Source of the DNA: Arcticibacter tournemirensis
Lineage (GTDB): Bacteria > Bacteroidota > Bacteroidia > Sphingobacteriales > Sphingobacteriaceae
DNA: 64,000 bases
NCBI RefSeq assembly: GCF_006716645.1
Contig: NZ_VFPL01000001.1
Span: 744,001 to 808,000, forward strand
Reading direction: 5' to 3'
Shown here: positions 1 to 64,000 of the stretch, one piece after another
Position numbering within the stretch: position 1 is the stretch's first letter
How the letters are laid out: each line of letters starts with the position of its first letter
Made by a program: the position numbers and the translations under genes
The notes under the pieces: generated by a model
Told to the model about the DNA's origin: nothing
Databases searched by the model: none
What the model saw: the letters and a program-made list of their open reading frames with translations, nothing else

Positions 1-61
1 ACACTGGGAGTTAAGTGACGCCACCGGTAACTTCCCGTCAAACAGCGGTTTAATTGAGTGA
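1..61 (+). CDS. C-terminal end of an upstream gene (partial)
   Basis: Reading in the second frame from base 2 gives about 19 residues (HWELSDATGNFPSNSGLIE) ending at a TGA at 59-61. The stretch is open to the window edge and the other two forward frames are less convincing. It is probably the tail of the gene before the PpiD-like protein. Too little is visible to name the family. About 96 bases separate it from the next start, including a T/A-rich stretch that could hold a promoter. Confidence 0.4.
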   Translation, partial: HWELSDATGNFPSNSGLIE

Positions 62-157
62 TTTCTAAAAGGTTTGATAGTGTAATTTCTGTTAGTATTT
101 TTTTTTAAAAATTGTATCTTGCGCCCTCTTTTAGAATATGAATAAAGTTTAGAACAT

Positions 158-2266
158 ATGGGAATAATGAATTTTTTGCGGAACCGTGCAGGTATTATCC
201 TTGTAGGGGCAATTGGTTTTGCAATAGTAGCTTTTTTGGTCGGTGATGCTTTACGGGTTGGTAGTCCTTTTTTAAGAGGGAACCAGACTGAAGTTGGCGA
301 GGTTGCCGGTAAGCCAATCAATATTGATGAGTTCAGAGCAAAAGTGGAGCAGAATGAAGCCCAGTTTAAACAACAGATGGGACAGTCGAGTTTGAATCCT
401 CAGATGGCTTCGTACGTTGTTGAAAACACATGGAATCAAACAGTGAGCGAAATGCTTCTAAACAATGAAGTTAAAAGACTGGGTCTTGAGGTTGGTAAGG
501 TAGAAATTAACGACATGCTAACTGGTAAGAACCCCGATCCTCAGGTTGTTCAGGCTTTCGGTGATCCAAAGACCGGCGAGATAAACAGAGCTCAGTTAAA
601 TACCTTCCTTAATAATATAGAATCTCAGGCAGGCAACCCAATGAGGGAGCAATGGGGTAACTTTCTTGTAGGATTAAAACGTAGCCGTTTATTTCAGAAA
701 TACAATAATCTGGTAAGAAACAGTATCTATGTAACTTCCCTCGAAGCTCGCGAGGAATATTTACAGCGTAATAAACTTGCCAGCTTTAATTATGTAAATC
801 TCGAGTATGCTTCTATTCCCGATAACAAGGTAACTTTAACTGACGACGATTATCAGGAATACTATAATAAGAATAAGAAGAGGTTTTACAATAGAGAAGA
901 ATCACGGTCTTTCGATTATGTGGTTTTTGACGCAAGTCCTTCAAAGGCCGATTCAGTTGGGGCAAAGCAGCTAATAACGAAGCTTACTGCAGACTTTAAA
1001 GCTACAGCCAACGATTCTCTTTTCGTAAGTGTAAATTCTGATACCAAGACACCCGTAACCTATGTAAGAAAAGGACAGTTAGATCCGGTACTGGATTCAG
1101 CTGTATTCAATGCTAGTGTAGGAGCAGTGATTGGACCAGTGTTTAGCAATGGCGCATTTAAAGTGGCAAAAGTTGTCGATGTAAGAATGAGTCCCGACTC
1201 TGTAAAGGCCAGTCATATTTTAATTAACCCAGCTACCGTAGGCGGACTTGACAAGGCAAAATCGATAGCTGATTCTCTTAGAAACCTGATCAGTAAAGGC
1301 GCAAACTTTGCCGAACTTGCTAATAAGTTTGGTTCTGACGGTACTAAAGAAAAGGGAGGCGACCTTGGTACATTTGCCAGAGGATCTATGATTCCGGCAT
1401 TTGAAGAAGCTGTTTTCAACGGACACACAGGTGATCTTAAAGTGGTTGCCACTCAGTATGGCGTTCACGTTGTAAGGATTGATAAACAGGTAGGTTCATC
1501 GAAGGTGGCGAAAGTAGCGGTTCTTGACAAGGTAGTTGCCAGCAGCAATCAAACTCAGCAGGCTGCATATTCTAAAGCTTCAGAGTTTCTTGGCGCAGTA
1601 AACGATTCAAAAGCGTTTGATGAATATGCACAAAAGCATAAGCTTCGGAAATTAGTAGCCGAGAATGTTAGCCCTTCTCAGTCTTCAGTCTCTGGGTTGG
1701 ATAACCCGCGTGAGCTTGTGCGCTGGGCCTTCGAAGCCAAAGAAGGAGATGTTTCCGAAAAAGTATTTGAGATGGAAAATACGTATGTTGTTGCCAGACT
1801 CAGCGATATTCGTAAGAAGGGTATTCTTCCTCTTGAGAAGGTTAAAAAAGAAATTGAGCCGATGGTTCGCAACCAGGTTAAAGCACGCATGCTATCTGAA
1901 AAAATTGAGAAGGCCCTCGCAGGCGCTTCATCTATTCAACAGGTTGCTTCAAAACTTGGAAGACCTGTTCAGCCAGTGCAGAACGTAGTATTTGCAAACC
2001 CTATAATCCCGGGTGTTGCACAGGAAAATAAAGTAGTGGGTACGGTATTTGGCCTTGAACCCCGCAAACTTTCTAAAGTAATTGAAGGAGAGCAGGGTGT
2101 TTACCTGGTACAGGTGAATGGTTTTACTAATCCTGCACCGTTAACCAATACCTTCAGTCAAAAACAACAAATGTCCCAGACTATAGATCAAAGGGCTCAG
2201 GGACAGGTGCTCGATGTATTGCGCGACAAAGCCGATATAAAGGATTACCGCTTGAAGTTTTTCTAG
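158..2266 (+). CDS. SurA/PpiD-type membrane-anchored peptidylprolyl isomerase
   Basis: A 702-residue protein with a short cytoplasmic N-terminus, one membrane segment (about residues 11-31) and a long periplasmic part. Residues about 35-200 match the SurA_N chaperone region. A PPIC (parvulin) domain lies at about 345-445, recognisable from KASHILI at its start, GGDLG and FARGSMIPAFEEAVF. By family it should help fold outer-membrane or periplasmic proteins. PpiD in E. coli is shorter (about 620 residues), but about 700 is normal in Bacteroidota. The start could also be the ATG three codons downstream (167). A terminator-like hairpin follows at 2287-2317. Confidence 0.9.
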   Translation: MGIMNFLRNRAGIILVGAIGFAIVAFLVGDALRVGSPFLRGNQTEVGEVAGKPINIDEFRAKVEQNEAQFKQQMGQSSLNPQMASYVVENTWNQTVSEMLLNNEVKRLGLEVGKVEINDMLTGKNPDPQVVQAFGDPKTGEINRAQLNTFLNNIESQAGNPMREQWGNFLVGLKRSRLFQKYNNLVRNSIYVTSLEAREEYLQRNKLASFNYVNLEYASIPDNKVTLTDDDYQEYYNKNKKRFYNREESRSFDYVVFDASPSKADSVGAKQLITKLTADFKATANDSLFVSVNSDTKTPVTYVRKGQLDPVLDSAVFNASVGAVIGPVFSNGAFKVAKVVDVRMSPDSVKASHILINPATVGGLDKAKSIADSLRNLISKGANFAELANKFGSDGTKEKGGDLGTFARGSMIPAFEEAVFNGHTGDLKVVATQYGVHVVRIDKQVGSSKVAKVAVLDKVVASSNQTQQAAYSKASEFLGAVNDSKAFDEYAQKHKLRKLVAENVSPSQSSVSGLDNPRELVRWAFEAKEGDVSEKVFEMENTYVVARLSDIRKKGILPLEKVKKEIEPMVRNQVKARMLSEKIEKALAGASSIQQVASKLGRPVQPVQNVVFANPIIPGVAQENKVVGTVFGLEPRKLSKVIEGEQGVYLVQVNGFTNPAPLTNTFSQKQQMSQTIDQRAQGQVLDVLRDKADIKDYRLKFF

Positions 2267-2286
2267 AAGAGCAATTAGAAATAGAG

Positions 2287-2317
2287 GTCCGGAAGAGAAA
2301 TTTTCCGGACTTTTTTT
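2287..2317 (+). terminator. Rho-independent terminator after the PpiD-like gene
   Basis: Perfect 8-base arms GTCCGGAA (2287-2294) and TTCCGGAC (2303-2310) are followed directly by seven T residues. It starts 21 bases after the stop codon. Confidence 0.85.
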
Positions 2318-2426
2318 ATTTAATAGCATAGCATTTAAAACAATATCAGTTTTAAAGTTTTTACTTTATGCTTATAGGGTTTGGTTTTTAAGTGTCGATC
2401 TTTGACATTTGAAATAGCTGAATAAA

Positions 2427-2942
2427 ATGGATATTAACGAGAACATAGTAAACCGCGTGGCGCAGAGTGGTCTGGTCAGCTTTGATTTAGCCGACTTTTA
2501 TCCACGTGGCGAGCGGGTAACTTACGATATAAAAGACAATCTGTTTCATGGATTGATACTTAAAGAGAAAGACTTTCGCGAGTTTGTGAAGGACCATGAT
2601 TGGGAGCAATACACAGGTAAAAATGTAGCAATTATCTGTTCATCGGATGCTATTGTTCCTACCTGGGCTTATATGTTGCTGGCTAACAGAATGGCTCCAT
2701 ATGCCAGAGAAGTTGTTTTCGGATCTCTTGATACATTGGAAACAGTCCTTTTTCAAAAGGCCCTGGAAACGCTTGATATGGAAAGCTATCGCGACAAACG
2801 TGTGGTTGTAAAGGGTTGCGGCGATGTTACAGTGCCGATCTCTGCTTATGTAGATCTTACAACCAGGCTCACTAAAGTTGCAAAAAGCGTGATGTACGGA
2901 GAGCCATGCTCTACCGTGCCAGTATTTAAACGTAAAGATTAG
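2427..2942 (+). CDS. DUF2480 family protein
   Basis: A 171-residue soluble protein without a signal peptide or membrane segment. It matches the Bacteroidota DUF2480 family along its length, from the N-terminal MDINENIVNRVAQSGL to a C-terminal segment with VVVKGCGD and the end motif PVFKRKD. The molecular function is unknown. The conserved single cysteine in KGCGD and the cysteine in GEPCSTVP are the most notable residues. It stands alone with its own upstream region and is 60 bases before the DUF3108 gene on the same strand, so the two may be cotranscribed. Confidence 0.85.
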   Translation: MDINENIVNRVAQSGLVSFDLADFYPRGERVTYDIKDNLFHGLILKEKDFREFVKDHDWEQYTGKNVAIICSSDAIVPTWAYMLLANRMAPYAREVVFGSLDTLETVLFQKALETLDMESYRDKRVVVKGCGDVTVPISAYVDLTTRLTKVAKSVMYGEPCSTVPVFKRKD

Positions 2943-3035
2943 ATTAGTAAGATCACAGAAATTGTTAACTTACCTGATAATACAAATGAAGATATATAAT
3001 TTATGGTGTTCAAAAGCGGCAGGGCAATTGATAGT

Positions 3036-3791
3036 ATGAGAAGAGTTTTATTTCTGCTTCCTTTTTTTCTGTTTACCCAAACGGTCTTTTCTCAGAATCT
3101 GGAGAATAGGAAAGAACCCGCCTTTAAACCCGGAGAAGAATTAAAGTATCGTTTGCGGTATGGTTTTATTACAGCTGCTGAAGCTACATTAAATGTTCTT
3201 GATTCAGATGTTAAATTCGATAACAAGGCAGTTTACCACCTGGTGGCTCAGGGTAGAACTGCCGCATCTTTCAATCTCTTCTATAAGGTAAGGAACCGCT
3301 ATGATTCGTACATTGACCGCACTGAACTGATACCGTACCTTTATACCGAGAATATTCGGGAAGCCAATTACCGCCGGGTTGACAAGGTGCGCTTTTATCA
3401 GGACCAGGAAAAAGTAGTGGGAAACAAAGGAACATTTAAAGGAAAGGATAAAACCTTCGATCTTGTTTCCGCATTCTATTTCGCCCGTAGTCTCGATCTG
3501 TCTTCGGTAAAGATTGGAACTCAGTTTACTATTCCTTATTTCCTCGACGATGAAGTTTCCGACTTAAAAATCACCTATGTAGGTAAAGAAAAGGTTAAAA
3601 CCCCGATAGGCACTTTTAATTGTTTGAAATTTAACCCCTCTATTAAACCAGGTCGTATCTTTCGTAAAGACAGTAAGCTTTATCTATGGATTACTGACGA
3701 CGGAAACCGTATTCCTGTCAAAGCGCAGGTAGAGATTCTCGTGGGTTCTGTCACTTTAGAGATAACTTCTGCCAAAGGACTGAGATACTAG
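3036..3791 (+). CDS. DUF3108 periplasmic/secreted protein
   Basis: An open frame begins at 3003, but the ATG at 3036 is preferred because it starts directly at a signal peptide (MRRVLFLLPFFLFTQTVFSQ). That leaves 251 residues. The mature part begins with KPGEELKYRLRYG, the typical start of DUF3108, and continues as beta-rich sequence including KTPIGTFNCLKFNP and LWITDDGNRIPVK. The family is exported and its function is unknown; a role at the cell envelope is inferred from the signal peptide only. It follows DUF2480 closely, an arrangement that suggests one transcript. Confidence 0.8.
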   Translation: MRRVLFLLPFFLFTQTVFSQNLENRKEPAFKPGEELKYRLRYGFITAAEATLNVLDSDVKFDNKAVYHLVAQGRTAASFNLFYKVRNRYDSYIDRTELIPYLYTENIREANYRRVDKVRFYQDQEKVVGNKGTFKGKDKTFDLVSAFYFARSLDLSSVKIGTQFTIPYFLDDEVSDLKITYVGKEKVKTPIGTFNCLKFNPSIKPGRIFRKDSKLYLWITDDGNRIPVKAQVEILVGSVTLEITSAKGLRY

Positions 3792-3951
3792 CTACGCACT
3801 GTTTAATCGACTCCTTATCGCCGCAACCGAAATTGTAGTTAGCGATATTTCCATTACTTTACATGTTGTAATGGTTAATAATAAACCTGTAGCTTAAAAT
3901 CCCTGTTTCCCAACCAAATATTTCCGACATTTGCGTTTTAAATAGAATAAT

Positions 3952-4512
3952 ATGTTAGAGGTACAGCAGACTTTAGTGCATGAGGATATTTTAGAAGAGA
4001 ATTTTGTATGCCACCTGGATAAATGCAAAGGTGCATGCTGCGTGGAAGGTGATGCCGGGGCTCCTCTTGAAAAAAGCGAGCTGAAGATACTGGATGAGAT
4101 ATATGAGCATGTGAAACCATATATGACTCAAAAAGGTATTGAGACCGTAGAGCAGAATGGTACATGGGTACGTGATTTCGAAGGAGATTACACAACTCCC
4201 TGCATTGATGGAAATAAAGAATGCGCTTATGTAATATCAGAAGATGGTGTGAGTAAATGCGCTATTGAAAAAGCCTGGGCCGAAGGACGTGTCAATTGGA
4301 AAAAGCCAATCTCTTGTCATCTTTATCCAATACGGATTACAGAGTATCCGGAATTCGATGTCTTAAATTACGATCGCTGGCACATTTGTAAGTCGGCTTG
4401 TTCTTTCGGGAAAGAACTTAAAATACCAGTTTACCAGTTTTTAAAGGAGCCTCTTATAAGGAAATATGGAGAAGACTGGTTTAACGAGCTGGAGGGAGCG
4501 GTTAACATCTGA
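3952..4512 (+). CDS. DUF3109 family cysteine-rich protein
   Basis: A 186-residue cytoplasmic protein with many cysteines in a fixed pattern: CHLDKCKGACC near residue 20, CIDGNKEC near 84, CAIEKAW near 102, CHLYP near 122 and CKSACSFG near 146. This is the DUF3109 family, distantly like YkgJ zinc/iron cluster proteins. Metal binding is likely from the cysteine pattern; the biochemical role is not known. The start ATG follows an A/T-rich leader. The rfbD-like gene begins 24 bases after its stop, so a shared transcript is plausible although the functions look unrelated. Confidence 0.85.
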   Translation: MLEVQQTLVHEDILEENFVCHLDKCKGACCVEGDAGAPLEKSELKILDEIYEHVKPYMTQKGIETVEQNGTWVRDFEGDYTTPCIDGNKECAYVISEDGVSKCAIEKAWAEGRVNWKKPISCHLYPIRITEYPEFDVLNYDRWHICKSACSFGKELKIPVYQFLKEPLIRKYGEDWFNELEGAVNI

Positions 4513-4536
4513 TAGCTTCCTGTACCTGTATCAAAT

Positions 4537-5490
4537 ATGAACGATATAAATTATACAAGTCTTTCTGCTTCGGAAGTAAATATCCCCCCGGCAGATTTGG
4601 GTACTAGAATAATTGTCTTCGGCGCCTCTGGTCAGCTGGGACAGTGTCTTCAACAACAAGCGGCGGTAAGGGGCATTAAGAATATAAATTTTCTTCCAGA
4701 GGAAAAAGCCGATATTCTTGACAAGGATATTGTAGCGAAGGTTTTTGCTGATGAGACGCCAGCATATGTTATCAATTGTGCCGCCTATACAGCAGTCGAC
4801 AGGGCCGAAGACGAAATTGATACCGCACGGAAAGTAAACAGGGATGGAGTGGCTAACCTGGCAACAGTCTGCCGTGCGCATCAGTCCACCCTTATCCATA
4901 TCTCAACCGATTTTGTTTTCGAGGGCGATGTTCCCAAACTCTTAGGAGAAACGGAGCCTGCCAGGCCCATAAATATCTATGGGCTTACCAAGTTACAGGG
5001 AGAGGCAGCGCTCGCCGGCATCATACACAAGTATTATATCCTTCGTACCAGCTGGTTGTATTCGGAGTATGGAAATAATTTTGTTAAAACCATGCTCAAA
5101 CTTGGAAGGGAGAGAGATGAACTGGGGGTAATTGTTGATCAGGTGGGCACGCCTACCTACGGTATGGATCTGGCCTCAGCAATCTTCGATATCATTCAGT
5201 CCGATGTTCAGGCATACGGAATATATCATTACAGCAACGAGGGCGTCGCCTCATGGTATGATTTTGCAAAGGCGATATTCGACCTGAGCGGTACGACTGT
5301 AAAATTGAAACCTGTAAAGACATCAGAATATGTTACAAAAGCCGCAAGACCGGCCTTTTCTGTGATGGATAAGTCAAAGATTAAAGATACTTTTGGTTTA
5401 GAAATCCCTTACTGGCGCGACAGCCTGTCTGATTGTATTGGTAAACTGCAGGACCCGGATGCAGATGCCGCGGGGAAACTGGATAGCTAG
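4537..5490 (+). CDS. rfbD: dTDP-4-dehydrorhamnose reductase
   Basis: A 317-residue member of the extended short-chain dehydrogenase family that performs the last step of dTDP-L-rhamnose synthesis. The nucleotide-binding glycine motif GASGQLG is at about residues 29-35, NCAAYTAVD at about 87-95 and the YGLTK catalytic pair (Tyr and Lys) at about 149-153. Family members usually reach the glycine motif within about 8-14 residues, so this protein has about 20 extra N-terminal residues. A TTG at 4597 would remove them, but no good ribosome binding site decides the matter. rfbA follows after 62 bases; rfbB and rfbC are not in the window. Confidence 0.9.
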   Translation: MNDINYTSLSASEVNIPPADLGTRIIVFGASGQLGQCLQQQAAVRGIKNINFLPEEKADILDKDIVAKVFADETPAYVINCAAYTAVDRAEDEIDTARKVNRDGVANLATVCRAHQSTLIHISTDFVFEGDVPKLLGETEPARPINIYGLTKLQGEAALAGIIHKYYILRTSWLYSEYGNNFVKTMLKLGRERDELGVIVDQVGTPTYGMDLASAIFDIIQSDVQAYGIYHYSNEGVASWYDFAKAIFDLSGTTVKLKPVKTSEYVTKAARPAFSVMDKSKIKDTFGLEIPYWRDSLSDCIGKLQDPDADAAGKLDS

Positions 5491-5552
5491 AATACTTGAA
5501 AGAACTTAATTTAATATAGAAACGACCTGTAACTTTAACTAAGATCAATATA

Positions 5553-6413
5553 ATGAAAGGAATCATACTTGCAGGGGGATCCGGAACCAGGCTTCACCCC
5601 CTTACGCTGGCAACAAGCAAACAAATGATGCCGGTTTATGATAAACCGATGATCTATTATCCCCTTTCGATATTAATGCTTGCGGGTATTCGGGAAATCC
5701 TCATTATTTCAACACCTCAGGATCTTCCTAACTTTGAACGGTTACTGGGGGATGGATCGCGAATTGGCTGTCGTTTTACGTATAAGGTGCAGGAAGTGCC
5801 AAATGGTCTGGCTCAGGCTTTTGTAATAGGAGAGGAGTTTGTAGGAAATGATAGTGTTGCCCTGATCCTCGGAGATAATATATTTTATGGCGACGGGCTT
5901 TCGGTATTGTTACAGCAGATGAAGGAGCCGGATGGGGGAGTGGTATTCGCCTATCAGGTATCCGACCCAGAAAGATACGGTGTGGTAGAGTTCGACGGAG
6001 ATAATAACGTTATTTCGATAGAAGAAAAGCCGGTGGCCCCCAAATCTAACTTTGCTGTGCCCGGGTTATATTTTTACGATAACGAAGTCGTCCAAATTGC
6101 CAAAAGCATTGAGCCGTCTGTACGGGGCGAATACGAAATAACGGATGTGAATAAAGAATATCTCAGAAGAGGTAAACTTAAAGTAGGTGTTTTAAGCCGG
6201 GGTACGGCCTGGCTTGACACAGGGACGTTTCAATCCCTTATGCAGGCCGGGCAGTTCGTTCAGGTGATAGAAGAGCGCCAGGGGCTTAAAATTGGCTGTA
6301 TCGAAGAGGTTGCGTACCGTATGGGATTTATTTCAGCTGACGAGTTGCGGGTAGCGGCAGCTCCTTTAGTGAAGAGTGGTTACGGGCAATACTTATTGCG
6401 GATTTTGGGCTGA
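5553..6413 (+). CDS. rfbA: Glucose-1-phosphate thymidylyltransferase
   Basis: A 286-residue nucleotidyltransferase making dTDP-glucose, the first step of the dTDP-rhamnose pathway. The N-terminal signature [18 protein letters not shown] with the activating Arg/Lys region ([16 protein letters not shown]) is intact. Further family motifs are [10 protein letters not shown] at about residue 107, and [10 protein letters not shown] and WLDTGTF later on. The length equals the family norm. It is cotranscribed with rfbD, and a strong terminator hairpin follows at 6426-6462. Confidence 0.95.
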
Positions 6414-6425
6414 TCTATATATTAT

Positions 6426-6462
6426 AAAAGGTCTGCACCTATCGGGGCGCAGACCTTTTTTC
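6426..6462 (+). terminator. Terminator between rfbA and aspS, probably bidirectional
   Basis: Perfect 11-base arms AAAAGGTCTGC (6426-6436) and GCAGACCTTTT (6449-6459) with a T-run on the plus side and A residues on the other side. It lies between two convergent genes, so it may stop transcription from both. Confidence 0.85.
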
Positions 6463-6509
6463 TGTTACAGATGGAACAAGCAATAGCAATATAGCTGCAG
6501 ATTGCCTGT

Positions 6510-8255
6510 CTATACCGTTGTTTTAATACAAAGCTCTTTTAATTGTTCCTCAGAAATCGTGGCTGGAGAATCAATCATAACGTCCTTGCCCGAGTTGTTT
6601 TTAGGGAAGGCAATAACGTCTCTGATAGAATCAAGTCCTGCGAAGATAGATACCAGTCGGTCGAAGCCGAAAGCAATACCTCCGTGCGGAGGAGCTCCGT
6701 ATTCAAAAGCGTTCATCAAAAATCCGAACTGTTTCTGAGCTTCCTCCGGCGTAAAGCCAAGATGTTTAAACATCAGGGATTGCAAATCTCTGCTATGTAT
6801 ACGGATAGAGCCCCCGCCTACTTCCGTTCCGTTGATCACAAGGTCGTAAGCATTTGCCCTTACCGCTCCGGGGTTTGAATCAAGCAATGCGATATCCTCC
6901 GGTTTAGGTGAAGTAAACGGATGGTGCATGGCATGATAACGACCAGTTTCTTCATCCCATTCCAGTAAAGGAAAGTCAAGTACCCATAGCGGAGAAAAGT
7001 TGTTCTTATCGCGAAGGCCTAAACGGTTACCCATTTCCAGGCGCAGTTCGTTTAATTGTTTCCGGACTTTTTCTGTGGGACCGGCCATGATGAGCATCAG
7101 ATCACCTGGCTGTGCATTGAATGCCACTGCCCATTTTTTCAGCTCATCTTCACTGTAAAACTTATCTACCGACGACTTCAGCGTGCCGTCAGTATTATAC
7201 CGGCAATAAACAAGCCCGGTAGCGCCTATTTGCGGGCGTTTGATGAAGTCAGTGAGCTCATCAAGCTGCTTGCGTGTATAATGCGCACAGCCGGATGCAT
7301 TGATGCCGACCACAAGCTCCGCACCATCAAAGACTGGAAAACTATGTCCTTTTACAATTTCATTTAATTCAGTAAACAGCATTCCGAAGCGTGTATCAGG
7401 CTTATCTGAGCCATACATCCGCATAGCGTCCTGGTAATACAAACGCGGAACAGCATCAATATCAATGTCCTTTATCGCCTTGAAGAGGTGGCGGATAAGA
7501 CCCTCGAAGGTATTTAAAATATCCTCCTGCTCAATAAATGCCATCTCACAGTCGATCTGCGTAAACTCAGGCTGGCGGTCGGCACGCAGGTCTTCATCGC
7601 GGAAACACTTAACAATCTGGAAGTAGCGGTCAAAGCCCGAAACCATTAATAATTGCTTAAACGTTTGCGGCGATTGCGGCAAAGCATAGAATTCGCCCGG
7701 GTTCATGCGGCTCGGCACTACAAAGTCGCGGGCACCTTCAGGTGTCGACTTTATAAGCACAGGTGTTTCCACTTCCAGAAAATCCTGCGCATCCAGGTAT
7801 TTTCTAACTTCCTGCGCCATTTTATGACGAAGGATCAGGTTATTACGCACCGGACTGCGACGCAGGTCGAGGTACCTGTATTTCATACGCAGGTCGTCAC
7901 CCCCATCCGTTTCTTCTTCAATAAGAAAGGGAGGCAGTTTGGCTGCGTTCAGCAGTTCAAGTTTTGTAACTTTTATTTCAACATCGCCGGTTGGCATTTT
8001 AGGGTTCTTATTAGAACGTTCAACCACCAATCCGGTTACCTTTATTACGAATTCCCTCGACAGTCCGCGAGCCTGCTCACATAAACCTGCATTATCATCC
8101 ATATTGAATAGCAGTTGAGTGATTCCATAACGGTCACGGACGTCAATAAAGGTCATGCCCCCAAGGTCGCGCGATTTCTGCACCCAGCCGGCAAGAGTAA
8201 CTTCTTTGCCTAAATCATTAAGGGTTAATTCTCCGCAAGTATGTGTTCTGTGCAT
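6510..8255 (-). CDS. aspS: Aspartyl-tRNA synthetase
   Basis: The open frame extends upstream to 8561, but the real start is the ATG at 8255 ([16 protein letters not shown]), giving 581 residues, the normal bacterial length. The upstream part has no family similarity and would overlap the divergent lipoprotein gene. Visible parts are the N-terminal OB-fold anticodon domain ([24 protein letters not shown]), class II motif 2 ([18 protein letters not shown]), the bacterial GAD insertion and motif 3 ([10 protein letters not shown]). It charges tRNA-Asp. A TACTTTTG -7-like element lies just upstream on the minus strand. Confidence 0.95.
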
Positions 8256-8273
8256 AAGTTGTTTATTATTTTG

Positions 8274-8281
8274 CAAAAGTA
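8274..8281 (-). promoter_or_regulatory. Candidate -7 element (TACTTTTG) for aspS
   Basis: Read on the minus strand this is TACTTTTG, matching the Bacteroidota -7 consensus TAnnTTTG, 18 bases before the aspS start codon. No good TTTG -33 element is seen at the expected spacing, so this is tentative. The same octamer occurs before degP, sdhC and kdgK. Confidence 0.4.
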
Positions 8282-8370
8282 CTTTTTTTGATGAAGGATA
8301 GGCTTCAGTAAATGAATTTTTTAATGAAACTACTCCGCGGTCTGCGTGTTTAATCTGAAATACACTACCG

Positions 8371-8568
8371 ATGAAAAAAACAGCTTTTCGCCTGATGTTC
8401 TTTGGCTTTGCCGCTTTTGCTGCCTGTAACAGTGTACAAAAATCAGTAGATCCTACCGGACAAAGCCCTATCCCACGTGGCTCAGGCAGAAATATAGACG
8501 AGGATACTTTAAAAGCTCCGGGGAGTGATACAAGCAGGGTAAGCGTTCCCGATAGTCTCAAAAATTAG
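8371..8568 (+). CDS. Small hypothetical lipoprotein
   Basis: A 65-residue protein with a lipoprotein signal: basic start MKKTAFR, hydrophobic core, and lipobox FAAC with the lipidated cysteine at residue 19. The mature part is only about 46 residues, rich in Ser, Pro and Asp, and probably disordered. It is divergent from aspS and convergent with dapF, whose end lies 12 bases beyond its stop. No family is recognised. The clean lipobox supports it being a real gene; its role is unknown. Confidence 0.65.
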
Positions 8569-8580
8569 CGACGCCGGCAC

Positions 8581-9372
8581 TCACTTCAACGGTATATTAC
8601 CCTCGAAGACAAATTCTGCGGGGCCCTCAAGAAAAACACTTGTGTATCTCAGGCCATCCGTATGAAACTTAACATTTAGATCGCCGCCGAGTACTTTAAT
8701 GGCCGTGCTAACGTCACCGGTAAGGCCTTTCCTTTTTGCCATAGCAATAGCGACAGCAGTTACTCCGGTTCCGCAGGCATAGGTTTCGTCTTCAACACCA
8801 CGCTCATAAGTTCTCACGAAATAGTGATCGCCCTGGTCTTCTACAAAATTGACGTTTATTCCCTCTTCTTTATATTTTTCACTGTTACGTATCGTTCTTC
8901 CTTCGGTATAGACATTTTTATCGGCTAGCCCCGAAGTACAGGCGACGTAATGAGGCGAACCCGTATTTAACACAAGTGCATCTTTATCGGAATCGACTTT
9001 GCTAACGTCGATCATTTGAAGACTCACCCAGCTGCCATCTTCTGAAATTTTGGCATAATGAGGTCCATCGACTGCCAGAAAGTTAGTTTCATCGTGTATG
9101 ATGTTTAGATGCTTTGCAAAGGCAACTATACAACGTCCGCCGTTCCCGCACATGCTACTGGGTTTACCATCAGCGTTGTAATAAACCATTTCAAAATCGT
9201 ATCCTTCTTTTTGCTGCAGGAACATTATGCCGTCGGCACCGATACCAAACCGGCGATTGCATAAAGCAGCGATCAGCTCCGGCTGCTGGTGGTTAACGAC
9301 GTTGTCGCGGTTATCAATCAGGATAAAGTCGTTTCCGGCTCCCTGATACTTATAGAAATGGAGATCTGACAT
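8581..9372 (-). CDS. dapF: Diaminopimelate epimerase
   Basis: A 263-residue enzyme converting LL- to meso-diaminopimelate for lysine and peptidoglycan synthesis. Both catalytic cysteines are visible in their motifs: SMCGNGGRC at about residues 73-81 and YACGTGVTAV near residue 199. The N-terminus HFYKYQGAGNDFILID is typical. Length is normal. It stands as a single gene, convergent with the small lipoprotein gene and divergent from the degP-like gene across a 456-base intergenic region that contains an 11-base-phased palindrome. Confidence 0.95.
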   Translation of the reverse strand: MSDLHFYKYQGAGNDFILIDNRDNVVNHQQPELIAALCNRRFGIGADGIMFLQQKEGYDFEMVYYNADGKPSSMCGNGGRCIVAFAKHLNIIHDETNFLAVDGPHYAKISEDGSWVSLQMIDVSKVDSDKDALVLNTGSPHYVACTSGLADKNVYTEGRTIRNSEKYKEEGINVNFVEDQGDHYFVRTYERGVEDETYACGTGVTAVAIAMAKRKGLTGDVSTAIKVLGGDLNVKFHTDGLRYTSVFLEGPAEFVFEGNIPLK

Positions 9373-9438
9373 TTGTAAAGGGGAAAATGAATATGTAAAG
9401 ATACACTTTTATCCCAAATGCCTGTAGAATGGCTTACC

Positions 9439-9581
9439 AGTGCCTGACCAATCCCACATCTCGTCAGCATCTCATTAGACTCTTGTCAGCATCATGTCAG
9501 ACTCTCGTCAGACTTTAGTCTGACATGATCCTGAGGAGATGCTGACGAGATGCTGACAAGATCAGGCTCCGGTCAGGCACT
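9439..9581. repeat. Thirteen phased 11-base units forming a nested palindrome
   Basis: The segment divides without gaps into 13 units of 11 bases. Left-half units read like TTGTCAGCATC and ATGTCAGACTC; right-half units read as their reverse complements, such as GATGCTGACGA. Perfect arms pair outward from the middle: 9491-9503 with 9517-9529 (13 bases) and 9438-9449 with 9571-9582 (12 bases). A 17-base arm 9457-9473 pairs with 9536-9552 in a register shifted by exactly one unit. It could form a long hairpin or cruciform. Its function is unknown. Confidence 0.85.
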
Positions 9582-9785
9582 GATAAGGGTTTGGTGAGAG
9601 ACTATGGCTACCAGGGGGTCTTTTCTTCACACTTGGGGTCAGGTAAGCATTTCATCGCGTTTTTCCGTTTTAAAGGCAATTTTGACCTATCCTTCCAGCT
9701 ATGAGAACTACTTTTCAAATTATCTTTAACATTTTTTAACACAAAATGAGATACCAGGAAGTTGCATAATCAGTTTCAGTGGTAT

Positions 9786-9793
9786 TACTTTTG
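9786..9793 (+). promoter_or_regulatory. Candidate -7 element (TACTTTTG) for degP
   Basis: TACTTTTG matches TAnnTTTG and lies 36 bases before the start codon. A TTG at 9762-9764 is about 21 bases upstream and could serve as the -33 element. Confidence 0.45.
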
Positions 9794-9828
9794 AACTAAG
9801 AAACGCACACAGAGAAAAAAATAGGAAT

Positions 9829-11361
9829 ATGAAAAAAATAGGAATAACTCTTCTCACTGCATTTTTCGGTGGTGCAGTAGCAATAGGCGGATATAAGCTT
9901 ATTGAAAATAATAACACCGAAAAGATGAGTATTGAGGATAAACAAAAGGTTTATTTTACTAATAATCCCGTAAGTGTTTCTTCTGCGGGCGATGTCGATT
10001 TCGTTCAGGCGGCTGCTGCAGTAACGCCCGCGGTGGTTCATATTCAGACCACCTATGGCGGATCGTCCAGGCAGCAACGTGGCGGGGGAGGTGTTGACCC
10101 CTTCGAAGATATGTTCAGAGATTTCTTTGGCGGCCCCCGGGGTAATACCCAACGTGCTCCAGCAATGGCATCCGGATCGGGTGTGATCGTGTCTGACGAT
10201 GGATATATTGTAACTAACAATCACGTTGTAGAAGACGCTTCTAAAATAGAAGTGATCCTGCCCGATAACAGGTCTTTTCAGGCAAAGGTAATTGGTCGCG
10301 ACCCCAATACTGATTTAGCGCTTCTAAAGGTAAATGCTACTAAACTACCTGTTGTTAAACTTGGAAATTCGGACAATGTGCAGGTCGGCGAATGGGTTCT
10401 GGCTGTAGGCTACCCGCTTACGCTGAATACTACAGTGACCGCCGGTATTGTGAGCGCAAAAGGACGTGCTATTGGGATATTAGGGCAACCCGAGCAAGAA
10501 GATTATTACGGCAACCGGAATCAGCCGAGAGTGAATTCAGCAATTGAATCGTTTATTCAGACTGACGCAGCCATTAACCGTGGAAACAGCGGAGGCGCTC
10601 TTGTGAACACACGAGGCGAACTGGTTGGTATTAACGCTGCAATTGCTTCTCAAACGGGTTACTATGCCGGTTACGGATTCGCTATCCCAGTTAACCTTGC
10701 AAAAAAGATAATGGACGACTTCATTAAGTATGGTGCCGTTAGACGTGGCTTTGTAGGTGTAACATTCCAGGAGCTGAATTCAAGTATCGCCAAGGAACTT
10801 GGAGTTAGTGAAATCAGTGGCTTGTATGTAAACACAGTAGTCGAAGGCAGCGGTGCTGCTGCTGCCGGCATAAAAAAAGGTGACGTGATAACCAAGGTAG
10901 ACGGAGCGAGGATTATGTCGTCGTCTGATCTTCAGGAACGCGTAGCACGCCTTCGTCCCGGCGATAAGGTACAGCTTAGCTTCAACCGTGATGGAAAAGA
11001 GCGTACTGTATCCGTTACTCTTAAAGGCGAAGATGATGTGAAGATCGCGGGAAATAATAATAGTTCTGCCGAAGAGCTTTATAATCAACTTGGAGCGAGC
11101 TTTGCTCCTGTGTCGACGGCACAAAAACAACGTTATAAGATTAATTCAGGAGTAGTTGTGACTGAAGCTCGCGACGGCGGATTGTTCTCAAACTTTGGAA
11201 TCGAAAAAGGTACCATTATCACCAGTATCAATAATAAACCGATTAACAAGGTTGATGATATTGACAATGCCCTTTCGGCAAGCAGTAATAACATGATCCG
11301 TATCAATGGTATATCAGCTGATGGATCAAGAATTATGATGTCCTTCCCGGTCGCTCAATAG
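9829..11361 (+). CDS. Do-family periplasmic serine endoprotease (DegP/DegQ)
   Basis: A 510-residue HtrA-type protease that removes or refolds damaged envelope proteins. An N-terminal hydrophobic segment (about residues 4-21) directs it to the periplasm. The trypsin-like domain carries the full triad: His132 in NNHVV, Asp162 in TDLALLKV and Ser254 in GNSGGAL. Two PDZ domains follow at about 310-400 and 420-505. A glycine-rich loop with many Arg/Gln residues after about residue 80 corresponds to the LA loop. It has its own promoter region and ends at a terminator, so it is monocistronic. Confidence 0.93.
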   Translation: MKKIGITLLTAFFGGAVAIGGYKLIENNNTEKMSIEDKQKVYFTNNPVSVSSAGDVDFVQAAAAVTPAVVHIQTTYGGSSRQQRGGGGVDPFEDMFRDFFGGPRGNTQRAPAMASGSGVIVSDDGYIVTNNHVVEDASKIEVILPDNRSFQAKVIGRDPNTDLALLKVNATKLPVVKLGNSDNVQVGEWVLAVGYPLTLNTTVTAGIVSAKGRAIGILGQPEQEDYYGNRNQPRVNSAIESFIQTDAAINRGNSGGALVNTRGELVGINAAIASQTGYYAGYGFAIPVNLAKKIMDDFIKYGAVRRGFVGVTFQELNSSIAKELGVSEISGLYVNTVVEGSGAAAAGIKKGDVITKVDGARIMSSSDLQERVARLRPGDKVQLSFNRDGKERTVSVTLKGEDDVKIAGNNNSSAEELYNQLGASFAPVSTAQKQRYKINSGVVVTEARDGGLFSNFGIEKGTIITSINNKPINKVDDIDNALSASSNNMIRINGISADGSRIMMSFPVAQ

Positions 11362-11387
11362 CAGATCGTCCAACATATATAAAAAAA

Positions 11388-11416
11388 GGCCTTCCGGAAA
11401 TGGAAGGTTTTTTTTT
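11388..11416 (+). terminator. Terminator after degP
   Basis: Arms CCTTCC (11390-11395) and GGAAGG (11402-11407) are flanked by A residues upstream and nine T residues downstream. Confidence 0.8.
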
Positions 11417-11463
11417 GCCCTGACGATGAAAGGTCGCCGAAACAAATTATCTTAGTTTTTGAT

Positions 11464-12114
11464 ATGACAGAGCACGGAATGAAATGGGAACTGCTTGGTC
11501 AGCATTTAGTAATGCTTCCTCAGAAAGCACTTTATTGGGATGAAGAGAGAGCATTAATTGTTGCCGATCTGCACATCGGTAAAGTAGGGCATTTCAGAAA
11601 AGCCGGAATTGCGATACCCCGTCCGTTGGAACAGGAAGAACTTGCCGTACTTGCTGATCTGATACATATATTAAAACCAGAGAAATTAATCTTTCTTGGC
11701 GATCTTTTTCATAGCGAGTTTAATAATGACTGGAACTGGCTGCAGTTATGGCGTGAGCTTTTCGCGGATGTAAAAATAATTCTCGTCCGGGGCAATCATG
11801 ATATACTTCACGATGAGTATTACAACGAAGCGGGCTTTGAAGTATGTGAGAAACTTGATTTGAACCCCTTTGTTTTTACCCATGAGCCTGTTTCGAAACC
11901 CGATGGTAATGAGTATATTATAAGTGGCCATGTTCATCCTGCTGTAAGGCTTAGAGGAAAGGGCAGACAAACCACTGTTCTTTCTTGTTTTTATTTCGGC
12001 CGGACTCAGGCCATCCTTCCGGCCTTCGGTCGTTTTACCGGGAATTGCTGCATTAGTATTGACGAATTGGCTGCTACTTTCGTGGTTGTAAATGACAAGG
12101 TTATAAAACTATGA
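11464..12114 (+). CDS. pdeM: Ligase-associated DNA-damage metallophosphoesterase PdeM
   Basis: A 216-residue calcineurin-like phosphoesterase. All metal-binding motifs are present: DLHIGK at about residue 35, GDLFHS at about 79, GNHD at about 104 and SGHVHP near 155. The segment LIVADLHIGKVGHFRK and the following IPRP are characteristic of PdeM, usually found with a DNA ligase, an Lhr-like helicase and an exonuclease in one cluster. Here none of these partners is adjacent. The DNA-repair role is therefore inferred from family similarity only. Confidence 0.8.
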   Translation: MTEHGMKWELLGQHLVMLPQKALYWDEERALIVADLHIGKVGHFRKAGIAIPRPLEQEELAVLADLIHILKPEKLIFLGDLFHSEFNNDWNWLQLWRELFADVKIILVRGNHDILHDEYYNEAGFEVCEKLDLNPFVFTHEPVSKPDGNEYIISGHVHPAVRLRGKGRQTTVLSCFYFGRTQAILPAFGRFTGNCCISIDELAATFVVVNDKVIKL

Positions 12115-12188
12115 TCTTAGACCGGTTCTAAATAAATTAAATAAAGCCATAGATAACAAAATAGGTTATATTATTGCGGCTATAATAA

Positions 12189-12196
12189 TACTTTTG
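12189..12196 (+). promoter_or_regulatory. Candidate -7 element (TACTTTTG) for the sdh operon
   Basis: TACTTTTG lies 28 bases before the sdhC start and matches TAnnTTTG. A well-spaced -33 element is not obvious. Confidence 0.45.
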
Positions 12197-12223
12197 TACC
12201 ACTAATAAAAATAATGAAAGGTA

Positions 12224-13009
12224 ATGAGCAGTTTCACTAAGGCATTCTCGTCAACATTAGGGAAGAAATTGATCATGAGTTTAACAGGGCTGTTTCTGTG
12301 CCTGTTCCTCATTGTTCATCTTCTCGGAAATTTACAATTATTTAAACATGATGATGGAATGGCGTTTAATGTGTATTCACATTTTATGACGCACTTTCCA
12401 CCTATTAAAATCGTTTCATATCTCTTATATTTATCGATAGTGTTCCACGCTGTGTATGCTTTAGTTATAAGCATCAGGAATCGCAGAGCCCGGAAAGTGG
12501 GCTATGCTGTTTACAAGGGATCTGCAAACAGCAGCTGGAGCTCAAGAAATATGGGAATATTGGGAACGGTACTATTAATCTTTATCGTTGTCCACATGAC
12601 TAACTTCTGGGCAGAATATCACTGGGGCGGCTTGCCTTTTATCAAGTACGAAACCAGTCTTACCAACCCGGAAGAAGTAAAAGTTACCAAAATTCCTTAC
12701 GATGGACATCAGATGGTTCATTCGGAATATGTGGATCTGCAGTCGGGTAACCAAGTTGTCATTGCGAAAGATTTGAACATCATCGTTATGGAGCTTTTCA
12801 AGCTATGGTGGTATGTTGCGCTTTACGTGATCGCTATGATCGCAATGGGTTACCACCTGTATCATGGTTTCCAGAGCGGTTTTCAGACGCTTGGGTTTGA
12901 TCATAAAAAGTATAAGCCAGCTATTGACTTTTTGGGCCTTTGGGTGTTCAGCATTATTATTCCTGCTGTGTTCGCTGCAATGCCTCTTTACGTGTTTTTT
13001 TTCAAATAA
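12224..13009 (+). CDS. sdhC: Succinate dehydrogenase cytochrome b558 subunit
   Basis: A 261-residue integral membrane protein with five predicted membrane segments, beginning KLIMSLTGLFLCLFLIVHLLGN. This is the single-anchor b558 type of succinate:quinone oxidoreductase used by Bacteroidota. Histidines in the membrane segments (for example IVHLLG, VFHAVY, IVVHMTN, YHLYHG) are candidate haem ligands. It anchors SdhA and SdhB to the inner membrane and passes electrons to menaquinone. sdhA starts 42 bases downstream; sdhC, sdhA and sdhB form one operon. Confidence 0.93.
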   Translation: MSSFTKAFSSTLGKKLIMSLTGLFLCLFLIVHLLGNLQLFKHDDGMAFNVYSHFMTHFPPIKIVSYLLYLSIVFHAVYALVISIRNRRARKVGYAVYKGSANSSWSSRNMGILGTVLLIFIVVHMTNFWAEYHWGGLPFIKYETSLTNPEEVKVTKIPYDGHQMVHSEYVDLQSGNQVVIAKDLNIIVMELFKLWWYVALYVIAMIAMGYHLYHGFQSGFQTLGFDHKKYKPAIDFLGLWVFSIIIPAVFAAMPLYVFFFK

Positions 13010-13050
13010 GATGGATCATCCCGATTTAGGGACTAAAAAATATTTCTCAA

Positions 13051-14985
13051 ATGGTATTAGATTCAAAAATTCCAGAGGGCCCTTTAGGAGAAAAGTGGTC
13101 TAAACATAAATTCAATCTGAAGCTGGTTAACCCGGCCAATAAAAGAAAATATACTGTTATCGTTGTTGGTACCGGTTTGGCAGGAGCTTCTGCTGCCGCA
13201 TCGCTGGCCGAATTAGGATACAATGTAAAAGCCTTTTGTTATCAGGACAGTGCACGCCGGGCGCATTCTATTGCTGCTCAGGGTGGGATTAATGCTGCAA
13301 AAAACTATCGTAACGATGGCGACAGCGTTTATCGTTTATTCTACGATACTATTAAGGGCGGCGACTATCGTGCCCGTGAAGCGAACGTTCATCGTTTAGC
13401 TGAAGTTTCGAACGATATTATTGACCAGTGCGTGGCTCAAGGGGTGCCTTTTGCCCGCGAATATGGTGGCTTGCTTGACAACCGCTCTTTTGGTGGTGCG
13501 CAGGTATCACGTACCTTCTATGCGAGGGGACAAACCGGACAGCAGTTGCTTTTGGGCGCTTACTCTGCTTTAAACCGTCAGATCCATGAAGGTAAGGTGA
13601 AGATGTATAACAGGCATGAAATGCTTGATCTTGTTACAGTTGACGGAAAGGCGCAAGGAATTGTTACCCGTAACCTGCTGACAGGAGAGATAGAAACCTT
13701 CGCAGGCCATGCTGTATTACTTTGTACTGGCGGCTACGGAAACGTATTCTACCTTTCAACTAACGCCATGGGTTGTAACACTACAGCAATCTGGCGTTCA
13801 TATAAGAAAGGAGCTGCATTTGCTAATCCTTGCTTTACTCAGATCCACCCTACCTGTATTCCGGTAACCGGCGATCATCAGTCTAAGCTTACCTTAATGT
13901 CTGAGTCTCTGCGTAACGACGGTCGTGTTTGGGTACCGAAGACAAGGGAGATGGCTGAAAGACTTCGCAAGGGAGAAATTAAAGTATCTGACATAAAAGA
14001 AGAAGACAGGGATTATTTCCTTGAACGTAAATATCCATCTTTTGGTAACCTGGTTCCTCGTGATGTAGCTTCCCGTAATGCTAAAGAAGCGGCTGATGAC
14101 GGACGCGGTGTTGGTGCAAGCGGTAAAGCGGTATACCTGGATTTTGCAGAAGCTATCGGGCGGCTTGGTAAAGCTGCAGTGGAAGCAAAGTATGGCAACC
14201 TTTTCGATATGTATTATCAGATCACAAATGAAAATCCATACGAAATGCCAATGCGTATCTATCCTGCAGTACACTATACCATGGGAGGCCTTTGGGTTGA
14301 TTACAACCTGATGACTACAGTCCCAGGCTTGTATTGCTTAGGCGAAGCAAACTTCTCAGATCACGGAGCGAATCGTCTTGGTGCATCTGCTCTGATGCAG
14401 GGTCTTGCTGACGGATATTTTGTAATACCATACACTGTTGGAGATTACCTCGCTAATATCGGTCCTAAGCCGGTTGATGCATCTCACCCTGCATTTGCTC
14501 AGGCAAAGAAAGACGTTGAAGACAGGATTAAGAGATTCCTTTCTATGAAAGGGACTAAGACGGTAGACGAGTATCATCGAGATCTTGGTCTGATCATGTG
14601 GGAATATTGCGGTATGGCAAGAAATGAACAGGGGCTAACTAAAGCAAAGGGTATGATCAAAGAACTTCGCGAAGATTTCTGGAAAAATGCCATTGTGATA
14701 GGTGAGAACGAAGAGATGAACATGTGTCTGGAGAAAGCAGGTCGTGTAGCCGATTTCCTTGAACTTGCAGAACTGATGGTTGACGATGCACTTAACCGTA
14801 AAGAGTCGTGTGGTGGTCACTTCCGTGAAGAAAGCCAGACTGAGGAAGGTGAAGCAAAGCGTGACGATGAAAATTATGCATATGTTGCCGCCTGGGAATT
14901 TAAAGGAGATGATGCCCCTGCTATGATGCATAAAGAAGAACTGATCTTCGAGAATGTTAAGCTAACACAAAGGAGTTATAAATAA
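13051..14985 (+). CDS. sdhA: Succinate dehydrogenase/fumarate reductase flavoprotein
   Basis: A 644-residue FAD-binding catalytic subunit oxidising succinate to fumarate. The dinucleotide-binding motif [15 protein letters not shown] is at about residues 37-51. [12 protein letters not shown] near residue 71 holds the histidine that binds FAD covalently. Substrate and catalytic regions include HPTCIP and [16 protein letters not shown]. Length fits the Bacteroidota form, slightly longer than the E. coli protein. It lies between sdhC and sdhB; a 143-base gap with phased 7-base repeats separates it from sdhB. Confidence 0.95.
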
Positions 14986-15112
14986 GTATCTGGTGGCAAG
15001 TATCAAGTATCAGGACGAATGGAAATGCCGGAAAGATATTTGAAGTGCTCAGGAGAAAAGATTGATTAGATGTTATGCAAGTAATCTGGATACTGTAATC
15101 TTGATACTTGCT
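14984..15112. repeat. Phased 7-base palindromic repeat between sdhA and sdhB
   Basis: AAGTATC occurs at 14984, 14998 and 15005, all in one 7-base register. In the same register further on are GATACTG (15089) and GATACTT (15103), the reverse-complement form. Perfect 12-base arms GCAAGTATCAAG (14996-15007) and CTTGATACTTGC (15100-15111) enclose the element. It overlaps the end of the sdhA stop codon and ends before the sdhB start at 15129. Confidence 0.75.
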
Positions 15113-15128
15113 ACTAAAAAAAAGTAAT

Positions 15129-15899
15129 ATGAGCGGAAACATGAATTTAACCTTGAAAGTCTGGAGACAGAAGAATGCCAGCGATAAGGGCGGATTTGTA
15201 ACATATAAAGCAGATGACATATCACCTGATATGTCGTTCCTGGAGATGCTGGACATAGTGAACGAGCGTCTTGTGAAGGAAAAGGCTGATCCTATTCATT
15301 TTGACCACGACTGTCGTGAAGGAATTTGCGGAGCGTGTTCTTTGTATATTAATGGCCGTCCTCATGGTCCGAAACAAGCAATTACGACCTGTCAGCTTCA
15401 CATGCGCAGTTTCAGCGACGGCGAAACCATTACTATTGAACCTTGGCGTGCAGTAGCTTTTCCTATCATCAAGGATTTGGCTGTTGATCGTTCTGCGTTC
15501 GACCGTATCCAGGAAGCCGGTGGGTTTGTGTCGGTAAACACAGGAGGTGTACCTGATGCTAATGAGATTGCTATTCCTAAGCCGGTAGCAGACGAAGCAA
15601 TGAATTCAGCAACATGTATCCAATGTGGTGCTTGTGTTGCAGCATGTAAGAATGCATCGGCCGCGTTATTCGTATCGGCGAAGATCTCGCAGTTTGCGTT
15701 ACTTCCTCAGGGCCAGCCTGAAAGGTATCGTCGCGTTCAAGCGATGGTTGCGCAGATGGACGCAGAAGGCTTTGGTAGCTGTACGAATACAGGTGCTTGC
15801 GAAATAGAATGTCCGAAAGAGATTTCTTTAACAAATATTAACAGGATGAGGCGGGATTATTTTACTGCCGGATTTTTTAAAGAAGAAGAAATTCACTAA
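15129..15899 (+). CDS. sdhB: Succinate dehydrogenase iron-sulfur subunit
   Basis: An open frame runs from a TTG at 15108, but the ATG at 15129 ([14 protein letters not shown]) is the sensible start, giving 256 residues. The N-terminal ferredoxin domain has the 2Fe-2S cysteines in [15 protein letters not shown] and TTCQLHM. The C-terminal domain has [13 protein letters not shown] and [15 protein letters not shown] for the 4Fe-4S and 3Fe-4S centres. It carries electrons from SdhA to SdhC. A strong terminator follows. Confidence 0.93.
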
Positions 15900-15929
15900 T
15901 TTTGTCCAACGAGGCAAGGAGGATTTTTT

Positions 15930-15965
15930 AAGAACCCTGCGCATTAGCGCGGGGTTCTTGCTTTT
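15930..15965 (+). terminator. Terminator of the sdhCAB operon
   Basis: A 13-base stem with one mismatch, AAGAACCCTGCGC (15930-15942) against GCGCGGGGTTCTT (15947-15959), is followed by a T-rich stretch. Confidence 0.8.
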
Positions 15966-15974
15966 TGGGGCACT

Positions 15975-17858
15975 TTAGTTCGCTTTTTTCTTCGTTGTAA
16001 TAATTATTACTCCGTTTTTCCCTTTATCGCCATACTTATCTGTAGCTTGTTTGTCTTTTAATACACTTATCGACTGGATTTCTGACGGCTTTAGTGATTG
16101 CAGATCAAAGGAAGGTTTTTCTACACCATCAATTATGTAAAGAGCATTCGGTAAAGAATTATGCCTGAAGGTAAGAGCTTGTTCACGTGTGAGGTTTACC
16201 AAAATCGGTAATGTGTATTGGACTCTTATCGGGTGTCCATCCTGCATTCCGGGATTCCATTTTGGTGTATTTTCCAACATCCTTATAGCTTCTTCGCCTG
16301 TTCCGTAACCAAGGTCACGCAAGAGCCTTATATCTTCAAGGCTTCCATCTTTCTCTACAATGAAACTTACAATAAGCCTCCCTTTAATGTTGTTCTTCCT
16401 GGCTTCTTCGGGGTATTTATAATTTTTTGAAACGTATGCGTAGAATGCATCCATTCCTCCCGGAAAGTTAGGCATAACATCGATGGAGGCGAAGTCATGT
16501 ACTGCGTCATCTTCAACGGCTTTCCCGGGGGACGGGCTGGTTGAAGGCAAGCGTTTTGGGGAACCGACGATCATGATGGAAGATAGCTCTTTATATCCGT
16601 CAGGAATAGTTATTGGCGTTTCTTTAGCCCCTGTCCCTGTTCCTTCCAGACTGAAGCTTATCCTGAAGTAGTACTTTCCCGCTACTGCCGGGTCCATGTT
16701 ATTGATCTTTTTTAAGGTCCTTAACACTTCTTCATCAATCCCACTACCGAGGCCGCGGACTATGTTTATGTCTGCAAGGCTGCCGGAGGAAGTGATTTTA
16801 AATGAACTTACCACATCCCCCTGGACGTTGTTAAACCGTGCTTTAGAGGGATAAATGATATTCCTGGCTACATAACTATATAAGTATTTAAGCGGAGCGC
16901 CTCCCAGCTTTTTGGTGCTGTCGTTAGTCGTGGTGTCTCCTAATATCTTCTTAGCCGAGCTAATTATGGAAGTTCCAGCTTCGCTGGCGGAAACGACATT
17001 TATTTCGCTGATCTTATTTGTTATCTTTTCCAGAGAATTATATCTGTCGATTGTTGCCGACGAAAAAATTAGCATGCAAAGGAAAAGCGGAACGGAGAGA
17101 CCGTATTTTATCAGGGCGATCCTGTGCGATTTAGATTTGTGAAGCATACGAATTCTCAGTTTTAACAGCGATTCGTTATAAAAGTTATTAGAAAGACCTG
17201 AAGGCGACACACCAAATGCAGTGCTCAGAAGCAGTAATGAATATTCCGATTTGTCAGCTTTAGTTTTTGCCGCTGCTTCATCGGCAATAAATTCGTGAAT
17301 AAGCTTCACCGCTTTTTTATATACATATACGATCGGGTTGAACCAGTTAATTATGGAAATTACCTCGAAAAGTACTACGTCTGCTGAATGTAACTGGCGC
17401 ACATGCACTACTTCATGTTTTAGAATGGAATGCCGGTCGGGCAGGTCATCCGGAACTACAATACGACCAAAAAATGAGTAAGGTTGGTGCCCCTGGTCAG
17501 GCCGTTGCCGGCAAACCTGTAAAAAGCGGATAATAAAACGTGATAAGAATATAGTTAAACCGGTCAGGTAAGTGATCAAAAGCCAGTTGACGCTGGTCTG
17601 CTCGACGGTCGGGTCAGTATTGGCCGTGAAATACAAGACATTGAGCGAGTCGGCTGCCTGGTACACCTTTTCGTTTACGAAAAACGTGCGCACCCACTCC
17701 GCATCCGTCAGCGGTATTAAGAAAGCGAGGATGCCGGAGCTGATAAGATATACCCTGTTAAGCTTAAAAAAGGTTTCGTTCCTAAGGAATAAAAAATAGA
17801 ACGCATACAGGATGATCAGATAAATGTTAGTTTGAAGGAGATAACCGAACCATGTCAT
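15975..17858 (-). CDS. BlaR1-like M56 metallopeptidase with TonB and plug-like domains
   Basis: A 627-residue membrane protein. Its N-terminal part is an M56 peptidase with membrane segments near residues 8-26, 37-50, 91-112 and 265-283. The zinc site HEVVH is at residues 148-152 and the third ligand region HEFIADE at about 188-194. After the last membrane segment come two TonB C-terminal domains (about 320-400 and 460-545). A final stretch, about 565-620, resembles a SusC plug: YIIDGVE, SISVLKD, YGDKGKNGVIIITTKK. It probably senses an envelope signal and inactivates the co-encoded BlaI repressor; the signal is unknown. It overlaps blaI by four bases. Confidence 0.85.
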   Translation of the reverse strand: MTWFGYLLQTNIYLIILYAFYFLFLRNETFFKLNRVYLISSGILAFLIPLTDAEWVRTFFVNEKVYQAADSLNVLYFTANTDPTVEQTSVNWLLITYLTGLTIFLSRFIIRFLQVCRQRPDQGHQPYSFFGRIVVPDDLPDRHSILKHEVVHVRQLHSADVVLFEVISIINWFNPIVYVYKKAVKLIHEFIADEAAAKTKADKSEYSLLLLSTAFGVSPSGLSNNFYNESLLKLRIRMLHKSKSHRIALIKYGLSVPLFLCMLIFSSATIDRYNSLEKITNKISEINVVSASEAGTSIISSAKKILGDTTTNDSTKKLGGAPLKYLYSYVARNIIYPSKARFNNVQGDVVSSFKITSSGSLADINIVRGLGSGIDEEVLRTLKKINNMDPAVAGKYYFRISFSLEGTGTGAKETPITIPDGYKELSSIMIVGSPKRLPSTSPSPGKAVEDDAVHDFASIDVMPNFPGGMDAFYAYVSKNYKYPEEARKNNIKGRLIVSFIVEKDGSLEDIRLLRDLGYGTGEEAIRMLENTPKWNPGMQDGHPIRVQYTLPILVNLTREQALTFRHNSLPNALYIIDGVEKPSFDLQSLKPSEIQSISVLKDKQATDKYGDKGKNGVIIITTKKKAN

Positions 17859-18232
17859 GGCTTTTTATTTTTTAGGTTTTTTATTAGTTTTAATATCTCA
17901 TCTGCTTCGTGCAGGTCTATCTTTTCCTTCTTTACAAAGAAAGAGAACATCTTCTCCACCGAATTACTGAAGTAATTGGTAAGTAGCTTTTCTGTTGCGA
18001 AGCTTTTATATTGCTCCTTGCTTACCAGGGGGTAATACTGGTGGCTTTTCCCAAAGGCTTCGTGGTCAACAAAACCCTTTGTTTCCAATATCCTGATAAT
18101 TGTGGAGACAGTATTATAGGCAGGCTTGGGCTCGGGAAGTTCATCAATCACATCTTTTACAAATCCTTTTTCGAGTTGCCATAGTATCTGCATAATTTGT
18201 TCTTCAGCTTTTGTTAATTCTTTCATTCCCAT
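17855..18232 (-). CDS. BlaI/MecI/CopY-family transcriptional repressor
   Basis: A 125-residue winged-helix repressor. ELTKAEEQIMQILWQLEKG at the start, PAYNTVSTIIRILETKGFV in the recognition helix region and HQYYPLVSKEQYK in the wing are family signatures. It is the partner of the M56 peptidase that follows with a four-base overlap; in this family, proteolysis of the repressor induces the operon. The start could be Met3 (18226). Two tandem AACTA-N6-TAGTT dyads upstream are the probable operator, implying autoregulation. Confidence 0.9.
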   Translation of the reverse strand: MGMKELTKAEEQIMQILWQLEKGFVKDVIDELPEPKPAYNTVSTIIRILETKGFVDHEAFGKSHQYYPLVSKEQYKSFATEKLLTNYFSNSVEKMFSFFVKKEKIDLHEADEILKLIKNLKNKKP

Positions 18233-18258
18233 CGTTTTATTGTTTAAAGTAAATATAC

Positions 18259-18294
18259 AACTACTGTGTTAGTTTTGCAACTATTTTTTTAGTT
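18259..18294 (-). promoter_or_regulatory. Tandem BlaI-type operator dyads
   Basis: Two copies of AACTA-N6-TAGTT occur at 18259-18274 and 18279-18294, exactly 20 bases (about two helical turns) apart. The position is 27-62 bases upstream of the blaI start. Inverted repeats of this kind containing ACTA/TAGT are typical of MecI/BlaI operators. The region also precedes the divergent RNase-like gene at 18362. Confidence 0.65.
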
Positions 18295-18361
18295 TATTGT
18301 TTCGGAAACTTATACTTTCCTTTTCTGTTGTCTGTAAGTTTTTAAATACTCACATTTAAAT

Positions 18362-19762
18362 ATGACAATAACTTTTCATGGAGCCGCCCGTTGTGTAACA
18401 GGCAGTAAACACTTGCTAAAACTGGATAACGGAACACAAATACTACTTGATTGCGGAATGTTTCAGGGGATGGGTGGGGAAACTGATGAGTTAAACGGCC
18501 ATTTTGGTTTTAATCCTGCTAAGGTTGACTATCTTATATTGTCACACGCTCATATTGATCACTGCGGACTCATACCGCGAATGGTAGCAGAAGGATTTAA
18601 AGGTACGATTTTCAGCACCGCTCCCACTATGGATCTTGCGAGGATCTTGTTGAATGATTCTGCCGGGATACAGGAGCAGGATACAGAATTTATTAACGAC
18701 AGCAGGGAGAAGAAAGGTTTGCCGCCGCTTAAACCGCTTTATACAGAAGATGACGTGATGGAGGCAATGCGCTTGTTTAAAATTGTGGATTACAACGAAG
18801 ACTTTGAAATTGAGCCAAGAGTGACCTTGCGCTTTACAGATGCCGGACATATCATCGGCAGCGCGGCTGTTCATCTTTCAATCCTGGAGAAAGGCAAATT
18901 TACCCGGCTTACATTTAGTGGAGACGTTGGCCGGTATGAGGACCTCCTGTTAAGAAGTCCTCAGTCCTTTCAACAGTCTGATTATATAATTATCGAATCT
19001 ACTTATGGAGATTCTTATCATAAAGATCTGGAGCCACTGGAAGGGCAACTGCAGGAGATCATCCATCAAACGTGTAAATTAAAAGGTGGTAAGCTGATTA
19101 TTCCGGCTTTTAGCGTTGGCAGGACCCAGGAACTTCTGTATGCCCTCAATTCACTTGAGCTTAAGGGCAGTTTGCCTGATGTTCCGTATTACGTAGACAG
19201 CCCGCTTTCAGAAAAGGCGACGCAAGTATTAAAAGAACATCCGCAGGTTTATAACCGGGACGTGAAGGAGGTGATGGCACAGGATAGTGATATATTTAAG
19301 TTTAAAGGACTGAAGTTTATTCAGTCAGCAGGTGAATCCCGATCATTGAATGATGATCCTCGTCCCTGTGTGATTATATCGTCATCAGGTATGGCAGAAG
19401 CTGGCCGGGTAAAGCATCATATTCGAAATAACATAGGGAATGAAAAGAACACCATTCTGATGGTCGGCTACTGTGAACCGTCGTCTTTAGGAGGTGAGCT
19501 AAGCAGAGGAAAGAAAGTGGTCTCTATTTTTGGCGATGAATATGATGTCCGCGCCGAGGTCCGCGTAATCAGATCAATGAGCGCACACGGCGATTGTAAC
19601 GATCTTCTGAAATTCCTATCCTGCCAGGACCCCTCTCTTGTTAAAAAAGTTTTCCTTGTGCACGGAGAATATGATGTACAAACAAAGTTTATGCAACGAC
19701 TTAATGAAGTTGGATTCAATGAGGTGCGGATTCCGGGGCAGCATCAGATGCAAGAGCTGTAA
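18362..19762 (+). CDS. Metallo-beta-lactamase fold, beta-CASP RNA-processing hydrolase
   Basis: A 466-residue protein of the CPSF-like beta-CASP family. The zinc motif LSHAHIDHCGLIPRM is at about residues 60-74, DAGHIIGSA at about 159 and FSGDVGRYEDLL at about 182. The beta-CASP motifs include SVGRTQELLYAL, SSSGMAEAGRVKHHI and MSAHGDCNDLL, with VHGE near the end. Such proteins are RNA endo- or exonucleases or RNA hydrolases in the cytoplasm; the exact substrate cannot be told from sequence. It is a single gene divergent from the BlaI operon. Confidence 0.9.
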   Translation: MTITFHGAARCVTGSKHLLKLDNGTQILLDCGMFQGMGGETDELNGHFGFNPAKVDYLILSHAHIDHCGLIPRMVAEGFKGTIFSTAPTMDLARILLNDSAGIQEQDTEFINDSREKKGLPPLKPLYTEDDVMEAMRLFKIVDYNEDFEIEPRVTLRFTDAGHIIGSAAVHLSILEKGKFTRLTFSGDVGRYEDLLLRSPQSFQQSDYIIIESTYGDSYHKDLEPLEGQLQEIIHQTCKLKGGKLIIPAFSVGRTQELLYALNSLELKGSLPDVPYYVDSPLSEKATQVLKEHPQVYNRDVKEVMAQDSDIFKFKGLKFIQSAGESRSLNDDPRPCVIISSSGMAEAGRVKHHIRNNIGNEKNTILMVGYCEPSSLGGELSRGKKVVSIFGDEYDVRAEVRVIRSMSAHGDCNDLLKFLSCQDPSLVKKVFLVHGEYDVQTKFMQRLNEVGFNEVRIPGQHQMQEL

Positions 19763-19770
19763 TACAGCTT

Positions 19771-19944
19771 CTAAAAAAATGTCCGTACGAGTCCGTTAAA
19801 CGAAGGCATTCTGAAATAAGAGGCAGCTTCAAACTTTTCCTGGTTCAGGGTGCTATTGCTATTATTTAAGGTGAGTAATATAGCGAGTAATACAGGTACC
19901 AGCAGGATGATAAAGGGAGATAGAAGATTCTTTGGCGTTTTCAT
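19771..19944 (-). CDS. Small hypothetical membrane protein (57 residues)
   Basis: An ATG at 19944 opens a frame that ends with TAG at 19773-19771. The product starts MKTPKNLLSP and has one clear membrane segment (about residues 11-26, FIILLVPVLLAILLTL). A polar tail ends FNGLVRTFF. A basic N-terminus followed by a single hydrophobic helix fits a small inner-membrane protein. No ribosome binding site is strong and no family is recognised. It ends 8 bases from the stop of the convergent RNase-like gene. Chance occurrence of an ORF this short cannot be excluded. Confidence 0.45.
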   Translation of the reverse strand: MKTPKNLLSPFIILLVPVLLAILLTLNNSNSTLNQEKFEAASYFRMPSFNGLVRTFF

Positions 19945-20130
19945 TTTGCTTAATATTGACGATTCAAAGCAACGCTAACTTTTCGTTATTTGAAAATTAT
20001 TTAGACTAAGGGCAGAGAATATTAGATGAACGGTTGATTTTGCCTTATAAAATACACCGGGAGTGCGAAGAAAAGGGCATCTCTCATGAGGCCCGTATGA
20101 TATGTGATGCTCGTAATAGAAGTGGATACT

Positions 20131-21159
20131 TTAAATAAGTACGGTGCCAGGCGTAATTAATTCAGTGTTAAAAACCCTTGTCTCGAATTCGGTGACAGGT
20201 CTTTTGCTTTCTATTAACTGAATCAGCAGTTCGGTGGCGGCTTTGCCCATCTCAAAAGCGGGTTGCCTTACGGCTGTAATGCCTGGCATAAAGAGGTCAA
20301 CAACATTTGCGTTGGTAAAGCCAGCGATAGCAAGGTCGGAAAGACAGTGGGGCACAAGCTTTTTAATCGCCATAAGGCATCCGGTGCTTATTTTATCTTG
20401 TGCGATAAATATGGCTTTGGGCGGATCTTCCATTTCGAATAGCTCCTTGATTACCTGATCGATCTCTTCCTGTTCAATACCCCTGTATTTGCCATACTTT
20501 ACATAATCTTCATTAAAAGGCAAACCGTGCTTTTCCAGGGCTGCCTTATATCCTTCGAGGCGTTCCCGTGTGATCGACAGATGCGCAGCATTTGTTATAT
20601 GAGCGACTTTTTTATGCCCGAGGCTTATGAGATATTCGGTCGCATCGAAGGCGCCTTTAAAATTATCTGCAATGACCTTGTGAGTCTCGATCTGTTCGGT
20701 TACGCGGTCAAACATTACAATCGGAAGGCCTTGATCATGCAGTGACTTTAAATAAGATATATCCGAACTTTCTGACGAAAGGGAGATTAACAGGCCGTCT
20801 ACTGATCGTGAGGCGAGGTGTTCCACGTTCAGTACTTCGCGGTCCAGCCGTTCATGGCTCTGAGTAATTATAACATGGTAATCCCTGTTATATGCGACAG
20901 ATTCGATTCCGTTAATTGCCTGTGAGAAGTAATTGTTCGCAATCTCAGAAACAATAACGCCAATTGAATAACTTCTTCGCTCTTTAAGACTTAAAGCAAT
21001 GGGATTGGGACGATAGTTTATCTTTTCGGCGTATTCCAAAACCACCTTTTTGGTTTCATCACTTATTTCATAACCACCACGCAAGGCTCTTGAAACGGTT
21101 GAGGTTGAGAGTCCTAATGCTTTCGCTATATCTTTAATAGTTACGGTATTAAACTTCAT
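20131..21159 (-). CDS. LacI-family transcriptional regulator, probable pectin/hexuronate regulator
   Basis: A 342-residue regulator. The helix-turn-helix TIKDIAKALGLSTSTVSRAL occupies residues about 7-26, followed by the hinge region NYRPNPIALSLKERRS. A periplasmic-binding-protein-like effector domain starts at YSIGVIVSEIANNYFSQ. A strong ribosome binding site, AGGAGGT, six bases before the ATG, is unusual for this genome. It is divergent from the PL1 gene, with a candidate operator (21324-21341) between them; copies of that operator recur at four other pectin promoters. The effector is probably a hexuronate or 2-keto-3-deoxygluconate, by context only. Confidence 0.9.
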   Translation of the reverse strand: MKFNTVTIKDIAKALGLSTSTVSRALRGGYEISDETKKVVLEYAEKINYRPNPIALSLKERRSYSIGVIVSEIANNYFSQAINGIESVAYNRDYHVIITQSHERLDREVLNVEHLASRSVDGLLISLSSESSDISYLKSLHDQGLPIVMFDRVTEQIETHKVIADNFKGAFDATEYLISLGHKKVAHITNAAHLSITRERLEGYKAALEKHGLPFNEDYVKYGKYRGIEQEEIDQVIKELFEMEDPPKAIFIAQDKISTGCLMAIKKLVPHCLSDLAIAGFTNANVVDLFMPGITAVRQPAFEMGKAATELLIQLIESKRPVTEFETRVFNTELITPGTVLI

Positions 21160-21323
21160 TGGTTACCTCCTGATTGCTGAATGAAGATGCTAAGATAATT
21201 ATATTTTATCCAAAGCCCGCATCGTTTTGTACAGCTCAGTATACGAGTTAAAAAGGGCGTATTATTAGTAATAAATTGAGCGGTGAAAACGAGCATTATA
21301 AACCAAAAAGTCGGAATCGATTG

Positions 21324-21341
21324 CGGGAACGATTGCGTAAA
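21324..21341 (+). promoter_or_regulatory. LacI-type operator, site A
   Basis: CGGGAACGATTGCGTAAA matches the 18-base consensus CGGRAACGATTGCRYAAA found five times in this window. It lies 165 bases from the lacI start and 266 from the PL1 start. A further CGATTGCG is 12 bases upstream at 21318. Confidence 0.7.
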
Positions 21342-21558
21342 AATATATTCCGTTCTTCTAAAAGATTGTTAGTAAAGTGATTAATATTGTTTTGTCTGAA
21401 GTTATAAACCAGAATAAAAGTTATAAATCAAGTATACCAGCCTTCAATCTCTGATGATTGTGAATATTAGAATGAAGTAGCCAAAACGCAGCAACCTGGT
21501 ACAACTAACGATAATATCAAAGTTTATATCAAGAGTAATACAAACATATAAAAAGGGC

Positions 21559-21572
21559 ACACGTAAACGTGT
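21559..21572. promoter_or_regulatory. Inverted repeat ACACGT-AA-ACGTGT upstream of PL1
   Basis: Perfect 6-base arms separated by two A residues, 36 bases before the PL1 start codon. This is the size and symmetry of a dimeric regulator site. The binding protein is not identifiable. Confidence 0.4.
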
Positions 21573-21607
21573 TTAAAGAGAAGAATGGAATATTGAAAGG
21601 GTAATTT

Positions 21608-22933
21608 ATGACTTTTAGAACGATATTATGTATAGGTCTGATTTCTGGGTTTGCAAGCTTTGCTTTTGCACAGCAGCTTGCATTTCCCGGAGCGGAAGGC
21701 TTTGGTAAATTTACAACCGGTGGCAGAGGGGGAAAAGTATTGATCGTGAGTAATCTGAACGATGAGGGAGAGGGTAGTTTAAGAAAGGCTATTCAAGCAA
21801 AGGGACCCAGGATCATTGTTTTTTCAGTCTCCGGAACGATTGCTCTTGAATCTCCTCTCGACATAAACAAAGGAGACCTAACCATTGCTGGCCAGTCCGC
21901 ACCGGGTGACGGGATCTGTATTAAAAATTATCCTGTTAGCATCAAATCAGATAATGTAATAATCCGCTATATCAGGTTCCGGATGGGAGATGAAAAAAAG
22001 ATCGCTGCGGATGCATTAGGTGCAAATAAAGGAAACAATAACATCATCGTTGATCATTGTTCCATGAGCTGGGCGACTGACGAATGTGCTTCATTTTACC
22101 GGAATAGCAATTTTACTCTTCAATGGTGTATTATATCCGAGAGCCTGAACTCATCGGTGCACCAAAAAGGCGAACATGGCTACGGCGGTATATGGGGGGG
22201 CGAAGGAGCTTCCTTTCATCATAACCTCATTGCCAGTCACAAAAGCCGGACACCACGTTTCAGCGGATCATCCACAACGCCAAATTCGGAAAATGAGCTG
22301 GTCGACTTTACAAATAACGTCATCTATAACTGGGAGGCGAACAGTGTATATGGAGGCGAAAAAGGCCGGTATAACATAGTTAATAATTACTTTAAGCCGG
22401 GGCCTGCAACCGCGTCGTCAAAGAGGACCCAGATCCTGAATCCATGGTCGCCCTACGGGCGGTTTTATTTAAACGGGAACCATCTTGACGGTAACAAAGC
22501 CATATCGAAGGATAACTGGGGGGGCGTTAAAGCCGATCATCCAGATTCAGCGAGGACTTTAAATCCCTTCAAAGTAGAATCCCTGGCGTGCCAGAATCCA
22601 GAGAAAGCTTATACAGCAGTATTAGATTTTGCGGGTGCCAGCTTCCGGCGGGATGCAATAGATACGCGGATTGCAAATGAAGTAAAGAGCGGCAGTTCGG
22701 GACTGGGTACACAAAAAAACGGGATTATCGACTCGCAGAACGACGCGGGCGGATGGCCTGAGCTGAAATCGCAGCCAGCTCCCACAGATACCGATAACGA
22801 TGGAATGCCTGATGCATGGGAAAAAAAGAACGGCTTAAATCCCTCAGATCCTCTCGACTCTTCTGCCTATACAATAGATAAGAATTACACGAACGTTGAA
22901 ATTTATCTTAATAACTTATTATCAATAAAATAG
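21608..22933 (+). CDS. Secreted pectate lyase, polysaccharide lyase family 1
   Basis: A 441-residue exported protein with a signal peptide ending about AFAQQ. The parallel beta-helix lyase begins LAFPGAEGFGKFTTGGRGG, typical of Bacteroidota PL1. Conserved elements are VDHCSMSWATDECAS, HGYGGIWGGEGASFHHN and HKSRTPRFSG, the last carrying the probable catalytic arginine. The C-terminal segment DTDNDGMPDAWEKKNGLNP is a calcium-binding thrombospondin-3-like repeat. It cleaves polygalacturonate by elimination. It starts a plus-strand operon with the two CE12 genes and CE8. A paralogue is at 42006-43505. Confidence 0.92.
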   Translation: MTFRTILCIGLISGFASFAFAQQLAFPGAEGFGKFTTGGRGGKVLIVSNLNDEGEGSLRKAIQAKGPRIIVFSVSGTIALESPLDINKGDLTIAGQSAPGDGICIKNYPVSIKSDNVIIRYIRFRMGDEKKIAADALGANKGNNNIIVDHCSMSWATDECASFYRNSNFTLQWCIISESLNSSVHQKGEHGYGGIWGGEGASFHHNLIASHKSRTPRFSGSSTTPNSENELVDFTNNVIYNWEANSVYGGEKGRYNIVNNYFKPGPATASSKRTQILNPWSPYGRFYLNGNHLDGNKAISKDNWGGVKADHPDSARTLNPFKVESLACQNPEKAYTAVLDFAGASFRRDAIDTRIANEVKSGSSGLGTQKNGIIDSQNDAGGWPELKSQPAPTDTDNDGMPDAWEKKNGLNPSDPLDSSAYTIDKNYTNVEIYLNNLLSIK

Positions 22934-22935
22934 AT

Positions 22936-23676
22936 ATGAAAAGGTATGTTTTTTTCTTTTTGTCTGCTTTGATTTTAATGTCGTTTGCTTTAATACAGAA
23001 TAAAAAGATAACCTTGTGGATGATTGGTGATTCTACAATGTCTGTGAAGCAACCAAAAGCCTTCCCGGAAACTGGATGGGGCATGCCCTTCTCAACTTTT
23101 TTCAATAAAAAGGTAACGGTAGATAACCGTGCTGTAAATGGCCGCAGTACGCTTTCATTTATAACTGAAAATCGTTGGAAAGCCGTATACGATAATTTAG
23201 AGGCAGGCGATTATGTGTTTATTGAGTTTGGGCACAACGATGAAAAGCTTAATAAGCCAGGTGTTGGCACCTCAATAGATCAGTATAAAGCCAATCTTGC
23301 AAAATTTATAGACGAAGCCAGATTAAAGAAGGCGATCCCTGTGTTACTAACTCCAATTGCGAGACGTAATTTTATCGAAGGGAAGCTTGTTGACACTCAT
23401 CTGGGATATCCTGATGCAATGAGAAAGGTTGCCGACAGCCTGAATGTGCCTTTAATCGACATGCAGAAGAAGACCGAAAAGCTGCTGACTTCTCTTGGCG
23501 AGGAAGGATCGATAAAACTGTTTAATCATGTGGCGCCAGGCAACGAAAATTACCCGGAGGGAAAAAAAGATGACACGCACCTCAGTCCCGAAGGAGCTAA
23601 GCAAATCGCCGGTCTTGCTGCAGAAGGAATGCGGGAATTGAAAATTGATCTGACGGGCTGTCTAAGAAAGAAGTAG
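22936..23676 (+). CDS. Rhamnogalacturonan acetylesterase, CE12 (SGNH hydrolase)
   Basis: A 246-residue exported esterase starting two bases after the PL1 stop. The N-terminal hydrophobic segment (residues about 4-20) is a signal peptide or anchor. SGNH blocks are visible: GDSTM (catalytic Ser), VNGRST, FGHNDE, and DDTHLSPEG with the catalytic Asp and His. By family it removes acetyl groups from rhamnogalacturonan, opening it to lyases. Tight coupling to PL1 supports cotranscription. The next gene is a second CE12 enzyme, distinct in sequence. Confidence 0.9.
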   Translation: MKRYVFFFLSALILMSFALIQNKKITLWMIGDSTMSVKQPKAFPETGWGMPFSTFFNKKVTVDNRAVNGRSTLSFITENRWKAVYDNLEAGDYVFIEFGHNDEKLNKPGVGTSIDQYKANLAKFIDEARLKKAIPVLLTPIARRNFIEGKLVDTHLGYPDAMRKVADSLNVPLIDMQKKTEKLLTSLGEEGSIKLFNHVAPGNENYPEGKKDDTHLSPEGAKQIAGLAAEGMRELKIDLTGCLRKK

Positions 23677-23715
23677 AACGTTAGGGATCTATTGTTTCAA
23701 TCTTAAAGAGCGGAT

Positions 23716-24507
23716 ATGGACAGGAATATGAAGGGGCTTCTTTGCCTCGTATGTTGCATTTTAATGTCTTTTGTTTATCTGAAAAAGGAGCCCGTTAAAG
23801 TGTACCTTATTGGCGACTCCACTGTTGCTGATTATTCGCTCGAACCAGACTATAAAACCAGGCGCTATCCCTTAACGGGATGGGGACAGGTTTTTCAACA
23901 GTTTCTGCGTCGTGATAATTTAGTTCATTTAAAAGGGATTATACATGCTGATAGTGCAGTTGTTGACGATAGGGCTAAAGGAGGGAGAAGTACCCGAACC
24001 TTTTTCGAAGAAGGACGATGGGCCGAGGTTTATAAACTGTTAAAGAAGAATGATGTTGTTATGATTCAGTTCGGACATAACGATGCCTCAGCAGAAAAGC
24101 CCGAGCGGTATGTGAACATCACCGGATACAAAGAATATCTGAGGCTTTTTATAAATCAATCCAGGAGTAAGAGAGCCTGGCCCGTGTTAATCACACCAGT
24201 GACAAGGAATTATCCCTGGAACGGAGGAAAACTGGGGAGTGCTCACGGTGACTATCCTCAGGCGATGGAAGATGTCGCTAAGGAGCTGCGTGTCCCTCTG
24301 ATTAATCTGACTAAGTTGTCGGCAGATTACTTTACAATGAAAGGCCAGGACTATGTTACCTCCAGGTATTTTATGAACCTGCCTGCAGGAGCGTACGAAG
24401 CTTATCCTGGCGGGCAAAAAGACAATACACATTTTCAGACTGAAGGTGCCACTGAAGTTGCACGTTTAGTCTTTCAGGGTTTGAAGAAACTGTCGGGTAA
24501 TAAATAA
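23716..24507 (+). CDS. Second rhamnogalacturonan acetylesterase, CE12
   Basis: A 263-residue SGNH esterase. The frame starts at 23716; Met5 (23728) also fits as start, directly before the signal peptide MKGLLCLVCCILMSF. Catalytic blocks are GDSTVAD, GGRSTRTF, FGHNDA and KDNTHFQTEG. It is a diverged paralogue of the preceding gene, with a longer insertion around PDYKTRRYPLTGWG. The pair probably differs in acetylation position or in substrate size. It lies 39 bases after the first CE12 gene and 6 bases before CE8, in one operon. Confidence 0.88.
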   Translation: MDRNMKGLLCLVCCILMSFVYLKKEPVKVYLIGDSTVADYSLEPDYKTRRYPLTGWGQVFQQFLRRDNLVHLKGIIHADSAVVDDRAKGGRSTRTFFEEGRWAEVYKLLKKNDVVMIQFGHNDASAEKPERYVNITGYKEYLRLFINQSRSKRAWPVLITPVTRNYPWNGGKLGSAHGDYPQAMEDVAKELRVPLINLTKLSADYFTMKGQDYVTSRYFMNLPAGAYEAYPGGQKDNTHFQTEGATEVARLVFQGLKKLSGNK

Positions 24508-24513
24508 AATACT

Positions 24514-25461
24514 ATGAAAAAGGTGTTTCTTACGCTTATCTCTTTTATTGCAAGCTTGTTTGTTGTCGCTCAGGAGAGACATTTCACTGTGGCTCAGGAC
24601 GGCAGCGGGAATTTTAAAACCGTTCAGGAAGCGATTAATGCTGTTCCCGACTTTCGTAAAGTGCAGACTGTCATCTTCATAAAGAATGGAGTATATAAGG
24701 AAAAACTGATCCTTGCTCCATCCAAGAAAATGGTGAAGCTGGTAGGAGAGAGCGTTGAAAAAACAATCCTCACCTATGATGATTATAACCAGAAGAAAAA
24801 TATTTTTGGAGAGGAGAAAGGAACGTCAGGTTCAGCGAGCTTCTATATTTATGGCGACGACTTCAGTGCCGAAAGCATCACTTTTGAGAATTCCTCGGGA
24901 CCAGTAGGCCAAGCGGTGGCGGTTTGGTCGGCAGGAGACAGGATGAAATTTAAGAACTGCAGGTTTTTAGGTTTTCAGGATACTCTTTATACCTATGGAT
25001 ATGGCAGCCGGCAATATTATACGGATTGCTATATTGAAGGCACTGTCGACTTTATATTTGGGTCGTCTACAGCAGTGTTTAATAACTGCGATATCTTTTG
25101 CAAGAAGCAAGGTTATGTAACCGCAGCTTCTACACCCGACTCTACAAAGTATGGATACGTGTTTCTGAACTGCCGGATCAAAGGGGATGCTCCTGAGAAT
25201 TCTTTCTATCTGGGACGCCCCTGGCGTCCTTATGCCAAAGTAGTTTTCATCAACTGCGAGCTGGGTAAGCATATAAAACCCGAAGGCTGGAATAACTGGG
25301 GTAAGGAGAGTAATGAAAAAACTGCATATTATGCAGAGTATAATAACAAGGGTGAAGGTTTTAAACCTAAACATAGGGTTAGCTGGTCTCATCAATTGAC
25401 TAAAGAAGGAGCCAGAGAATATACGATAGAGAAGATATTCCGGGGATGGAACCCGGAATAA
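24514..25461 (+). CDS. Pectin methylesterase, CE8
   Basis: A 315-residue secreted esterase with a signal peptide ending near VVAQE. It has the parallel beta-helix pattern starting FTVAQDGSGNFKTVQEAI. Family motifs are present: GQAVAV, FQDTLY with a catalytic Asp, GTVDFIFG with the nucleophile Asp, and LGRPWRPYA with the conserved Arg. It removes methyl esters from homogalacturonan and so prepares it for PL1 and GH28. It is the last gene of the lacI-adjacent operon, and a second CE8 lies at 28837-29859 on the minus strand. Confidence 0.93.
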   Translation: MKKVFLTLISFIASLFVVAQERHFTVAQDGSGNFKTVQEAINAVPDFRKVQTVIFIKNGVYKEKLILAPSKKMVKLVGESVEKTILTYDDYNQKKNIFGEEKGTSGSASFYIYGDDFSAESITFENSSGPVGQAVAVWSAGDRMKFKNCRFLGFQDTLYTYGYGSRQYYTDCYIEGTVDFIFGSSTAVFNNCDIFCKKQGYVTAASTPDSTKYGYVFLNCRIKGDAPENSFYLGRPWRPYAKVVFINCELGKHIKPEGWNNWGKESNEKTAYYAEYNNKGEGFKPKHRVSWSHQLTKEGAREYTIEKIFRGWNPE

Positions 25462-25482
25462 TTGTTCGTGCAGTTTGAATTG

Positions 25483-26118
25483 TTATTTCAGCTCGAGTGC
25501 AAACTCCTCTGATGGATTGCGCACTTTCTTCATATTGACAAGCCAGTCGTTTTCGGCGTCCCGATAGCCGACAGCCAATATGGTAACACTTCTCAATCCT
25601 TTCTCGCGGAGGTTTAAAAGTTCATCAAGCTGATCGCTGTCGAAACCCTCCATCGGTGTGGAATCAATTTTAAGTTCGGCCGCTTCAGCAATTGCGAGGG
25701 CAAAGCCTATATAGGCCTGACGCGCTGTATGAACGAAATTTTCATCCGCGGACTGATTGAGGTACACAGATTTCAGCATATCGGTGTAATTTTTGAATTG
25801 TTCCGGAGGAAGGCTTCTTTCCTCCGTAATTCTGTTAAAGATCGAGTCTATCCTTTCTTCCGTGTACTTGTCCCACGCGGCGAAAACAAGGAGATGAGAA
25901 CAGTCGGCAACAGTCTGCTGACCTTTTGCAATTGGAACGATTTTTTCTTTGAGCTCCTGATTGCTGATGACAATCACTCTAAACTGCTGTAGCCCTGACG
26001 ATGTTGGGGCGAGCCTGGCGGCTTCAACGATTTTCTTAATTTCTTCTTCTCCTACTTTCCGGGAAGGGTCGTATTTTTTAGTGGCATATCGCCATTGTAA
26101 ATTATCTAAAAGTGACAT
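25483..26118 (-). CDS. NAD(P)H-dependent nitroreductase-family oxidoreductase
   Basis: A 211-residue flavin-dependent enzyme. LLDNLQWRYATKKYDPSRKV at the N-terminus with APTSSGLQQFRVIV near residue 36 is typical of the NfsB/YdgI-type subfamily that binds FMN. The C-terminus has the pattern VTILAVGYRDAEND. It probably reduces quinones or nitro compounds. It lies 15 bases after the ohr gene on the same strand, so it belongs to a small stress-response operon rather than to pectin metabolism. Confidence 0.85.
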   Translation of the reverse strand: MSLLDNLQWRYATKKYDPSRKVGEEEIKKIVEAARLAPTSSGLQQFRVIVISNQELKEKIVPIAKGQQTVADCSHLLVFAAWDKYTEERIDSIFNRITEERSLPPEQFKNYTDMLKSVYLNQSADENFVHTARQAYIGFALAIAEAAELKIDSTPMEGFDSDQLDELLNLREKGLRSVTILAVGYRDAENDWLVNMKKVRNPSEEFALELK

Positions 26119-26133
26119 TTCTTATATCGTAAA

Positions 26134-26556
26134 TTAGCTATTTGTGACTATTAATTTTACTTCGATATTGCCTCTCGTTGCATTCGAATAAGGGCACACC
26201 TGATGTGCTTTCTCAATCAGGCTTTGTGCCTCTTCTCTGGTTACACCTGGAATATTTGCCTGTAATTCTACTGCAAGGCCGTAGCCGCCATTATCCAGTT
26301 GTCCGATAGTAACTTTTGCAGTTACACTTGTCTCTCCTGCTTTTATCTTTTCGTTCTTTATAACAAGATTGAGAGCGCTGTCAAAACAGGCAGAGTAACC
26401 TGCAGCGAATAATTGTTCCGGGTTTGTATAATTATCATTTGCCCCGCCTAAAGCCTTAGGAGCTCTGACTTCTAAATCCAGTACTCGATTATCTGATTGA
26501 ACATGACCGTTACGGCCTCCTTTTGCAGTTGCTACTGCAGAATACAATGACTTCAT
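26134..26556 (-). CDS. ohr: Organic hydroperoxide resistance protein (Ohr/OsmC family)
   Basis: The frame opens at 26598, but the ATG at 26556 (MKSLYSAVATAKGGRNG) gives the normal 140-residue Ohr and avoids overlap with the regulator gene. The first catalytic cysteine is in GYSACFDSAL at about residue 61 and the second in HQVCPYSNATRGN near 126. It reduces organic peroxides with thiol cofactors. An OhrR-like regulator directly precedes it on the same strand, the classical ohrR-ohr arrangement. Confidence 0.93.
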   Translation of the reverse strand: MKSLYSAVATAKGGRNGHVQSDNRVLDLEVRAPKALGGANDNYTNPEQLFAAGYSACFDSALNLVIKNEKIKAGETSVTAKVTIGQLDNGGYGLAVELQANIPGVTREEAQSLIEKAHQVCPYSNATRGNIEVKLIVTNS

Positions 26557-26572
26557 ATATAATAATGATTTT

Positions 26573-26998
26573 CTATTTGAGATTTTTGGTAAGATCAAGG
26601 ATCTTATTTATCGTGTGATGCAATTGCACCAGTTCCTCAGGGCTGATATTTAACGAAGCGAGGAATTTCTGCGGGACTGCACACGCAGGCTCCCGTAATT
26701 GTTTTCCCTCTTTTGTCAGAGAAATTTCTACTACACGTTCATCGGCAGTACTTCGCGTTCTCTTAATTAGTCCTTTTTGTTCAAGTCTTTTTAACATAGG
26801 AGTTAAAGTCCCTGAATCCAGATATAATCTCTCTCCTAACTGATTGACACTGTGTTTCTGATGTTCCCATAATATAAGAAGGACGAGATATTGCGGGTAA
26901 GTAATATCAAGTTCGTCAAGTATAGGTCTGTAACGCTGATTGATCTGCCTTGAGAGGGCATAGACGGAAAAACATACCTGCTTATCGAGGCATACCAT
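26573..26998 (-). CDS. ohrR: MarR-family organic peroxide sensor (OhrR)
   Basis: A GTG at 27046 opens the frame, but the ATG at 26998 is preferred because a GA-rich ribosome binding region precedes it; this gives 141 residues. The N-terminal reactive cysteine context KQVCFSVYALSRQI matches OhrR, where oxidation of that cysteine releases DNA. The winged helix includes LYLDSGTLTPMLKRLEQKGL and RSTADERVVEISLT. It should repress the ohr-nitroreductase operon. A palindromic site lies just upstream. Confidence 0.88.
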   Translation of the reverse strand: MVCLDKQVCFSVYALSRQINQRYRPILDELDITYPQYLVLLILWEHQKHSVNQLGERLYLDSGTLTPMLKRLEQKGLIKRTRSTADERVVEISLTKEGKQLREPACAVPQKFLASLNISPEELVQLHHTINKILDLTKNLK

Positions 26999-27033
26999 TT
27001 CATCTTCTTTTCCTTTTTCCACGCCACAAAAAT

Positions 27034-27070
27034 AAACATTGTGCACAATTTAATTTTGTGCATTGTGTTT
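27034..27070 (-). promoter_or_regulatory. Probable OhrR operator
   Basis: It contains the perfect 12-base palindrome ATTGTGCACAAT (27038-27049), followed by a related TTGTGCATTG (27055-27064). Flanks AAACA and TGTTT make the whole stretch an imperfect dyad. It lies just upstream of the ohrR start, as expected for autoregulated MarR-type repressors. Confidence 0.55.
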
Positions 27071-27170
27071 TTCTTTTGTCATTTTGCTTGTGGCCGGGAT
27101 TGCTTTAGGTCAAGCTAAAATATTGCCTGAGAAGGCGTTTTACCGATAGAAGCTGTTTAGATGCGGAATA

Positions 27171-28814
27171 CTACTTCAGCGGTTCAACCCTGAACCAGTC
27201 ATAATCAGCCCAACCTGAGTCGTTAGTCTCCGTATCGCGAGACGCGAATAATCCAACCTTGGCGCCTATCCATTTCCCTGGCGTGGCTGTGAATACCGGT
27301 TCCGCGCTGATGAACGTTTTGCCGTCTGTACTATAGCTGAACTGGCATTTTGCTGCCGCTGTAACGGTCACCCGAAGGTATGCAGTGTTGCTTTTTAATT
27401 TAGTTACAGCAGTTTCTTTCTCGGTAGCACCCTTATCGGCTTTTTCGCATACCCCCTGAATAAGGTATAATCCGTCTTTTTTACTTCTTATGAAAAAGTC
27501 AGCATAGCTTAATCCCATGATCACGAGCCCTGTTTTTTCGTTCTCGAGCTTTGGATTAGGAGTAAACGTCACTTTTGCTGTTGCCATGAACTCATCTGCC
27601 GGGAACTTCTGTAGAAGAATGTTTGGTACGTCCCAAAGGTTTTTAGCCTCTTCCGGTATTTTGTGAGTGTAAAGCCTTAATACTCCTTTGGCAGGGTTGG
27701 TAAATGCCCATGTAGCCTGTGGGTTTGCCTGCCATTGCCATTGGAGGCCCAGGCTATGATCATTGAATTCATCGCTTTCGACAGGGGTGACAATAGGATA
27801 TGTTTTACCTACGTCGGGCTTTTTGTAAGTTAGTGCAGGTTCGCCTTTACCGTCGCCGTCTTTATCTACGCCGATCACGGGCCAGTCTTTCATCCACTTC
27901 ATCGGTTGAAGGTGCACTACGCGACCATAGGCTTCCTTATCCTGGAAATGCAGGAACCAGTCTTCACCTTTCTGTGTGTCAACCCATGCTCCCTGATGAG
28001 GGCCGTTTACGGGTGACTTTCCTTGATCCATCACCACTTTACGTTCATAAGGTCCATAAATGCTTTTAGACCGCAATACCAGTTGCCAGCCTGTTGGTAC
28101 CCCTCCGGCTGGAGCGAAGATGTAGTAATAGCCGTTTCTCTTATAAAATTTAGGACCTTCTATGGTTGGGTCGTTTTCGTGCCCGTCGTAAACGATAACA
28201 CCTTCGTCGAGTGTTTTGGTGCCTTCTGTATTCAATGTCTTTACAGCAAGCACGCTTTTTATTCCCGCCCGGCTTCCAGCGTAAGCGTAAACGAGATATA
28301 CTTTTCCGTCTTCGTCCCATAAAGGACAAGGATCAATGAGGCCTTTTCCGCTTTCTACTAATACCGGCTCAGACCAGGGCCCTTCGGCTTTTTTAGCTTT
28401 GGTGAGGTAAATGCCAAAGTCAGGGTCGGGGTAATAAATATAAAACTCATCGTTGTGATAGCGAATGGATGGCGCCCATACGCCATTGCCGTGCTGTGTT
28501 TTTTCGAAGTGTTCAAAAGGGGGCTGGCGTTTTAATGCGTGTGTCAGGATTGTCCAGTTCACAAGGTCTTTAGAATGAAGTACCGGCAGACCGGGGACGG
28601 CATCGAAGCTTGACGCTACCATGAAAAAGTCGTCGCCAACCCGAATAGCGTCAGGGTCGGAATAATCAGCATTTAGAATCGGATTTTTATAGTTTCCATT
28701 TCCAAGATCGGCAACCCACACTTTTGAAATATAATTTTTTTTGACTTCCTGCTGTTGTGCAAGCAAACTTGTAGAAATAGAAAGAAAAGAGATATAAATC
28801 GCCAGTCGTTTCAT
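27171..28814 (-). CDS. Secreted glycoside hydrolase family 43 with C-terminal beta-sandwich
   Basis: A 547-residue exported enzyme with a signal peptide ending at about SLLAQQ. The five-bladed propeller of GH43 starts at about residue 40 with NPILNADYSDPDAIRVGDDF, containing the catalytic base Asp. LIDPCPLWDEDGKVYLVYA has the second Asp and IEGPKFYKRNGYYYIFAP the general acid Glu. The last 200 residues form a concanavalin-like domain as in GH43 xylosidases and arabinofuranosidases. In this context it may remove arabinose or xylose side chains of pectin, but the specificity is not determined. It follows the second CE8 gene by 22 bases. Confidence 0.88.
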   Translation of the reverse strand: MKRLAIYISFLSISTSLLAQQQEVKKNYISKVWVADLGNGNYKNPILNADYSDPDAIRVGDDFFMVASSFDAVPGLPVLHSKDLVNWTILTHALKRQPPFEHFEKTQHGNGVWAPSIRYHNDEFYIYYPDPDFGIYLTKAKKAEGPWSEPVLVESGKGLIDPCPLWDEDGKVYLVYAYAGSRAGIKSVLAVKTLNTEGTKTLDEGVIVYDGHENDPTIEGPKFYKRNGYYYIFAPAGGVPTGWQLVLRSKSIYGPYERKVVMDQGKSPVNGPHQGAWVDTQKGEDWFLHFQDKEAYGRVVHLQPMKWMKDWPVIGVDKDGDGKGEPALTYKKPDVGKTYPIVTPVESDEFNDHSLGLQWQWQANPQATWAFTNPAKGVLRLYTHKIPEEAKNLWDVPNILLQKFPADEFMATAKVTFTPNPKLENEKTGLVIMGLSYADFFIRSKKDGLYLIQGVCEKADKGATEKETAVTKLKSNTAYLRVTVTAAAKCQFSYSTDGKTFISAEPVFTATPGKWIGAKVGLFASRDTETNDSGWADYDWFRVEPLK

Positions 28815-28836
28815 GCTTTATTCCGATTGATTGTAT

Positions 28837-29859
28837 TTATTTACCGGCTGCAGGCAGCCATTCTGTTTTTCCTGCAAAAATGTTTGCAAGCGTGTATTTT
28901 TTAATTTCTTTAGCGGAGAGGGTCTTAGCCCATTTCACGCGGCCGGTTGAAGTTGCTCCGTCGCCACGGCTCATATAGTCGCTGTAGGTGGCAGTCTTTT
29001 CATTTTCAGGATTGCGCCAGTTGTCCCATCCTTCGGGCCGGATATGACTGCCCATCTCCGTTCTGATAAAAACGGTTTTTGAGTAGGGGCGCCATGGACG
29101 GCCGAGAAAAACTTTTTGTGCTTCGGGTGCCGCAATGAGCTTGCAATCAAAGAACACATAGCCGAACTGCTGGTGGGGAGTGGTTGAAGCAGCGGTAATG
29201 TAGGAATTGCTTAAGCTTTTGATGATACAATTTTGAAATACCACGGTTGCTTCACCAAATATGAAGTCGGTAGTACCTTCGATATAGCAGTTGGTATAAT
29301 ACTGCCTGCTGTTTTCGGCGGCTGTGTACAAAGTGTCCTGATTTCCTTTGAGGTTGCAGTTTTTTATTATTGCGCGGTCGCCCTCTACATGTAATGCTAC
29401 TGCCTGCCCCACTCTGCCGGCCGTATTTTCTATCGTCAGGTTTTCGGCCGAGAAGTCGTTTCCCTCCACCAAAACAGTGTATGAAGTGTAAGTGCTGAAC
29501 TTATCTTTCCCATATGGATCTTTGCCGTTCGGGTAAGGCTTACCGGAGTAATCATTGTTTGTAATAATGGTATTCTCCTTGCTTTCGCCTACTAAAGAAA
29601 TCTTTGATTTCCATGATGGGATCACCAGCTTTTCGTTGTAAATGCCATTTTTAATGAATATCCTGACCTGTTGCTGAGAAAGATCACGAACTGCGTTTAC
29701 AGCCTCCCGGATCGTTTTAAAATCACCGCTTCCATCCTGTGCAACTGTGAAGGAGTCAGGATACTGCTGCGGCTGAGCTTTTGCTTCAGGCAACAAATAC
29801 ATAAGAAACAAAAAGACCAGAAATGATAAGGAATGTTTGGCCATTAATCTATAGTCCAT
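28837..29859 (-). CDS. Second pectin methylesterase, CE8
   Basis: A 340-residue paralogue of the 24514 gene, with signal peptide (start at Met1 or Met6, 29844). It begins FTVAQDGSGDFKTIREAV and keeps NQDTLYTA, GTTDFIFG and LGRPWRPYS. It carries a loop insertion around SGKPYPNGKDPYGKD that the other copy lacks. It is the first gene of a minus-strand operon with GH43. LacI-type operator B (29946-29963) is 87 bases upstream, in position to control it. Confidence 0.93.
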   Translation of the reverse strand: MDYRLMAKHSLSFLVFLFLMYLLPEAKAQPQQYPDSFTVAQDGSGDFKTIREAVNAVRDLSQQQVRIFIKNGIYNEKLVIPSWKSKISLVGESKENTIITNNDYSGKPYPNGKDPYGKDKFSTYTSYTVLVEGNDFSAENLTIENTAGRVGQAVALHVEGDRAIIKNCNLKGNQDTLYTAAENSRQYYTNCYIEGTTDFIFGEATVVFQNCIIKSLSNSYITAASTTPHQQFGYVFFDCKLIAAPEAQKVFLGRPWRPYSKTVFIRTEMGSHIRPEGWDNWRNPENEKTATYSDYMSRGDGATSTGRVKWAKTLSAKEIKKYTLANIFAGKTEWLPAAGK

Positions 29860-29945
29860 TCGTTAGTTTTTTAGTTTACAATGAGTAAGATCTATAACAA
29901 GATTAATAAGTTTATTCCGGTAAAGGAACTGATCTGTTGGAATTT

Positions 29946-29963
29946 TTTGTGCAATCGTTCCCG
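29946..29963 (-). promoter_or_regulatory. LacI-type operator, site B
   Basis: On the minus strand it reads CGGGAACGATTGCACAAA, identical over 18 bases to site C at 33022-33039. It lies 87 bases upstream of the CE8-GH43 operon start. Confidence 0.7.
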
Positions 29964-29968
29964 TGGGA

Positions 29969-30185
29969 GCGGAAGGGGGAAAGGGGAAAGCAGAAAGCAG
30001 ATAGCAGAAAGTTGAAAGTTGAAAGTTGAAAGTTGAAAGTGGAACGCAGAAAGTGGAAAGTTGAAAGCAGAAAGGGAAAAGTTGAAAGGGAAAAGTTGAA
30101 AGTGAAAAGTTGAAAGCAGAAAGGGGAAAGCTGAAAGGATAAAGCAGAAAGGGTAAAATTGAAAGCTGAAGGGGAAAAGCAGAAA
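29969..30185. repeat. Run of 31 consecutive 7-base units, consensus GNNGAAA
   Basis: Starting with GCGGAAG and ending with GCAGAAA, the segment divides into 31 units of exactly 7 bases without any insertion or deletion. Common units are GTTGAAA, GCAGAAA, GGGGAAA and GGGAAAA. The first G and the last three A positions are nearly invariant while positions 2 and 3 vary. It lies in non-coding DNA between two minus-strand genes. Its last unit is also part of the terminator stem. Confidence 0.9.
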
Positions 30186-30211
30186 GCCCCGGACAGGCCG
30201 GGGCTTTCTGC
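30179..30211 (-). terminator. Terminator of the minus-strand SDR gene
   Basis: Perfect 14-base arms GCAGAAAGCCCCGG (30179-30192) and CCGGGGCTTTCTGC (30198-30211) with a 5-base loop. On the minus strand the stem is followed by TTTTCCCC, and it lies 18 bases beyond the SDR stop. Confidence 0.8.
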
Positions 30212-30228
30212 TATGAAATGATTTGAGA

Positions 30229-31017
30229 TTATTCGTTTGCTGCTTTACCAAGAGAAGCGAGAATTCCCCCATCAACGTAAAGGATATGCCCGCTTACGAA
30301 GTCGGAAGCTTTAGACGAAAGGAAAATAGCCGCTCCCTGAAGGTCTTCCTGTTCGCCCCAGCGTGCTGCAGGCGTACGGCTAATGATGAAGTCGTTAAAA
30401 GGATGTCCGTCAACGCGGATGGGCGCTGTTTGTGAGGTTGCAAAATATCCGGGACCAATACCGTTCACCTGAATGTTGAACTGAGCCCATTCGGTAGCGA
30501 GGTTTTTAGTAAGCATCTTTAATCCGCCCTTTGCTGCAGCGTAAGCGCTCACAGTATTTCTTCCTACTTCACTCATCATTGAACACATGTTGATTATTTT
30601 ACCGGCTCGGCGCTCGATCATGTATTTACCGATATGCTTGGCCATAATAAATGGTCCGGTCAAGTCGATTTTAAGTACCTGTTCCCAGTCTGCTACTTCC
30701 ATATCTACAACGGGAATGCGTTTTATAATTCCGGCATTGTTTATCAGAATATCAATCGGTCCGATTTCCTTTTCAATCTTATCTATATAAGTCTTTACAG
30801 CTTCTTCGTCGGTAACATCAAAAACGAAACCATAAGCCTTTATTCCATTGTTTGCATATTCAGCAATAGCAGCATCCAGCTTTTCCTGAGAGATATCGTT
30901 GATAATGATTTGGGCGCCAGCTTTAGCAAGCCCCGTAGCCATAGACATTCCAAGTCCGTGTGTAGCACCTGTTACCAGTGCGCGTTTGCCTGTTAGATCA
31001 AAAAGTGATAGTGACAT
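30229..31017 (-). CDS. Short-chain dehydrogenase, gluconate 5-dehydrogenase/KduD-like
   Basis: A 262-residue classical SDR. The nucleotide-binding motif TGATHGLGMSMA is at about residues 17-28, NNAGI at about 92, and the catalytic Ser, Tyr and Lys in CSMMSEVGRNTVSAYAAAKGG at about 145-165. The C-terminal YVDGG is conserved. Sequence type is that of gluconate 5-dehydrogenase and 2-keto-3-deoxygluconate dehydrogenase enzymes. In this locus it may interconvert 5-keto and 5-hydroxy uronate derivatives, complementing the KduD gene divergent to it. The substrate is inferred from context only. Confidence 0.85.
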   Translation of the reverse strand: MSLSLFDLTGKRALVTGATHGLGMSMATGLAKAGAQIIINDISQEKLDAAIAEYANNGIKAYGFVFDVTDEEAVKTYIDKIEKEIGPIDILINNAGIIKRIPVVDMEVADWEQVLKIDLTGPFIMAKHIGKYMIERRAGKIINMCSMMSEVGRNTVSAYAAAKGGLKMLTKNLATEWAQFNIQVNGIGPGYFATSQTAPIRVDGHPFNDFIISRTPAARWGEQEDLQGAAIFLSSKASDFVSGHILYVDGGILASLGKAANE

Positions 31018-31159
31018 ATTTGGTTTATTTAGTATTTTAAAGTTAAAAACAAGCTATAATTGAAGCTGCCGGGAATGGGCTCGGAAAGCCTCGTGTTCAA
31101 TTAAGTTGAGCAAATATATAGTGATATTCAGGATATTTTGAAATAAATGGGCTATTAAA

Positions 31160-31181
31160 TTTCCGGCAACGTTGCCGGAAA
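31160..31181. promoter_or_regulatory. 22-base perfect palindrome between divergent SDR genes
   Basis: TTTCCGGCAACGTTGCCGGAAA is its own reverse complement. The CG-centred GGCAACGTTGCC core is that of a symmetric LacI/GalR-type operator. It lies 143 bases upstream of the minus-strand SDR and 92 bases upstream of kduD. A 10-base palindrome GGCAATTGCC follows at 31190-31199. Confidence 0.65.
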
Positions 31182-31272
31182 AAAAATACGGCAATTGCCT
31201 GGTATATCGGGGCAATATTCTTCCATATCTTATCTATAAATACTAATTTGCACACATTATCCTCTCTAAATT

Positions 31273-32043
31273 ATGAACAACCATTCGTTATTTGATTTAA
31301 CCGGAAGAACTGCGCTGGTCACCGGATGTACCCGCGGCATTGGTAAAGCAATGGCAGAAGCGTTGGCAGAAGCAGGGGCTGATATCATTGGGGTGTCTTC
31401 TTCTATTGCCCTGAACGGGAGTGAAACAGAAAAGGCGGTGAAGGAGCGGGGACGCAATTTTAAGGCTTATCAGTGCGATTTCGGTAAAAGGCAGTCAGTG
31501 TACGCGTTTTTAGAGAAAGTCCAGGCAGAGCATGAACATATAGATATCCTGGTGAACAATGCTGGCACTATTCTGCGACAGGCAGCAGCAGAACACTCCG
31601 ACGAGTACTGGGATAGGGTGATTGATATAAACCTGAATAGCCAGTTCGTGATCAGCAGAGAGATAGGAGCGCGAATGATAAAGCAGGGAGGGGGCAAGAT
31701 TATTTTTACGGCATCTCTATTGACCTTTCAGGGAGGCGTGTTGGTACCGGGATATGCTGCAAGCAAGGGTGCGATAGGAAGCCTGGTAAAAGCGCTGTCA
31801 AACGAATGGGCTTCAAAAGGCGTGAATGTAAATGCAATTGCGCCCGGATATGTATCTACCGACAATACAGAGGACCTGAGAAATAATCCCGAGCGAAGCC
31901 GTGCCATTCTGGACAGGATTCCGGCTGACAGATGGGGTGAGCCGGAAGACTTTAAAGGACCGGTGGTGTTTTTGGCATCGAAAGCGGCAGACTACGTGCA
32001 CGGTACAATTCTAACAGTGGATGGGGGTTGGATGGGCCGTTGA
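31273..32043 (+). CDS. kduD: 2-dehydro-3-deoxy-D-gluconate 5-dehydrogenase
   Basis: A 256-residue SDR reducing 2,5-diketo-3-deoxygluconate to 2-keto-3-deoxygluconate. It starts SLFDLTGRTALVTGCTRGIGKAMAEALA and then has the KduD-typical GADIIGVSS. NNAGTI at about residue 96 and the Ser, Tyr and Lys of SLLTFQGGVLVPGYAASKG are intact, and it ends with TVDGGWMGR. It precedes kduI by 42 bases, the expected pairing for processing unsaturated galacturonate released by lyases and GH105. Confidence 0.9.
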   Translation: MNNHSLFDLTGRTALVTGCTRGIGKAMAEALAEAGADIIGVSSSIALNGSETEKAVKERGRNFKAYQCDFGKRQSVYAFLEKVQAEHEHIDILVNNAGTILRQAAAEHSDEYWDRVIDINLNSQFVISREIGARMIKQGGGKIIFTASLLTFQGGVLVPGYAASKGAIGSLVKALSNEWASKGVNVNAIAPGYVSTDNTEDLRNNPERSRAILDRIPADRWGEPEDFKGPVVFLASKAADYVHGTILTVDGGWMGR

Positions 32044-32085
32044 GAATCGAATGGTAGAATAAATGAATAATAAATAACAAGTAAT

Positions 32086-32922
32086 ATGATAATGAATCAA
32101 AGATATGCACAAAGCCCCAAGGAGGTTGCAGGCTTAAATACAGCCGAGCTTCGTGCAAACTTTTTACTGGAGGATCTGATGCAGCCTGATCAGTTCAGCT
32201 TCACCTATTCGCACTATGACCGTGCTATAATTGGAAGCGTTGCTCCTGTTAATGAAGTTCTGGAGCTTCCTGTGTATGAAAACCTGCGTGCAGATTATTT
32301 TCTTGAAAGACGCGAACTTGGAATTATTAATGTCGGTGGCAATGGAGAAGTGAGCATCGACGGCACAACATATCAGGTAAGCAAGCTGGATGCTGTATAT
32401 GTGGGGAAAGGATCTAAATCGGTGCGTTTTAAAAGTGTCTCCGCTGCTAATCCTGCAAAGTTTTTCCTTTATTCTGTACCAGCGCACAAGGAGTATCCGC
32501 ATCAGCTGATCACAAAGGAAAATGCTTTTCCAACTACTGTGGGAAGTAAGGATACAGCAAACGAACGTACTATTTATAAATACATCCATCTCGAAGGTGC
32601 GAAGAGCTGCCAGCTGGTAATGGGATTGACCATCTTGAGTACCGGAAGCGTGTGGAATACCATGCCTTCACATGTGCATGACCGCCGTATGGAGTCTTAC
32701 TTCTATTTTGACGTTCCCGAGGATCAAGTGGTGTTTCACATGATGGGACAACCACAGGAAACCCGTCATCTGGTCGTTCAGAATCACCAGGCGATTATCT
32801 CTCCCCCATGGTCTATTCATTCAGGAGGAGGTACTTCCAATTATGGGTTTATCTGGGCAATGTGTGGTGAAAACCTTGTATACTCGGATATGGATGCTGT
32901 AGCGATTAAAGATCTGAGATAA
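32086..32922 (+). CDS. kduI: 5-dehydro-4-deoxy-D-glucuronate isomerase
   Basis: A 278-residue zinc cupin enzyme converting 4-deoxy-5-ketouronate to 2,5-diketo-3-deoxygluconate. The N-terminus NQRYAQSPKEVAGLNTAELR and the segment ERRELGIINVGGNG are characteristic. The metal-binding region MPSHVHDRRMESYFYFD near residue 195 has the histidines and glutamate, with a further His in WSIHSGGG. The start could be Met3 (32092). Downstream is a strong terminator, so kduD and kduI form a short operon. Confidence 0.95.
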   Translation: MIMNQRYAQSPKEVAGLNTAELRANFLLEDLMQPDQFSFTYSHYDRAIIGSVAPVNEVLELPVYENLRADYFLERRELGIINVGGNGEVSIDGTTYQVSKLDAVYVGKGSKSVRFKSVSAANPAKFFLYSVPAHKEYPHQLITKENAFPTTVGSKDTANERTIYKYIHLEGAKSCQLVMGLTILSTGSVWNTMPSHVHDRRMESYFYFDVPEDQVVFHMMGQPQETRHLVVQNHQAIISPPWSIHSGGGTSNYGFIWAMCGENLVYSDMDAVAIKDLR

Positions 32923-32955
32923 TAAACGTTATAATACCTGCCTCTGTAAAAGCTT

Positions 32956-32990
32956 AAAGCCGGTAATTTAACTGAATTACCGGCTTTTTT
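32956..32990 (+). terminator. Terminator after kduI
   Basis: Perfect 13-base arms AAAGCCGGTAATT (32956-32968) and AATTACCGGCTTT (32975-32987) end in a T-run. Confidence 0.85.
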
Positions 32991-33021
32991 ATCTGATAAA
33001 TGAATCGCTGATAGCTGATTC

Positions 33022-33039
33022 CGGGAACGATTGCACAAA
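33022..33039 (+). promoter_or_regulatory. LacI-type operator, site C
   Basis: CGGGAACGATTGCACAAA, identical to site B in the opposite orientation. It lies 146 bases upstream of the ECF sigma gene, placing the sigma/FecR/SusCD operon under possible LacI control. Confidence 0.7.
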
Positions 33040-33184
33040 TTGTTTTTTGCTTACTGTTGCATGTAATATATAATAAACGTAAAATTGTTATCAGAGAAGC
33101 TAACATGTTATAAACCTGAAGATAACCTGAATTTTCAAATGACTGATAGTTAAAACTTCTCTGTTACAGGGTAATCGTCTGTAT

Positions 33185-33784
33185 ATGAAAGAAGGAAGGA
33201 AGGATTTCAATAGTTGTTTAGTGGACCTGCAAAGGCGGATTTCGGAGGGTGATGAACATGCTTTTGAAGAAATTTATTCTCATTATCATAAGAAGCTCAC
33301 TGCATTCTCTAAAAATTTCCTGCGTTCGACGGAGCTAGCAGAAGAAGTCGTAGAAGACGTTTTCGTGAAGCTATGGAGCAAAAGAGAGGATATCATTGAT
33401 ATAAACAATCTTACTACCTATTTATATTCGGCCACCAAAAATCGCTCGCTTAATGCCTTATCCCAGGAGGCCCGGCGTTTGGTTACCGAATCTCTTGAGA
33501 TATCTGATTCGGATATGAAGGCAGAGAGTTACACGCCGCATGATTTACTTGTAACTTCCGAAATGATGCAGTTGATGCAGCAAACGCTTGAATTGCTTCC
33601 AAAGCGCTGTAAGTTAATTTTCAGGTTAATAAGGGAAGATGGCTTGAAGTACAAGGAAGTAGCCGAAATTTTAAATATTTCTGTCAATACCATTGACGCG
33701 CAAATGGCGATCGCCGTGAAAAGGCTTTGTGCTGCGCTTTCTGTAGATAAAAGTAAAAAGGATCGGGTCCATTTACCCGGATAA
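33185..33784 (+). CDS. ECF-type RNA polymerase sigma factor
   Basis: A 199-residue sigma-70 factor of the extracytoplasmic-function class found with SusC/SusD. Region 2 is at about residues 17-85 (ISEGDEHAFEEIYSHYHKKL, VVEDVFVKLW), and region 4 at about 130-180 (LPKRCKLIFRLIREDGLKYKEVAEILNIS). A fecR-like gene follows after 70 bases. By analogy with FecI/FecR systems, transport of the ligand through the downstream SusC should release this sigma factor and amplify expression of the operon. Confidence 0.9.
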   Translation: MKEGRKDFNSCLVDLQRRISEGDEHAFEEIYSHYHKKLTAFSKNFLRSTELAEEVVEDVFVKLWSKREDIIDINNLTTYLYSATKNRSLNALSQEARRLVTESLEISDSDMKAESYTPHDLLVTSEMMQLMQQTLELLPKRCKLIFRLIREDGLKYKEVAEILNISVNTIDAQMAIAVKRLCAALSVDKSKKDRVHLPG

Positions 33785-33854
33785 AAAAATACAATTTTTT
33801 TTAGTAGAAGTTTTCATTGCGGCTGTCTTAATAGAAAAGCAGGTAACCACCGTA

Positions 33855-34952
33855 ATGGACAACAAAGACAGAATATGGAGATTGATGGCGCGCTCCTTAA
33901 GCGGAGAAGCAAGCGCTGAAGAGTCCAGCGAGCTGTCAAATTATTTGCATTACGAGCCGGAATTGCAGCAGCAGTACCATATGTTAAAAAAACTGTGGGA
34001 TGTTAACGCTGAGCTCCATTCAACTTCCATTCAAGATACAAACGAAAAAACGCGCGTTAAAAGTATACTAAAAAAGGCCGAAGAAGAACGAACGGGAATC
34101 GCTAATGAGGAGGAAATAGGTAAAGATGATAAAGAGGACAGCATCTGGAGATTTTTATTCGGTCGTTCGTTTAAGCTTCTGTACGCAGCAACCATTACCG
34201 TTGTTTTAGTCCTTTATTATTATCCCCGTTCTGATAGTAAGCATATCCCTGAGAGAAAGCAAGAAGTAGTGGCTGTAAAAAACGGCTCGCGAACGAAAAT
34301 CTTACTTCCAGACGGCTCAAGCGTTTGGTTAAACGGTGATTCAAAGTTATACTACGATGCTGCGTTCAATGGTAAAGTGAGAAAGGTGCGGCTCGTGGGG
34401 GAGGCTTTTTTTGATATTGTAAAGAACCCTAACAGGCCATTCATCGTATACGCAGGGAAGATAAACATAAAGGTACTTGGTACTGCTTTTAACGTAAAGT
34501 GTTATGAGGATGACAGGGATATTGAAACAACGCTTTTGAGGGGCAGTATTGAAGTGACTGAAAATACATCTGGATCTACGCCGAGAATATTATTAAAGCC
34601 AAATCAGAAACTGATTGTACCGATTGAGCCGGCTTCTGTAGTACTACCTAAGAAGGAAGATTTTAAGATTCTGAACCTTGATAAGAAACTTAAGGAAGAC
34701 GAACATATTGAAACGTCGTGGATTTATAATCGTATCGAATTCAGAGGCGAGAACTTTGAAGAACTAGCCAGGAAGCTGGAGCGATGGTACGACATTAAAA
34801 TACAGTTCGAAGACGAAAGGGTGAAGAACATAAAATTTAACGGGTCGTTTGAACAGGAGACAGTAGAAGAGGCCTTTAACGCATTACAGAAAGTAGCATC
34901 ATTTAAATATAAAGTATATGGACGTGAAGTATTTATTAAGTCATCTGAATAA
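33855..34952 (+). CDS. FecR-family anti-sigma factor
   Basis: A 365-residue inner-membrane regulator. The cytoplasmic N-terminus (about residues 1-100) should bind the sigma factor. A single membrane segment is at about 108-123 (KLLYAATITVVLVLYYY). The periplasmic FecR domain begins about residue 140 (VKNGSRTKILLPDGSSVWLNGDSKL) and ends with the DUF4974 region (FRGENFEELARKLERWYDIKI). It would contact the STN domain of the next gene, SusC. Two hairpins separate it from susC. Confidence 0.92.
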   Translation: MDNKDRIWRLMARSLSGEASAEESSELSNYLHYEPELQQQYHMLKKLWDVNAELHSTSIQDTNEKTRVKSILKKAEEERTGIANEEEIGKDDKEDSIWRFLFGRSFKLLYAATITVVLVLYYYPRSDSKHIPERKQEVVAVKNGSRTKILLPDGSSVWLNGDSKLYYDAAFNGKVRKVRLVGEAFFDIVKNPNRPFIVYAGKINIKVLGTAFNVKCYEDDRDIETTLLRGSIEVTENTSGSTPRILLKPNQKLIVPIEPASVVLPKKEDFKILNLDKKLKEDEHIETSWIYNRIEFRGENFEELARKLERWYDIKIQFEDERVKNIKFNGSFEQETVEEAFNALQKVASFKYKVYGREVFIKSSE

Positions 34953-34975
34953 TCTGGCGCCTGGCTAAAAGAAAA

Positions 34976-35056
34976 AACGGAGAATGGTGACGCATTCCCC
35001 GTTCAAAACAGATTAAATTTTTTAGTAGTAGAATCCCAACCGTGACGGGTTGGGGA
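34976..35056 (+). promoter_or_regulatory. Two leader hairpins before susC with the same loop
   Basis: Hairpin 1 (34976-35003) has 11-base arms with one mismatch around loop GTGACG. Hairpin 2 (35033-35056) has a CCCAACC/GGTTGGG stem around the same loop GTGACG. Both lie between the fecR stop and the susC start. They could be mRNA processing or stability elements that raise susC expression relative to the regulators. Confidence 0.5.
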
Positions 35057-35082
35057 TGTTTGATTTAACCTAATGTAAAAGT

Positions 35083-38000
35083 ATGAAATGTTTTTATACG
35101 ATTTCACAAAAATCGTTATTGCAAAAGCTTGTCCTTACTATGAAACTAACCATAATGCTGATCATAATCTTTACTGTATCAGTATCGGCAGCAGGTTTTT
35201 CGCAAAACAAGATAAACCTGGAAGTAAAGAAATCGGCAATCTCTAATGTGATTCGTCAGATCGAAGGACAAACTTCGTATCGGTTTTTATACAACGAAAA
35301 CTTAGAGGGGATACGTAATAAAGTATCCGTTACACTTTCAGATGCCACTATTGACGCGGCTATGGAAGAACTGTTGAGAGGCACCAACCTTAGTTATCAA
35401 GCCCTTGAAAACCAACTGATCGTTATTAAAGACAAGAAGGAAGCCTTAGCTGATATCGTGATTACGGGAAAAGTCGTTGACGTGAAAGGGGAAGAGCTGA
35501 TAGGGGTTTCCGTAAAAATTAAAGGAACCGCTAAAGGTGTTTCTACAGATGCTGCAGGAAGTTTTAAACTGACTGCCTCTGAAAACGCGGTTTTAGTATT
35601 TACGTATGTTGGTTTTGAAACTATAGAAGTTCCGGTACAGGGGAGGAAGACCTTGAAAGTGACCTTAAAAGCATCAACCAGTCAGCTTGATGAGGTCGTG
35701 GTGATTGGTTATGGAACAGTGAAGAAGAAAGATTTAACAGGAGCTGTTGCATCGGTTAGTTCAGAAACGATTGCGGCTGCACCAGTGTCATCTGCCCTTG
35801 AAGCCATTTCAGGAAGGGTTTCGGGGGTTCAGATTACAACCACAGAGGGTTCTCCGGATGCTGAGATGGTTGTGAGAGTAAGGGGCGGTGGCTCTATTAC
35901 CGGCGATAACTCTCCTTTGTATATTGTTGACGGTTTTCCTTTAAACTCAATTTCCGATATTGCTCCTGCAGATATCGAATCCATAGATATTCTTAAAGAT
36001 GCTTCGTCCACTGCTATTTACGGTTCGAGGGGAGCAAATGGTGTCGTGGTAATTACGACAAAAAGCAGTAAGAACGGGAAAACAAATATAAGTTACAATG
36101 TATTTACGGGGGTAAGGAATCAGGCAAAGAAGCTCGACGTACTATCTCCTTTCGATTATGTGACTTGGCAATACGAACGGTCGCTTCTAGACAATAACAA
36201 TACAGATGACTATACCAAGTATTTCGGTAATTATCAGGATATAGATTTGTACCGGAATGTGGTGCCTAACGACTGGCAGGATATTATTTTCGGTCGTACA
36301 GGAACGACGTTTAATCAAAATCTAAATATAAATGGCGGCGGTGAAAAGACTAAATACGCCCTCAGCCACAGCTACGTAAAAGACAAAGCTATTATGCAAC
36401 TATCGGGTTTTGAAAGGCAGAACCTCAACTTTAAGCTTAATCATAAATTGTTTGACAAGCTGACGCTTGATTTTGGCGTTCGTTACGCTAATACAAAAAC
36501 TAATGGCGGGGGAGCTAACGAACAAAACGAAAAGTCATCCGCAGATTCACGCCTGAAGAATGCGATGATCTATCCTCCTTTCCCGGTATCTGGATTAACA
36601 ACAAGTACCGAAACTAATGACGATTTCAATTTATATAATCCTTTGATTTCCATTTCTGATAACGATCAGTATGTTGACCGTAAAACATATAATTTAAATG
36701 GAGCAGTGAATTATCAGGTGATCCCTGCCCTGCGCCTGAGATCTGAAGTGGGGTATGACGGATACAGGAACGATCAGGACCGTTTTTACGGAACCACTAC
36801 ATATTATGTAAGAAATGCTCCGGGTGCGACTTTCCAAAATCGTCCTGCAGTTATTTTTACTAATACCAACAGAAACAGCTTCAGGAATACAAATACGCTG
36901 AACTTTGATTTTAAGAAGTATTTGAATAAAAACCACAGTCTGACTCTTTTGTTAGGGGAAGAATATATTAGAACCGAGGAAATCGTTTTAACCAATACTG
37001 TTCATGGATATCCATCGACGTTTGATTTTGACCAGGCGAGAAAATTAACCACTCTTGAAGGAGAAAAATTTATTAATAATTTTTATTCTCCGAAGGAGAC
37101 ACTGTTCTCTTTATTTGGTCGACTGAACTACGATTACAAGGGGAAATATCTTTTTGCTGCTACTTTTAGAGCGGACGGGTCTTCGAAGTTCTCGGATGGT
37201 AATCGTTGGGGATATTTTCCTTCTTTCTCGGGAGCATGGCGAATTTCAGATGAAGAATTTATGGAGGACACGAAATCGTGGCTGTCCGACCTTAAGCTAC
37301 GTGCCAGTTATGGAGAAGCAGGGAATAACCGTATTCCCTCTGGTGTGATTGTCCAGCCATTTATAAGTCAGAATACTTCATGGGTGAATGGGTTTAGCAG
37401 CTATTGGAGCCCATTAAAGATAATGGCCAATCCTGATTTGAAGTGGGAGACAACAGTTACTCAAAACCTGGGGCTTGATTTTTCACTATTTAAAACAAAG
37501 ATCAATGGTACTATCGAAGCCTATTTAAACAAGACAAATGACTTATTGATCGAATATCCAGTAGCCGGTACAGGTTATGATATCCAATACCGGAATTTGG
37601 GACAGACGCAAAACAAAGGTTTAGAATTCTCTTTGAACTGGAGCGCTGTGAGGAAAAAGAACTTTGATCTCACTGTAAACGCTAATATGGCGTTTAACCG
37701 GAATAAAGTGAATACCTTAGGAGACGTTGTGAGATATGTTGCGGGGTATTCTGGGTGGGCGTCCTCCGAAATCGGAGCCGATTATATCGCAAAACCAGGC
37801 GGACCTGTAGGCAGAATTCAGGGGTATCAGGTTGACGGCAGATATGAGGTTTCTGATTTTGAACCTTATAACGGATCGTGGAAGTTGAAACCAGGTGTGG
37901 TCGATGCCAGCCCGATCGTGGGAAATCTTCGTCCGGGTTCTATGAAGCTCAAGGATATAACTCCGGGTAATGATAATAGCAAGATTACATCTGACGATAT

Positions 38001-38571
38001 TTCAATTATCGGGAATACAAATCCACGTCATACCGGAGGTTTCTCTGTAACGTCAAGGATATTTAACTTTGATGTAGGCGCTTATTTCAACTACAGCTAC
38101 GGCAACGATATCTATAATGCCAATAAGATAGAATATACTTCCACCAGTAAGTATAGTTCAAGGAACATGATTTCCATTATGGAAAGCGGCAACCGGTGGA
38201 CTAACTTGCGTGATGATGGCACGATCAGTAATGACGCTGCTGAGTTGGAAGCCATGAATGCAAATACTACAATGTGGTCGCCTTTCATGAAGAGCTATGT
38301 TTTGACTGATTGGGCTGTTGAAGACGGGTCGTTTTTGAGATTATCAACGCTAACAGTAGGATACACGCTTCCGTTTTCGTTGTCATCCAAACTCCGGATG
38401 AAGAGTTTAAGGGTGTATGCTTCTGGATATAACCTTTGGCTTCTGACTAATTATTCTGGTTTTGATCCGGAGGTTTCTACACGTCGCAAAACGCCGCTTA
38501 CGCCAGGTGTAGACTATTCAGCCTATCCTAAAAGCAGATCATTTGTGTTTGGTCTTAATGTCAATTTTTAG
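35083..38571 (+). CDS. SusC/RagA-family TonB-dependent outer-membrane transporter with STN domain
   Basis: A 1162-residue outer-membrane protein. A signal peptide covers about residues 1-41. The STN domain (about 42-115) marks it as a signal-transducing transporter that talks to FecR. Next come a carboxypeptidase-regulatory-like domain (about 126-200) and the plug (about 210-325) with VVIGYGTVKKKDLTGAV, SPLYIVDGFP and SIDILKDASSTAIYGSRGAN. The remainder is the beta-barrel, ending in an aromatic residue (FGLNVNF). Together with SusD it should import oligogalacturonides. Confidence 0.95.
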   Translation: MKCFYTISQKSLLQKLVLTMKLTIMLIIIFTVSVSAAGFSQNKINLEVKKSAISNVIRQIEGQTSYRFLYNENLEGIRNKVSVTLSDATIDAAMEELLRGTNLSYQALENQLIVIKDKKEALADIVITGKVVDVKGEELIGVSVKIKGTAKGVSTDAAGSFKLTASENAVLVFTYVGFETIEVPVQGRKTLKVTLKASTSQLDEVVVIGYGTVKKKDLTGAVASVSSETIAAAPVSSALEAISGRVSGVQITTTEGSPDAEMVVRVRGGGSITGDNSPLYIVDGFPLNSISDIAPADIESIDILKDASSTAIYGSRGANGVVVITTKSSKNGKTNISYNVFTGVRNQAKKLDVLSPFDYVTWQYERSLLDNNNTDDYTKYFGNYQDIDLYRNVVPNDWQDIIFGRTGTTFNQNLNINGGGEKTKYALSHSYVKDKAIMQLSGFERQNLNFKLNHKLFDKLTLDFGVRYANTKTNGGGANEQNEKSSADSRLKNAMIYPPFPVSGLTTSTETNDDFNLYNPLISISDNDQYVDRKTYNLNGAVNYQVIPALRLRSEVGYDGYRNDQDRFYGTTTYYVRNAPGATFQNRPAVIFTNTNRNSFRNTNTLNFDFKKYLNKNHSLTLLLGEEYIRTEEIVLTNTVHGYPSTFDFDQARKLTTLEGEKFINNFYSPKETLFSLFGRLNYDYKGKYLFAATFRADGSSKFSDGNRWGYFPSFSGAWRISDEEFMEDTKSWLSDLKLRASYGEAGNNRIPSGVIVQPFISQNTSWVNGFSSYWSPLKIMANPDLKWETTVTQNLGLDFSLFKTKINGTIEAYLNKTNDLLIEYPVAGTGYDIQYRNLGQTQNKGLEFSLNWSAVRKKNFDLTVNANMAFNRNKVNTLGDVVRYVAGYSGWASSEIGADYIAKPGGPVGRIQGYQVDGRYEVSDFEPYNGSWKLKPGVVDASPIVGNLRPGSMKLKDITPGNDNSKITSDDISIIGNTNPRHTGGFSVTSRIFNFDVGAYFNYSYGNDIYNANKIEYTSTSKYSSRNMISIMESGNRWTNLRDDGTISNDAAELEAMNANTTMWSPFMKSYVLTDWAVEDGSFLRLSTLTVGYTLPFSLSSKLRMKSLRVYASGYNLWLLTNYSGFDPEVSTRRKTPLTPGVDYSAYPKSRSFVFGLNVNF

Positions 38572-38599
38572 TTTGCCTATTTTATTAATTACGAGAGAG

Positions 38600-40387
38600 A
38601 TGAAAAAGATTGTCAAAATAATTATAGCAATAGCCGGCATCACTTTTATAAGCAGTTGTAAAGATATGCTTGAAGCGCCTACTCAGTCATCCTTGGATGA
38701 GGCTGTTATTTTTTCTACTCCAGCTTTAGCGGAAGGCGCTATCGCAGGCATTATACAGTCGTTTGCTGAGACCAATTCTTACAGGGGAAGATACCTTGTT
38801 TTTTATGGGATCAATACCGACACTGAAATTAGCAACAGTTTAAAGAGCATTGATGACGATAAATCGCGGTTGTCAAATTATAATACCAATGTGAATAACA
38901 GCCAGATGAATACTGATAACAATGCCTGGGCGAAGTTTTATGAAGGTATTGAAAGAGCAAATCTGGCTATCAGAGGGATCAGAACCTATGGTGACGTTGA
39001 ACATAACCCGCAGCTGGCACAGATTTTAGGGGAAATGTTAACTCTGAGGGCAGTGGTATATAGTGACCTTATAAAAGGTTGGGGCGATGTCCCTGCCCGG
39101 TTTGAACCCATTAGTTCAGAAACGCTTTATTTGCCGAGAAGCGACAGGGATGTTATTTATAAACAGTTACTTGCCGATCTGGAAGAGGCTTCTAACCTGT
39201 TAGCCTGGCCTAATGAAACACCAGCTACCAAGTCTGTGGAACGTGTGAATAAAGCATTTGCTAAAGGACTACGTGCTCGCCTGGCATTGGCAGCCGGAGG
39301 ATATGCCCAGCGTATGGATGGTACAGTAAGATTGAGCACTGATCCGGACCTGTCGAGGGATAAAATGTACGCAATAGCCAAAAAGGAGTGTCTAGACATT
39401 ATTAATAGCGGAAAATTACGACTGCTTGGATTTGAAGAAGTATTTAAAACCCTTAACCAGGAAACAGGTGTCGCGGGGAAGGAGTCAATGTGGGAAATTC
39501 CTTTCAGTGAAGGAAGAGGACGTGTGATCTTTGATTTGGGAGTTAAACATACGACTACTGATAAATATACCATGCAAAATAAAGGAGGAACGAACGGGCC
39601 TAATGCGCTGATGTTGTATGAATATCAGCCAGGAGATGTGCGACGCGATGTAACGGTGGTTCCTTACGAGTGGACAAACGGTGTTCAGGTACCTACCAAC
39701 TTGAATAAATTATATTTTGGTAAATACCGATACGAATGGATGAAACGGATAGTAACATCCACCAACGACGACGGCTTGAACTGGATGTATATGCGTTATG
39801 CCGACGTTCTCTTAATGGCCGCCGAAGCAATTAATGAAATTGACGGGCCCGCTGCAGCTGCGCCGTATCTTAAGATGGTTCGCCAAAGGGCGTTCCCTGC
39901 TAACGCGGCAAAAGTGGACCAGTTTATGGCTCAGGTGACAGCCTCGAAAACTACTTTTTTTGACGCTATTGTTAACGAACGCGCGCTGGAATTTACAGGC
40001 GAGATGCTCAGAAAGGCTGATTTGATTCGCTGGAATTTGTTAGAAACCAAGCTGAATGAAGCAAAGGCAAAATTGATTCAGCTTGAAAACAGACAGGGCA
40101 TATATGTTGATGTGCCGAAGACTATTTACTATAAAACGGCAGCAGACGGTGAAAGTGTAGTGATATATGGACTGAACATGGGAGAAAAAGACATCCCGGA
40201 TCCTTCTCTTGGATTCACATCCAACAAAAGCTGGACCCTTTCTTCCAGCACTGATCAAAATACGTATTGGGACGCCCTCGTATACAAAAACCGCAGCCCT
40301 AATAAGCAGCAAGTATGGCCGATCTGGCAATATTTTATCGATAATTCGAACGGGCTGTTAGATAATAAACATTTAGACGTACAGTAA
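38600..40387 (+). CDS. SusD/RagB-family glycan-binding outer-membrane lipoprotein
   Basis: The frame begins at 38543 but overlaps susC; the ATG at 38600 starts a clear lipoprotein signal (MKKIVKIIIAIAGITFISSC, lipidated Cys20), giving 595 residues. The helical SusD fold is recognisable from TLRAVVYSDLIKGWGDVPARF and a C-terminal region including LNWMYMRYADVLLMAAEA and NERALEFTGEMLRKADLIRW. It caps the SusC barrel and binds substrate. It lies 28 bases downstream of susC, in the same operon. Confidence 0.93.
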   Translation: MKKIVKIIIAIAGITFISSCKDMLEAPTQSSLDEAVIFSTPALAEGAIAGIIQSFAETNSYRGRYLVFYGINTDTEISNSLKSIDDDKSRLSNYNTNVNNSQMNTDNNAWAKFYEGIERANLAIRGIRTYGDVEHNPQLAQILGEMLTLRAVVYSDLIKGWGDVPARFEPISSETLYLPRSDRDVIYKQLLADLEEASNLLAWPNETPATKSVERVNKAFAKGLRARLALAAGGYAQRMDGTVRLSTDPDLSRDKMYAIAKKECLDIINSGKLRLLGFEEVFKTLNQETGVAGKESMWEIPFSEGRGRVIFDLGVKHTTTDKYTMQNKGGTNGPNALMLYEYQPGDVRRDVTVVPYEWTNGVQVPTNLNKLYFGKYRYEWMKRIVTSTNDDGLNWMYMRYADVLLMAAEAINEIDGPAAAAPYLKMVRQRAFPANAAKVDQFMAQVTASKTTFFDAIVNERALEFTGEMLRKADLIRWNLLETKLNEAKAKLIQLENRQGIYVDVPKTIYYKTAADGESVVIYGLNMGEKDIPDPSLGFTSNKSWTLSSSTDQNTYWDALVYKNRSPNKQQVWPIWQYFIDNSNGLLDNKHLDVQ

Positions 40388-40406
40388 TTCATACTAATAT
40401 ATTGAT

Positions 40407-41939
40407 ATGAAAAAGATCTTAATATTCCTTTGTTTGATCGCTGGTGTAGGAGTTTCCGGGTGTAGCGATCCGATGGACGAAATAACCACTCTGGATTTCA
40501 ATAGACTGCTTTCACCGACTGATTTAAGTGCGACCGTGGTTAACAGAACGGGCGTGCTATTGAGCTGGAAAGCGGTCAACAATGCTCATTCGTATACGAT
40601 AGAGATATTCGATAATGTCGACTTTACAGGTACAGCGGTGAAAAGATTTGAAGGGATCACCTCTGGTCAGGTTCCTTATACAGTTACTGCATTAGATGGC
40701 CAGACTAAATATTTTGCTAGGGTGAAGGCACTTGGTGAGGGCGTTGACGAGTCGAAATGGATGACGGTTGATTTTACCACAGATGCAGAGCAGATCCTTG
40801 AAGAAGTTGTACTCGAAAAATTGACGTTTACCTCAGTAACGCTTAACTGGCCTGCCGGTCAAACAGCAACTTCGATTACAATAACGCCAGGAGATATTCA
40901 GCATACTGTTACTACAGCGGAGATAGCTGCAGGGGAAGCAACTGTTGGAGGACTGATACGCGGAACTACCTATACGGCTACTTTACAAAACGGCACCAAA
41001 ATACGAGGTGCAAGAACGTTTACAACGTTGGGTGGTGCGGTGATTGTATCACCAGGAGCCGATCTTGCGAGTTTAATAGCAAATGCCGATGCAGATGCTA
41101 TTTTTGACCTTAAGGTAGGTGAATATACTGTGAATGCCGATGTAATAGTTAGTAAATCGATCACGATCAAAGCTGCAAGCTCGAGCCAGCGGCCGGTAAT
41201 AAAAGGGGCTGTTTTGAGAATAAAAGGAAATGCCGGTGTGTCTTTGAAGGATCTCATACTTGATGGCACAGGGTCCCTTAATGGCAACCAGGCAATCATA
41301 TATGATGAGGCTTTAAATAATGCTTATGCGCCTTTGAACGTCGAAAATTGTGAGATTAAAAACTATGTAAAAGGTGTGATGTATGTGAATGTTAAGGCAT
41401 TGATTGAATCTGTTACATTTAAGGAAAACGTTATTCACCATATTGAGTGTTCAGGTGGAGACTTCATTGACTTTAGAACCGGTTTGGCAAAAACATTTCT
41501 TTTTGAAAACAACACAGTATACAGCAGTGCCGCAGAGAGAGACTTATTCCGGATGGATGCTAATGGCTCTACGAACTTCCCAGCGGAAACGAGCATCGTG
41601 ACCATTAGGACGAATACGTTTAATAGTGTTTCCACGGGGGCTTCCCGCAGGTATCTGTATATTCGTCTGGCATCACATCAGATTCATTTTACTAAAAATC
41701 TGATAGCTAATACAAATGGTTATTATAGCAATCAGCCTTCGACGACTATCACGACGATGTCCAATAACAACTATTTTAATGCTCCTAACTTCACGCAAAG
41801 TACGGTAAGCAATGCTAAAAATGACACGGGTACATTCACCACTTTGGATCCGCAATTTGCGAATGTCGCTCAAGGTGATTTTACCTTAGGTAATCTTACT
41901 TTGAAGGCAGCCGGGGTTGGTGATTTAAGATGGCGTTAA
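40407..41939 (+). CDS. Surface lipoprotein with fibronectin-III and beta-helix (DUF4957/DUF5123) regions
   Basis: A 510-residue lipoprotein (signal MKKILIFLCLIAGVGVSGC, Cys19) directly after susD, the usual position of a surface glycan-binding protein. Residues about 38-215 contain two fibronectin type III-like domains (LSATVVNRTGVLLSWKAVNN, LEKLTFTSVTLNWPAG). Residues about 225-500 form a right-handed beta-helix of DUF4957/DUF5123 type. The beta-helix is shared with pectin-active enzymes, but catalytic residues are not evident. A binding role in pectin capture is inferred; lyase activity is not excluded. Confidence 0.8.
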   Translation: MKKILIFLCLIAGVGVSGCSDPMDEITTLDFNRLLSPTDLSATVVNRTGVLLSWKAVNNAHSYTIEIFDNVDFTGTAVKRFEGITSGQVPYTVTALDGQTKYFARVKALGEGVDESKWMTVDFTTDAEQILEEVVLEKLTFTSVTLNWPAGQTATSITITPGDIQHTVTTAEIAAGEATVGGLIRGTTYTATLQNGTKIRGARTFTTLGGAVIVSPGADLASLIANADADAIFDLKVGEYTVNADVIVSKSITIKAASSSQRPVIKGAVLRIKGNAGVSLKDLILDGTGSLNGNQAIIYDEALNNAYAPLNVENCEIKNYVKGVMYVNVKALIESVTFKENVIHHIECSGGDFIDFRTGLAKTFLFENNTVYSSAAERDLFRMDANGSTNFPAETSIVTIRTNTFNSVSTGASRRYLYIRLASHQIHFTKNLIANTNGYYSNQPSTTITTMSNNNYFNAPNFTQSTVSNAKNDTGTFTTLDPQFANVAQGDFTLGNLTLKAAGVGDLRWR

Positions 41940-41964
41940 TAAAAAGGGATTTTTATTTTTTACT

Positions 41965-41999
41965 ACAGAAGAGGGTGTATCAAATGCACCCTCTTCTGT
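41965..41999 (+). promoter_or_regulatory. Perfect hairpin immediately before the second PL1 start
   Basis: ACAGAAGAGGGTG (41965-41977) and CACCCTCTTCTGT (41987-41999) pair perfectly over 13 bases with a 9-base loop. It ends six bases before the ATG at 42006. Only two T residues follow, so it is a poor terminator and could instead affect translation or mRNA stability. Confidence 0.5.
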
Positions 42000-42005
42000 T
42001 CGATA

Positions 42006-43505
42006 ATGAAATTTTGTAAAGCAATTATGGATCTGAAACTAACATTGGTTTTGGTTGGGGGCATGTCGTTAGCCTTGTTCTTTTCAAACTGTAAAAAAAG
42101 CTCAGCGCATACCGAAACAAAAGAGGAAGTGGATACGCCGAACAACCCCAAGCCGACTCCCGTTAATGAAACCGCCATCGCCTTTCCCGGCGCTGAAGGA
42201 TATGGTAAAAATACCACCGGGGGTAGAGGGGGTAAAGTAATAAAGGTGACTAACCTGAACGATTCGGGCGCAGGAAGTCTAAGAGAAGCTATCAATGCAG
42301 TCGGCGCCAGGATCATCGTTTTTGAGGTGTCGGGAAATATAAAGTTGAAAAGCAGGCTTCAGATAAAAAACGGAGATGTCACCATTGCAGGGCAAACGGC
42401 GCCGGGAGATGGCGTATGTATCCAGGACTATGAGATGAACATTGCTGCAAATAATGTTATTGTTCGTTTCTTACGCTTCCGGATGGGGGATCTTACTCAG
42501 AACGAACAGGATGCTCTGTGGGGTCGAAATTGTGAAAAGCTGATCGTTGATCATTGTTCGATGAGCTGGTCGATTGATGAATGCAGTTCGTTTTATGCGA
42601 ATAAAGACTTTACTATGCAATATTGCATCTTATCTGAGAGCCTCAATAAGTCTTTTCACGAGAAGGATGACCATGGATACGGGGCCATCTGGGGGGGTCG
42701 TAATGCTACATTTCATCATAATCTGCTAGCACATCACAATAGCCGTAATCCGAGGTTTGATGGAGGCAGCAGATCAGGAACAGGGAAAAGTCCTTTTGGG
42801 ACGGACCTCGTGGATTATCGTAATAACGTGATCTATAACTGGGGCAGCAACAGCGCTTACGGAGGAGAAAACGGGCAGTATAATATTGTTGCAAATTATT
42901 ACAAACCAGGTCCGGGTACGGAAAGCAGCAAAAACAGGAGGATTATGCAGATTTCTATGGAGGCGGATTTAGCCAATTATCCTCCGGGTTATGGTTCTTT
43001 TTATATCGCTGGGAATTATGTTTATGGCAATGCTGCTGTAACTGCCGATAACTGGAACGGAGGTGTCGATATATCTTCAGGCGTTGTTCTTTCGAATGCT
43101 AGGTTAAGCAATGCGGTGTCGGCGGAAGCTATTACCCAACAGACAGCAGAGGAGGCGTATACCCGTGTGCTTAGCTTTGCAGGGGCAACCTTAAAGCGAG
43201 ACGCTGTAGATACGCGCATAGTGAATGAGGTGAAAGCCGGAACTGCAACATATAGTGGTTCAAAGACCGGGAAGAAAGGTATTATTGATTCCCAGACCGA
43301 TGTTGGTGGCTGGCCGGAATTGGCATCTGGAACTTCGCCAAAGGATTCTGATGGAGACGGTATGCCGGATGATTGGGAAACGGCTAATAAGCTTGATCCT
43401 AACAAATCAAATGCGAATGGCAAGGATCTTAGTACAGGGTACGATAATATAGAAGTTTATATGAACAGCCTTGTTAAGAGTATTATTGTGGAGCAGGTAA
43501 AATAA
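42006..43505 (+). CDS. Pectate lyase lipoprotein, polysaccharide lyase family 1
   Basis: A 499-residue PL1 enzyme with a lipoprotein signal (FFSNCKK; Cys29 from the first Met, or Cys22 if Met8 at 42027 is used). Met8 is attractive because the first ATG sits six bases from a hairpin. The lyase begins IAFPGAEGYGKNTTGGRGG and keeps VDHCSMSWSIDECSS, HGYGAIWGG and HNSRNPRFDGG. DSDGDGMPDDWETANKLDP is a calcium-binding repeat. It is a cell-surface paralogue of the secreted enzyme at 21608-22933, and the last gene of the susCD operon. Confidence 0.9.
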   Translation: MKFCKAIMDLKLTLVLVGGMSLALFFSNCKKSSAHTETKEEVDTPNNPKPTPVNETAIAFPGAEGYGKNTTGGRGGKVIKVTNLNDSGAGSLREAINAVGARIIVFEVSGNIKLKSRLQIKNGDVTIAGQTAPGDGVCIQDYEMNIAANNVIVRFLRFRMGDLTQNEQDALWGRNCEKLIVDHCSMSWSIDECSSFYANKDFTMQYCILSESLNKSFHEKDDHGYGAIWGGRNATFHHNLLAHHNSRNPRFDGGSRSGTGKSPFGTDLVDYRNNVIYNWGSNSAYGGENGQYNIVANYYKPGPGTESSKNRRIMQISMEADLANYPPGYGSFYIAGNYVYGNAAVTADNWNGGVDISSGVVLSNARLSNAVSAEAITQQTAEEAYTRVLSFAGATLKRDAVDTRIVNEVKAGTATYSGSKTGKKGIIDSQTDVGGWPELASGTSPKDSDGDGMPDDWETANKLDPNKSNANGKDLSTGYDNIEVYMNSLVKSIIVEQVK

Positions 43506-43758
43506 GACTCCGAATTTATCAGGCCTGGTAATTCCGGCAGCACGGCTATTTAATTATACGCCCGCAACACTTGATCGTTCCCGATAACGATTGCGTAAAT
43601 ATTTCCATTCAAATCATTTTTTATTCGCCTTAAAGTCTGTAGAATTGTTTTAAAAGTTGATAAATCTGATTGTACTAACCAGGTAATTAAACGGAAAAAA
43701 CCAGTGTTGGCCATTACGGCCTTTGTAAAGATATAGAGCTGTTGAAAAAATCTAAAGG
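43506..43758. other. 253-base regulatory region before GH28
   Basis: It contains LacI-type operator D (43582-43599) with an overlapping opposite partial copy. No gene is visible. Confidence 0.6.
43582..43599 (+). promoter_or_regulatory. LacI-type operator, site D
   Basis: CGATAACGATTGCGTAAA differs from site A at two positions. On the opposite strand the overlapping bases read CGGGAACGAT, giving a second half-copy. It lies 160 bases upstream of the GH28 start and so at the head of the long hexuronate operon. Confidence 0.65.
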
Positions 43759-45438
43759 ATGAAACACACACAAATATTAAGAACGATACTTATTGCCTCT
43801 CAGATAATTATGCTGAATAAGGCTTACTCCCAAAATAAAAGTACGCAGTCATGGCCCATCGCTGATTTGCCGGTGGTGGAGACTCCAGTCTTTAAGACTG
43901 ATACTTTTAATATAGTAAAATACGGGGCTGTAAATGATGGCGTGACTCTTAACACTGTAAGTATTAACAAAGCGATTGCTGATTGCAGCAACAAGGGCGG
44001 AGGGGTTGTGCTGGTTCCTACCGGCTTTTGGGTAACCGGTCCTGTCGAGTTGAAAAGCAATGTGAACCTGCATTTGCAGAGTGATGCAGTGCTGTCCTTT
44101 ACCCGTGACTTAAGTCAGTATAAATTAGTTGAAACCAATTGGGAGGGACTTGCAGCAGTGCGGAATCAATCGCCCATTTCCGGAACCAACCTCGTTAATG
44201 TAGCTATCACAGGCCAGGGCATTGTCGATGGCAATGGCGACGCCTGGAGGATGGTTAAAAAAGAAAAGCTCACCGACTCACAGTGGAAAAAGCTATTGGC
44301 ATCCGGAGGTGTTCTAAGTGAAGATAAAAAGATATGGTATCCAACAGAAAGCTCCTTTAAAGGCTCGAAGATTAAAGGGGCAGGAGTTATCGCACCGGGT
44401 AAGACCGTGAAGGATTATGAGGAGATCAAAGACTTTCTACGTCCTAACCTTCTTGTGCTTACCAAATGTAATAAGGTATTATTGGAAGGGGTGACGTTCC
44501 AGAACTCTCCTGCCTGGAACCTTCATCCGCTGATGTGCGAAAATCTTACCGTCCGTGGCATAACTGCAAAAAACCCATGGTATGCGCAGAATGGCGACGG
44601 TATTGACGTGGAATCATGCAAGAATGTTCTGATCGAGAATAGCGTCTTTGATGTTGGCGACGACGGGATCTGTATTAAATCAGGACGTGATGAGCAGGGC
44701 CGGAGGAGAGGAATGCCTACTGAGAATGTTCTTGTGAGAAACTGTACGGTTTATCACGCCCATGGCGGTTTCGTTGTCGGAAGCGAAATGTCAGGGGGCG
44801 CACGCAACCTCTTCGTCACCGACTGTACGTTTATTGGTACCGACATCGGCCTGCGGTTTAAAACAACCCGGGGCAGAGGAGGAGTTGTCGAAAAAGTTTA
44901 TATCAGGAATATCGGAATGAAAGATATTGTGGGTGAAGCCATTCTCTTCGATATGTACTACGAAGCGAAAGATCCGGTTCCGCTTACAGGCGAGCAAAGA
45001 GAAGCTCCGAAAGTTGTTAAGCTTCCTGTTACTGAAGCTACTCCGCAATTTAAAGACTTCCACGTGAGTAACGTGGTTTGTGACGGCGCTGAAAAGGCCA
45101 TCTTTGTACGAGGTCTTCCGGAGATGAATATCAACAATATCTACCTGGAGAATATGACCCTGCAGGCAAAAAAAGGAGTTGAAATGGAAGAAGCCGGCCA
45201 GATTCAGTTAAAGAATATTCGTCTAATCACCCGTGAGACGAAACCCGTAGTCAATATTTTGAATAGCAATTCGTTGTATTTTCAGGGTTTAACCTTTAAT
45301 GACGGCAGCGATCTGTTGTTTTCGGTTAACGGGGATCGCAGTGCCAATATTACGGTATCAGATACGAATACAAAGAATGTGAAGAGCGTTGCAGAGTTTA
45401 ACTTCGGTGCGAATAAAAAAGCGCTGAAAATTAAATAG
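43759..45438 (+). CDS. Polygalacturonase, glycoside hydrolase family 28
   Basis: A 559-residue exported enzyme with an N-terminal signal (about residues 1-24). It hydrolyses galacturonan. GH28 motifs are present in order: FQNSPAWNLHP, NGDGIDVESC (Asp280 and Asp283), GDDGICIKSG, HGGFVVGSEMSGG and LRFKTTRGRGG. The familiar NTD motif is NGD here. The long form with an insertion near DSQWKKLLASGG is common in Bacteroidota. GH105 starts six bases after its stop, so they are cotranscribed. Confidence 0.92.
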   Translation: MKHTQILRTILIASQIIMLNKAYSQNKSTQSWPIADLPVVETPVFKTDTFNIVKYGAVNDGVTLNTVSINKAIADCSNKGGGVVLVPTGFWVTGPVELKSNVNLHLQSDAVLSFTRDLSQYKLVETNWEGLAAVRNQSPISGTNLVNVAITGQGIVDGNGDAWRMVKKEKLTDSQWKKLLASGGVLSEDKKIWYPTESSFKGSKIKGAGVIAPGKTVKDYEEIKDFLRPNLLVLTKCNKVLLEGVTFQNSPAWNLHPLMCENLTVRGITAKNPWYAQNGDGIDVESCKNVLIENSVFDVGDDGICIKSGRDEQGRRRGMPTENVLVRNCTVYHAHGGFVVGSEMSGGARNLFVTDCTFIGTDIGLRFKTTRGRGGVVEKVYIRNIGMKDIVGEAILFDMYYEAKDPVPLTGEQREAPKVVKLPVTEATPQFKDFHVSNVVCDGAEKAIFVRGLPEMNINNIYLENMTLQAKKGVEMEEAGQIQLKNIRLITRETKPVVNILNSNSLYFQGLTFNDGSDLLFSVNGDRSANITVSDTNTKNVKSVAEFNFGANKKALKIK

Positions 45439-45444
45439 AATTAT

Positions 45445-47364
45445 ATGAAAAGAATTTGCATATTATCCTTCTTCAGTTTGCTTTTTACTGTTCAGGTATT
45501 CAGCTCGTATGGCCAGACAAAGCCCTTATCGGAAAGAATGGCTGCTACGGTCATGGACATCTGGAGTGATTCACTCTGGGTAGGGCGACCGTTTAAATGG
45601 ACTTATGATCAGGGAGTTTTGCTTGAAGGGGTCTCTTCTATCTGGCAAAGAACTGCCGACCGGAAGTATTTCGAGTATATAAAGAAGAGCATGGACTTCT
45701 TTGTTCAGAGCGACGGCACGATCCGCACATACGAGCACAAGTCTTACAATATTGATAATGTAAAGAACGGGCGGTCTCTTTTACTTTTATACAGAGTAAC
45801 TGGGCAGGAGAAATATCTCAAGGCCGCCCAAATATTGCGAAATCAGCTTAATACGCATCCTCGCACAAACGAGGGCGGGTTCTGGCATAAAAAAATCTAT
45901 CCATACCAGATGTGGTTGGACGGTTTATATATGGGACAACCTTTTTATGCAGAATATTCGGCAATGATGGGTGATACCGCAGCGTTCAATGATATAACTA
46001 ACCAGTTTGTTTTTATGGAAAAACATTCTCGTGATGCTGCAACCGGACTGATGTATCATGGCTGGGATGAGTCAAAACAGCAGCAGTGGGCTAATAAAAC
46101 AACCGGGTTATCGGCGCATGTTTGGGCCAGGGCTATGGGTTGGTATGGTATGGCTTTAGTTGATGCTATTGAATACTTTCCTGCCAACCATCCTGGTAAA
46201 AAGCAGTTAATCGATATCCTGGGGCGTTTCGCCAATGCAGTGCAGAAGGTGCAGGATCCAAAATCAGGAGTTTGGTATGATATACTGGATGCTCCTTTGC
46301 GTAAAGGAAATTACTTTGAATCATCGGCTTCGAGCATGTTTGTATATACGTTTGCCAAAGCTGTCCGCATGGGCTATTTACCGTCATCGTATCTGAAAGT
46401 GGCAAAAAAAGGGTATGAGGGTATTCAGAATGAGTTTATAGAAACGGTTGATGCCGACAAAATAAATCTTAAGGGTACGGTAAGTGTTTCGGGACTTGGA
46501 GGAAAGCCATATCGCGATGGCAGCTTCGAGTATTACATGAGTGAAAAGGTGATCACTAACGATCCGAAAGGGGTAGGCTCTTTTATGCTGGCTGCCAATG
46601 AAATGGAACTGGCTGCTATTCCTAAAATCGGGAAAGGAAAAACCGTCACTCTTGATTGCTATTTTAATAACGAATGGAAAAAGGGACCTGCCGGCAAAGA
46701 TGTTCGTTATCACTATACCTGGGATGACCAGGCAAACAGCGGCTTCTGGTTCTGGGGTAATATTTTTAACTATACCGGTGCCAAGACCAATAGCCTGACA
46801 GTGGCCCCTTCTGCAGCAAATCTGAAAAATACAGATGTATATATCATCGTAGACCCTGATACCGAGAAGGAAACGGCGAAGCCAAACTTCGTATCGGCCA
46901 AGGATGCCGATGTATTGTACAACTGGGTAAAAAACGGGGGAGTACTTGTTTTAATGGCAAATGATCCGGCAAATTGCGAGCTCAGGAATTTTAATACCCT
47001 TGCCGGTCGCTTCGGGATCCGTTTTAACGGAGATATGCGAAATGCGGTTAAGGGCAACGAGTATGAAACCGGAGCTTTTAACATCCCTGCCGCTCATCCA
47101 ATTTTTAAGACATCGAAGAAGGTGTATATTAAGGAAATTAGTACCATCAGTGTTTCTGCTCCGGCAAAAGCAGCATTTATTGAAGGTAAAGACATAATCA
47201 TGGGTACAGCCAAAATTGGAAAGGGTACTGTTTTTGCAATAGGAGATCCCTGGTTCTACAACGAATATGTAGACGGAAGAAAGATTCCGGCTGAATATGA
47301 AAACTACAAAGCAGCTACTGATCTTACAAACTGGTTGCTGCTACAATTACCTAAGAAAAATTAA
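45445..47364 (+). CDS. Unsaturated rhamnogalacturonyl hydrolase (GH105) with C-terminal DUF4350-like domain
   Basis: A 639-residue exported protein. Residues about 25-385 are an (alpha/alpha)6 GH105 domain: LWVGRPFKWTYDQGVLLEG, YQMWLDGLYMGQPF with the catalytic Asp, TGLSAHVWARAMGWYGMALVD and SSASSMFVYTFAKAVR. It removes the unsaturated uronate left at chain ends by lyases. Residues about 400-639 form a separate domain of DUF4350/glutamine-amidotransferase-like type (VYIIVDPDTEKE, GGVLVLMANDP). The second domain's function is unknown. uxaA follows after 11 bases. Confidence 0.88.
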   Translation: MKRICILSFFSLLFTVQVFSSYGQTKPLSERMAATVMDIWSDSLWVGRPFKWTYDQGVLLEGVSSIWQRTADRKYFEYIKKSMDFFVQSDGTIRTYEHKSYNIDNVKNGRSLLLLYRVTGQEKYLKAAQILRNQLNTHPRTNEGGFWHKKIYPYQMWLDGLYMGQPFYAEYSAMMGDTAAFNDITNQFVFMEKHSRDAATGLMYHGWDESKQQQWANKTTGLSAHVWARAMGWYGMALVDAIEYFPANHPGKKQLIDILGRFANAVQKVQDPKSGVWYDILDAPLRKGNYFESSASSMFVYTFAKAVRMGYLPSSYLKVAKKGYEGIQNEFIETVDADKINLKGTVSVSGLGGKPYRDGSFEYYMSEKVITNDPKGVGSFMLAANEMELAAIPKIGKGKTVTLDCYFNNEWKKGPAGKDVRYHYTWDDQANSGFWFWGNIFNYTGAKTNSLTVAPSAANLKNTDVYIIVDPDTEKETAKPNFVSAKDADVLYNWVKNGGVLVLMANDPANCELRNFNTLAGRFGIRFNGDMRNAVKGNEYETGAFNIPAAHPIFKTSKKVYIKEISTISVSAPAKAAFIEGKDIIMGTAKIGKGTVFAIGDPWFYNEYVDGRKIPAEYENYKAATDLTNWLLLQLPKKN

Positions 47365-47375
47365 TAAATTACAAG

Positions 47376-49028
47376 ATGAAACAGAAAGTATTAAAGGTTC
47401 ATCCAGACGACAATGTTCTGGTAGCATTAACGGACCTGAATCCTGGTGAAGTTGTAAGTTACAAAGGAGAGGAATACCAAATTCAGGAAAAGATCCCTGC
47501 TAAACATAAGTTTGCGCAGGAATTCCTGGCGACCGGAGCTGAAGTAACAATGTACGGCGTACTCGTTGGGAAGGCTCAATCTGATATTCATCGGGGTGGC
47601 TTATTATCTACTGAAAATATAAAGCATGCGGCAAGTGGCTTTTCTATAGGTGAAAGAAGGACAGAATGGGATGCTCCTGACGTTAGTAAATGGCAGTCGA
47701 AAGTATTCTATGGATATCACCGGGCGGACGGGAGCGTAGGAACTGCAAATTACTGGCTTGTAGTACCGATGGTGTTTTGCGAAAACCGTAATCTGGAGGT
47801 TCTCGAGGAGGCCCTTGTTAACCAGTTGGGATATGGCCGAAATAAAACATATGCCAACCAGGCAAAGCAGCTCATTGAGCTTTATAAATCGGGGAAGGAC
47901 GTCGATTCTCTACTTAACATTCCTTTGGAAGAGATTAGTGTAACCCCTTCCTCAGAAAGGTTGTTTCCCAATGTAGATGGAATCAAGTTCCTTACACATT
48001 CGGGTGGTTGCGGAGGAACACGTCAGGATGCTATCGCTCTATGCGGGCTGCTGGCCGGATATATTACAAATGCCAACGTAGCTGGAGTAACTGTGTTAAG
48101 TCTCGGTTGTCAGAATGCCCAGGTAGAAATACTTGAAGAAGAAATAAAGAAGAGAGATCCTAATTTCAGCAAACCGCTTTATATCCTCGAACAACAGAAA
48201 ATAGGGACCGAGTCTGAACTCCTTTCGCGGGCTATTAAACTGACCTTCGCCGGTTTGGTGCAGGCTAATCAGTGCAAACGTGAACCGGCTCCTCTTAGTA
48301 AACTTTGCATCGGACTTGAATGCGGTGGTTCTGACGGCTTTTCGGGTATTTCTGCAAATCCGGCAATCGGGTATACATCTGATCTCCTTGTGGCATTAGG
48401 AGGCTCTGTGATATTGGCCGAGTTCCCTGAACTTTGCGGGGTAGAACAGAACCTCAGCGACCGTTGTGTTGATTATGAAAGTGCTGAACGCTTTTCTTTC
48501 CTTATGAAAACATACAATGAACGAGCTGAGGCTGTTGGCTCAGGCTTTGACATGAACCCTTCTCCCGGAAATATTAAGGACGGCCTTATAACAGATGCCA
48601 TTAAATCGGCAGGCGCAGCAAAGAAAGGTGGAACCTCTCCAGTTGCCGATGTTCTGGACTATCCCGAGAAAGTAAAAAGGCCGGGATTGAATCTTCTTTG
48701 CACGCCTGGCAATGATGTAGAATCTACTTCAGCAGAAGTCGCTTCAGGTGCGAATGTGGTTTTGTTTACCACAGGGCTTGGTACGCCTACGGGAAATCCG
48801 ATAGCGCCGGTTGTTAAGATATCCAGTAATACTGTTCTCTACAATAAGATGAACGATATTATTGACATTAACACAGGGACAGTAATTGAAGGCGAAGAAA
48901 CGATTGAGCAAGCTGGTGAAAGGATACTGGATTATGTTGTTCGTGTGGCGAGCGGAGAAATAGAAGTGAACGCAGTTCGACTTGGACAGGATGATTTTAT
49001 CCCCTGGAAACGGGGCGTTTCTTTATAA
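47376..49028 (+). CDS. uxaA: Altronate dehydratase family protein, copy 1
   Basis: A 550-residue enzyme of the UxaA/GarD family dehydrating D-altronate to 2-keto-3-deoxygluconate. The N-terminal SAF domain is at about residues 1-75, and the catalytic part starts at YGYHRADGSVGTANYWLVVP. Iron-binding and active-site regions are HSGGCGGTRQDA, LGLECGGSDGFSGISANPAIG and TPGNDVESTSAEVASG. It is about 50 residues longer than the second copy at 53101, with an extended middle part around KTYANQAKQLIELYKSG. The two copies may act on different aldonates or aldarates. Confidence 0.88.
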   Translation: MKQKVLKVHPDDNVLVALTDLNPGEVVSYKGEEYQIQEKIPAKHKFAQEFLATGAEVTMYGVLVGKAQSDIHRGGLLSTENIKHAASGFSIGERRTEWDAPDVSKWQSKVFYGYHRADGSVGTANYWLVVPMVFCENRNLEVLEEALVNQLGYGRNKTYANQAKQLIELYKSGKDVDSLLNIPLEEISVTPSSERLFPNVDGIKFLTHSGGCGGTRQDAIALCGLLAGYITNANVAGVTVLSLGCQNAQVEILEEEIKKRDPNFSKPLYILEQQKIGTESELLSRAIKLTFAGLVQANQCKREPAPLSKLCIGLECGGSDGFSGISANPAIGYTSDLLVALGGSVILAEFPELCGVEQNLSDRCVDYESAERFSFLMKTYNERAEAVGSGFDMNPSPGNIKDGLITDAIKSAGAAKKGGTSPVADVLDYPEKVKRPGLNLLCTPGNDVESTSAEVASGANVVLFTTGLGTPTGNPIAPVVKISSNTVLYNKMNDIIDINTGTVIEGEETIEQAGERILDYVVRVASGEIEVNAVRLGQDDFIPWKRGVSL

Positions 49029-49064
49029 TATAAACAATACAATAAATTAAAATAGACGAGGGAA

Positions 49065-50465
49065 ATGAAAAATTTCTTAGATGAAAACTTCTTATTAACT
49101 ACAAAAACCTCAGAGCGGCTTTATCATGAGTTTGCAAAGGATATGCCGATTATTGACTATCATAATCATTTAATTCCTGAGCAGATCGCTAACGACATCA
49201 ACTTTGAGAATCTGTCGCAGGTTTGGCTTTATGGCGATCATTACAAGTGGCGCGCCATGCGTGCGAACGGAGTAAATGAAGAATATATTACAGGTGGTAA
49301 AAGTGATTACGAAAAGTTTGAAAAGTGGGCGGAAACTGTTCCTTACACTCTGAGAAACCCTCTCTATCATTGGACGCACCTTGAGTTGAAACGTTATTTT
49401 GGTGTGAGCGAAATCCTTTCAGGAAGCACTGCAAGAAAGGTGTATGATGAATGTACCGCAAAGCTCCAGACTCCTGAGTATTCAGTCAGGGGACTTCTGC
49501 GCAAGATGAACGTTGAGGCGCTCTGCACAACGGACGATCCTATTGATTCTTTGGAATATCATCAGCAGATAGCAAAAGACGGATTTGAGATTCTGGTGCG
49601 GCCTGCCTTCAGACCTGACAAGGCAATGAACGCCGATGACATAGAAGGACTGAACGCCTATATCAATAAGCTGGAACAGGTTGCTGATGTGAGTATCTCT
49701 GACTTTGACGGTTATCTTTCTGCTTTGAAGAAACGACATGATTATTTCGCACAAAATGGATGTTGTGTTTCTGATCATGGCCTTGAGCAGATCTATGCAG
49801 AGGACTATACAGATCAGGAAATCCGTGCTATTTTCCAGAAAATAAGAAATAATCAAAAGATTGATTTTTCTGAGGTGCTTAAGTTTAAATCGGCTATGCT
49901 GGTTCATTTTGCCGTGTGGGATCACGAAAAGGGATGGGTACAACAGTTCCATTTAGGCGCTTTACGCAATAATAACACCCGTATGCTGAGTCAGCTTGGC
50001 CCTGATACCGGCTGGGACTCCATTGGCGATTTTAGTCAGGGACGCCAGTTGTCTAAGTTTCTTAACCGCCTCGATACGGAAGATAAACTTGCTAAGACAA
50101 TCATTTACAATCTTAATCCGGCCGACAACGAGTTGATGGCCACTATGATCGGTAACTTTAATGACGGGTCAGTAGCCGGGAAAGTTCAATGGGGTTCAGG
50201 CTGGTGGTTCCTAGATCAGAAGGACGGAATGATCAGGCAGATGAACGCCCTTTCAAACATGGGACTGATCAGTCGCTTTGTGGGAATGCTTACCGATTCA
50301 AGAAGTTTTCTTTCGTATCCGCGTCATGAATACTTCAGGCGAATTATGTGTAATTTATTTGGTGAGGAAGTCGAAAATGGCGAGTTGCCTAATGATATTG
50401 AATGGATAGGTAAGGTGGTGAAGGATATTTGTTATAATAATGCTAAAAACTATTTTAACTGGTGA
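49065..50465 (+). CDS. uxaC: Glucuronate/galacturonate isomerase
   Basis: A 466-residue metal-dependent isomerase converting D-galacturonate to tagaturonate. The N-terminal metal site PIIDYHNHLIPEQIAND is at about residues 29-45. Other conserved parts are TDDPIDSLEYHQQI, RPAFRPDKAMN, QFHLGALRNNNTRM and GWWFLDQKDGM. Length and sequence are typical. It lies 36 bases after uxaA copy 1, and its stop overlaps the GTG start of the kinase gene by four bases, so expression is coupled. Confidence 0.95.
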   Translation: MKNFLDENFLLTTKTSERLYHEFAKDMPIIDYHNHLIPEQIANDINFENLSQVWLYGDHYKWRAMRANGVNEEYITGGKSDYEKFEKWAETVPYTLRNPLYHWTHLELKRYFGVSEILSGSTARKVYDECTAKLQTPEYSVRGLLRKMNVEALCTTDDPIDSLEYHQQIAKDGFEILVRPAFRPDKAMNADDIEGLNAYINKLEQVADVSISDFDGYLSALKKRHDYFAQNGCCVSDHGLEQIYAEDYTDQEIRAIFQKIRNNQKIDFSEVLKFKSAMLVHFAVWDHEKGWVQQFHLGALRNNNTRMLSQLGPDTGWDSIGDFSQGRQLSKFLNRLDTEDKLAKTIIYNLNPADNELMATMIGNFNDGSVAGKVQWGSGWWFLDQKDGMIRQMNALSNMGLISRFVGMLTDSRSFLSYPRHEYFRRIMCNLFGEEVENGELPNDIEWIGKVVKDICYNNAKNYFNW

Positions 50466-51478
50466 TAAGTAAAGTTTTGTGCTTTGGCGAACTACTCTTA
50501 CGTATTTCGCCGGCTGCAAATGAAGAAGCGGAGAAGCACCCCTTCCAGTTATATATGGGAGGCGCAGAGGCGAATACCGCCACTGCGCTTGCTGCCTGGA
50601 ATATACCCGTAAAGTACTGTACGGTACTGCCCGACAACTTTATGTCGAAGTATGTGATCAATTACCTTGAGTATAAAGGTATTTATACTTCATCCATCAT
50701 GTTTGGAGGAAACAGGGTAGGTGTTTATTATCTCGACAGGGGTGCCGATCTGAAAAGCAGTGTTGTATACGACAGGGATCACTCTGCTTTTTCGGAACTT
50801 AAGCGCGGAATGATAGACTGGGATAAGGTGTTGAGAGATGTATCCTGGTTTAACTTTACCGCTATTAGTCCCGCATTAAATGAGACTGTAGCTGATGTGT
50901 GCCTCGAGGCCCTTGAAGCCGCATCTTCAAAAAATATAACGATCTCTGTGGACCTGAATTATCGTGCCCGCTTGTGGAAATATGGGAAAAAACCCGTTGA
51001 GGTGATGCCGGCGCTGGTTGAACATTGTGATGTGGTGATGGGGAATATCTGGTCTGCCAATGCTTTGCTTGGTACTTCTATTGATCCTGATATACATCTG
51101 AAAGGCACCCGTGAAGACTATCTGGATCATGCAAGGGCAACTTCGCTTGAGATCATGGATCGTTTCCCTAAATGTAAGTCGGTAGCCAATACATTTCGCT
51201 TTGATTCGGATAAGAACAATCTGCTGTATTATACCAGTGTATATACAGGTGGGGAACAGTTCAATTCCGATGAATTCAGGACAACAGGCGTTGTTGACCG
51301 CTCTGGCAGCGGTGATTGCTTTATGGCCGGGTTGATCTATGGGTCTTACTTAAAACATAGCCCTCAGGATACTGTTGATTACGCTACAGCGGCAGCATTT
51401 GGTAAACTGCAGGAGCAGGGCGATGCGACTGGTCAGGATATTCTTACTGTATCAAAGATTCAGGGAAACGGCAAGTAG
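50462..51478 (+). CDS. PfkB-family sugar kinase, KdgK-like
   Basis: A 338-residue ribokinase-fold kinase probably phosphorylating 2-keto-3-deoxygluconate. The start is a GTG overlapping the uxaC stop. LCFGELLLRISP, MGGAEANTATALAAW, VDLNYRARLWKYG and DRSGSGDCFMAGLIYG are visible; the last contains the catalytic Asp, with Ser replacing Ala in the usual GAGD. The second kinase at 55309 is a paralogue. Which of them serves the main flux cannot be told; this one is tied to the uxa operon. Confidence 0.85.
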   Translation: MISKVLCFGELLLRISPAANEEAEKHPFQLYMGGAEANTATALAAWNIPVKYCTVLPDNFMSKYVINYLEYKGIYTSSIMFGGNRVGVYYLDRGADLKSSVVYDRDHSAFSELKRGMIDWDKVLRDVSWFNFTAISPALNETVADVCLEALEAASSKNITISVDLNYRARLWKYGKKPVEVMPALVEHCDVVMGNIWSANALLGTSIDPDIHLKGTREDYLDHARATSLEIMDRFPKCKSVANTFRFDSDKNNLLYYTSVYTGGEQFNSDEFRTTGVVDRSGSGDCFMAGLIYGSYLKHSPQDTVDYATAAAFGKLQEQGDATGQDILTVSKIQGNGK

Positions 51479-51600
51479 GATTCACGATTTTATATACGAT
51501 TTAAGGCGCAGTGTAGGGTAGTAAGAATATTGGACCGCTTAGGTTGTATGGAATGTTAGAAAAATAAATAAAAACTGTCTCTATAACAATTACTGTTAAA

Positions 51601-51635
51601 AGCTGATTGCCAGTAGCTGACAGCTAATAGCTTAG
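51601..51635. repeat. Five phased 7-base units before uxaB
   Basis: AGCTGAT, TGCCAGT, AGCTGAC, AGCTAAT and AGCTTAG follow each other without gaps and end six bases before the uxaB ATG. A two-unit relative (GCTGATA-GCTGATT) is at 33007-33020. Confidence 0.6.
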
Positions 51636-51640
51636 AAAAT

Positions 51641-53086
51641 ATGCAATTAAGTAAAAAAACGTTTCAGGGATACAGGGAGTATCCTGAAAAAGTACTTCAG
51701 TTTGGAGAAGGAAACTTCCTTCGTTGTTTTGTAGACTGGATGTTTCACGAGCTGAATAAAAAGGCTGATTTTAATGGTTCTGTGGTTGCTGTACAGCCGA
51801 TTGATAAAGGAATGGTCAATTTGCTGAACGAGCAGGACGGCCTTTATACGCTTTATCTGAGAGGATTAAAAGATGGAAAGCCCGAGAGCACTCATGAAAC
51901 GATTGATGTAATCAGCCGTGGAATAAACCCTTATGAGGACTTCAGCGGTTATCTTCAGACTGCTGAAAACCCTGATATGCGTTACATTATTTCGAATACG
52001 ACAGAAGCGGGGATCGCGTATGATGAGAACGACGTACCTACAGCAACTCCACCGAATTCTTATCCCGCAAAGCTTACCGTTTGGTTGAACCACCGGTACA
52101 CTACTTTCGCCGGCGATCAGTCTAAAGGCGTTCATATTATCCCATGTGAGCTGATAGAGAAGAATGCCGATAACCTGAAAAGGATCATTCTACAGCTTGC
52201 CGCAAAATGGAATCTTGGCGAGGGCTTCGTCAACTGGTTAAATACAGCCTGTACGTTCAGTAATACCTTAGTGGACCGCATTGTTCCTGGTTATCCGAGA
52301 GAGCGGATTGCGGAGATTACCGAAGAGTTAGGTTATGAAGATAAACAGGTAGTTGAGGGTGAGCACTTCCACCTGTGGGTGATTGAGGCGCCTGAAGAAC
52401 TGCAAAAAGAGCTTCCTTTTCCTTCTATAGGCCTTGATGTGCTTTATGTTAAAGACGTTACTCCTTACAAGTCACGCAAGGTAAGGATCCTTAATGGTGC
52501 GCATACGGCTCTTGTGCCGGTAGCTTATCTGTACGGTATAGATACTGTTCGTGAGTCGGTAGAGCATCCGGTGGTAGGTAAATTTATCAAAGAGGCCATT
52601 TTTGATGAAATCATCCCAACGCTTGACCTACCAAAAGCCGAGCTTGAAAAATTTGCCGGTGAAGTGATTGAGCGCTTCAGCAATCCTTATATCAAGCATC
52701 TTTTAATGAGCATTGCTTTGAACTCATTTCCGAAGTTCGAAACGCGCGTGTTACCGTCTATTCTTGAGTATAAAAAGAGAACAGGAGGTATTCCTCAAAA
52801 GCTAGCTTTTTCGCTTGCTGCAACTATCGCATTCTATAAGGGTAAACGCGGAGAGGAAGCTATCGCCTTGAATGACGATGCCGCCGTTCTTGTTCAACTG
52901 AAAGGCGCATGGGCTAAATATGACGGCGACGATGAGTCTCTTGAAGATGTCGTAAGGGAAGTGCTGTCTTTTGAAAGGAACTGGAAAATGGACCTGAACA
53001 AGGTGGAAGGCCTTACTGAAGCTGTTACTAAACATCTGATCAATATTGAGAAGAATGGTATGCAGAAAGCGATAGAGACCGTTTAG
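51641..53086 (+). CDS. uxaB: Tagaturonate reductase (altronate oxidoreductase)
   Basis: A 481-residue mannitol-dehydrogenase-family enzyme reducing tagaturonate to altronate. The N-terminal nucleotide-binding region is [20 protein letters not shown], followed by [11 protein letters not shown] and [15 protein letters not shown]. The catalytic region has [19 protein letters not shown], and [20 protein letters not shown] is also conserved. It is separated from the kinase by 162 bases with some 7-base repeats, so it may have its own promoter. The second uxaA follows after 14 bases. Confidence 0.93.
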
Positions 53087-53100
53087 GCTTTGAATTTAAG

Positions 53101-54591
53101 ATGAAAGAATTTATTAAGATACATTCACGGGATAACGTGGTGATTGCATTGAAGAATTTCAGTGCGGGCGATTTTATTGAAGTTGAAGGTAAGCGGATTG
53201 TTTTACTGAATGATGTGGAGCGGGGGCATAAAATCGCTACTGCAGATATTACTTCTGGCGAAGATGTGATTAAATATGGCTATCCCATTGGATATGCTAC
53301 AGCCGACATCAGGATGGGCGAGCACGTGCATGTACACAATGTAAGAACGAAGCTTCAGGATGTAAACGATTATTCCTATAATCCCCATTTGCACGGAGAG
53401 CTGCCTCATGCGAACCGCAACCTGACTTTCAACGGATACAGAAGGGCAAATGGAGATGTGGGTATCCGTAACGAAATATGGATAGTTCCTACGGTAGGAT
53501 GTGTGAATGGTATTGCCGAACAGATCATCCGTGAATTTAAAGCGGAAGAGAATCCAACGGACATAGAGGGAATAGAAGTATTTAAACATAGTTACGGTTG
53601 TTCGCAATTGGGCGATGATCATGTGAATACACGGCAAATCCTTGGGGATATAGCGCTGCATCCGAATGCAGGTGGCGTGCTTATTCTGGGCCTCGGATGT
53701 GAGAATAACAAGATTGACGAGTTCGAAGCCTCGTTAGGCGACTATGATAAAAGCCGCATCAAGTTCCTTTCAAGTCAGAGTACTTCAGATGAAGTAGAAG
53801 ACTCGAAGGCTCTTCTAAGAGAAATATATGAGGTGGTTCGTAAAGATAAGCGGGAACCTATTCCTGTATCAGAGCTGAGGGTAGGTTTGAAATGCGGAGG
53901 TTCTGATGGACTTTCGGGGATTACAGCAAATCCGCTTGTAGGATATTTCTCAGATTTTCTGATCAGCCAGGGCGGTACTACTATTCTTACTGAAGTGCCT
54001 GAAATGTTCGGTGCCGAGACAATCCTTATGGATCGCTGTGTCAATGAAGAGGTGTTCGAAAAAACGGTTCATCTGATCAACGATTTCAAGCAATATTTTA
54101 TCGATCTCAAACAGCCTATTTACGAGAACCCCTCTCCGGGTAACAAAGCCGGTGGTATAACCACCCTGGAGGATAAATCTCTTGGCTGTACACAGAAAGG
54201 TGGTATTGCAAATGTGGTAGACGTATTAAAATACGGTGAAAGGCTGAAGGCTAAAGGTTTGAACCTTTTGAGCGCCCCGGGCAATGATCTTGTAGCTACC
54301 ACAGCTCTCGGAGCGTCGGGATGTCATATTGTACTGTTCACAACAGGTCGCGGAACACCGTTCGGCAGCTTTATACCTACGCTGAAAATTGCGACTAACA
54401 ATGAACTTGCCACTAAAAAGCCTCATTGGATCGACTATAACGCAGGTCCTCTGGCTGAAGATAAGACCTTTGACGCTGCGTTAGAGGAATTTATTGATAA
54501 GATTGTGAGAGTGGCAAGCGGAGAGAAAGCGCACCATGAGAAAAATGGATTTCGCGAAATCGCCATTTTTAAAACAGGTGTTACCTTGTAA
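53101..54591 (+). CDS. uxaA: Altronate dehydratase, copy 2
   Basis: A 496-residue enzyme matching the normal UxaA length. The N-terminal SAF domain is followed by FNGYRRANGDVGIRNEIWIVPTVGC (shown here in parts), then YGCSQLGDDH, LKCGGSDGLSGITANPLVG, ENPSPGNKAGG and SAPGNDLVATTALGASG. The position right after uxaB and the close fit make this the better candidate for the main altronate dehydratase. Copy 1 at 47376 is a distant paralogue in the same locus. A terminator follows. Confidence 0.93.
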   Translation: MKEFIKIHSRDNVVIALKNFSAGDFIEVEGKRIVLLNDVERGHKIATADITSGEDVIKYGYPIGYATADIRMGEHVHVHNVRTKLQDVNDYSYNPHLHGELPHANRNLTFNGYRRANGDVGIRNEIWIVPTVGCVNGIAEQIIREFKAEENPTDIEGIEVFKHSYGCSQLGDDHVNTRQILGDIALHPNAGGVLILGLGCENNKIDEFEASLGDYDKSRIKFLSSQSTSDEVEDSKALLREIYEVVRKDKREPIPVSELRVGLKCGGSDGLSGITANPLVGYFSDFLISQGGTTILTEVPEMFGAETILMDRCVNEEVFEKTVHLINDFKQYFIDLKQPIYENPSPGNKAGGITTLEDKSLGCTQKGGIANVVDVLKYGERLKAKGLNLLSAPGNDLVATTALGASGCHIVLFTTGRGTPFGSFIPTLKIATNNELATKKPHWIDYNAGPLAEDKTFDAALEEFIDKIVRVASGEKAHHEKNGFREIAIFKTGVTL

Positions 54592-54613
54592 ATTTTCAGA
54601 TTCGATTATAATG

Positions 54614-54648
54614 AAAAGAGGCTTCTCCGAAAGGAAAGCCTCTTTTTT
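54614..54648 (+). terminator. Terminator after uxaA copy 2
   Basis: Perfect 11-base arms AAAAGAGGCTT (54614-54624) and AAGCCTCTTTT (54636-54646) with a short T-run. Confidence 0.85.
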
Positions 54649-54718
54649 AGTTATGGGTGATGAGTTATGGATTATGAGTGCCTTTAAATTCATAATCCAT
54701 AACTCATGATTCATAACC
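54649..54718. repeat. Ten phased 7-base units forming a palindrome
   Basis: The 70 bases divide into AGTTATG, GGTGATG, AGTTATG, GATTATG, AGTGCCT, TTAAATT, CATAATC, CATAACT, CATGATT and CATAACC. Units 3 and 4 are perfect reverse complements of units 8 and 7. It lies between the uxaA terminator and the end of the convergent yhcH-like gene. Confidence 0.85.
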
Positions 54719-54722
54719 AATC

Positions 54723-55169
54723 CTAGATTTTCACTTTAATAACCAGCTTTTTAATAACTCCTTCGCCGATCATTGGGGCATGTACATCTTCAGGAAAGAA
54801 GATAGCAAACTGACCGGGCTGTAGTTCGAAGTACATTCCTGGTTTGTCATTGTAAAAAATAACGTCCTTTTCCGGGTTATATGGAGCAACAGGATTCGTG
54901 CACACACTGCGGGTGCTCCATCCCATTTTTTCTTTTCCAGAGATACATACCTGGATGTCGATAAAGTTGTTGTGAGCTTCAAATTTAGCGTCTTCAACTT
55001 TCGCGCCTTCTTTCGCCGAAACAGCGGAGGTCAGCGATCCTTCTTCAATTACAGTTTTACCAACTTCGAGCGACTGTAAATCCTCGTTTTTGAGATATTC
55101 AAAAGCTTTAGCAAAGTGTTTGTGAACGCTCAGGTATTTGTCGGCGTTTTCTAAAGAATCTATAATCAT
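54723..55169 (-). CDS. YhcH/YjgK/YiaL (DUF386) cupin protein
   Basis: The frame begins at 55214, but the ATG at 55169 (MIIDSLENADKYL) matches the family start, giving 148 residues. Conserved parts are FEAHNNFIDIQVCISGKEKMGW and YNDKPGMYFELQPGQFAIFFPEDVHAP with metal-binding residues. The family is linked to sugar-acid metabolism (often sialic or uronic acids) and may act as an anomerase or isomerase; the exact reaction is not certain. It lies downstream of kdgK on the same strand, behind a hairpin. Confidence 0.88.
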   Translation of the reverse strand: MIIDSLENADKYLSVHKHFAKAFEYLKNEDLQSLEVGKTVIEEGSLTSAVSAKEGAKVEDAKFEAHNNFIDIQVCISGKEKMGWSTRSVCTNPVAPYNPEKDVIFYNDKPGMYFELQPGQFAIFFPEDVHAPMIGEGVIKKLVIKVKI

Positions 55170-55233
55170 TGTGTAGTTTTTAGACGTGAGTAATGAGATT
55201 TGAGAAATAATCAATTAGTTAAAGTAAAAATAA

Positions 55234-55272
55234 AAAATCCGCCAGGCACATCGAAGCGCGCAGGCGGATTTT
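55234..55272 (-). terminator. Hairpin after kdgK (minus strand)
   Basis: Perfect 10-base arms AAAATCCGCC (55234-55243) and GGCGGATTTT (55263-55272). On the minus strand the stem is followed by a T-run. It lies 37 bases beyond the kdgK stop, so yhcH may be expressed by read-through or from its own promoter. Confidence 0.75.
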
Positions 55273-55308
55273 CCTATAATTTATTACGATCCCGCATTGG
55301 GTAAGTAA

Positions 55309-56334
55309 TTATCTTTGAACTCTTCCGGAAGCATCACCTTTGATAAGGGTTTGAACTTCAGAAAGTGTAGCATGATTCAGGTCACCAGGAATAGTGTGTT
55401 TCAGTGCGGAAGCTCCAACACCAAATTCAGCAGCCTCGCCCATCGGCATACCGCTCACCAGACCGTAGATAAATCCACTTGCAAATGAGTCGCCACTACC
55501 TACACGGTCGACTATACGAACTTCATACTGTTTTGTATGATAGAATTCATTGCCGTCGTATACCAGTGCAGACCATCCATTGTCGGAAGCGCTATGGCTT
55601 TCACGCAAAGTAGAAGCAATGTATTTAAATCCAAACTTCTCTTTCATCTGCTGAAATACATCTTTATATCCCGCGAGGTTTAATTCACCTTTTGTAATAT
55701 CTGTTCCGGCGCTCTTGAATCCTAAAGTAGTTTCAGCATCTTCTTCGTTGCCGATACATACATCAACGTATTGGCAAAGTTTAGTCATTACTTCTCTTGC
55801 TTTCTCTTTGCTCCACAACTTTTTACGATAGTTAAGGTCGATACTGGTTGTAATGCCCTTTGCTTTAGCCGCTTTTAAGGCAGCCTCTGTAAGTGCAGCG
55901 GCTTTATCGCTTAGTGCAGGGGTGATTCCTGTAGTGTGGAACCAGTCGGCACCTTCGAAGATTTTATCAAAGTCAAATTCAGAAACGTCTACATCAGCGA
56001 TAGAAGCGTCGGCACGGTCGTAAATTACCTGAGACGCACGCATTGAAGCACCTGTTTCCAGAAAATAGATACCTAATCTTTTTCCACCTCTTGCAATATG
56101 TTGAGTATCTACGCCATATCTTCTGATATGGTTTATGGCAGCCTGGCCTAAGGCGTTATCAGGTACTTTGGTAACGAATACTCCGTTTAAGCCATAATTA
56201 GTTACCGCTACGGCAACATTTGCTTCACCGCCGCCATAAGTTACGTCAAAGCTGTCGCTCTGTACAAACCGCTCAAATCCGGGAGTTGATAAACGCATCA
56301 TAATTTCTCCCAGTGTTACAACTTTTTTAGACAT
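55309..56334 (-). CDS. kdgK: 2-dehydro-3-deoxygluconokinase
   Basis: A 341-residue PfkB-family kinase. TLGEIMMRLSTPG at the N-terminus, TYGGGEANVAVAV near residue 32, IDLNYRKKLWSKEKA and the catalytic DRVGSGDSFASGFIYG near the C-terminus are all intact. It makes 2-keto-3-deoxy-6-phosphogluconate, the substrate of the divergent kdgA gene. LacI-type operator E lies in the shared upstream region. A paralogue is at 50462-51478. Confidence 0.92.
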   Translation of the reverse strand: MSKKVVTLGEIMMRLSTPGFERFVQSDSFDVTYGGGEANVAVAVTNYGLNGVFVTKVPDNALGQAAINHIRRYGVDTQHIARGGKRLGIYFLETGASMRASQVIYDRADASIADVDVSEFDFDKIFEGADWFHTTGITPALSDKAAALTEAALKAAKAKGITTSIDLNYRKKLWSKEKAREVMTKLCQYVDVCIGNEEDAETTLGFKSAGTDITKGELNLAGYKDVFQQMKEKFGFKYIASTLRESHSASDNGWSALVYDGNEFYHTKQYEVRIVDRVGSGDSFASGFIYGLVSGMPMGEAAEFGVGASALKHTIPGDLNHATLSEVQTLIKGDASGRVQR

Positions 56335-56657
56335 CTTAAAATGATAATTTTTATATTTAAAAAGGTTTATTAATTATACTTTCAAAAGAGTTTTCCAAAA
56401 GTACGTTATAGTTGCGCGAAATGCAGGAACCCGTAATGGGATTTCGTAAAAAATTTGTGCAATCGTTTCCGGCTGAAACATTAGTTCACAATTAAAAAGA
56501 AAAATTAAGATTTTCTTAATAAAAAAGCCAGTTAGATGATAAAATGATAAAAATTAGCCGGGTTTTAATAAGTGATTCTCGTCATGAGCCGGTTGAAGTT
56601 ATCATAAATTTTATACATTAGCCTCATTATATTTCCGAAATTTTCACGAATCATAAT
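56335..56657. other. 323-base divergent promoter region between kdgK and kdgA
   Basis: It contains LacI-type operator E (56454-56471), a candidate kdgK -7 element (CAAAAGTA at 56396-56403, TACTTTTG on the minus strand) and a TATATTTC element about 30 bases before kdgA. No gene is visible. Confidence 0.6.
56454..56471 (-). promoter_or_regulatory. LacI-type operator, site E
   Basis: On the minus strand it reads CGGAAACGATTGCACAAA, one base different from sites B and C. It lies 120 bases from the kdgK start and 187 from the kdgA start. Confidence 0.7.
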
Positions 56658-57320
56658 ATGGATAAGAAATCAGAACTTTTAAAAGTAATACCTGAACAAG
56701 GTATATTGCCATTGTATTTTAACAAGGATACTCAGGTAAGTGTGGATTTGCTAAAAGCACTGTATAGTGCCGGCATCAGATCGGTTGAATATACAAACAG
56801 GGGAGAGGCAGCATTGACAAATTTTGCTGCTATGAAGAAGGTTTGTGATACTGAATTAAAAGGAATGTATCTTGGTGTCGGTACGATTAAAGACGCCGCA
56901 GCCGCTCAGGCTTTCATCGACGCAGGTGCAGATTATATCATCAGTCCCGGACTTGTTGAAGACGCCGCAGAAGTAGCCGATAAGAACAATATGCTTTGGG
57001 TACCAGGCTGCATGACTCCAACCGAGATCATCAGGGCCGAGAAGCTGGGTGCTAAGTTTGTAAAATTATTCCCTGGAAATATACTCGGGCCATCTTTCCT
57101 GTCTGGCATTAAAGAGCTTTTCCCGAATTTATTGTTTATGCCTACAGGAGGAGTTGATCTTGACAGAGACAATATTGCAGGGTGGTTTAAGGCTGGAGTT
57201 TGTGCAGTTGGAATGGGAAGTAAGCTGGTAAGTAAGGATATCATGGAAAATAAGAAGTATGATGAATTGATTTCCCTTACTAAACAGGCTATGGAAATAG
57301 TGCAGTCTTGCAAAAAATAA
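56658..57320 (+). CDS. kdgA: KDPG/4-hydroxy-2-oxoglutarate aldolase
   Basis: A 220-residue class I aldolase cleaving 2-keto-3-deoxy-6-phosphogluconate to pyruvate and glyceraldehyde 3-phosphate. RSVEYTNRGEAAL carries the conserved Glu region. FVKLFPGNILG contains the Schiff-base lysine at residue 136. MPTGGVDLDRDNIAGWFKAG is the phosphate-binding region. It is divergent from kdgK and followed after 25 bases by the transporter gene, forming one operon. Confidence 0.94.
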   Translation: MDKKSELLKVIPEQGILPLYFNKDTQVSVDLLKALYSAGIRSVEYTNRGEAALTNFAAMKKVCDTELKGMYLGVGTIKDAAAAQAFIDAGADYIISPGLVEDAAEVADKNNMLWVPGCMTPTEIIRAEKLGAKFVKLFPGNILGPSFLSGIKELFPNLLFMPTGGVDLDRDNIAGWFKAGVCAVGMGSKLVSKDIMENKKYDELISLTKQAMEIVQSCKK

Positions 57321-57345
57321 ACTAACAGAACCTAATTATAACGAA

Positions 57346-58788
57346 ATGGGACAAACTAAAATAGGAAATTACAGGTGGACGATATGTGCCATGTTGTTTT
57401 TTGCTACGACAATCAACTATTTAGACCGGCAGGTCCTTTCACTAACGTGGAAGGATTTTATTGTTCCTGAATTTCACTGGACTAACAATGACTACGGGAA
57501 TATTACCGCCCTTTTTTCTATTTTCTACGCAGTAAGTATGTTGTTTGCCGGTCGTTTCGTGGACCGGTTAGATACAAAAAAGGGGTTTCTGTGGGCTATT
57601 GGAGTTTGGTCCCTTGGCGCATGTCTTCACGCTTTTTGTGGAATTGCAACTTCAGGAATCCTTACAGGGAAATGGCTGGTAGGTTTTGAAGAAGCTAAGG
57701 AGGCCATTGCAACGGTAAATAATACGGGAATGGTGATATCAGTTAGTGTGACGCTGTTTATCTTCGCCAGGCTTGTACTTGCCTTTGGCGAGGCTGGAAA
57801 CTTCCCGGCTGCAATAAAAGCTACAGCAGAGTATTTTCCAAAAAAGGACAGAGCTTTATCAACCAGTATATTTAATGCAGGCGCTACTGTAGGTGCCCTG
57901 GCTGCTCCTGTTACAATTCCTTTTATTGCTGCCGCATGGGGTTGGGAAATGTCGTTTATTATTATAGGTGCTCTTGGTTTCGTTTGGATGGGGTTCTGGG
58001 TATTTGTGTATAAGAAACCTGAAGTTCATCCTAAAGTGAGCGCTGCCGAACTTGCCTATATTCAACAGGATATAGTATATGATAAGAAGATTGTAGATAA
58101 TGTAGAGGGTATTCCAGAGAAAAAAGTAACGTTTAAGGAAGCTTTCGGATATCGCCAGACCTGGGCATTCGCCTTTGGCAAGTTTATGACGGACGGAGTA
58201 TGGTGGTTCTTTCTGTTCTGGACACCGGCCTATTTAAGCTCTGTTTACGGTATGGATACTACAGAAAGTGCACTTCCGCTTTTTGTACTTTACATGATCA
58301 CTCTTCTTTCCATTATTGGTGGATGGCTGCCATCTTATTTCGTTGATAAAAGAGGGATGAATCCATATGCCGGTCGTATGAGGGCAATGCTGATATTTGC
58401 CTTTTTTCCGCTCCTTGCCTTATTGGCACAGCCATTGGGACAGATTACTTACTGGATCCCGGTGATCATCATAGGTATCGCCGGTGCAGCTCACCAGGCA
58501 TGGTCGGCAAATATTTTTTCGACTGTCGGCGATATGTTCCCTAAAAAAGCTATTGCAACCATTACTGGTATTGGCGGTATGGCTGGAGGCGTAGGTGCTT
58601 TCATTATCAATAAAAGTTCTGGCGTGCTGTTTGACTATGCCGGGCAAACTAATATGGTGTTTATGGGCTTTAAAGGCGAAGAGGCAGGATATTTTATCAT
58701 TTTCTCTATTTGCGCGGTAGCTTATCTGATAGGCTGGACCGTTATGAATATATTAGTTCCTAAATATAAGCCTATCACAGATCTATAA
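57346..58788 (+). CDS. Major facilitator transporter, hexuronate (ExuT-like)
   Basis: A 480-residue inner-membrane protein with about 12 membrane segments. The start YRWTICAMLFFATTINYLDRQV (in parts TINYLDRQVLS) is the anion:cation symporter/ExuT signature, followed by the MFS loop FVDRLDTKKGF. EAGNFPAAIKATAEYFPKKDRA is another hallmark of hexuronate and sugar-acid transporters. It probably carries galacturonate or 2-keto-3-deoxygluconate with protons. It is cotranscribed with kdgA, and a terminator-like hairpin follows. Confidence 0.9.
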   Translation: MGQTKIGNYRWTICAMLFFATTINYLDRQVLSLTWKDFIVPEFHWTNNDYGNITALFSIFYAVSMLFAGRFVDRLDTKKGFLWAIGVWSLGACLHAFCGIATSGILTGKWLVGFEEAKEAIATVNNTGMVISVSVTLFIFARLVLAFGEAGNFPAAIKATAEYFPKKDRALSTSIFNAGATVGALAAPVTIPFIAAAWGWEMSFIIIGALGFVWMGFWVFVYKKPEVHPKVSAAELAYIQQDIVYDKKIVDNVEGIPEKKVTFKEAFGYRQTWAFAFGKFMTDGVWWFFLFWTPAYLSSVYGMDTTESALPLFVLYMITLLSIIGGWLPSYFVDKRGMNPYAGRMRAMLIFAFFPLLALLAQPLGQITYWIPVIIIGIAGAAHQAWSANIFSTVGDMFPKKAIATITGIGGMAGGVGAFIINKSSGVLFDYAGQTNMVFMGFKGEEAGYFIIFSICAVAYLIGWTVMNILVPKYKPITDL

Positions 58789-58806
58789 TAGGAACCAAAG
58801 AAAAAA

Positions 58807-58841
58807 GGATCCCTGGTTTTGGTTGCCAGGGGTCTTTTTTT
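58807..58841 (+). terminator. Terminator after the transporter gene
   Basis: GGATCCCTGG (58808-58817) pairs with CCAGGGGTCT (58826-58835) with a mismatch or wobble, followed by a run of T residues. Confidence 0.75.
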
Positions 58842-59033
58842 ATGTCTTTTCCTCAGCAGATGTTTTTATACTGTAAAATTTGCCTTGAGGGTATTAGAGA
58901 AGTGGTCATTCTTTTGGAGATGACAACAATTCGCCTAAGTTTGTAATATTACAGCTACCTTTCAGCGTTTGGCTGCTATTAAATAAGTGGGTTCTCTATC
59001 TGGAATCCTTAATTATCGAATTAACACACGATT

Positions 59034-60656
59034 ATGAGTGAAAAGTTAAATCTAGAATCAATTTTTGTTCCGGAGGATCAGATTCCGCCGGAATTCCTGA
59101 TCGGGGAGATACATCAAAGGGAGTATCTCTGCGATGGAGAAATGCGTCCCTGGGATGGAGCAGTGAGCGAAGTTTATTCGCCTGTTTGTGTTCCCACTTC
59201 CGAGGGGCTGAAGCGAAAGCTGATTGGTACATACCCTGTATGTACCGAGAAGGAAGCGACACATGCGCTTGACGCCGCTATAGCCGCCTACGATAACGGT
59301 CGTGGTGAGTGGCCAACCATGAGTATTGACGGACGTATCAAGTGTATGGAACGCTTCATCTTTAAGATGAGCGAGCAGCGCGATCTGATCGTGAAGCTTA
59401 TTATGTGGGAGATCGGAAAATCGTATGCTGATTCAACGAAGGAGTTTGACCGTACTGTCGAATATATTAATGCGACTATTGATGCCCTTAAAGATATTGA
59501 CCGGCAGTCGTCGAGGTTTGAAATAGAGGAAGGCGTAGTCGCTCAGATCCGACGCTCGCCAATTGGTGTGGTGCTCTGTATGGGCCCCTTTAACTATCCT
59601 CTCAACGAGACTTTTACCACGCTTATTCCCGCAATATTGATGGGAAATACGCTTTTGTTTAAACCACCCAAACACGGTACGTTACTTCACTACCCATTGC
59701 TGAAAGCTTTCCAGGAATCGTTCCCTAAAGGGGTTGTTAATACGATTTATGGACGTGGTGCGGTAGTAACACCCGGACTGATGGCAACGGGCAAGATAAA
59801 TGTCCTGGCTTTTATTGGGTCAAGTAAGGTGGCAAATGACTTGAAAAAGAGACATCCGAAGATTAACAGGCTTCGTGCCGTATTAAGTCTGGATGCTAAA
59901 AACGCAGCTATTGTTACCAAAAATGCCGACCTTAAGCTATCTGTGAGCGAATGTATCCTGGGCGCGTTATCTTTCAATGGACAGCGTTGTACAGCGATCA
60001 AAATGATCTTTGTTCATAAGGATGTTGCCGATGAGTTCCTGAAGCTGTTGGGAGAGGAGATAGCCAAACTAAAATGCGGCCTGCCATGGGATAAAGATGT
60101 TAAACTTACTCCGGTGACAGAACCTGGGAAACCGGCATACCTGCAGGAATGTATCGACGATGCAATTGCAAACGGTGCAAGTGTTGTAAATGAGCATGGA
60201 GGTGAAACCCACGAATCGTTCTTCTATCCGGCAGTTGTGTATCCGGTGAACGAAAAGATGAAGCTGTACAGGGAAGAGCAGTTTGGTCCGGTAATTCCGG
60301 TAGTTCCGTTCGAATCTATTGAAGAGCCGATCCAATACCAGATCGATTCGCCACATGGAATGCAGGTAAGTATTTTCAGTAATGACGCCGAGGAGGTGTC
60401 TGCACTGATAGATCCTTTTGTGAACCTGGTAAGCCGGGTGAATATCAATGCTCAGTGTCAGCGCGGACCGGATGTGTTTCCGTTTACTGGTCGTAAAGAC
60501 AGCGCCGAAGGAACATTGTCGGTTCATGATGCATTACGATCATTTTCGATCAGATCACTGGTAGCTACCAAGCTGAATGAGAATAATAAAAAGCTATTTA
60601 ATGAAATCGTGAGCGGACATACTTCCAACTTTTTGAGTACGAAGTATATATTTTAG
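59034..60656 (+). CDS. gapN: NADP-dependent non-phosphorylating glyceraldehyde-3-phosphate dehydrogenase
   Basis: A 540-residue aldehyde dehydrogenase superfamily enzyme. The family segments SPIGVVLCMGPFNYPLNE, KPPKHGTLLHYPLL and SLDAKNAAIV are present. The catalytic cysteine is Cys319 in FNGQRCTAIKM. Sequence type is the Bacteroidota GapN group, somewhat longer than bacterial GapN of about 475-490 residues. It would oxidise the triose phosphate made by KdgA directly to 3-phosphoglycerate with NADPH gain. It has its own 245-base upstream region. Confidence 0.85.
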   Translation: MSEKLNLESIFVPEDQIPPEFLIGEIHQREYLCDGEMRPWDGAVSEVYSPVCVPTSEGLKRKLIGTYPVCTEKEATHALDAAIAAYDNGRGEWPTMSIDGRIKCMERFIFKMSEQRDLIVKLIMWEIGKSYADSTKEFDRTVEYINATIDALKDIDRQSSRFEIEEGVVAQIRRSPIGVVLCMGPFNYPLNETFTTLIPAILMGNTLLFKPPKHGTLLHYPLLKAFQESFPKGVVNTIYGRGAVVTPGLMATGKINVLAFIGSSKVANDLKKRHPKINRLRAVLSLDAKNAAIVTKNADLKLSVSECILGALSFNGQRCTAIKMIFVHKDVADEFLKLLGEEIAKLKCGLPWDKDVKLTPVTEPGKPAYLQECIDDAIANGASVVNEHGGETHESFFYPAVVYPVNEKMKLYREEQFGPVIPVVPFESIEEPIQYQIDSPHGMQVSIFSNDAEEVSALIDPFVNLVSRVNINAQCQRGPDVFPFTGRKDSAEGTLSVHDALRSFSIRSLVATKLNENNKKLFNEIVSGHTSNFLSTKYIF

Positions 60657-60660
60657 TGTT

Positions 60661-60709
60661 AAGTTATACGTAGCAAGTTATACGTAATAAGTTGTAAGTT
60701 TTAAGTATC
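60661..60709. repeat. Seven phased 7-base units after gapN
   Basis: AAGTTAT, ACGTAGC, AAGTTAT, ACGTAAT, AAGTTGT, AAGTTTT and AAGTATC follow without gaps, starting four bases after the gapN stop. Confidence 0.75.
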
Positions 60710-60784
60710 AATAGGCTTAAGATCTTCTTTTTTGAGGAAAAGCGAATCATTTTACTTGAACATACACTAGCTGACTATCTTTAG

Positions 60785-60817
60785 ATGCCCCGGGGATTCA
60801 GTTGCCGGGGCATTTTA
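60785..60817 (+). terminator. Terminator after gapN
   Basis: Perfect arms ATGCCCCGG (60785-60793) and CCGGGGCAT (60805-60813) followed by TTTT. Confidence 0.75.
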
Positions 60818-61010
60818 CTGAAGGCGTAAAAGTCCATTTACCATGTTATAAACCTTTATGGCAGGCCAGGCCAGGCCATTCCGTTCCGATACAGATTTAC
60901 CGAATTGCCAGGCATTTTTCATAGATCCTGTCTTTTCAAGAAAAATAATCATTAAATTAGAACCTTGATCAGGCTGTCTGTGAAGCCTTTGAAAAACAAT
61001 CCGCTAATTA

Positions 61011-64000
61011 ATGTTAAGCCGTCTCTATCCTTTTATCCTGTTCTGTGTTCCGCTGTTGCTCTATAAGGAAACTAAAGCACAATCTCTTCAGTATCAATTC
61101 TCGGCATTGAATATTTCTCAAGGGTTATCTCACAATCAGGTGAACTGTATCTTCAAAGACCGGAAGGGCTTTATGTGGTTCGGGACCATGTCGGGACTGA
61201 ACCGGTTCGACGGATATACATTTAAAGTATTCAGGCATGTGATAAAAGATAGTACGTCTATAAACGATGATAACATTATTAATATTCAACAAGGGCCGGA
61301 AAATAAGTTGTGGGTTCAAACCCGCATGGGCTTTGTTATTTACGATCCGGTAAAGGAAAGATTTGACCGGCGTCCTGAACTTTTTTTATCCCGACTGAAG
61401 ATAAAAGGTACACTCCTCGATCTTAGAGACGACCGCAGGGGCCGTTTCTGGATAATCACAAGCAGCGGATTATATTACTATAAGGAGGGGACAGTAAATG
61501 CCGTTCTTGTGAAGAAAACGACTGTCGGGTTTAGCGCTTTAAATATCGACAAACGAAGTGGGATATGGGTGGTTTATAACAACGGTCTTATCGAGCGGAT
61601 CGACTCCCGCGGAAGCAGCCTGCAGACGCGTTTCAAGCCATCTTCTGCAGGAGATACGGCTTCATGGAAGCTGTTTATCGACAAGGATGATGATCTATGG
61701 GTATATGCGGTAGACCAACCAAGGGGAGTCGTTCACATTAATCCATCGAATGGGGTAACAGAATATTACACAACCGACAGTGGCAGGTTCCGGCTAAATA
61801 CAAACAACATTTACAGCATAAGTGAAGACAACAGCGGGATTATCTGGGTAGGCACAGATCATGGAGGAATTAATCTTTTAAACAAAAAGACCGGTAAAGT
61901 GACCTATCTCCTAAATCGGGAGTCGGACGAAAAAAGTCTTGCTCAGAATAGTACACCCGTCATTTACCGTGACAATAACGGAGTCATGTGGGTGGGAACT
62001 TTTAAAAAGGGAATTAGTTACTACCATGAAAGTATCATAAAATTCCCGCTGTATCGCCACCAGCCCAAAGAACCAAACAGTCTCAGTTACGAGGATGTAA
62101 ACCGATTTGTGGAAGATGCAAAGGGCAATCTATGGATAGGGACCAACGGGGGAGGACTTGTTTATTTTGACCGGCAAAAGAATAGTTTCTTAACGTTTAA
62201 ACATGAGCCCGGAAATAGTAATAGCCTGAGTAATGACGTTGTCGTTAGTTTATGTATTGATCACCAGCAAAAGCTCTGGGTAGGAACTTATTTTGGTGGT
62301 CTGGATTGTTTTGACGGAAAGACATTTACTCATTACCGGTATAACAATTCGGATTCATCGAGTTTGTCGGACGATAGGGTCTGGGAAATTATGGAAGATT
62401 CTAACAAGAATCTATGGATCGGGACACTCGCAGGCGGTTTAAATCGCTTCATCCCCGAAAAGCGATCTTTCGAACGTTTTAAGTCTGGCCCCAATTCCAT
62501 TCAGTCAAATTACATCGCCGCTTTACTCGAAGACCGCAGAGGGAATATCTGGATAGCGACAGACAATGGCATTGATATAAAGATGAAGCGGAGCGGAAAG
62601 TTTGTACATTATGCTCATTCAGAGACAGACAATGGAAGCTTAAGCAACAACAATGTTATTTCTTTACTGGAAGACTCTGCCGGGAGAATATGGGCCGGCA
62701 CCCAGGATGGTCTGAATATCTATGATTGGAGAAAAGGGAAATTCAGACGTTTGCGGAGTACCGATGGCTTACCTGACAATACCATACTCACCATTCTCGA
62801 AGACAGCAAGGGTAACATATGGCTCAGTACTCCTAATGGAATCTGCTGTATACATACCCGGAAAAATGGGACGGGCCACTATATATTCAGAAATTATGAT
62901 GAGCTCGACGGGTTACAGGGACGGGGATTTAATGAAAATGCGGCACTTAAAACACGCAGGGGAGAATTGATATTTGGTGGTGCAAATGGATTTAACCTTT
63001 TTAGTCCCGAAGCGATCAGTGTTAGCAAAAAGGCGCCGGCAGTGGTGTTTACCGACTTTCAGCTATTCAACAGGAGTGTTTTACCGGGCGAGGCAGTGGA
63101 TGGAAATGGTATTCTTAAGCATTCTATCAGTGAAACAAGCGAAATCATACTTAACTATGACCAGAACGTATTTTCCATAGAGTTCGCTGCCCTAAACTTT
63201 TCCAATGCAGCTAAGAATAAGTACGCATATAAGCTTGAAGGGTTCAATACAAACTGGCTGACGACCGATAGCAGGAACAGGAAAGCGACATATACAAACC
63301 TCGATCCCGGAGAATATATATTCAGAGTACGTGCTTCGAATGACAGCGGGGTATGGAATAACGATGGTAGTTCTTTGAAAATTACTATTCGACCGCCCTT
63401 CTGGAAAACGCCGCTTGCCTATGCAGCCTATATCGTTGCGATACTTGGACTTTTATTGTATATCCGCTGGCGGGGTATCAAAGAGCTCAAAAGTCAGTTT
63501 GCTGTCGAACAGGAACGGCAGGAGGCACAGCGGATGCATGAACTTGATATGATGAAGATAAAGTTCTTTACAAATGTCAGTCACGAATTCCGTACCCCAC
63601 TTTCGCTTATCTTGAGCCCTCTCGATAAGCTGTTAAAGAACATATCCGACAGCAGTGATGAAAAACGTCATTTGCAGTTGATTCAGCGAAATGCGCGCCG
63701 TCTTCTCAATCTTGTAAACCAGCTAATGGACTTCAGGAAAATGGAAGTGAATGAGTTGAAGCTGCAGTTAGAAGAGGGTGATATAGTTGACTTTATCAAA
63801 GAGAGCTTTCAATCTTTTACTGATCTTGCAGAAAAAAAAGACATCAGGTTTTCGCTTAAATCTGCATTAAACAATTTCGTTACGGCGTTCGACCATGACA
63901 AGGTAGACAGGATCCTGTTCAATTTACTTTCAAACGCTTTTAAATTTACATCCGACGGAGGGACTATTTCCCTGGAACTCGCCCTGGAGCAAAGGGCGGG
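61011..64000 (+). CDS. Hybrid two-component sensor kinase (HTCS), cut by the window end
   Basis: The ATG at 61011 opens a frame that runs to the end of the window without a stop (996 codons seen). A signal peptide ends near ETKAQS. About 14 Reg_prop propeller repeats follow (for example GFMWFGTMSGLNRFDGY, GIIWVGTDHGGINLL, NLWIGTNGGGLVYFD). The Y_Y_Y domain is near residue 720-790 and a membrane helix at about 800-820. The kinase has His858 in NVSHEFRTPLSL and an N-box in DRILFNLLSNAFKFTSDGG. The receiver and AraC-type domains expected for HTCS lie beyond the window. It probably senses pectin oligosaccharides in the periplasm. Confidence 0.93.
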   Translation, partial: MLSRLYPFILFCVPLLLYKETKAQSLQYQFSALNISQGLSHNQVNCIFKDRKGFMWFGTMSGLNRFDGYTFKVFRHVIKDSTSINDDNIINIQQGPENKLWVQTRMGFVIYDPVKERFDRRPELFLSRLKIKGTLLDLRDDRRGRFWIITSSGLYYYKEGTVNAVLVKKTTVGFSALNIDKRSGIWVVYNNGLIERIDSRGSSLQTRFKPSSAGDTASWKLFIDKDDDLWVYAVDQPRGVVHINPSNGVTEYYTTDSGRFRLNTNNIYSISEDNSGIIWVGTDHGGINLLNKKTGKVTYLLNRESDEKSLAQNSTPVIYRDNNGVMWVGTFKKGISYYHESIIKFPLYRHQPKEPNSLSYEDVNRFVEDAKGNLWIGTNGGGLVYFDRQKNSFLTFKHEPGNSNSLSNDVVVSLCIDHQQKLWVGTYFGGLDCFDGKTFTHYRYNNSDSSSLSDDRVWEIMEDSNKNLWIGTLAGGLNRFIPEKRSFERFKSGPNSIQSNYIAALLEDRRGNIWIATDNGIDIKMKRSGKFVHYAHSETDNGSLSNNNVISLLEDSAGRIWAGTQDGLNIYDWRKGKFRRLRSTDGLPDNTILTILEDSKGNIWLSTPNGICCIHTRKNGTGHYIFRNYDELDGLQGRGFNENAALKTRRGELIFGGANGFNLFSPEAISVSKKAPAVVFTDFQLFNRSVLPGEAVDGNGILKHSISETSEIILNYDQNVFSIEFAALNFSNAAKNKYAYKLEGFNTNWLTTDSRNRKATYTNLDPGEYIFRVRASNDSGVWNNDGSSLKITIRPPFWKTPLAYAAYIVAILGLLLYIRWRGIKELKSQFAVEQERQEAQRMHELDMMKIKFFTNVSHEFRTPLSLILSPLDKLLKNISDSSDEKRHLQLIQRNARRLLNLVNQLMDFRKMEVNELKLQLEEGDIVDFIKESFQSFTDLAEKKDIRFSLKSALNNFVTAFDHDKVDRILFNLLSNAFKFTSDGGTISLELALEQRA

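Follow-up and report, generated by a model that had tools for sequence, protein, structure and literature searches.

We identified five sites, A to E, in the window (the whole 64,000-nucleotide stretch of DNA analysed) that are candidate operators of the LacI-family protein encoded at 20131-21159. Judging from the sequence, this protein would act mainly as an activator and bring pectin attack, import and the catabolism of uronates under common control, a reading to which we give a probability of roughly 60%. The recurrence of the sites with the LacI gene, together with their usually fixed distance to an off-consensus promoter, suggests activation rather than blocking. The features are collected in Table 1.

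Table 1. Candidate operators, promoter-like boxes and genes of the pectin cluster, in window coordinates
Feature	Coordinates	Strand	Basis or remark
LacI-family regulator, proposed site binder	20131..21159	-	Pfam LacI and Peripla_BP; recognition helix STSTVSRA
Left arm of site A	21312..21323	+	left-arm hexamer 5/6
Site A, candidate operator	21324..21341	+	exact 18-mer match
Promoter-like box TAATATTG	21382..21389	+	40 bp after site A
PelZ-like lyase, two GDSL esterases, pectinesterase	21608..25461	+	Pfam; NCBIfam PelZ below cut-off
CE8 pectinesterase and GH43	27171..29859	-	Pfam
Promoter-like box TAATCTTG	29898..29905	-	40 bp after site B
Site B, candidate operator	29946..29963	-	exact 18-mer match
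Site C, candidate operator	33022..33039	+	exact 18-mer match
Promoter-like box TAAAATTG	33080..33087	+	40 bp after site C
ECF sigma factor and FecR anti-sigma factor	33185..34952	+	Pfam
SusC with STN domain, SusD, DUF4957/DUF5123 protein, pectate lyase	35083..43505	+	Pfam
Left arm of site D	43570..43581	+	left-arm hexamer 6/6
Site D, candidate operator	43582..43599	+	2 mismatches to the earlier note's consensus
Promoter-like box TAGAATTG	43640..43647	+	40 bp after site D
GH28, GH88/105-type hydrolase, altronate dehydratase, UxaC, PfkB-type kinase, tagaturonate reductase UxaB, second altronate dehydratase	43759..54591	+	Pfam
KdgK-like kinase	55309..56334	-	Pfam PfkB; NCBIfam matches below cut-off
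Promoter-like box TACTTTTG	56396..56403	-	50 bp after site E
Site E, candidate operator	56454..56471	-	exact 18-mer match
KDPG-type aldolase and MFS transporter, divergent from kdgK	56658..58788	+	Pfam

The 18-mer CGGRAACGATTGCRYAAA occurs exactly at A, B, C and E, while D reads CGATAACGATTGCGTAAA and carries two mismatches; the five copies of one operator described in the earlier note are thus four exact copies and one variant. As had been stated, B and C share all 18 bases but point in opposite directions. A further copy with three mismatches, at 21312, overlaps site A and starts 12 bp upstream of it. At up to three mismatches the window holds six matches, compared with a mean of 0.46 in 100 dinucleotide shuffles, none of which reached six. 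All five sites lie between identified genes, in line with the intergenic placement claimed before; the only overlap is that of site B with a TTG-start reading frame (29892-30275), which is taken to be spurious.

This specificity extends to the whole 5.66-Mb genome, where all four exact matches to the 18-mer fall inside the window. The pattern CGGNAACGWTTGCRYAAA has six matches genome-wide at up to one mismatch, five of them sites A-E and the sixth, at one mismatch, inside an RteC-family gene. The genome scan proposed in the earlier note therefore did not return many equally good matches at unrelated genes or within coding regions. Beyond A-E there are five matches at two mismatches: three are intragenic (in genes for an NADH dehydrogenase subunit, a TetR regulator and an HlyD-type protein) and two are intergenic, one (L165) upstream of another LacI-family gene that neighbours an FGGY kinase and the other (L167) between reading frames, with a LacI paralogue some 2.7 kb away. 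We found no support for a wider regulon in this genome: of the extra matches at up to two mismatches, L005, L007, L008 and L166 fall within unrelated genes, and L165 and L167 are close to other LacI-family genes. The longer dyad pattern described below matches exactly at D only and at two mismatches at A; at up to three mismatches it is too loose, with 33 genome matches against 34 for the control.

The predicted binder belongs to the LacI/GalR family, with PF00356 and PF00532/PF13377 above their cut-offs. NCBIfam named no LacI subgroup for it, all matches being far below cut-offs, and a search of solved structures returned general LacI-family relatives only, with CcpA at the top. Site A sits between lacI and the gene at 21608, that is, in the lacI upstream region, where a site would be expected if the regulator also controls its own gene. 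The genes beside the sites are broadly those named earlier, as judged by Pfam and NCBIfam, and UxaB scores above its NCBIfam cut-off; the exception is the PL1 label of the gene at 21608, which has no Pfam pectate lyase match and a sub-threshold NCBIfam match to PelZ only. The ECF sigma factor, the FecR anti-sigma factor and the STN-domain receptor stand side by side (33185-38571, Pfam), as in an ECF/FecR/TonB-receptor relay.

We compared 251 genomes of the family, counting exact motifs; these relatives share ancestry, for which the counts are not corrected. Motif and LacI occur together in 92 genomes, the motif only in 5, LacI only in 60 and neither in 94, so that LacI is present in 92 of the 97 motif genomes and the exact motif is absent from 60 of the 152 genomes that carry LacI. 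Among the best 80 of 285 LacI relatives, 62 loci carry the motif (up to two mismatches) within 700 bp upstream of lacI, compared with 0/80 for a reversed-pattern control; one locus (L067) offers only about 160 bp of sequence upstream of lacI. An altered recognition helix found no support as an explanation of site loss: STST[V/I]SRA is present in all of these best 80 loci, even in the 18 that lack a site when two mismatches are allowed.

The motif search that matched these 97 genomes gave at least 30 loci, one being the window's own. After removal of six repeats and two loci without the 18-mer (L111, L126) from 50 motif-selected loci, own-genome loci being excluded, 42 remained. Pectin or uronate genes adjoin 36 of these 42 sites, and six sites lie inside crude reading frames (L112, L120, L127, L131, L200, L203), both counts being among the loci listed. 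In relatives the motif precedes the same gene classes as in the window, and the operator-box unit stands ahead either of ecf-fecR-susC or of a shorter susC; two congeners keep the motif before susC with no adjoining ecf-like match. This recurrence, the co-occurrence with LacI and the LacI-type scaffold of the sites favour the earlier proposal that one regulator links attack, import and catabolism. The comparison supports one LacI-linked pectin regulon, with LacI as its predicted binder.

In many cases the 18-mer forms one arm of a longer dyad, in which two LacI-type cores abut at a distance of 12 bp; its place in this larger two-core dyad is new here. Operators of TVSR-class LacI proteins are described as even palindromes with a central CG, G/C at ±6 and A/T at ±3 (PMC2978694), and the sites follow this rule. 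The scaffold bases G, A, CG, T and C are present at A-E, which bears out the suggestion that the CG centre fits LacI-family sites, and none of them varies among 61 unique sites, a set selected with a pattern that itself favours these bases. Half-site symmetry is imperfect, as the inner GGNAA and the outer TTGC differ at one pair, G against G.

Downstream of the sites we found a promoter-like TAnnnTTG box, and the fixed operator-to-box spacing is likewise new here. The box starts 39-41 bp after the 18-mer at 71 of 109 non-redundant sites, compared with 0.41 expected, and is missing from this position at the other 38. Among the motif-selected loci listed, it accompanies 22/36 pectin-linked sites and 0/6 others. 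In the window the distance is exactly 40 bp at A-D and 50 bp at E, one helical turn further out; the counterpart of E in a congener has its box at 49 bp. The kdgK/kdgA sites are misfits in relatives too, where five loci are oriented towards kdgA but have no box at 39-41 bp. A constant position ahead of the core promoter that keeps helical phase is expected of class-I type activator sites, and the spacing would place the CG centre near -63, an activator-type position. The fifth base of the linked boxes is A or C in 69 of 71 cases, whereas upstream regions without an operator are enriched for T only (TAnnTTTG). This deviation fits promoters that need help, although the -7 box may be that of a particular sigma factor rather than weak. 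We dropped the missing -33 element as proof of activation: general upstream regions have none either, so its absence at the linked promoters is uninformative, and such an element is described as not identifiable in F. johnsoniae (PMC7366714).

Based on these features, we propose that a LacI dimer occupies GGNAACGWTTGC, a CG-centred core lying at about -63 relative to the transcription start. The bound dimer would contact RNA polymerase, perhaps its alpha C-terminal domain next to the A/T-rich tail of the operator, and this contact would rescue a -7 box of the form TAnn[A/C]TTG. The second, mirror-image core at many sites may hold a second dimer or offer another register, and the effector is probably a uronate intermediate. 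Since site C precedes ecf-fecR, with susCD behind, the ECF sigma factor may mediate the control of susCD; susCD would then need two signals, an intracellular one via LacI and a surface one via the STN/FecR/ECF relay.

The same protein at the same sites could instead repress by contacting RNA polymerase from about -63, as GalR does at OE, and be released by a uronate intermediate. GalR at -60.5 is described as inhibiting gal P1 by contact and activating P2 (PMC4693257), so position alone is no proof of activation, and a fixed spacing is compatible with either sign. Predictions for LacI-family regulators at hemicellulase-type genes point overwhelmingly to repression, a statement about predicted regulators in general (PMC10766802). 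We nevertheless regard contact repression as rather unlikely, given that the linked boxes depart from TAnnTTTG and that no site overlaps its box at A-E. It is improbable that a different regulator binds the motif, with the LacI gene only a frequent neighbour or target. The genomes that carry only LacI or only the motif would suit this explanation, as would the other LacI-family genes of this genome, one of them preceded by a similar site; the tight co-occurrence, the lacI-adjacent sites in most of the best 80 of 285 LacI loci and the LacI-type scaffold argue against it. A regulator from an unrelated family is unlikely, and a sibling LacI protein is the more serious candidate.

Fixed orientation and spacing, the ECF gene within the cluster and boxes unlike TAnnTTTG could also describe a bipartite promoter, with site and box both read by an alternative sigma factor such as the cluster's own ECF. 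We judge this highly improbable: a 40 bp gap between 18-mer and box appears too long for one sigma factor, the 18-mer follows the LacI-type scaffold and is frequently paired with a mirror arm, and the two congeners mentioned above keep the motif before susC with no ecf-like match alongside. To plain shared ancestry of promoter regions, or to chance, we attach negligible weight. Ancestry is shared among the genomes of the uncorrected co-occurrence test, but site and spacing are conserved at non-homologous genes of one genome, and chance origin was rejected on the basis of the shuffles, the genome-wide specificity and the box spacing.

Returning to activation by LacI, a broader and more tentative generalization, which we hold at somewhat less than even odds, concerns a clade of Sphingobacteriaceae and Chitinophagaceae. 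There a LacI-family protein may be an obligate activator of pectin loci, acting on a specialised TAnn[A/C]TTG promoter from a single 12-bp core, or from two that abut, at about -63; this would form a portable operator-promoter module whose output has been either a plain SusC or, by exchange, a relay of the ECF/FecR/STN-SusC type. We found no description of this regulon in the open-licence literature consulted. The motif itself hints at how it works, provides a case in which LacI-type activation can be tested in Bacteroidota and may be used for finding pectin genes in little-studied genera.

The strong half-site of the PurR operator, CGTTTGCGT, resembles CGWTTGCRY; the sites here differ from that operator in their inner half-site, GGNAA, and in the second core that may adjoin the first at a 12-bp distance. 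Bacteroides KdgR (BT0487), UxaR (BT0824) and UxuR (BT1434) are LacI-family regulators of glucuronate/galacturonate genes (PMC3878776, PMC4052901), and resemble the present protein in family, phylum and predicted uronate targets, a likeness drawn from their published descriptions. In the Bacteroides systems described there, extracellular pectin systems were assigned to hybrid two-component regulators and intracellular uronate steps to LacI regulators (PMC3878776/PMC4052901), whereas here one LacI-linked motif spans extracellular attack, import and uronate catabolism. HTCS loci are reported with a direct repeat about 21 bp apart (PMC3878776), as against the dyad here, our HTCS scan covering part of the window genes. 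GalR at OE of gal likewise acts as a LacI-family dimer at nearly the same distance and contacts RNA polymerase, features predicted here, but it affects two promoters in opposite ways, and the GalR account consulted describes no abutting second core (PMC4693257). CcpA, also of the LacI family, activates from sites upstream of -35, and at ackA, pta and ilvB its sites are helix-face dependent (PMC3463425), an arrangement like the one seen here, where binding is predicted. CcpA is a global, mostly repressing Gram-positive regulator, whereas the regulon proposed here is local to pectin and the linked sites examined share one spacing.

Four of the five copies of CGGRAACGATTGCRYAAA that the earlier note had claimed as putative operators (sites A–E) are exact, while that at site D carries two mismatches. 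The window holds six matches at up to three mismatches, against a mean of 0.46 in 100 shuffles, and its scan also revealed a partial further copy 12 bp upstream of site A, overlapping it. All four exact matches in the 5.66-Mb genome lie inside the window, and CGGNAACGWTTGCRYAAA at no more than one mismatch occurs at six places genome-wide, namely A–E and one within an RteC-family gene. Weaker genomic matches carry little meaning, since the 32 at up to three mismatches barely exceed the 25 of the reversed-pattern control. The window scan returned no site at up to three mismatches upstream of kduD-kduI. As assigned with Pfam and NCBIfam, genes near the sites encode a LacI protein, an ECF sigma factor, FecR, a SusC with an STN domain and SusD; pectinesterases, GDSL esterases, PelZ-like lyases, GH43, GH28 and a GH88/105-type enzyme; and altronate dehydratases together with UxaC and UxaB, a KdgK-like kinase and an aldolase, and an MFS transporter, the matches behind the names PelZ, KdgK and aldolase falling under curated cut-offs.

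Table. Positions of putative operator sites, neighbouring genes and further matches
Feature	Position	Strand	Description
Site A	window 21324		
Site B	window 29946	−	
Site C	window 33022		
Site D	window 43582		
Site E	window 56454	−	
lacI	window 20131..21159	−	beside site A
kduD-kduI	window 31273-32922		
ecf-fecR-susC	window 33022-38571		operator-box unit, then ecf-fecR and full-length susC
L005	own genome		two mismatches, within NADH dehydrogenase subunit gene
L008	own genome		two mismatches, within TetR-family gene
L166	own genome		two mismatches, within HlyD-type gene
L165	L165:426-3018; own genome, C1 near 2163803		two mismatches, intergenic, between a different LacI-family gene (downstream) and an FGGY kinase gene
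L167	own genome		two mismatches, intergenic, ~2.7 kb from LacI paralogue (41% identity)
L209	L209:5820-5841; own genome, C2 near 274319		nearly symmetric site
L202	L202:366-1403; relative		exact-type motif, divergent to fructose-1,6-bisphosphatase gene
L066	L066:4147-4180		two-armed dyad
L072	L072:3337-3370		two-armed dyad
L078	L078:3801-3834		two-armed dyad

In a set of 60 genomes, made up of the window's own and 59 relatives, 16 carry GAACGATTGCRYAAA, with 24 matches in all; the reversed pattern gave 2. Among 251 genomes of Sphingobacteriaceae, a family judged from named relatives of the LacI, an exact CGGNAACGWTTGCRYARA match occurs in 97, compared with 3 by our own count for the reversed pattern, and the LacI is present in 152 (E up to 1e-100). 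Motif and LacI co-occur in 92 of these genomes, with the motif alone in 5, the LacI alone in 60 and neither in 94 (Fisher p 4e-21, in a test that ignores shared ancestry); the 60 of 152 LacI-bearing genomes with no exact motif count against the regulon reading. Within the best 80 of 285 LacI loci, 62 carry the motif at up to two mismatches no more than 700 bp upstream of lacI, oriented away from the gene in 59, while the reversed-pattern control gave 0/80 at this threshold and 2/80 at up to three mismatches. The recognition helix STST[V/I]SRA is kept in all of these 80 (I in 10), including the 18 that have no site. Operators of TVSR-class LacI proteins are expected to carry G, A, CG, T and C at −6, −3, centre, +3 and +6 (PMC2978694); these positions are invariant in 61 unique sites, although the selecting pattern itself favours these bases. 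A pectin or uronate gene adjoins 36 of the 42 unique motif-selected loci, the sole such neighbour at one of them (L207) being a susC-like gene at 601 bp, and the exceptions are L125, L131, L197, L200, L202 and L203. The L202 motif may connect to gluconeogenesis or may be a chance match.

Downstream of many of the putative operators lies a promoter-like box, TAnnnTTG, which among 109 non-redundant sites begins at an offset of 40 bp from the 18-mer 55 times, 41 bp 13 times and 39 bp 3 times, where 0.41 would be expected by chance at these offsets. The share of sites with a box increases as the motif match improves (8/16 at two mismatches, 19/37 at one and 44/56 at none). Despite differing spacers, sites A, B, C and D have the box at exactly 40 (chance of four in five, ~1e-11 at the window's background rate), and at site E TACTTTTG follows at 50, a further turn of the helix away; at kdgK-directed sites the box stands at 50 in the window and 49 in one congener. 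Counted against this spacing are the 38 of 109 sites with no box at 39–41; sites pointing to kdgA likewise lack one there in five relatives' loci (L133, L185, L192, L193 and L198). Based on the sigma-A box of F. psychrophilum, TAnnTTTG at −12 to −5 (PMC9723704), the 18-mer would span about −70 to −53, with its invariant CG near −63.5. In operator-linked promoters, an A/T-rich run and then C (38/71) and T (52/71) occupy the stretch from 10 to 4 bases ahead of the box's TA.

The same unit precedes different susC arrangements. In two congeners (L214, L215) and one genome of another genus (L217), the operator and a box at offset 40 lie directly before susC, whose match (71–74% identity) covers the window's SusC from residue 127 onward and whose reading frame is ~100 residues shorter, so that the STN region appears to be missing. 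In the window and at L213 the unit instead precedes ecf-fecR, followed by full-length susC, while L212 has ecf-fecR and full-length susC with no site before ecf at up to two mismatches. From the contrast of L214, L215 and L217 with the window and L213, the operator-promoter unit is apparently retained as genomes gain or lose the transporter's signalling relay.

Conservation extends beyond the 18-mer, from −12 to +21, and the region comprises a dyad about the CG at its left end and a weaker dyad about the CG of AACGATT. We read this as two abutting LacI-type cores, 12 bp centre to centre, which two dimers might occupy. All six bases of the left-arm hexamer AWCGTT are present in 64 of 122 sites, against 0/122 at each of five shifted positions. 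Within the window, D has it in full, A has 5/6 bases, C 2, and B and E 1, and from this uneven presence the left arm is optional. Two-armed dyads of type TCTATGCAATCGTTNCCGGNAACGATTGCATAGA occur ~6 kb from lacI at L066, L072 and L078, with AACG in one arm at L072.

Operator-linked promoters depart in one shared way from the box enriched elsewhere: 69 of 71 operator-linked boxes have A or C as the fifth base, whereas in 419 operator-less upstream regions only the T version exceeds its controls (101 sense, against 43 antisense and 49 shuffled), the A (40, 42, 41), C (16, 25, 21) and G (12, 22, 24) versions showing no enrichment. Such a departure is what promoters needing help would be expected to show, and would fit a LacI-family activator of the pectin regulon, the explanation we favor. 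For CcpA sites lying upstream, activation is the rule (PMC3463425). Because that rule has exceptions, and because GalR at −60.5 inhibits as well as activates, alike through contact (PMC4693257), contact repression by the predicted LacI regulator from these sites is an alternative, though a less likely one.

A further alternative involves sibling LacI proteins. Beyond A–E and the match in the RteC-family gene, the genome scan with CGGNAACGWTTGCRYAAA found five more places at two mismatches (L005, L008, L165, L166 and L167). We read L165 and L167 as probable operators of such siblings; L165, where a TAnnnTTG box stands 35 bp past the site, gives this alternative more weight and the LacI-family activator slightly less. 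Near the L209 site, GGAAACGATTCC, a LacI paralogue ~2.7 kb away has the helix VSTVSR in place of TSTVSR.

In Bacteroides, uronate use is predicted to be under the LacI regulators KdgR, UxaR and UxuR, and two extracellular systems for pectin (rhamnogalacturonan) were assigned to HTCS (PMC3878776, PMC4052901). A Gramella flava pectin locus has been described by omics (PMC5306329), and PMC12125979 deals with xylan and an AraC-type XylR. Our searches of the open-licence literature turned up no report of the operator motif or of the pectin regulon.
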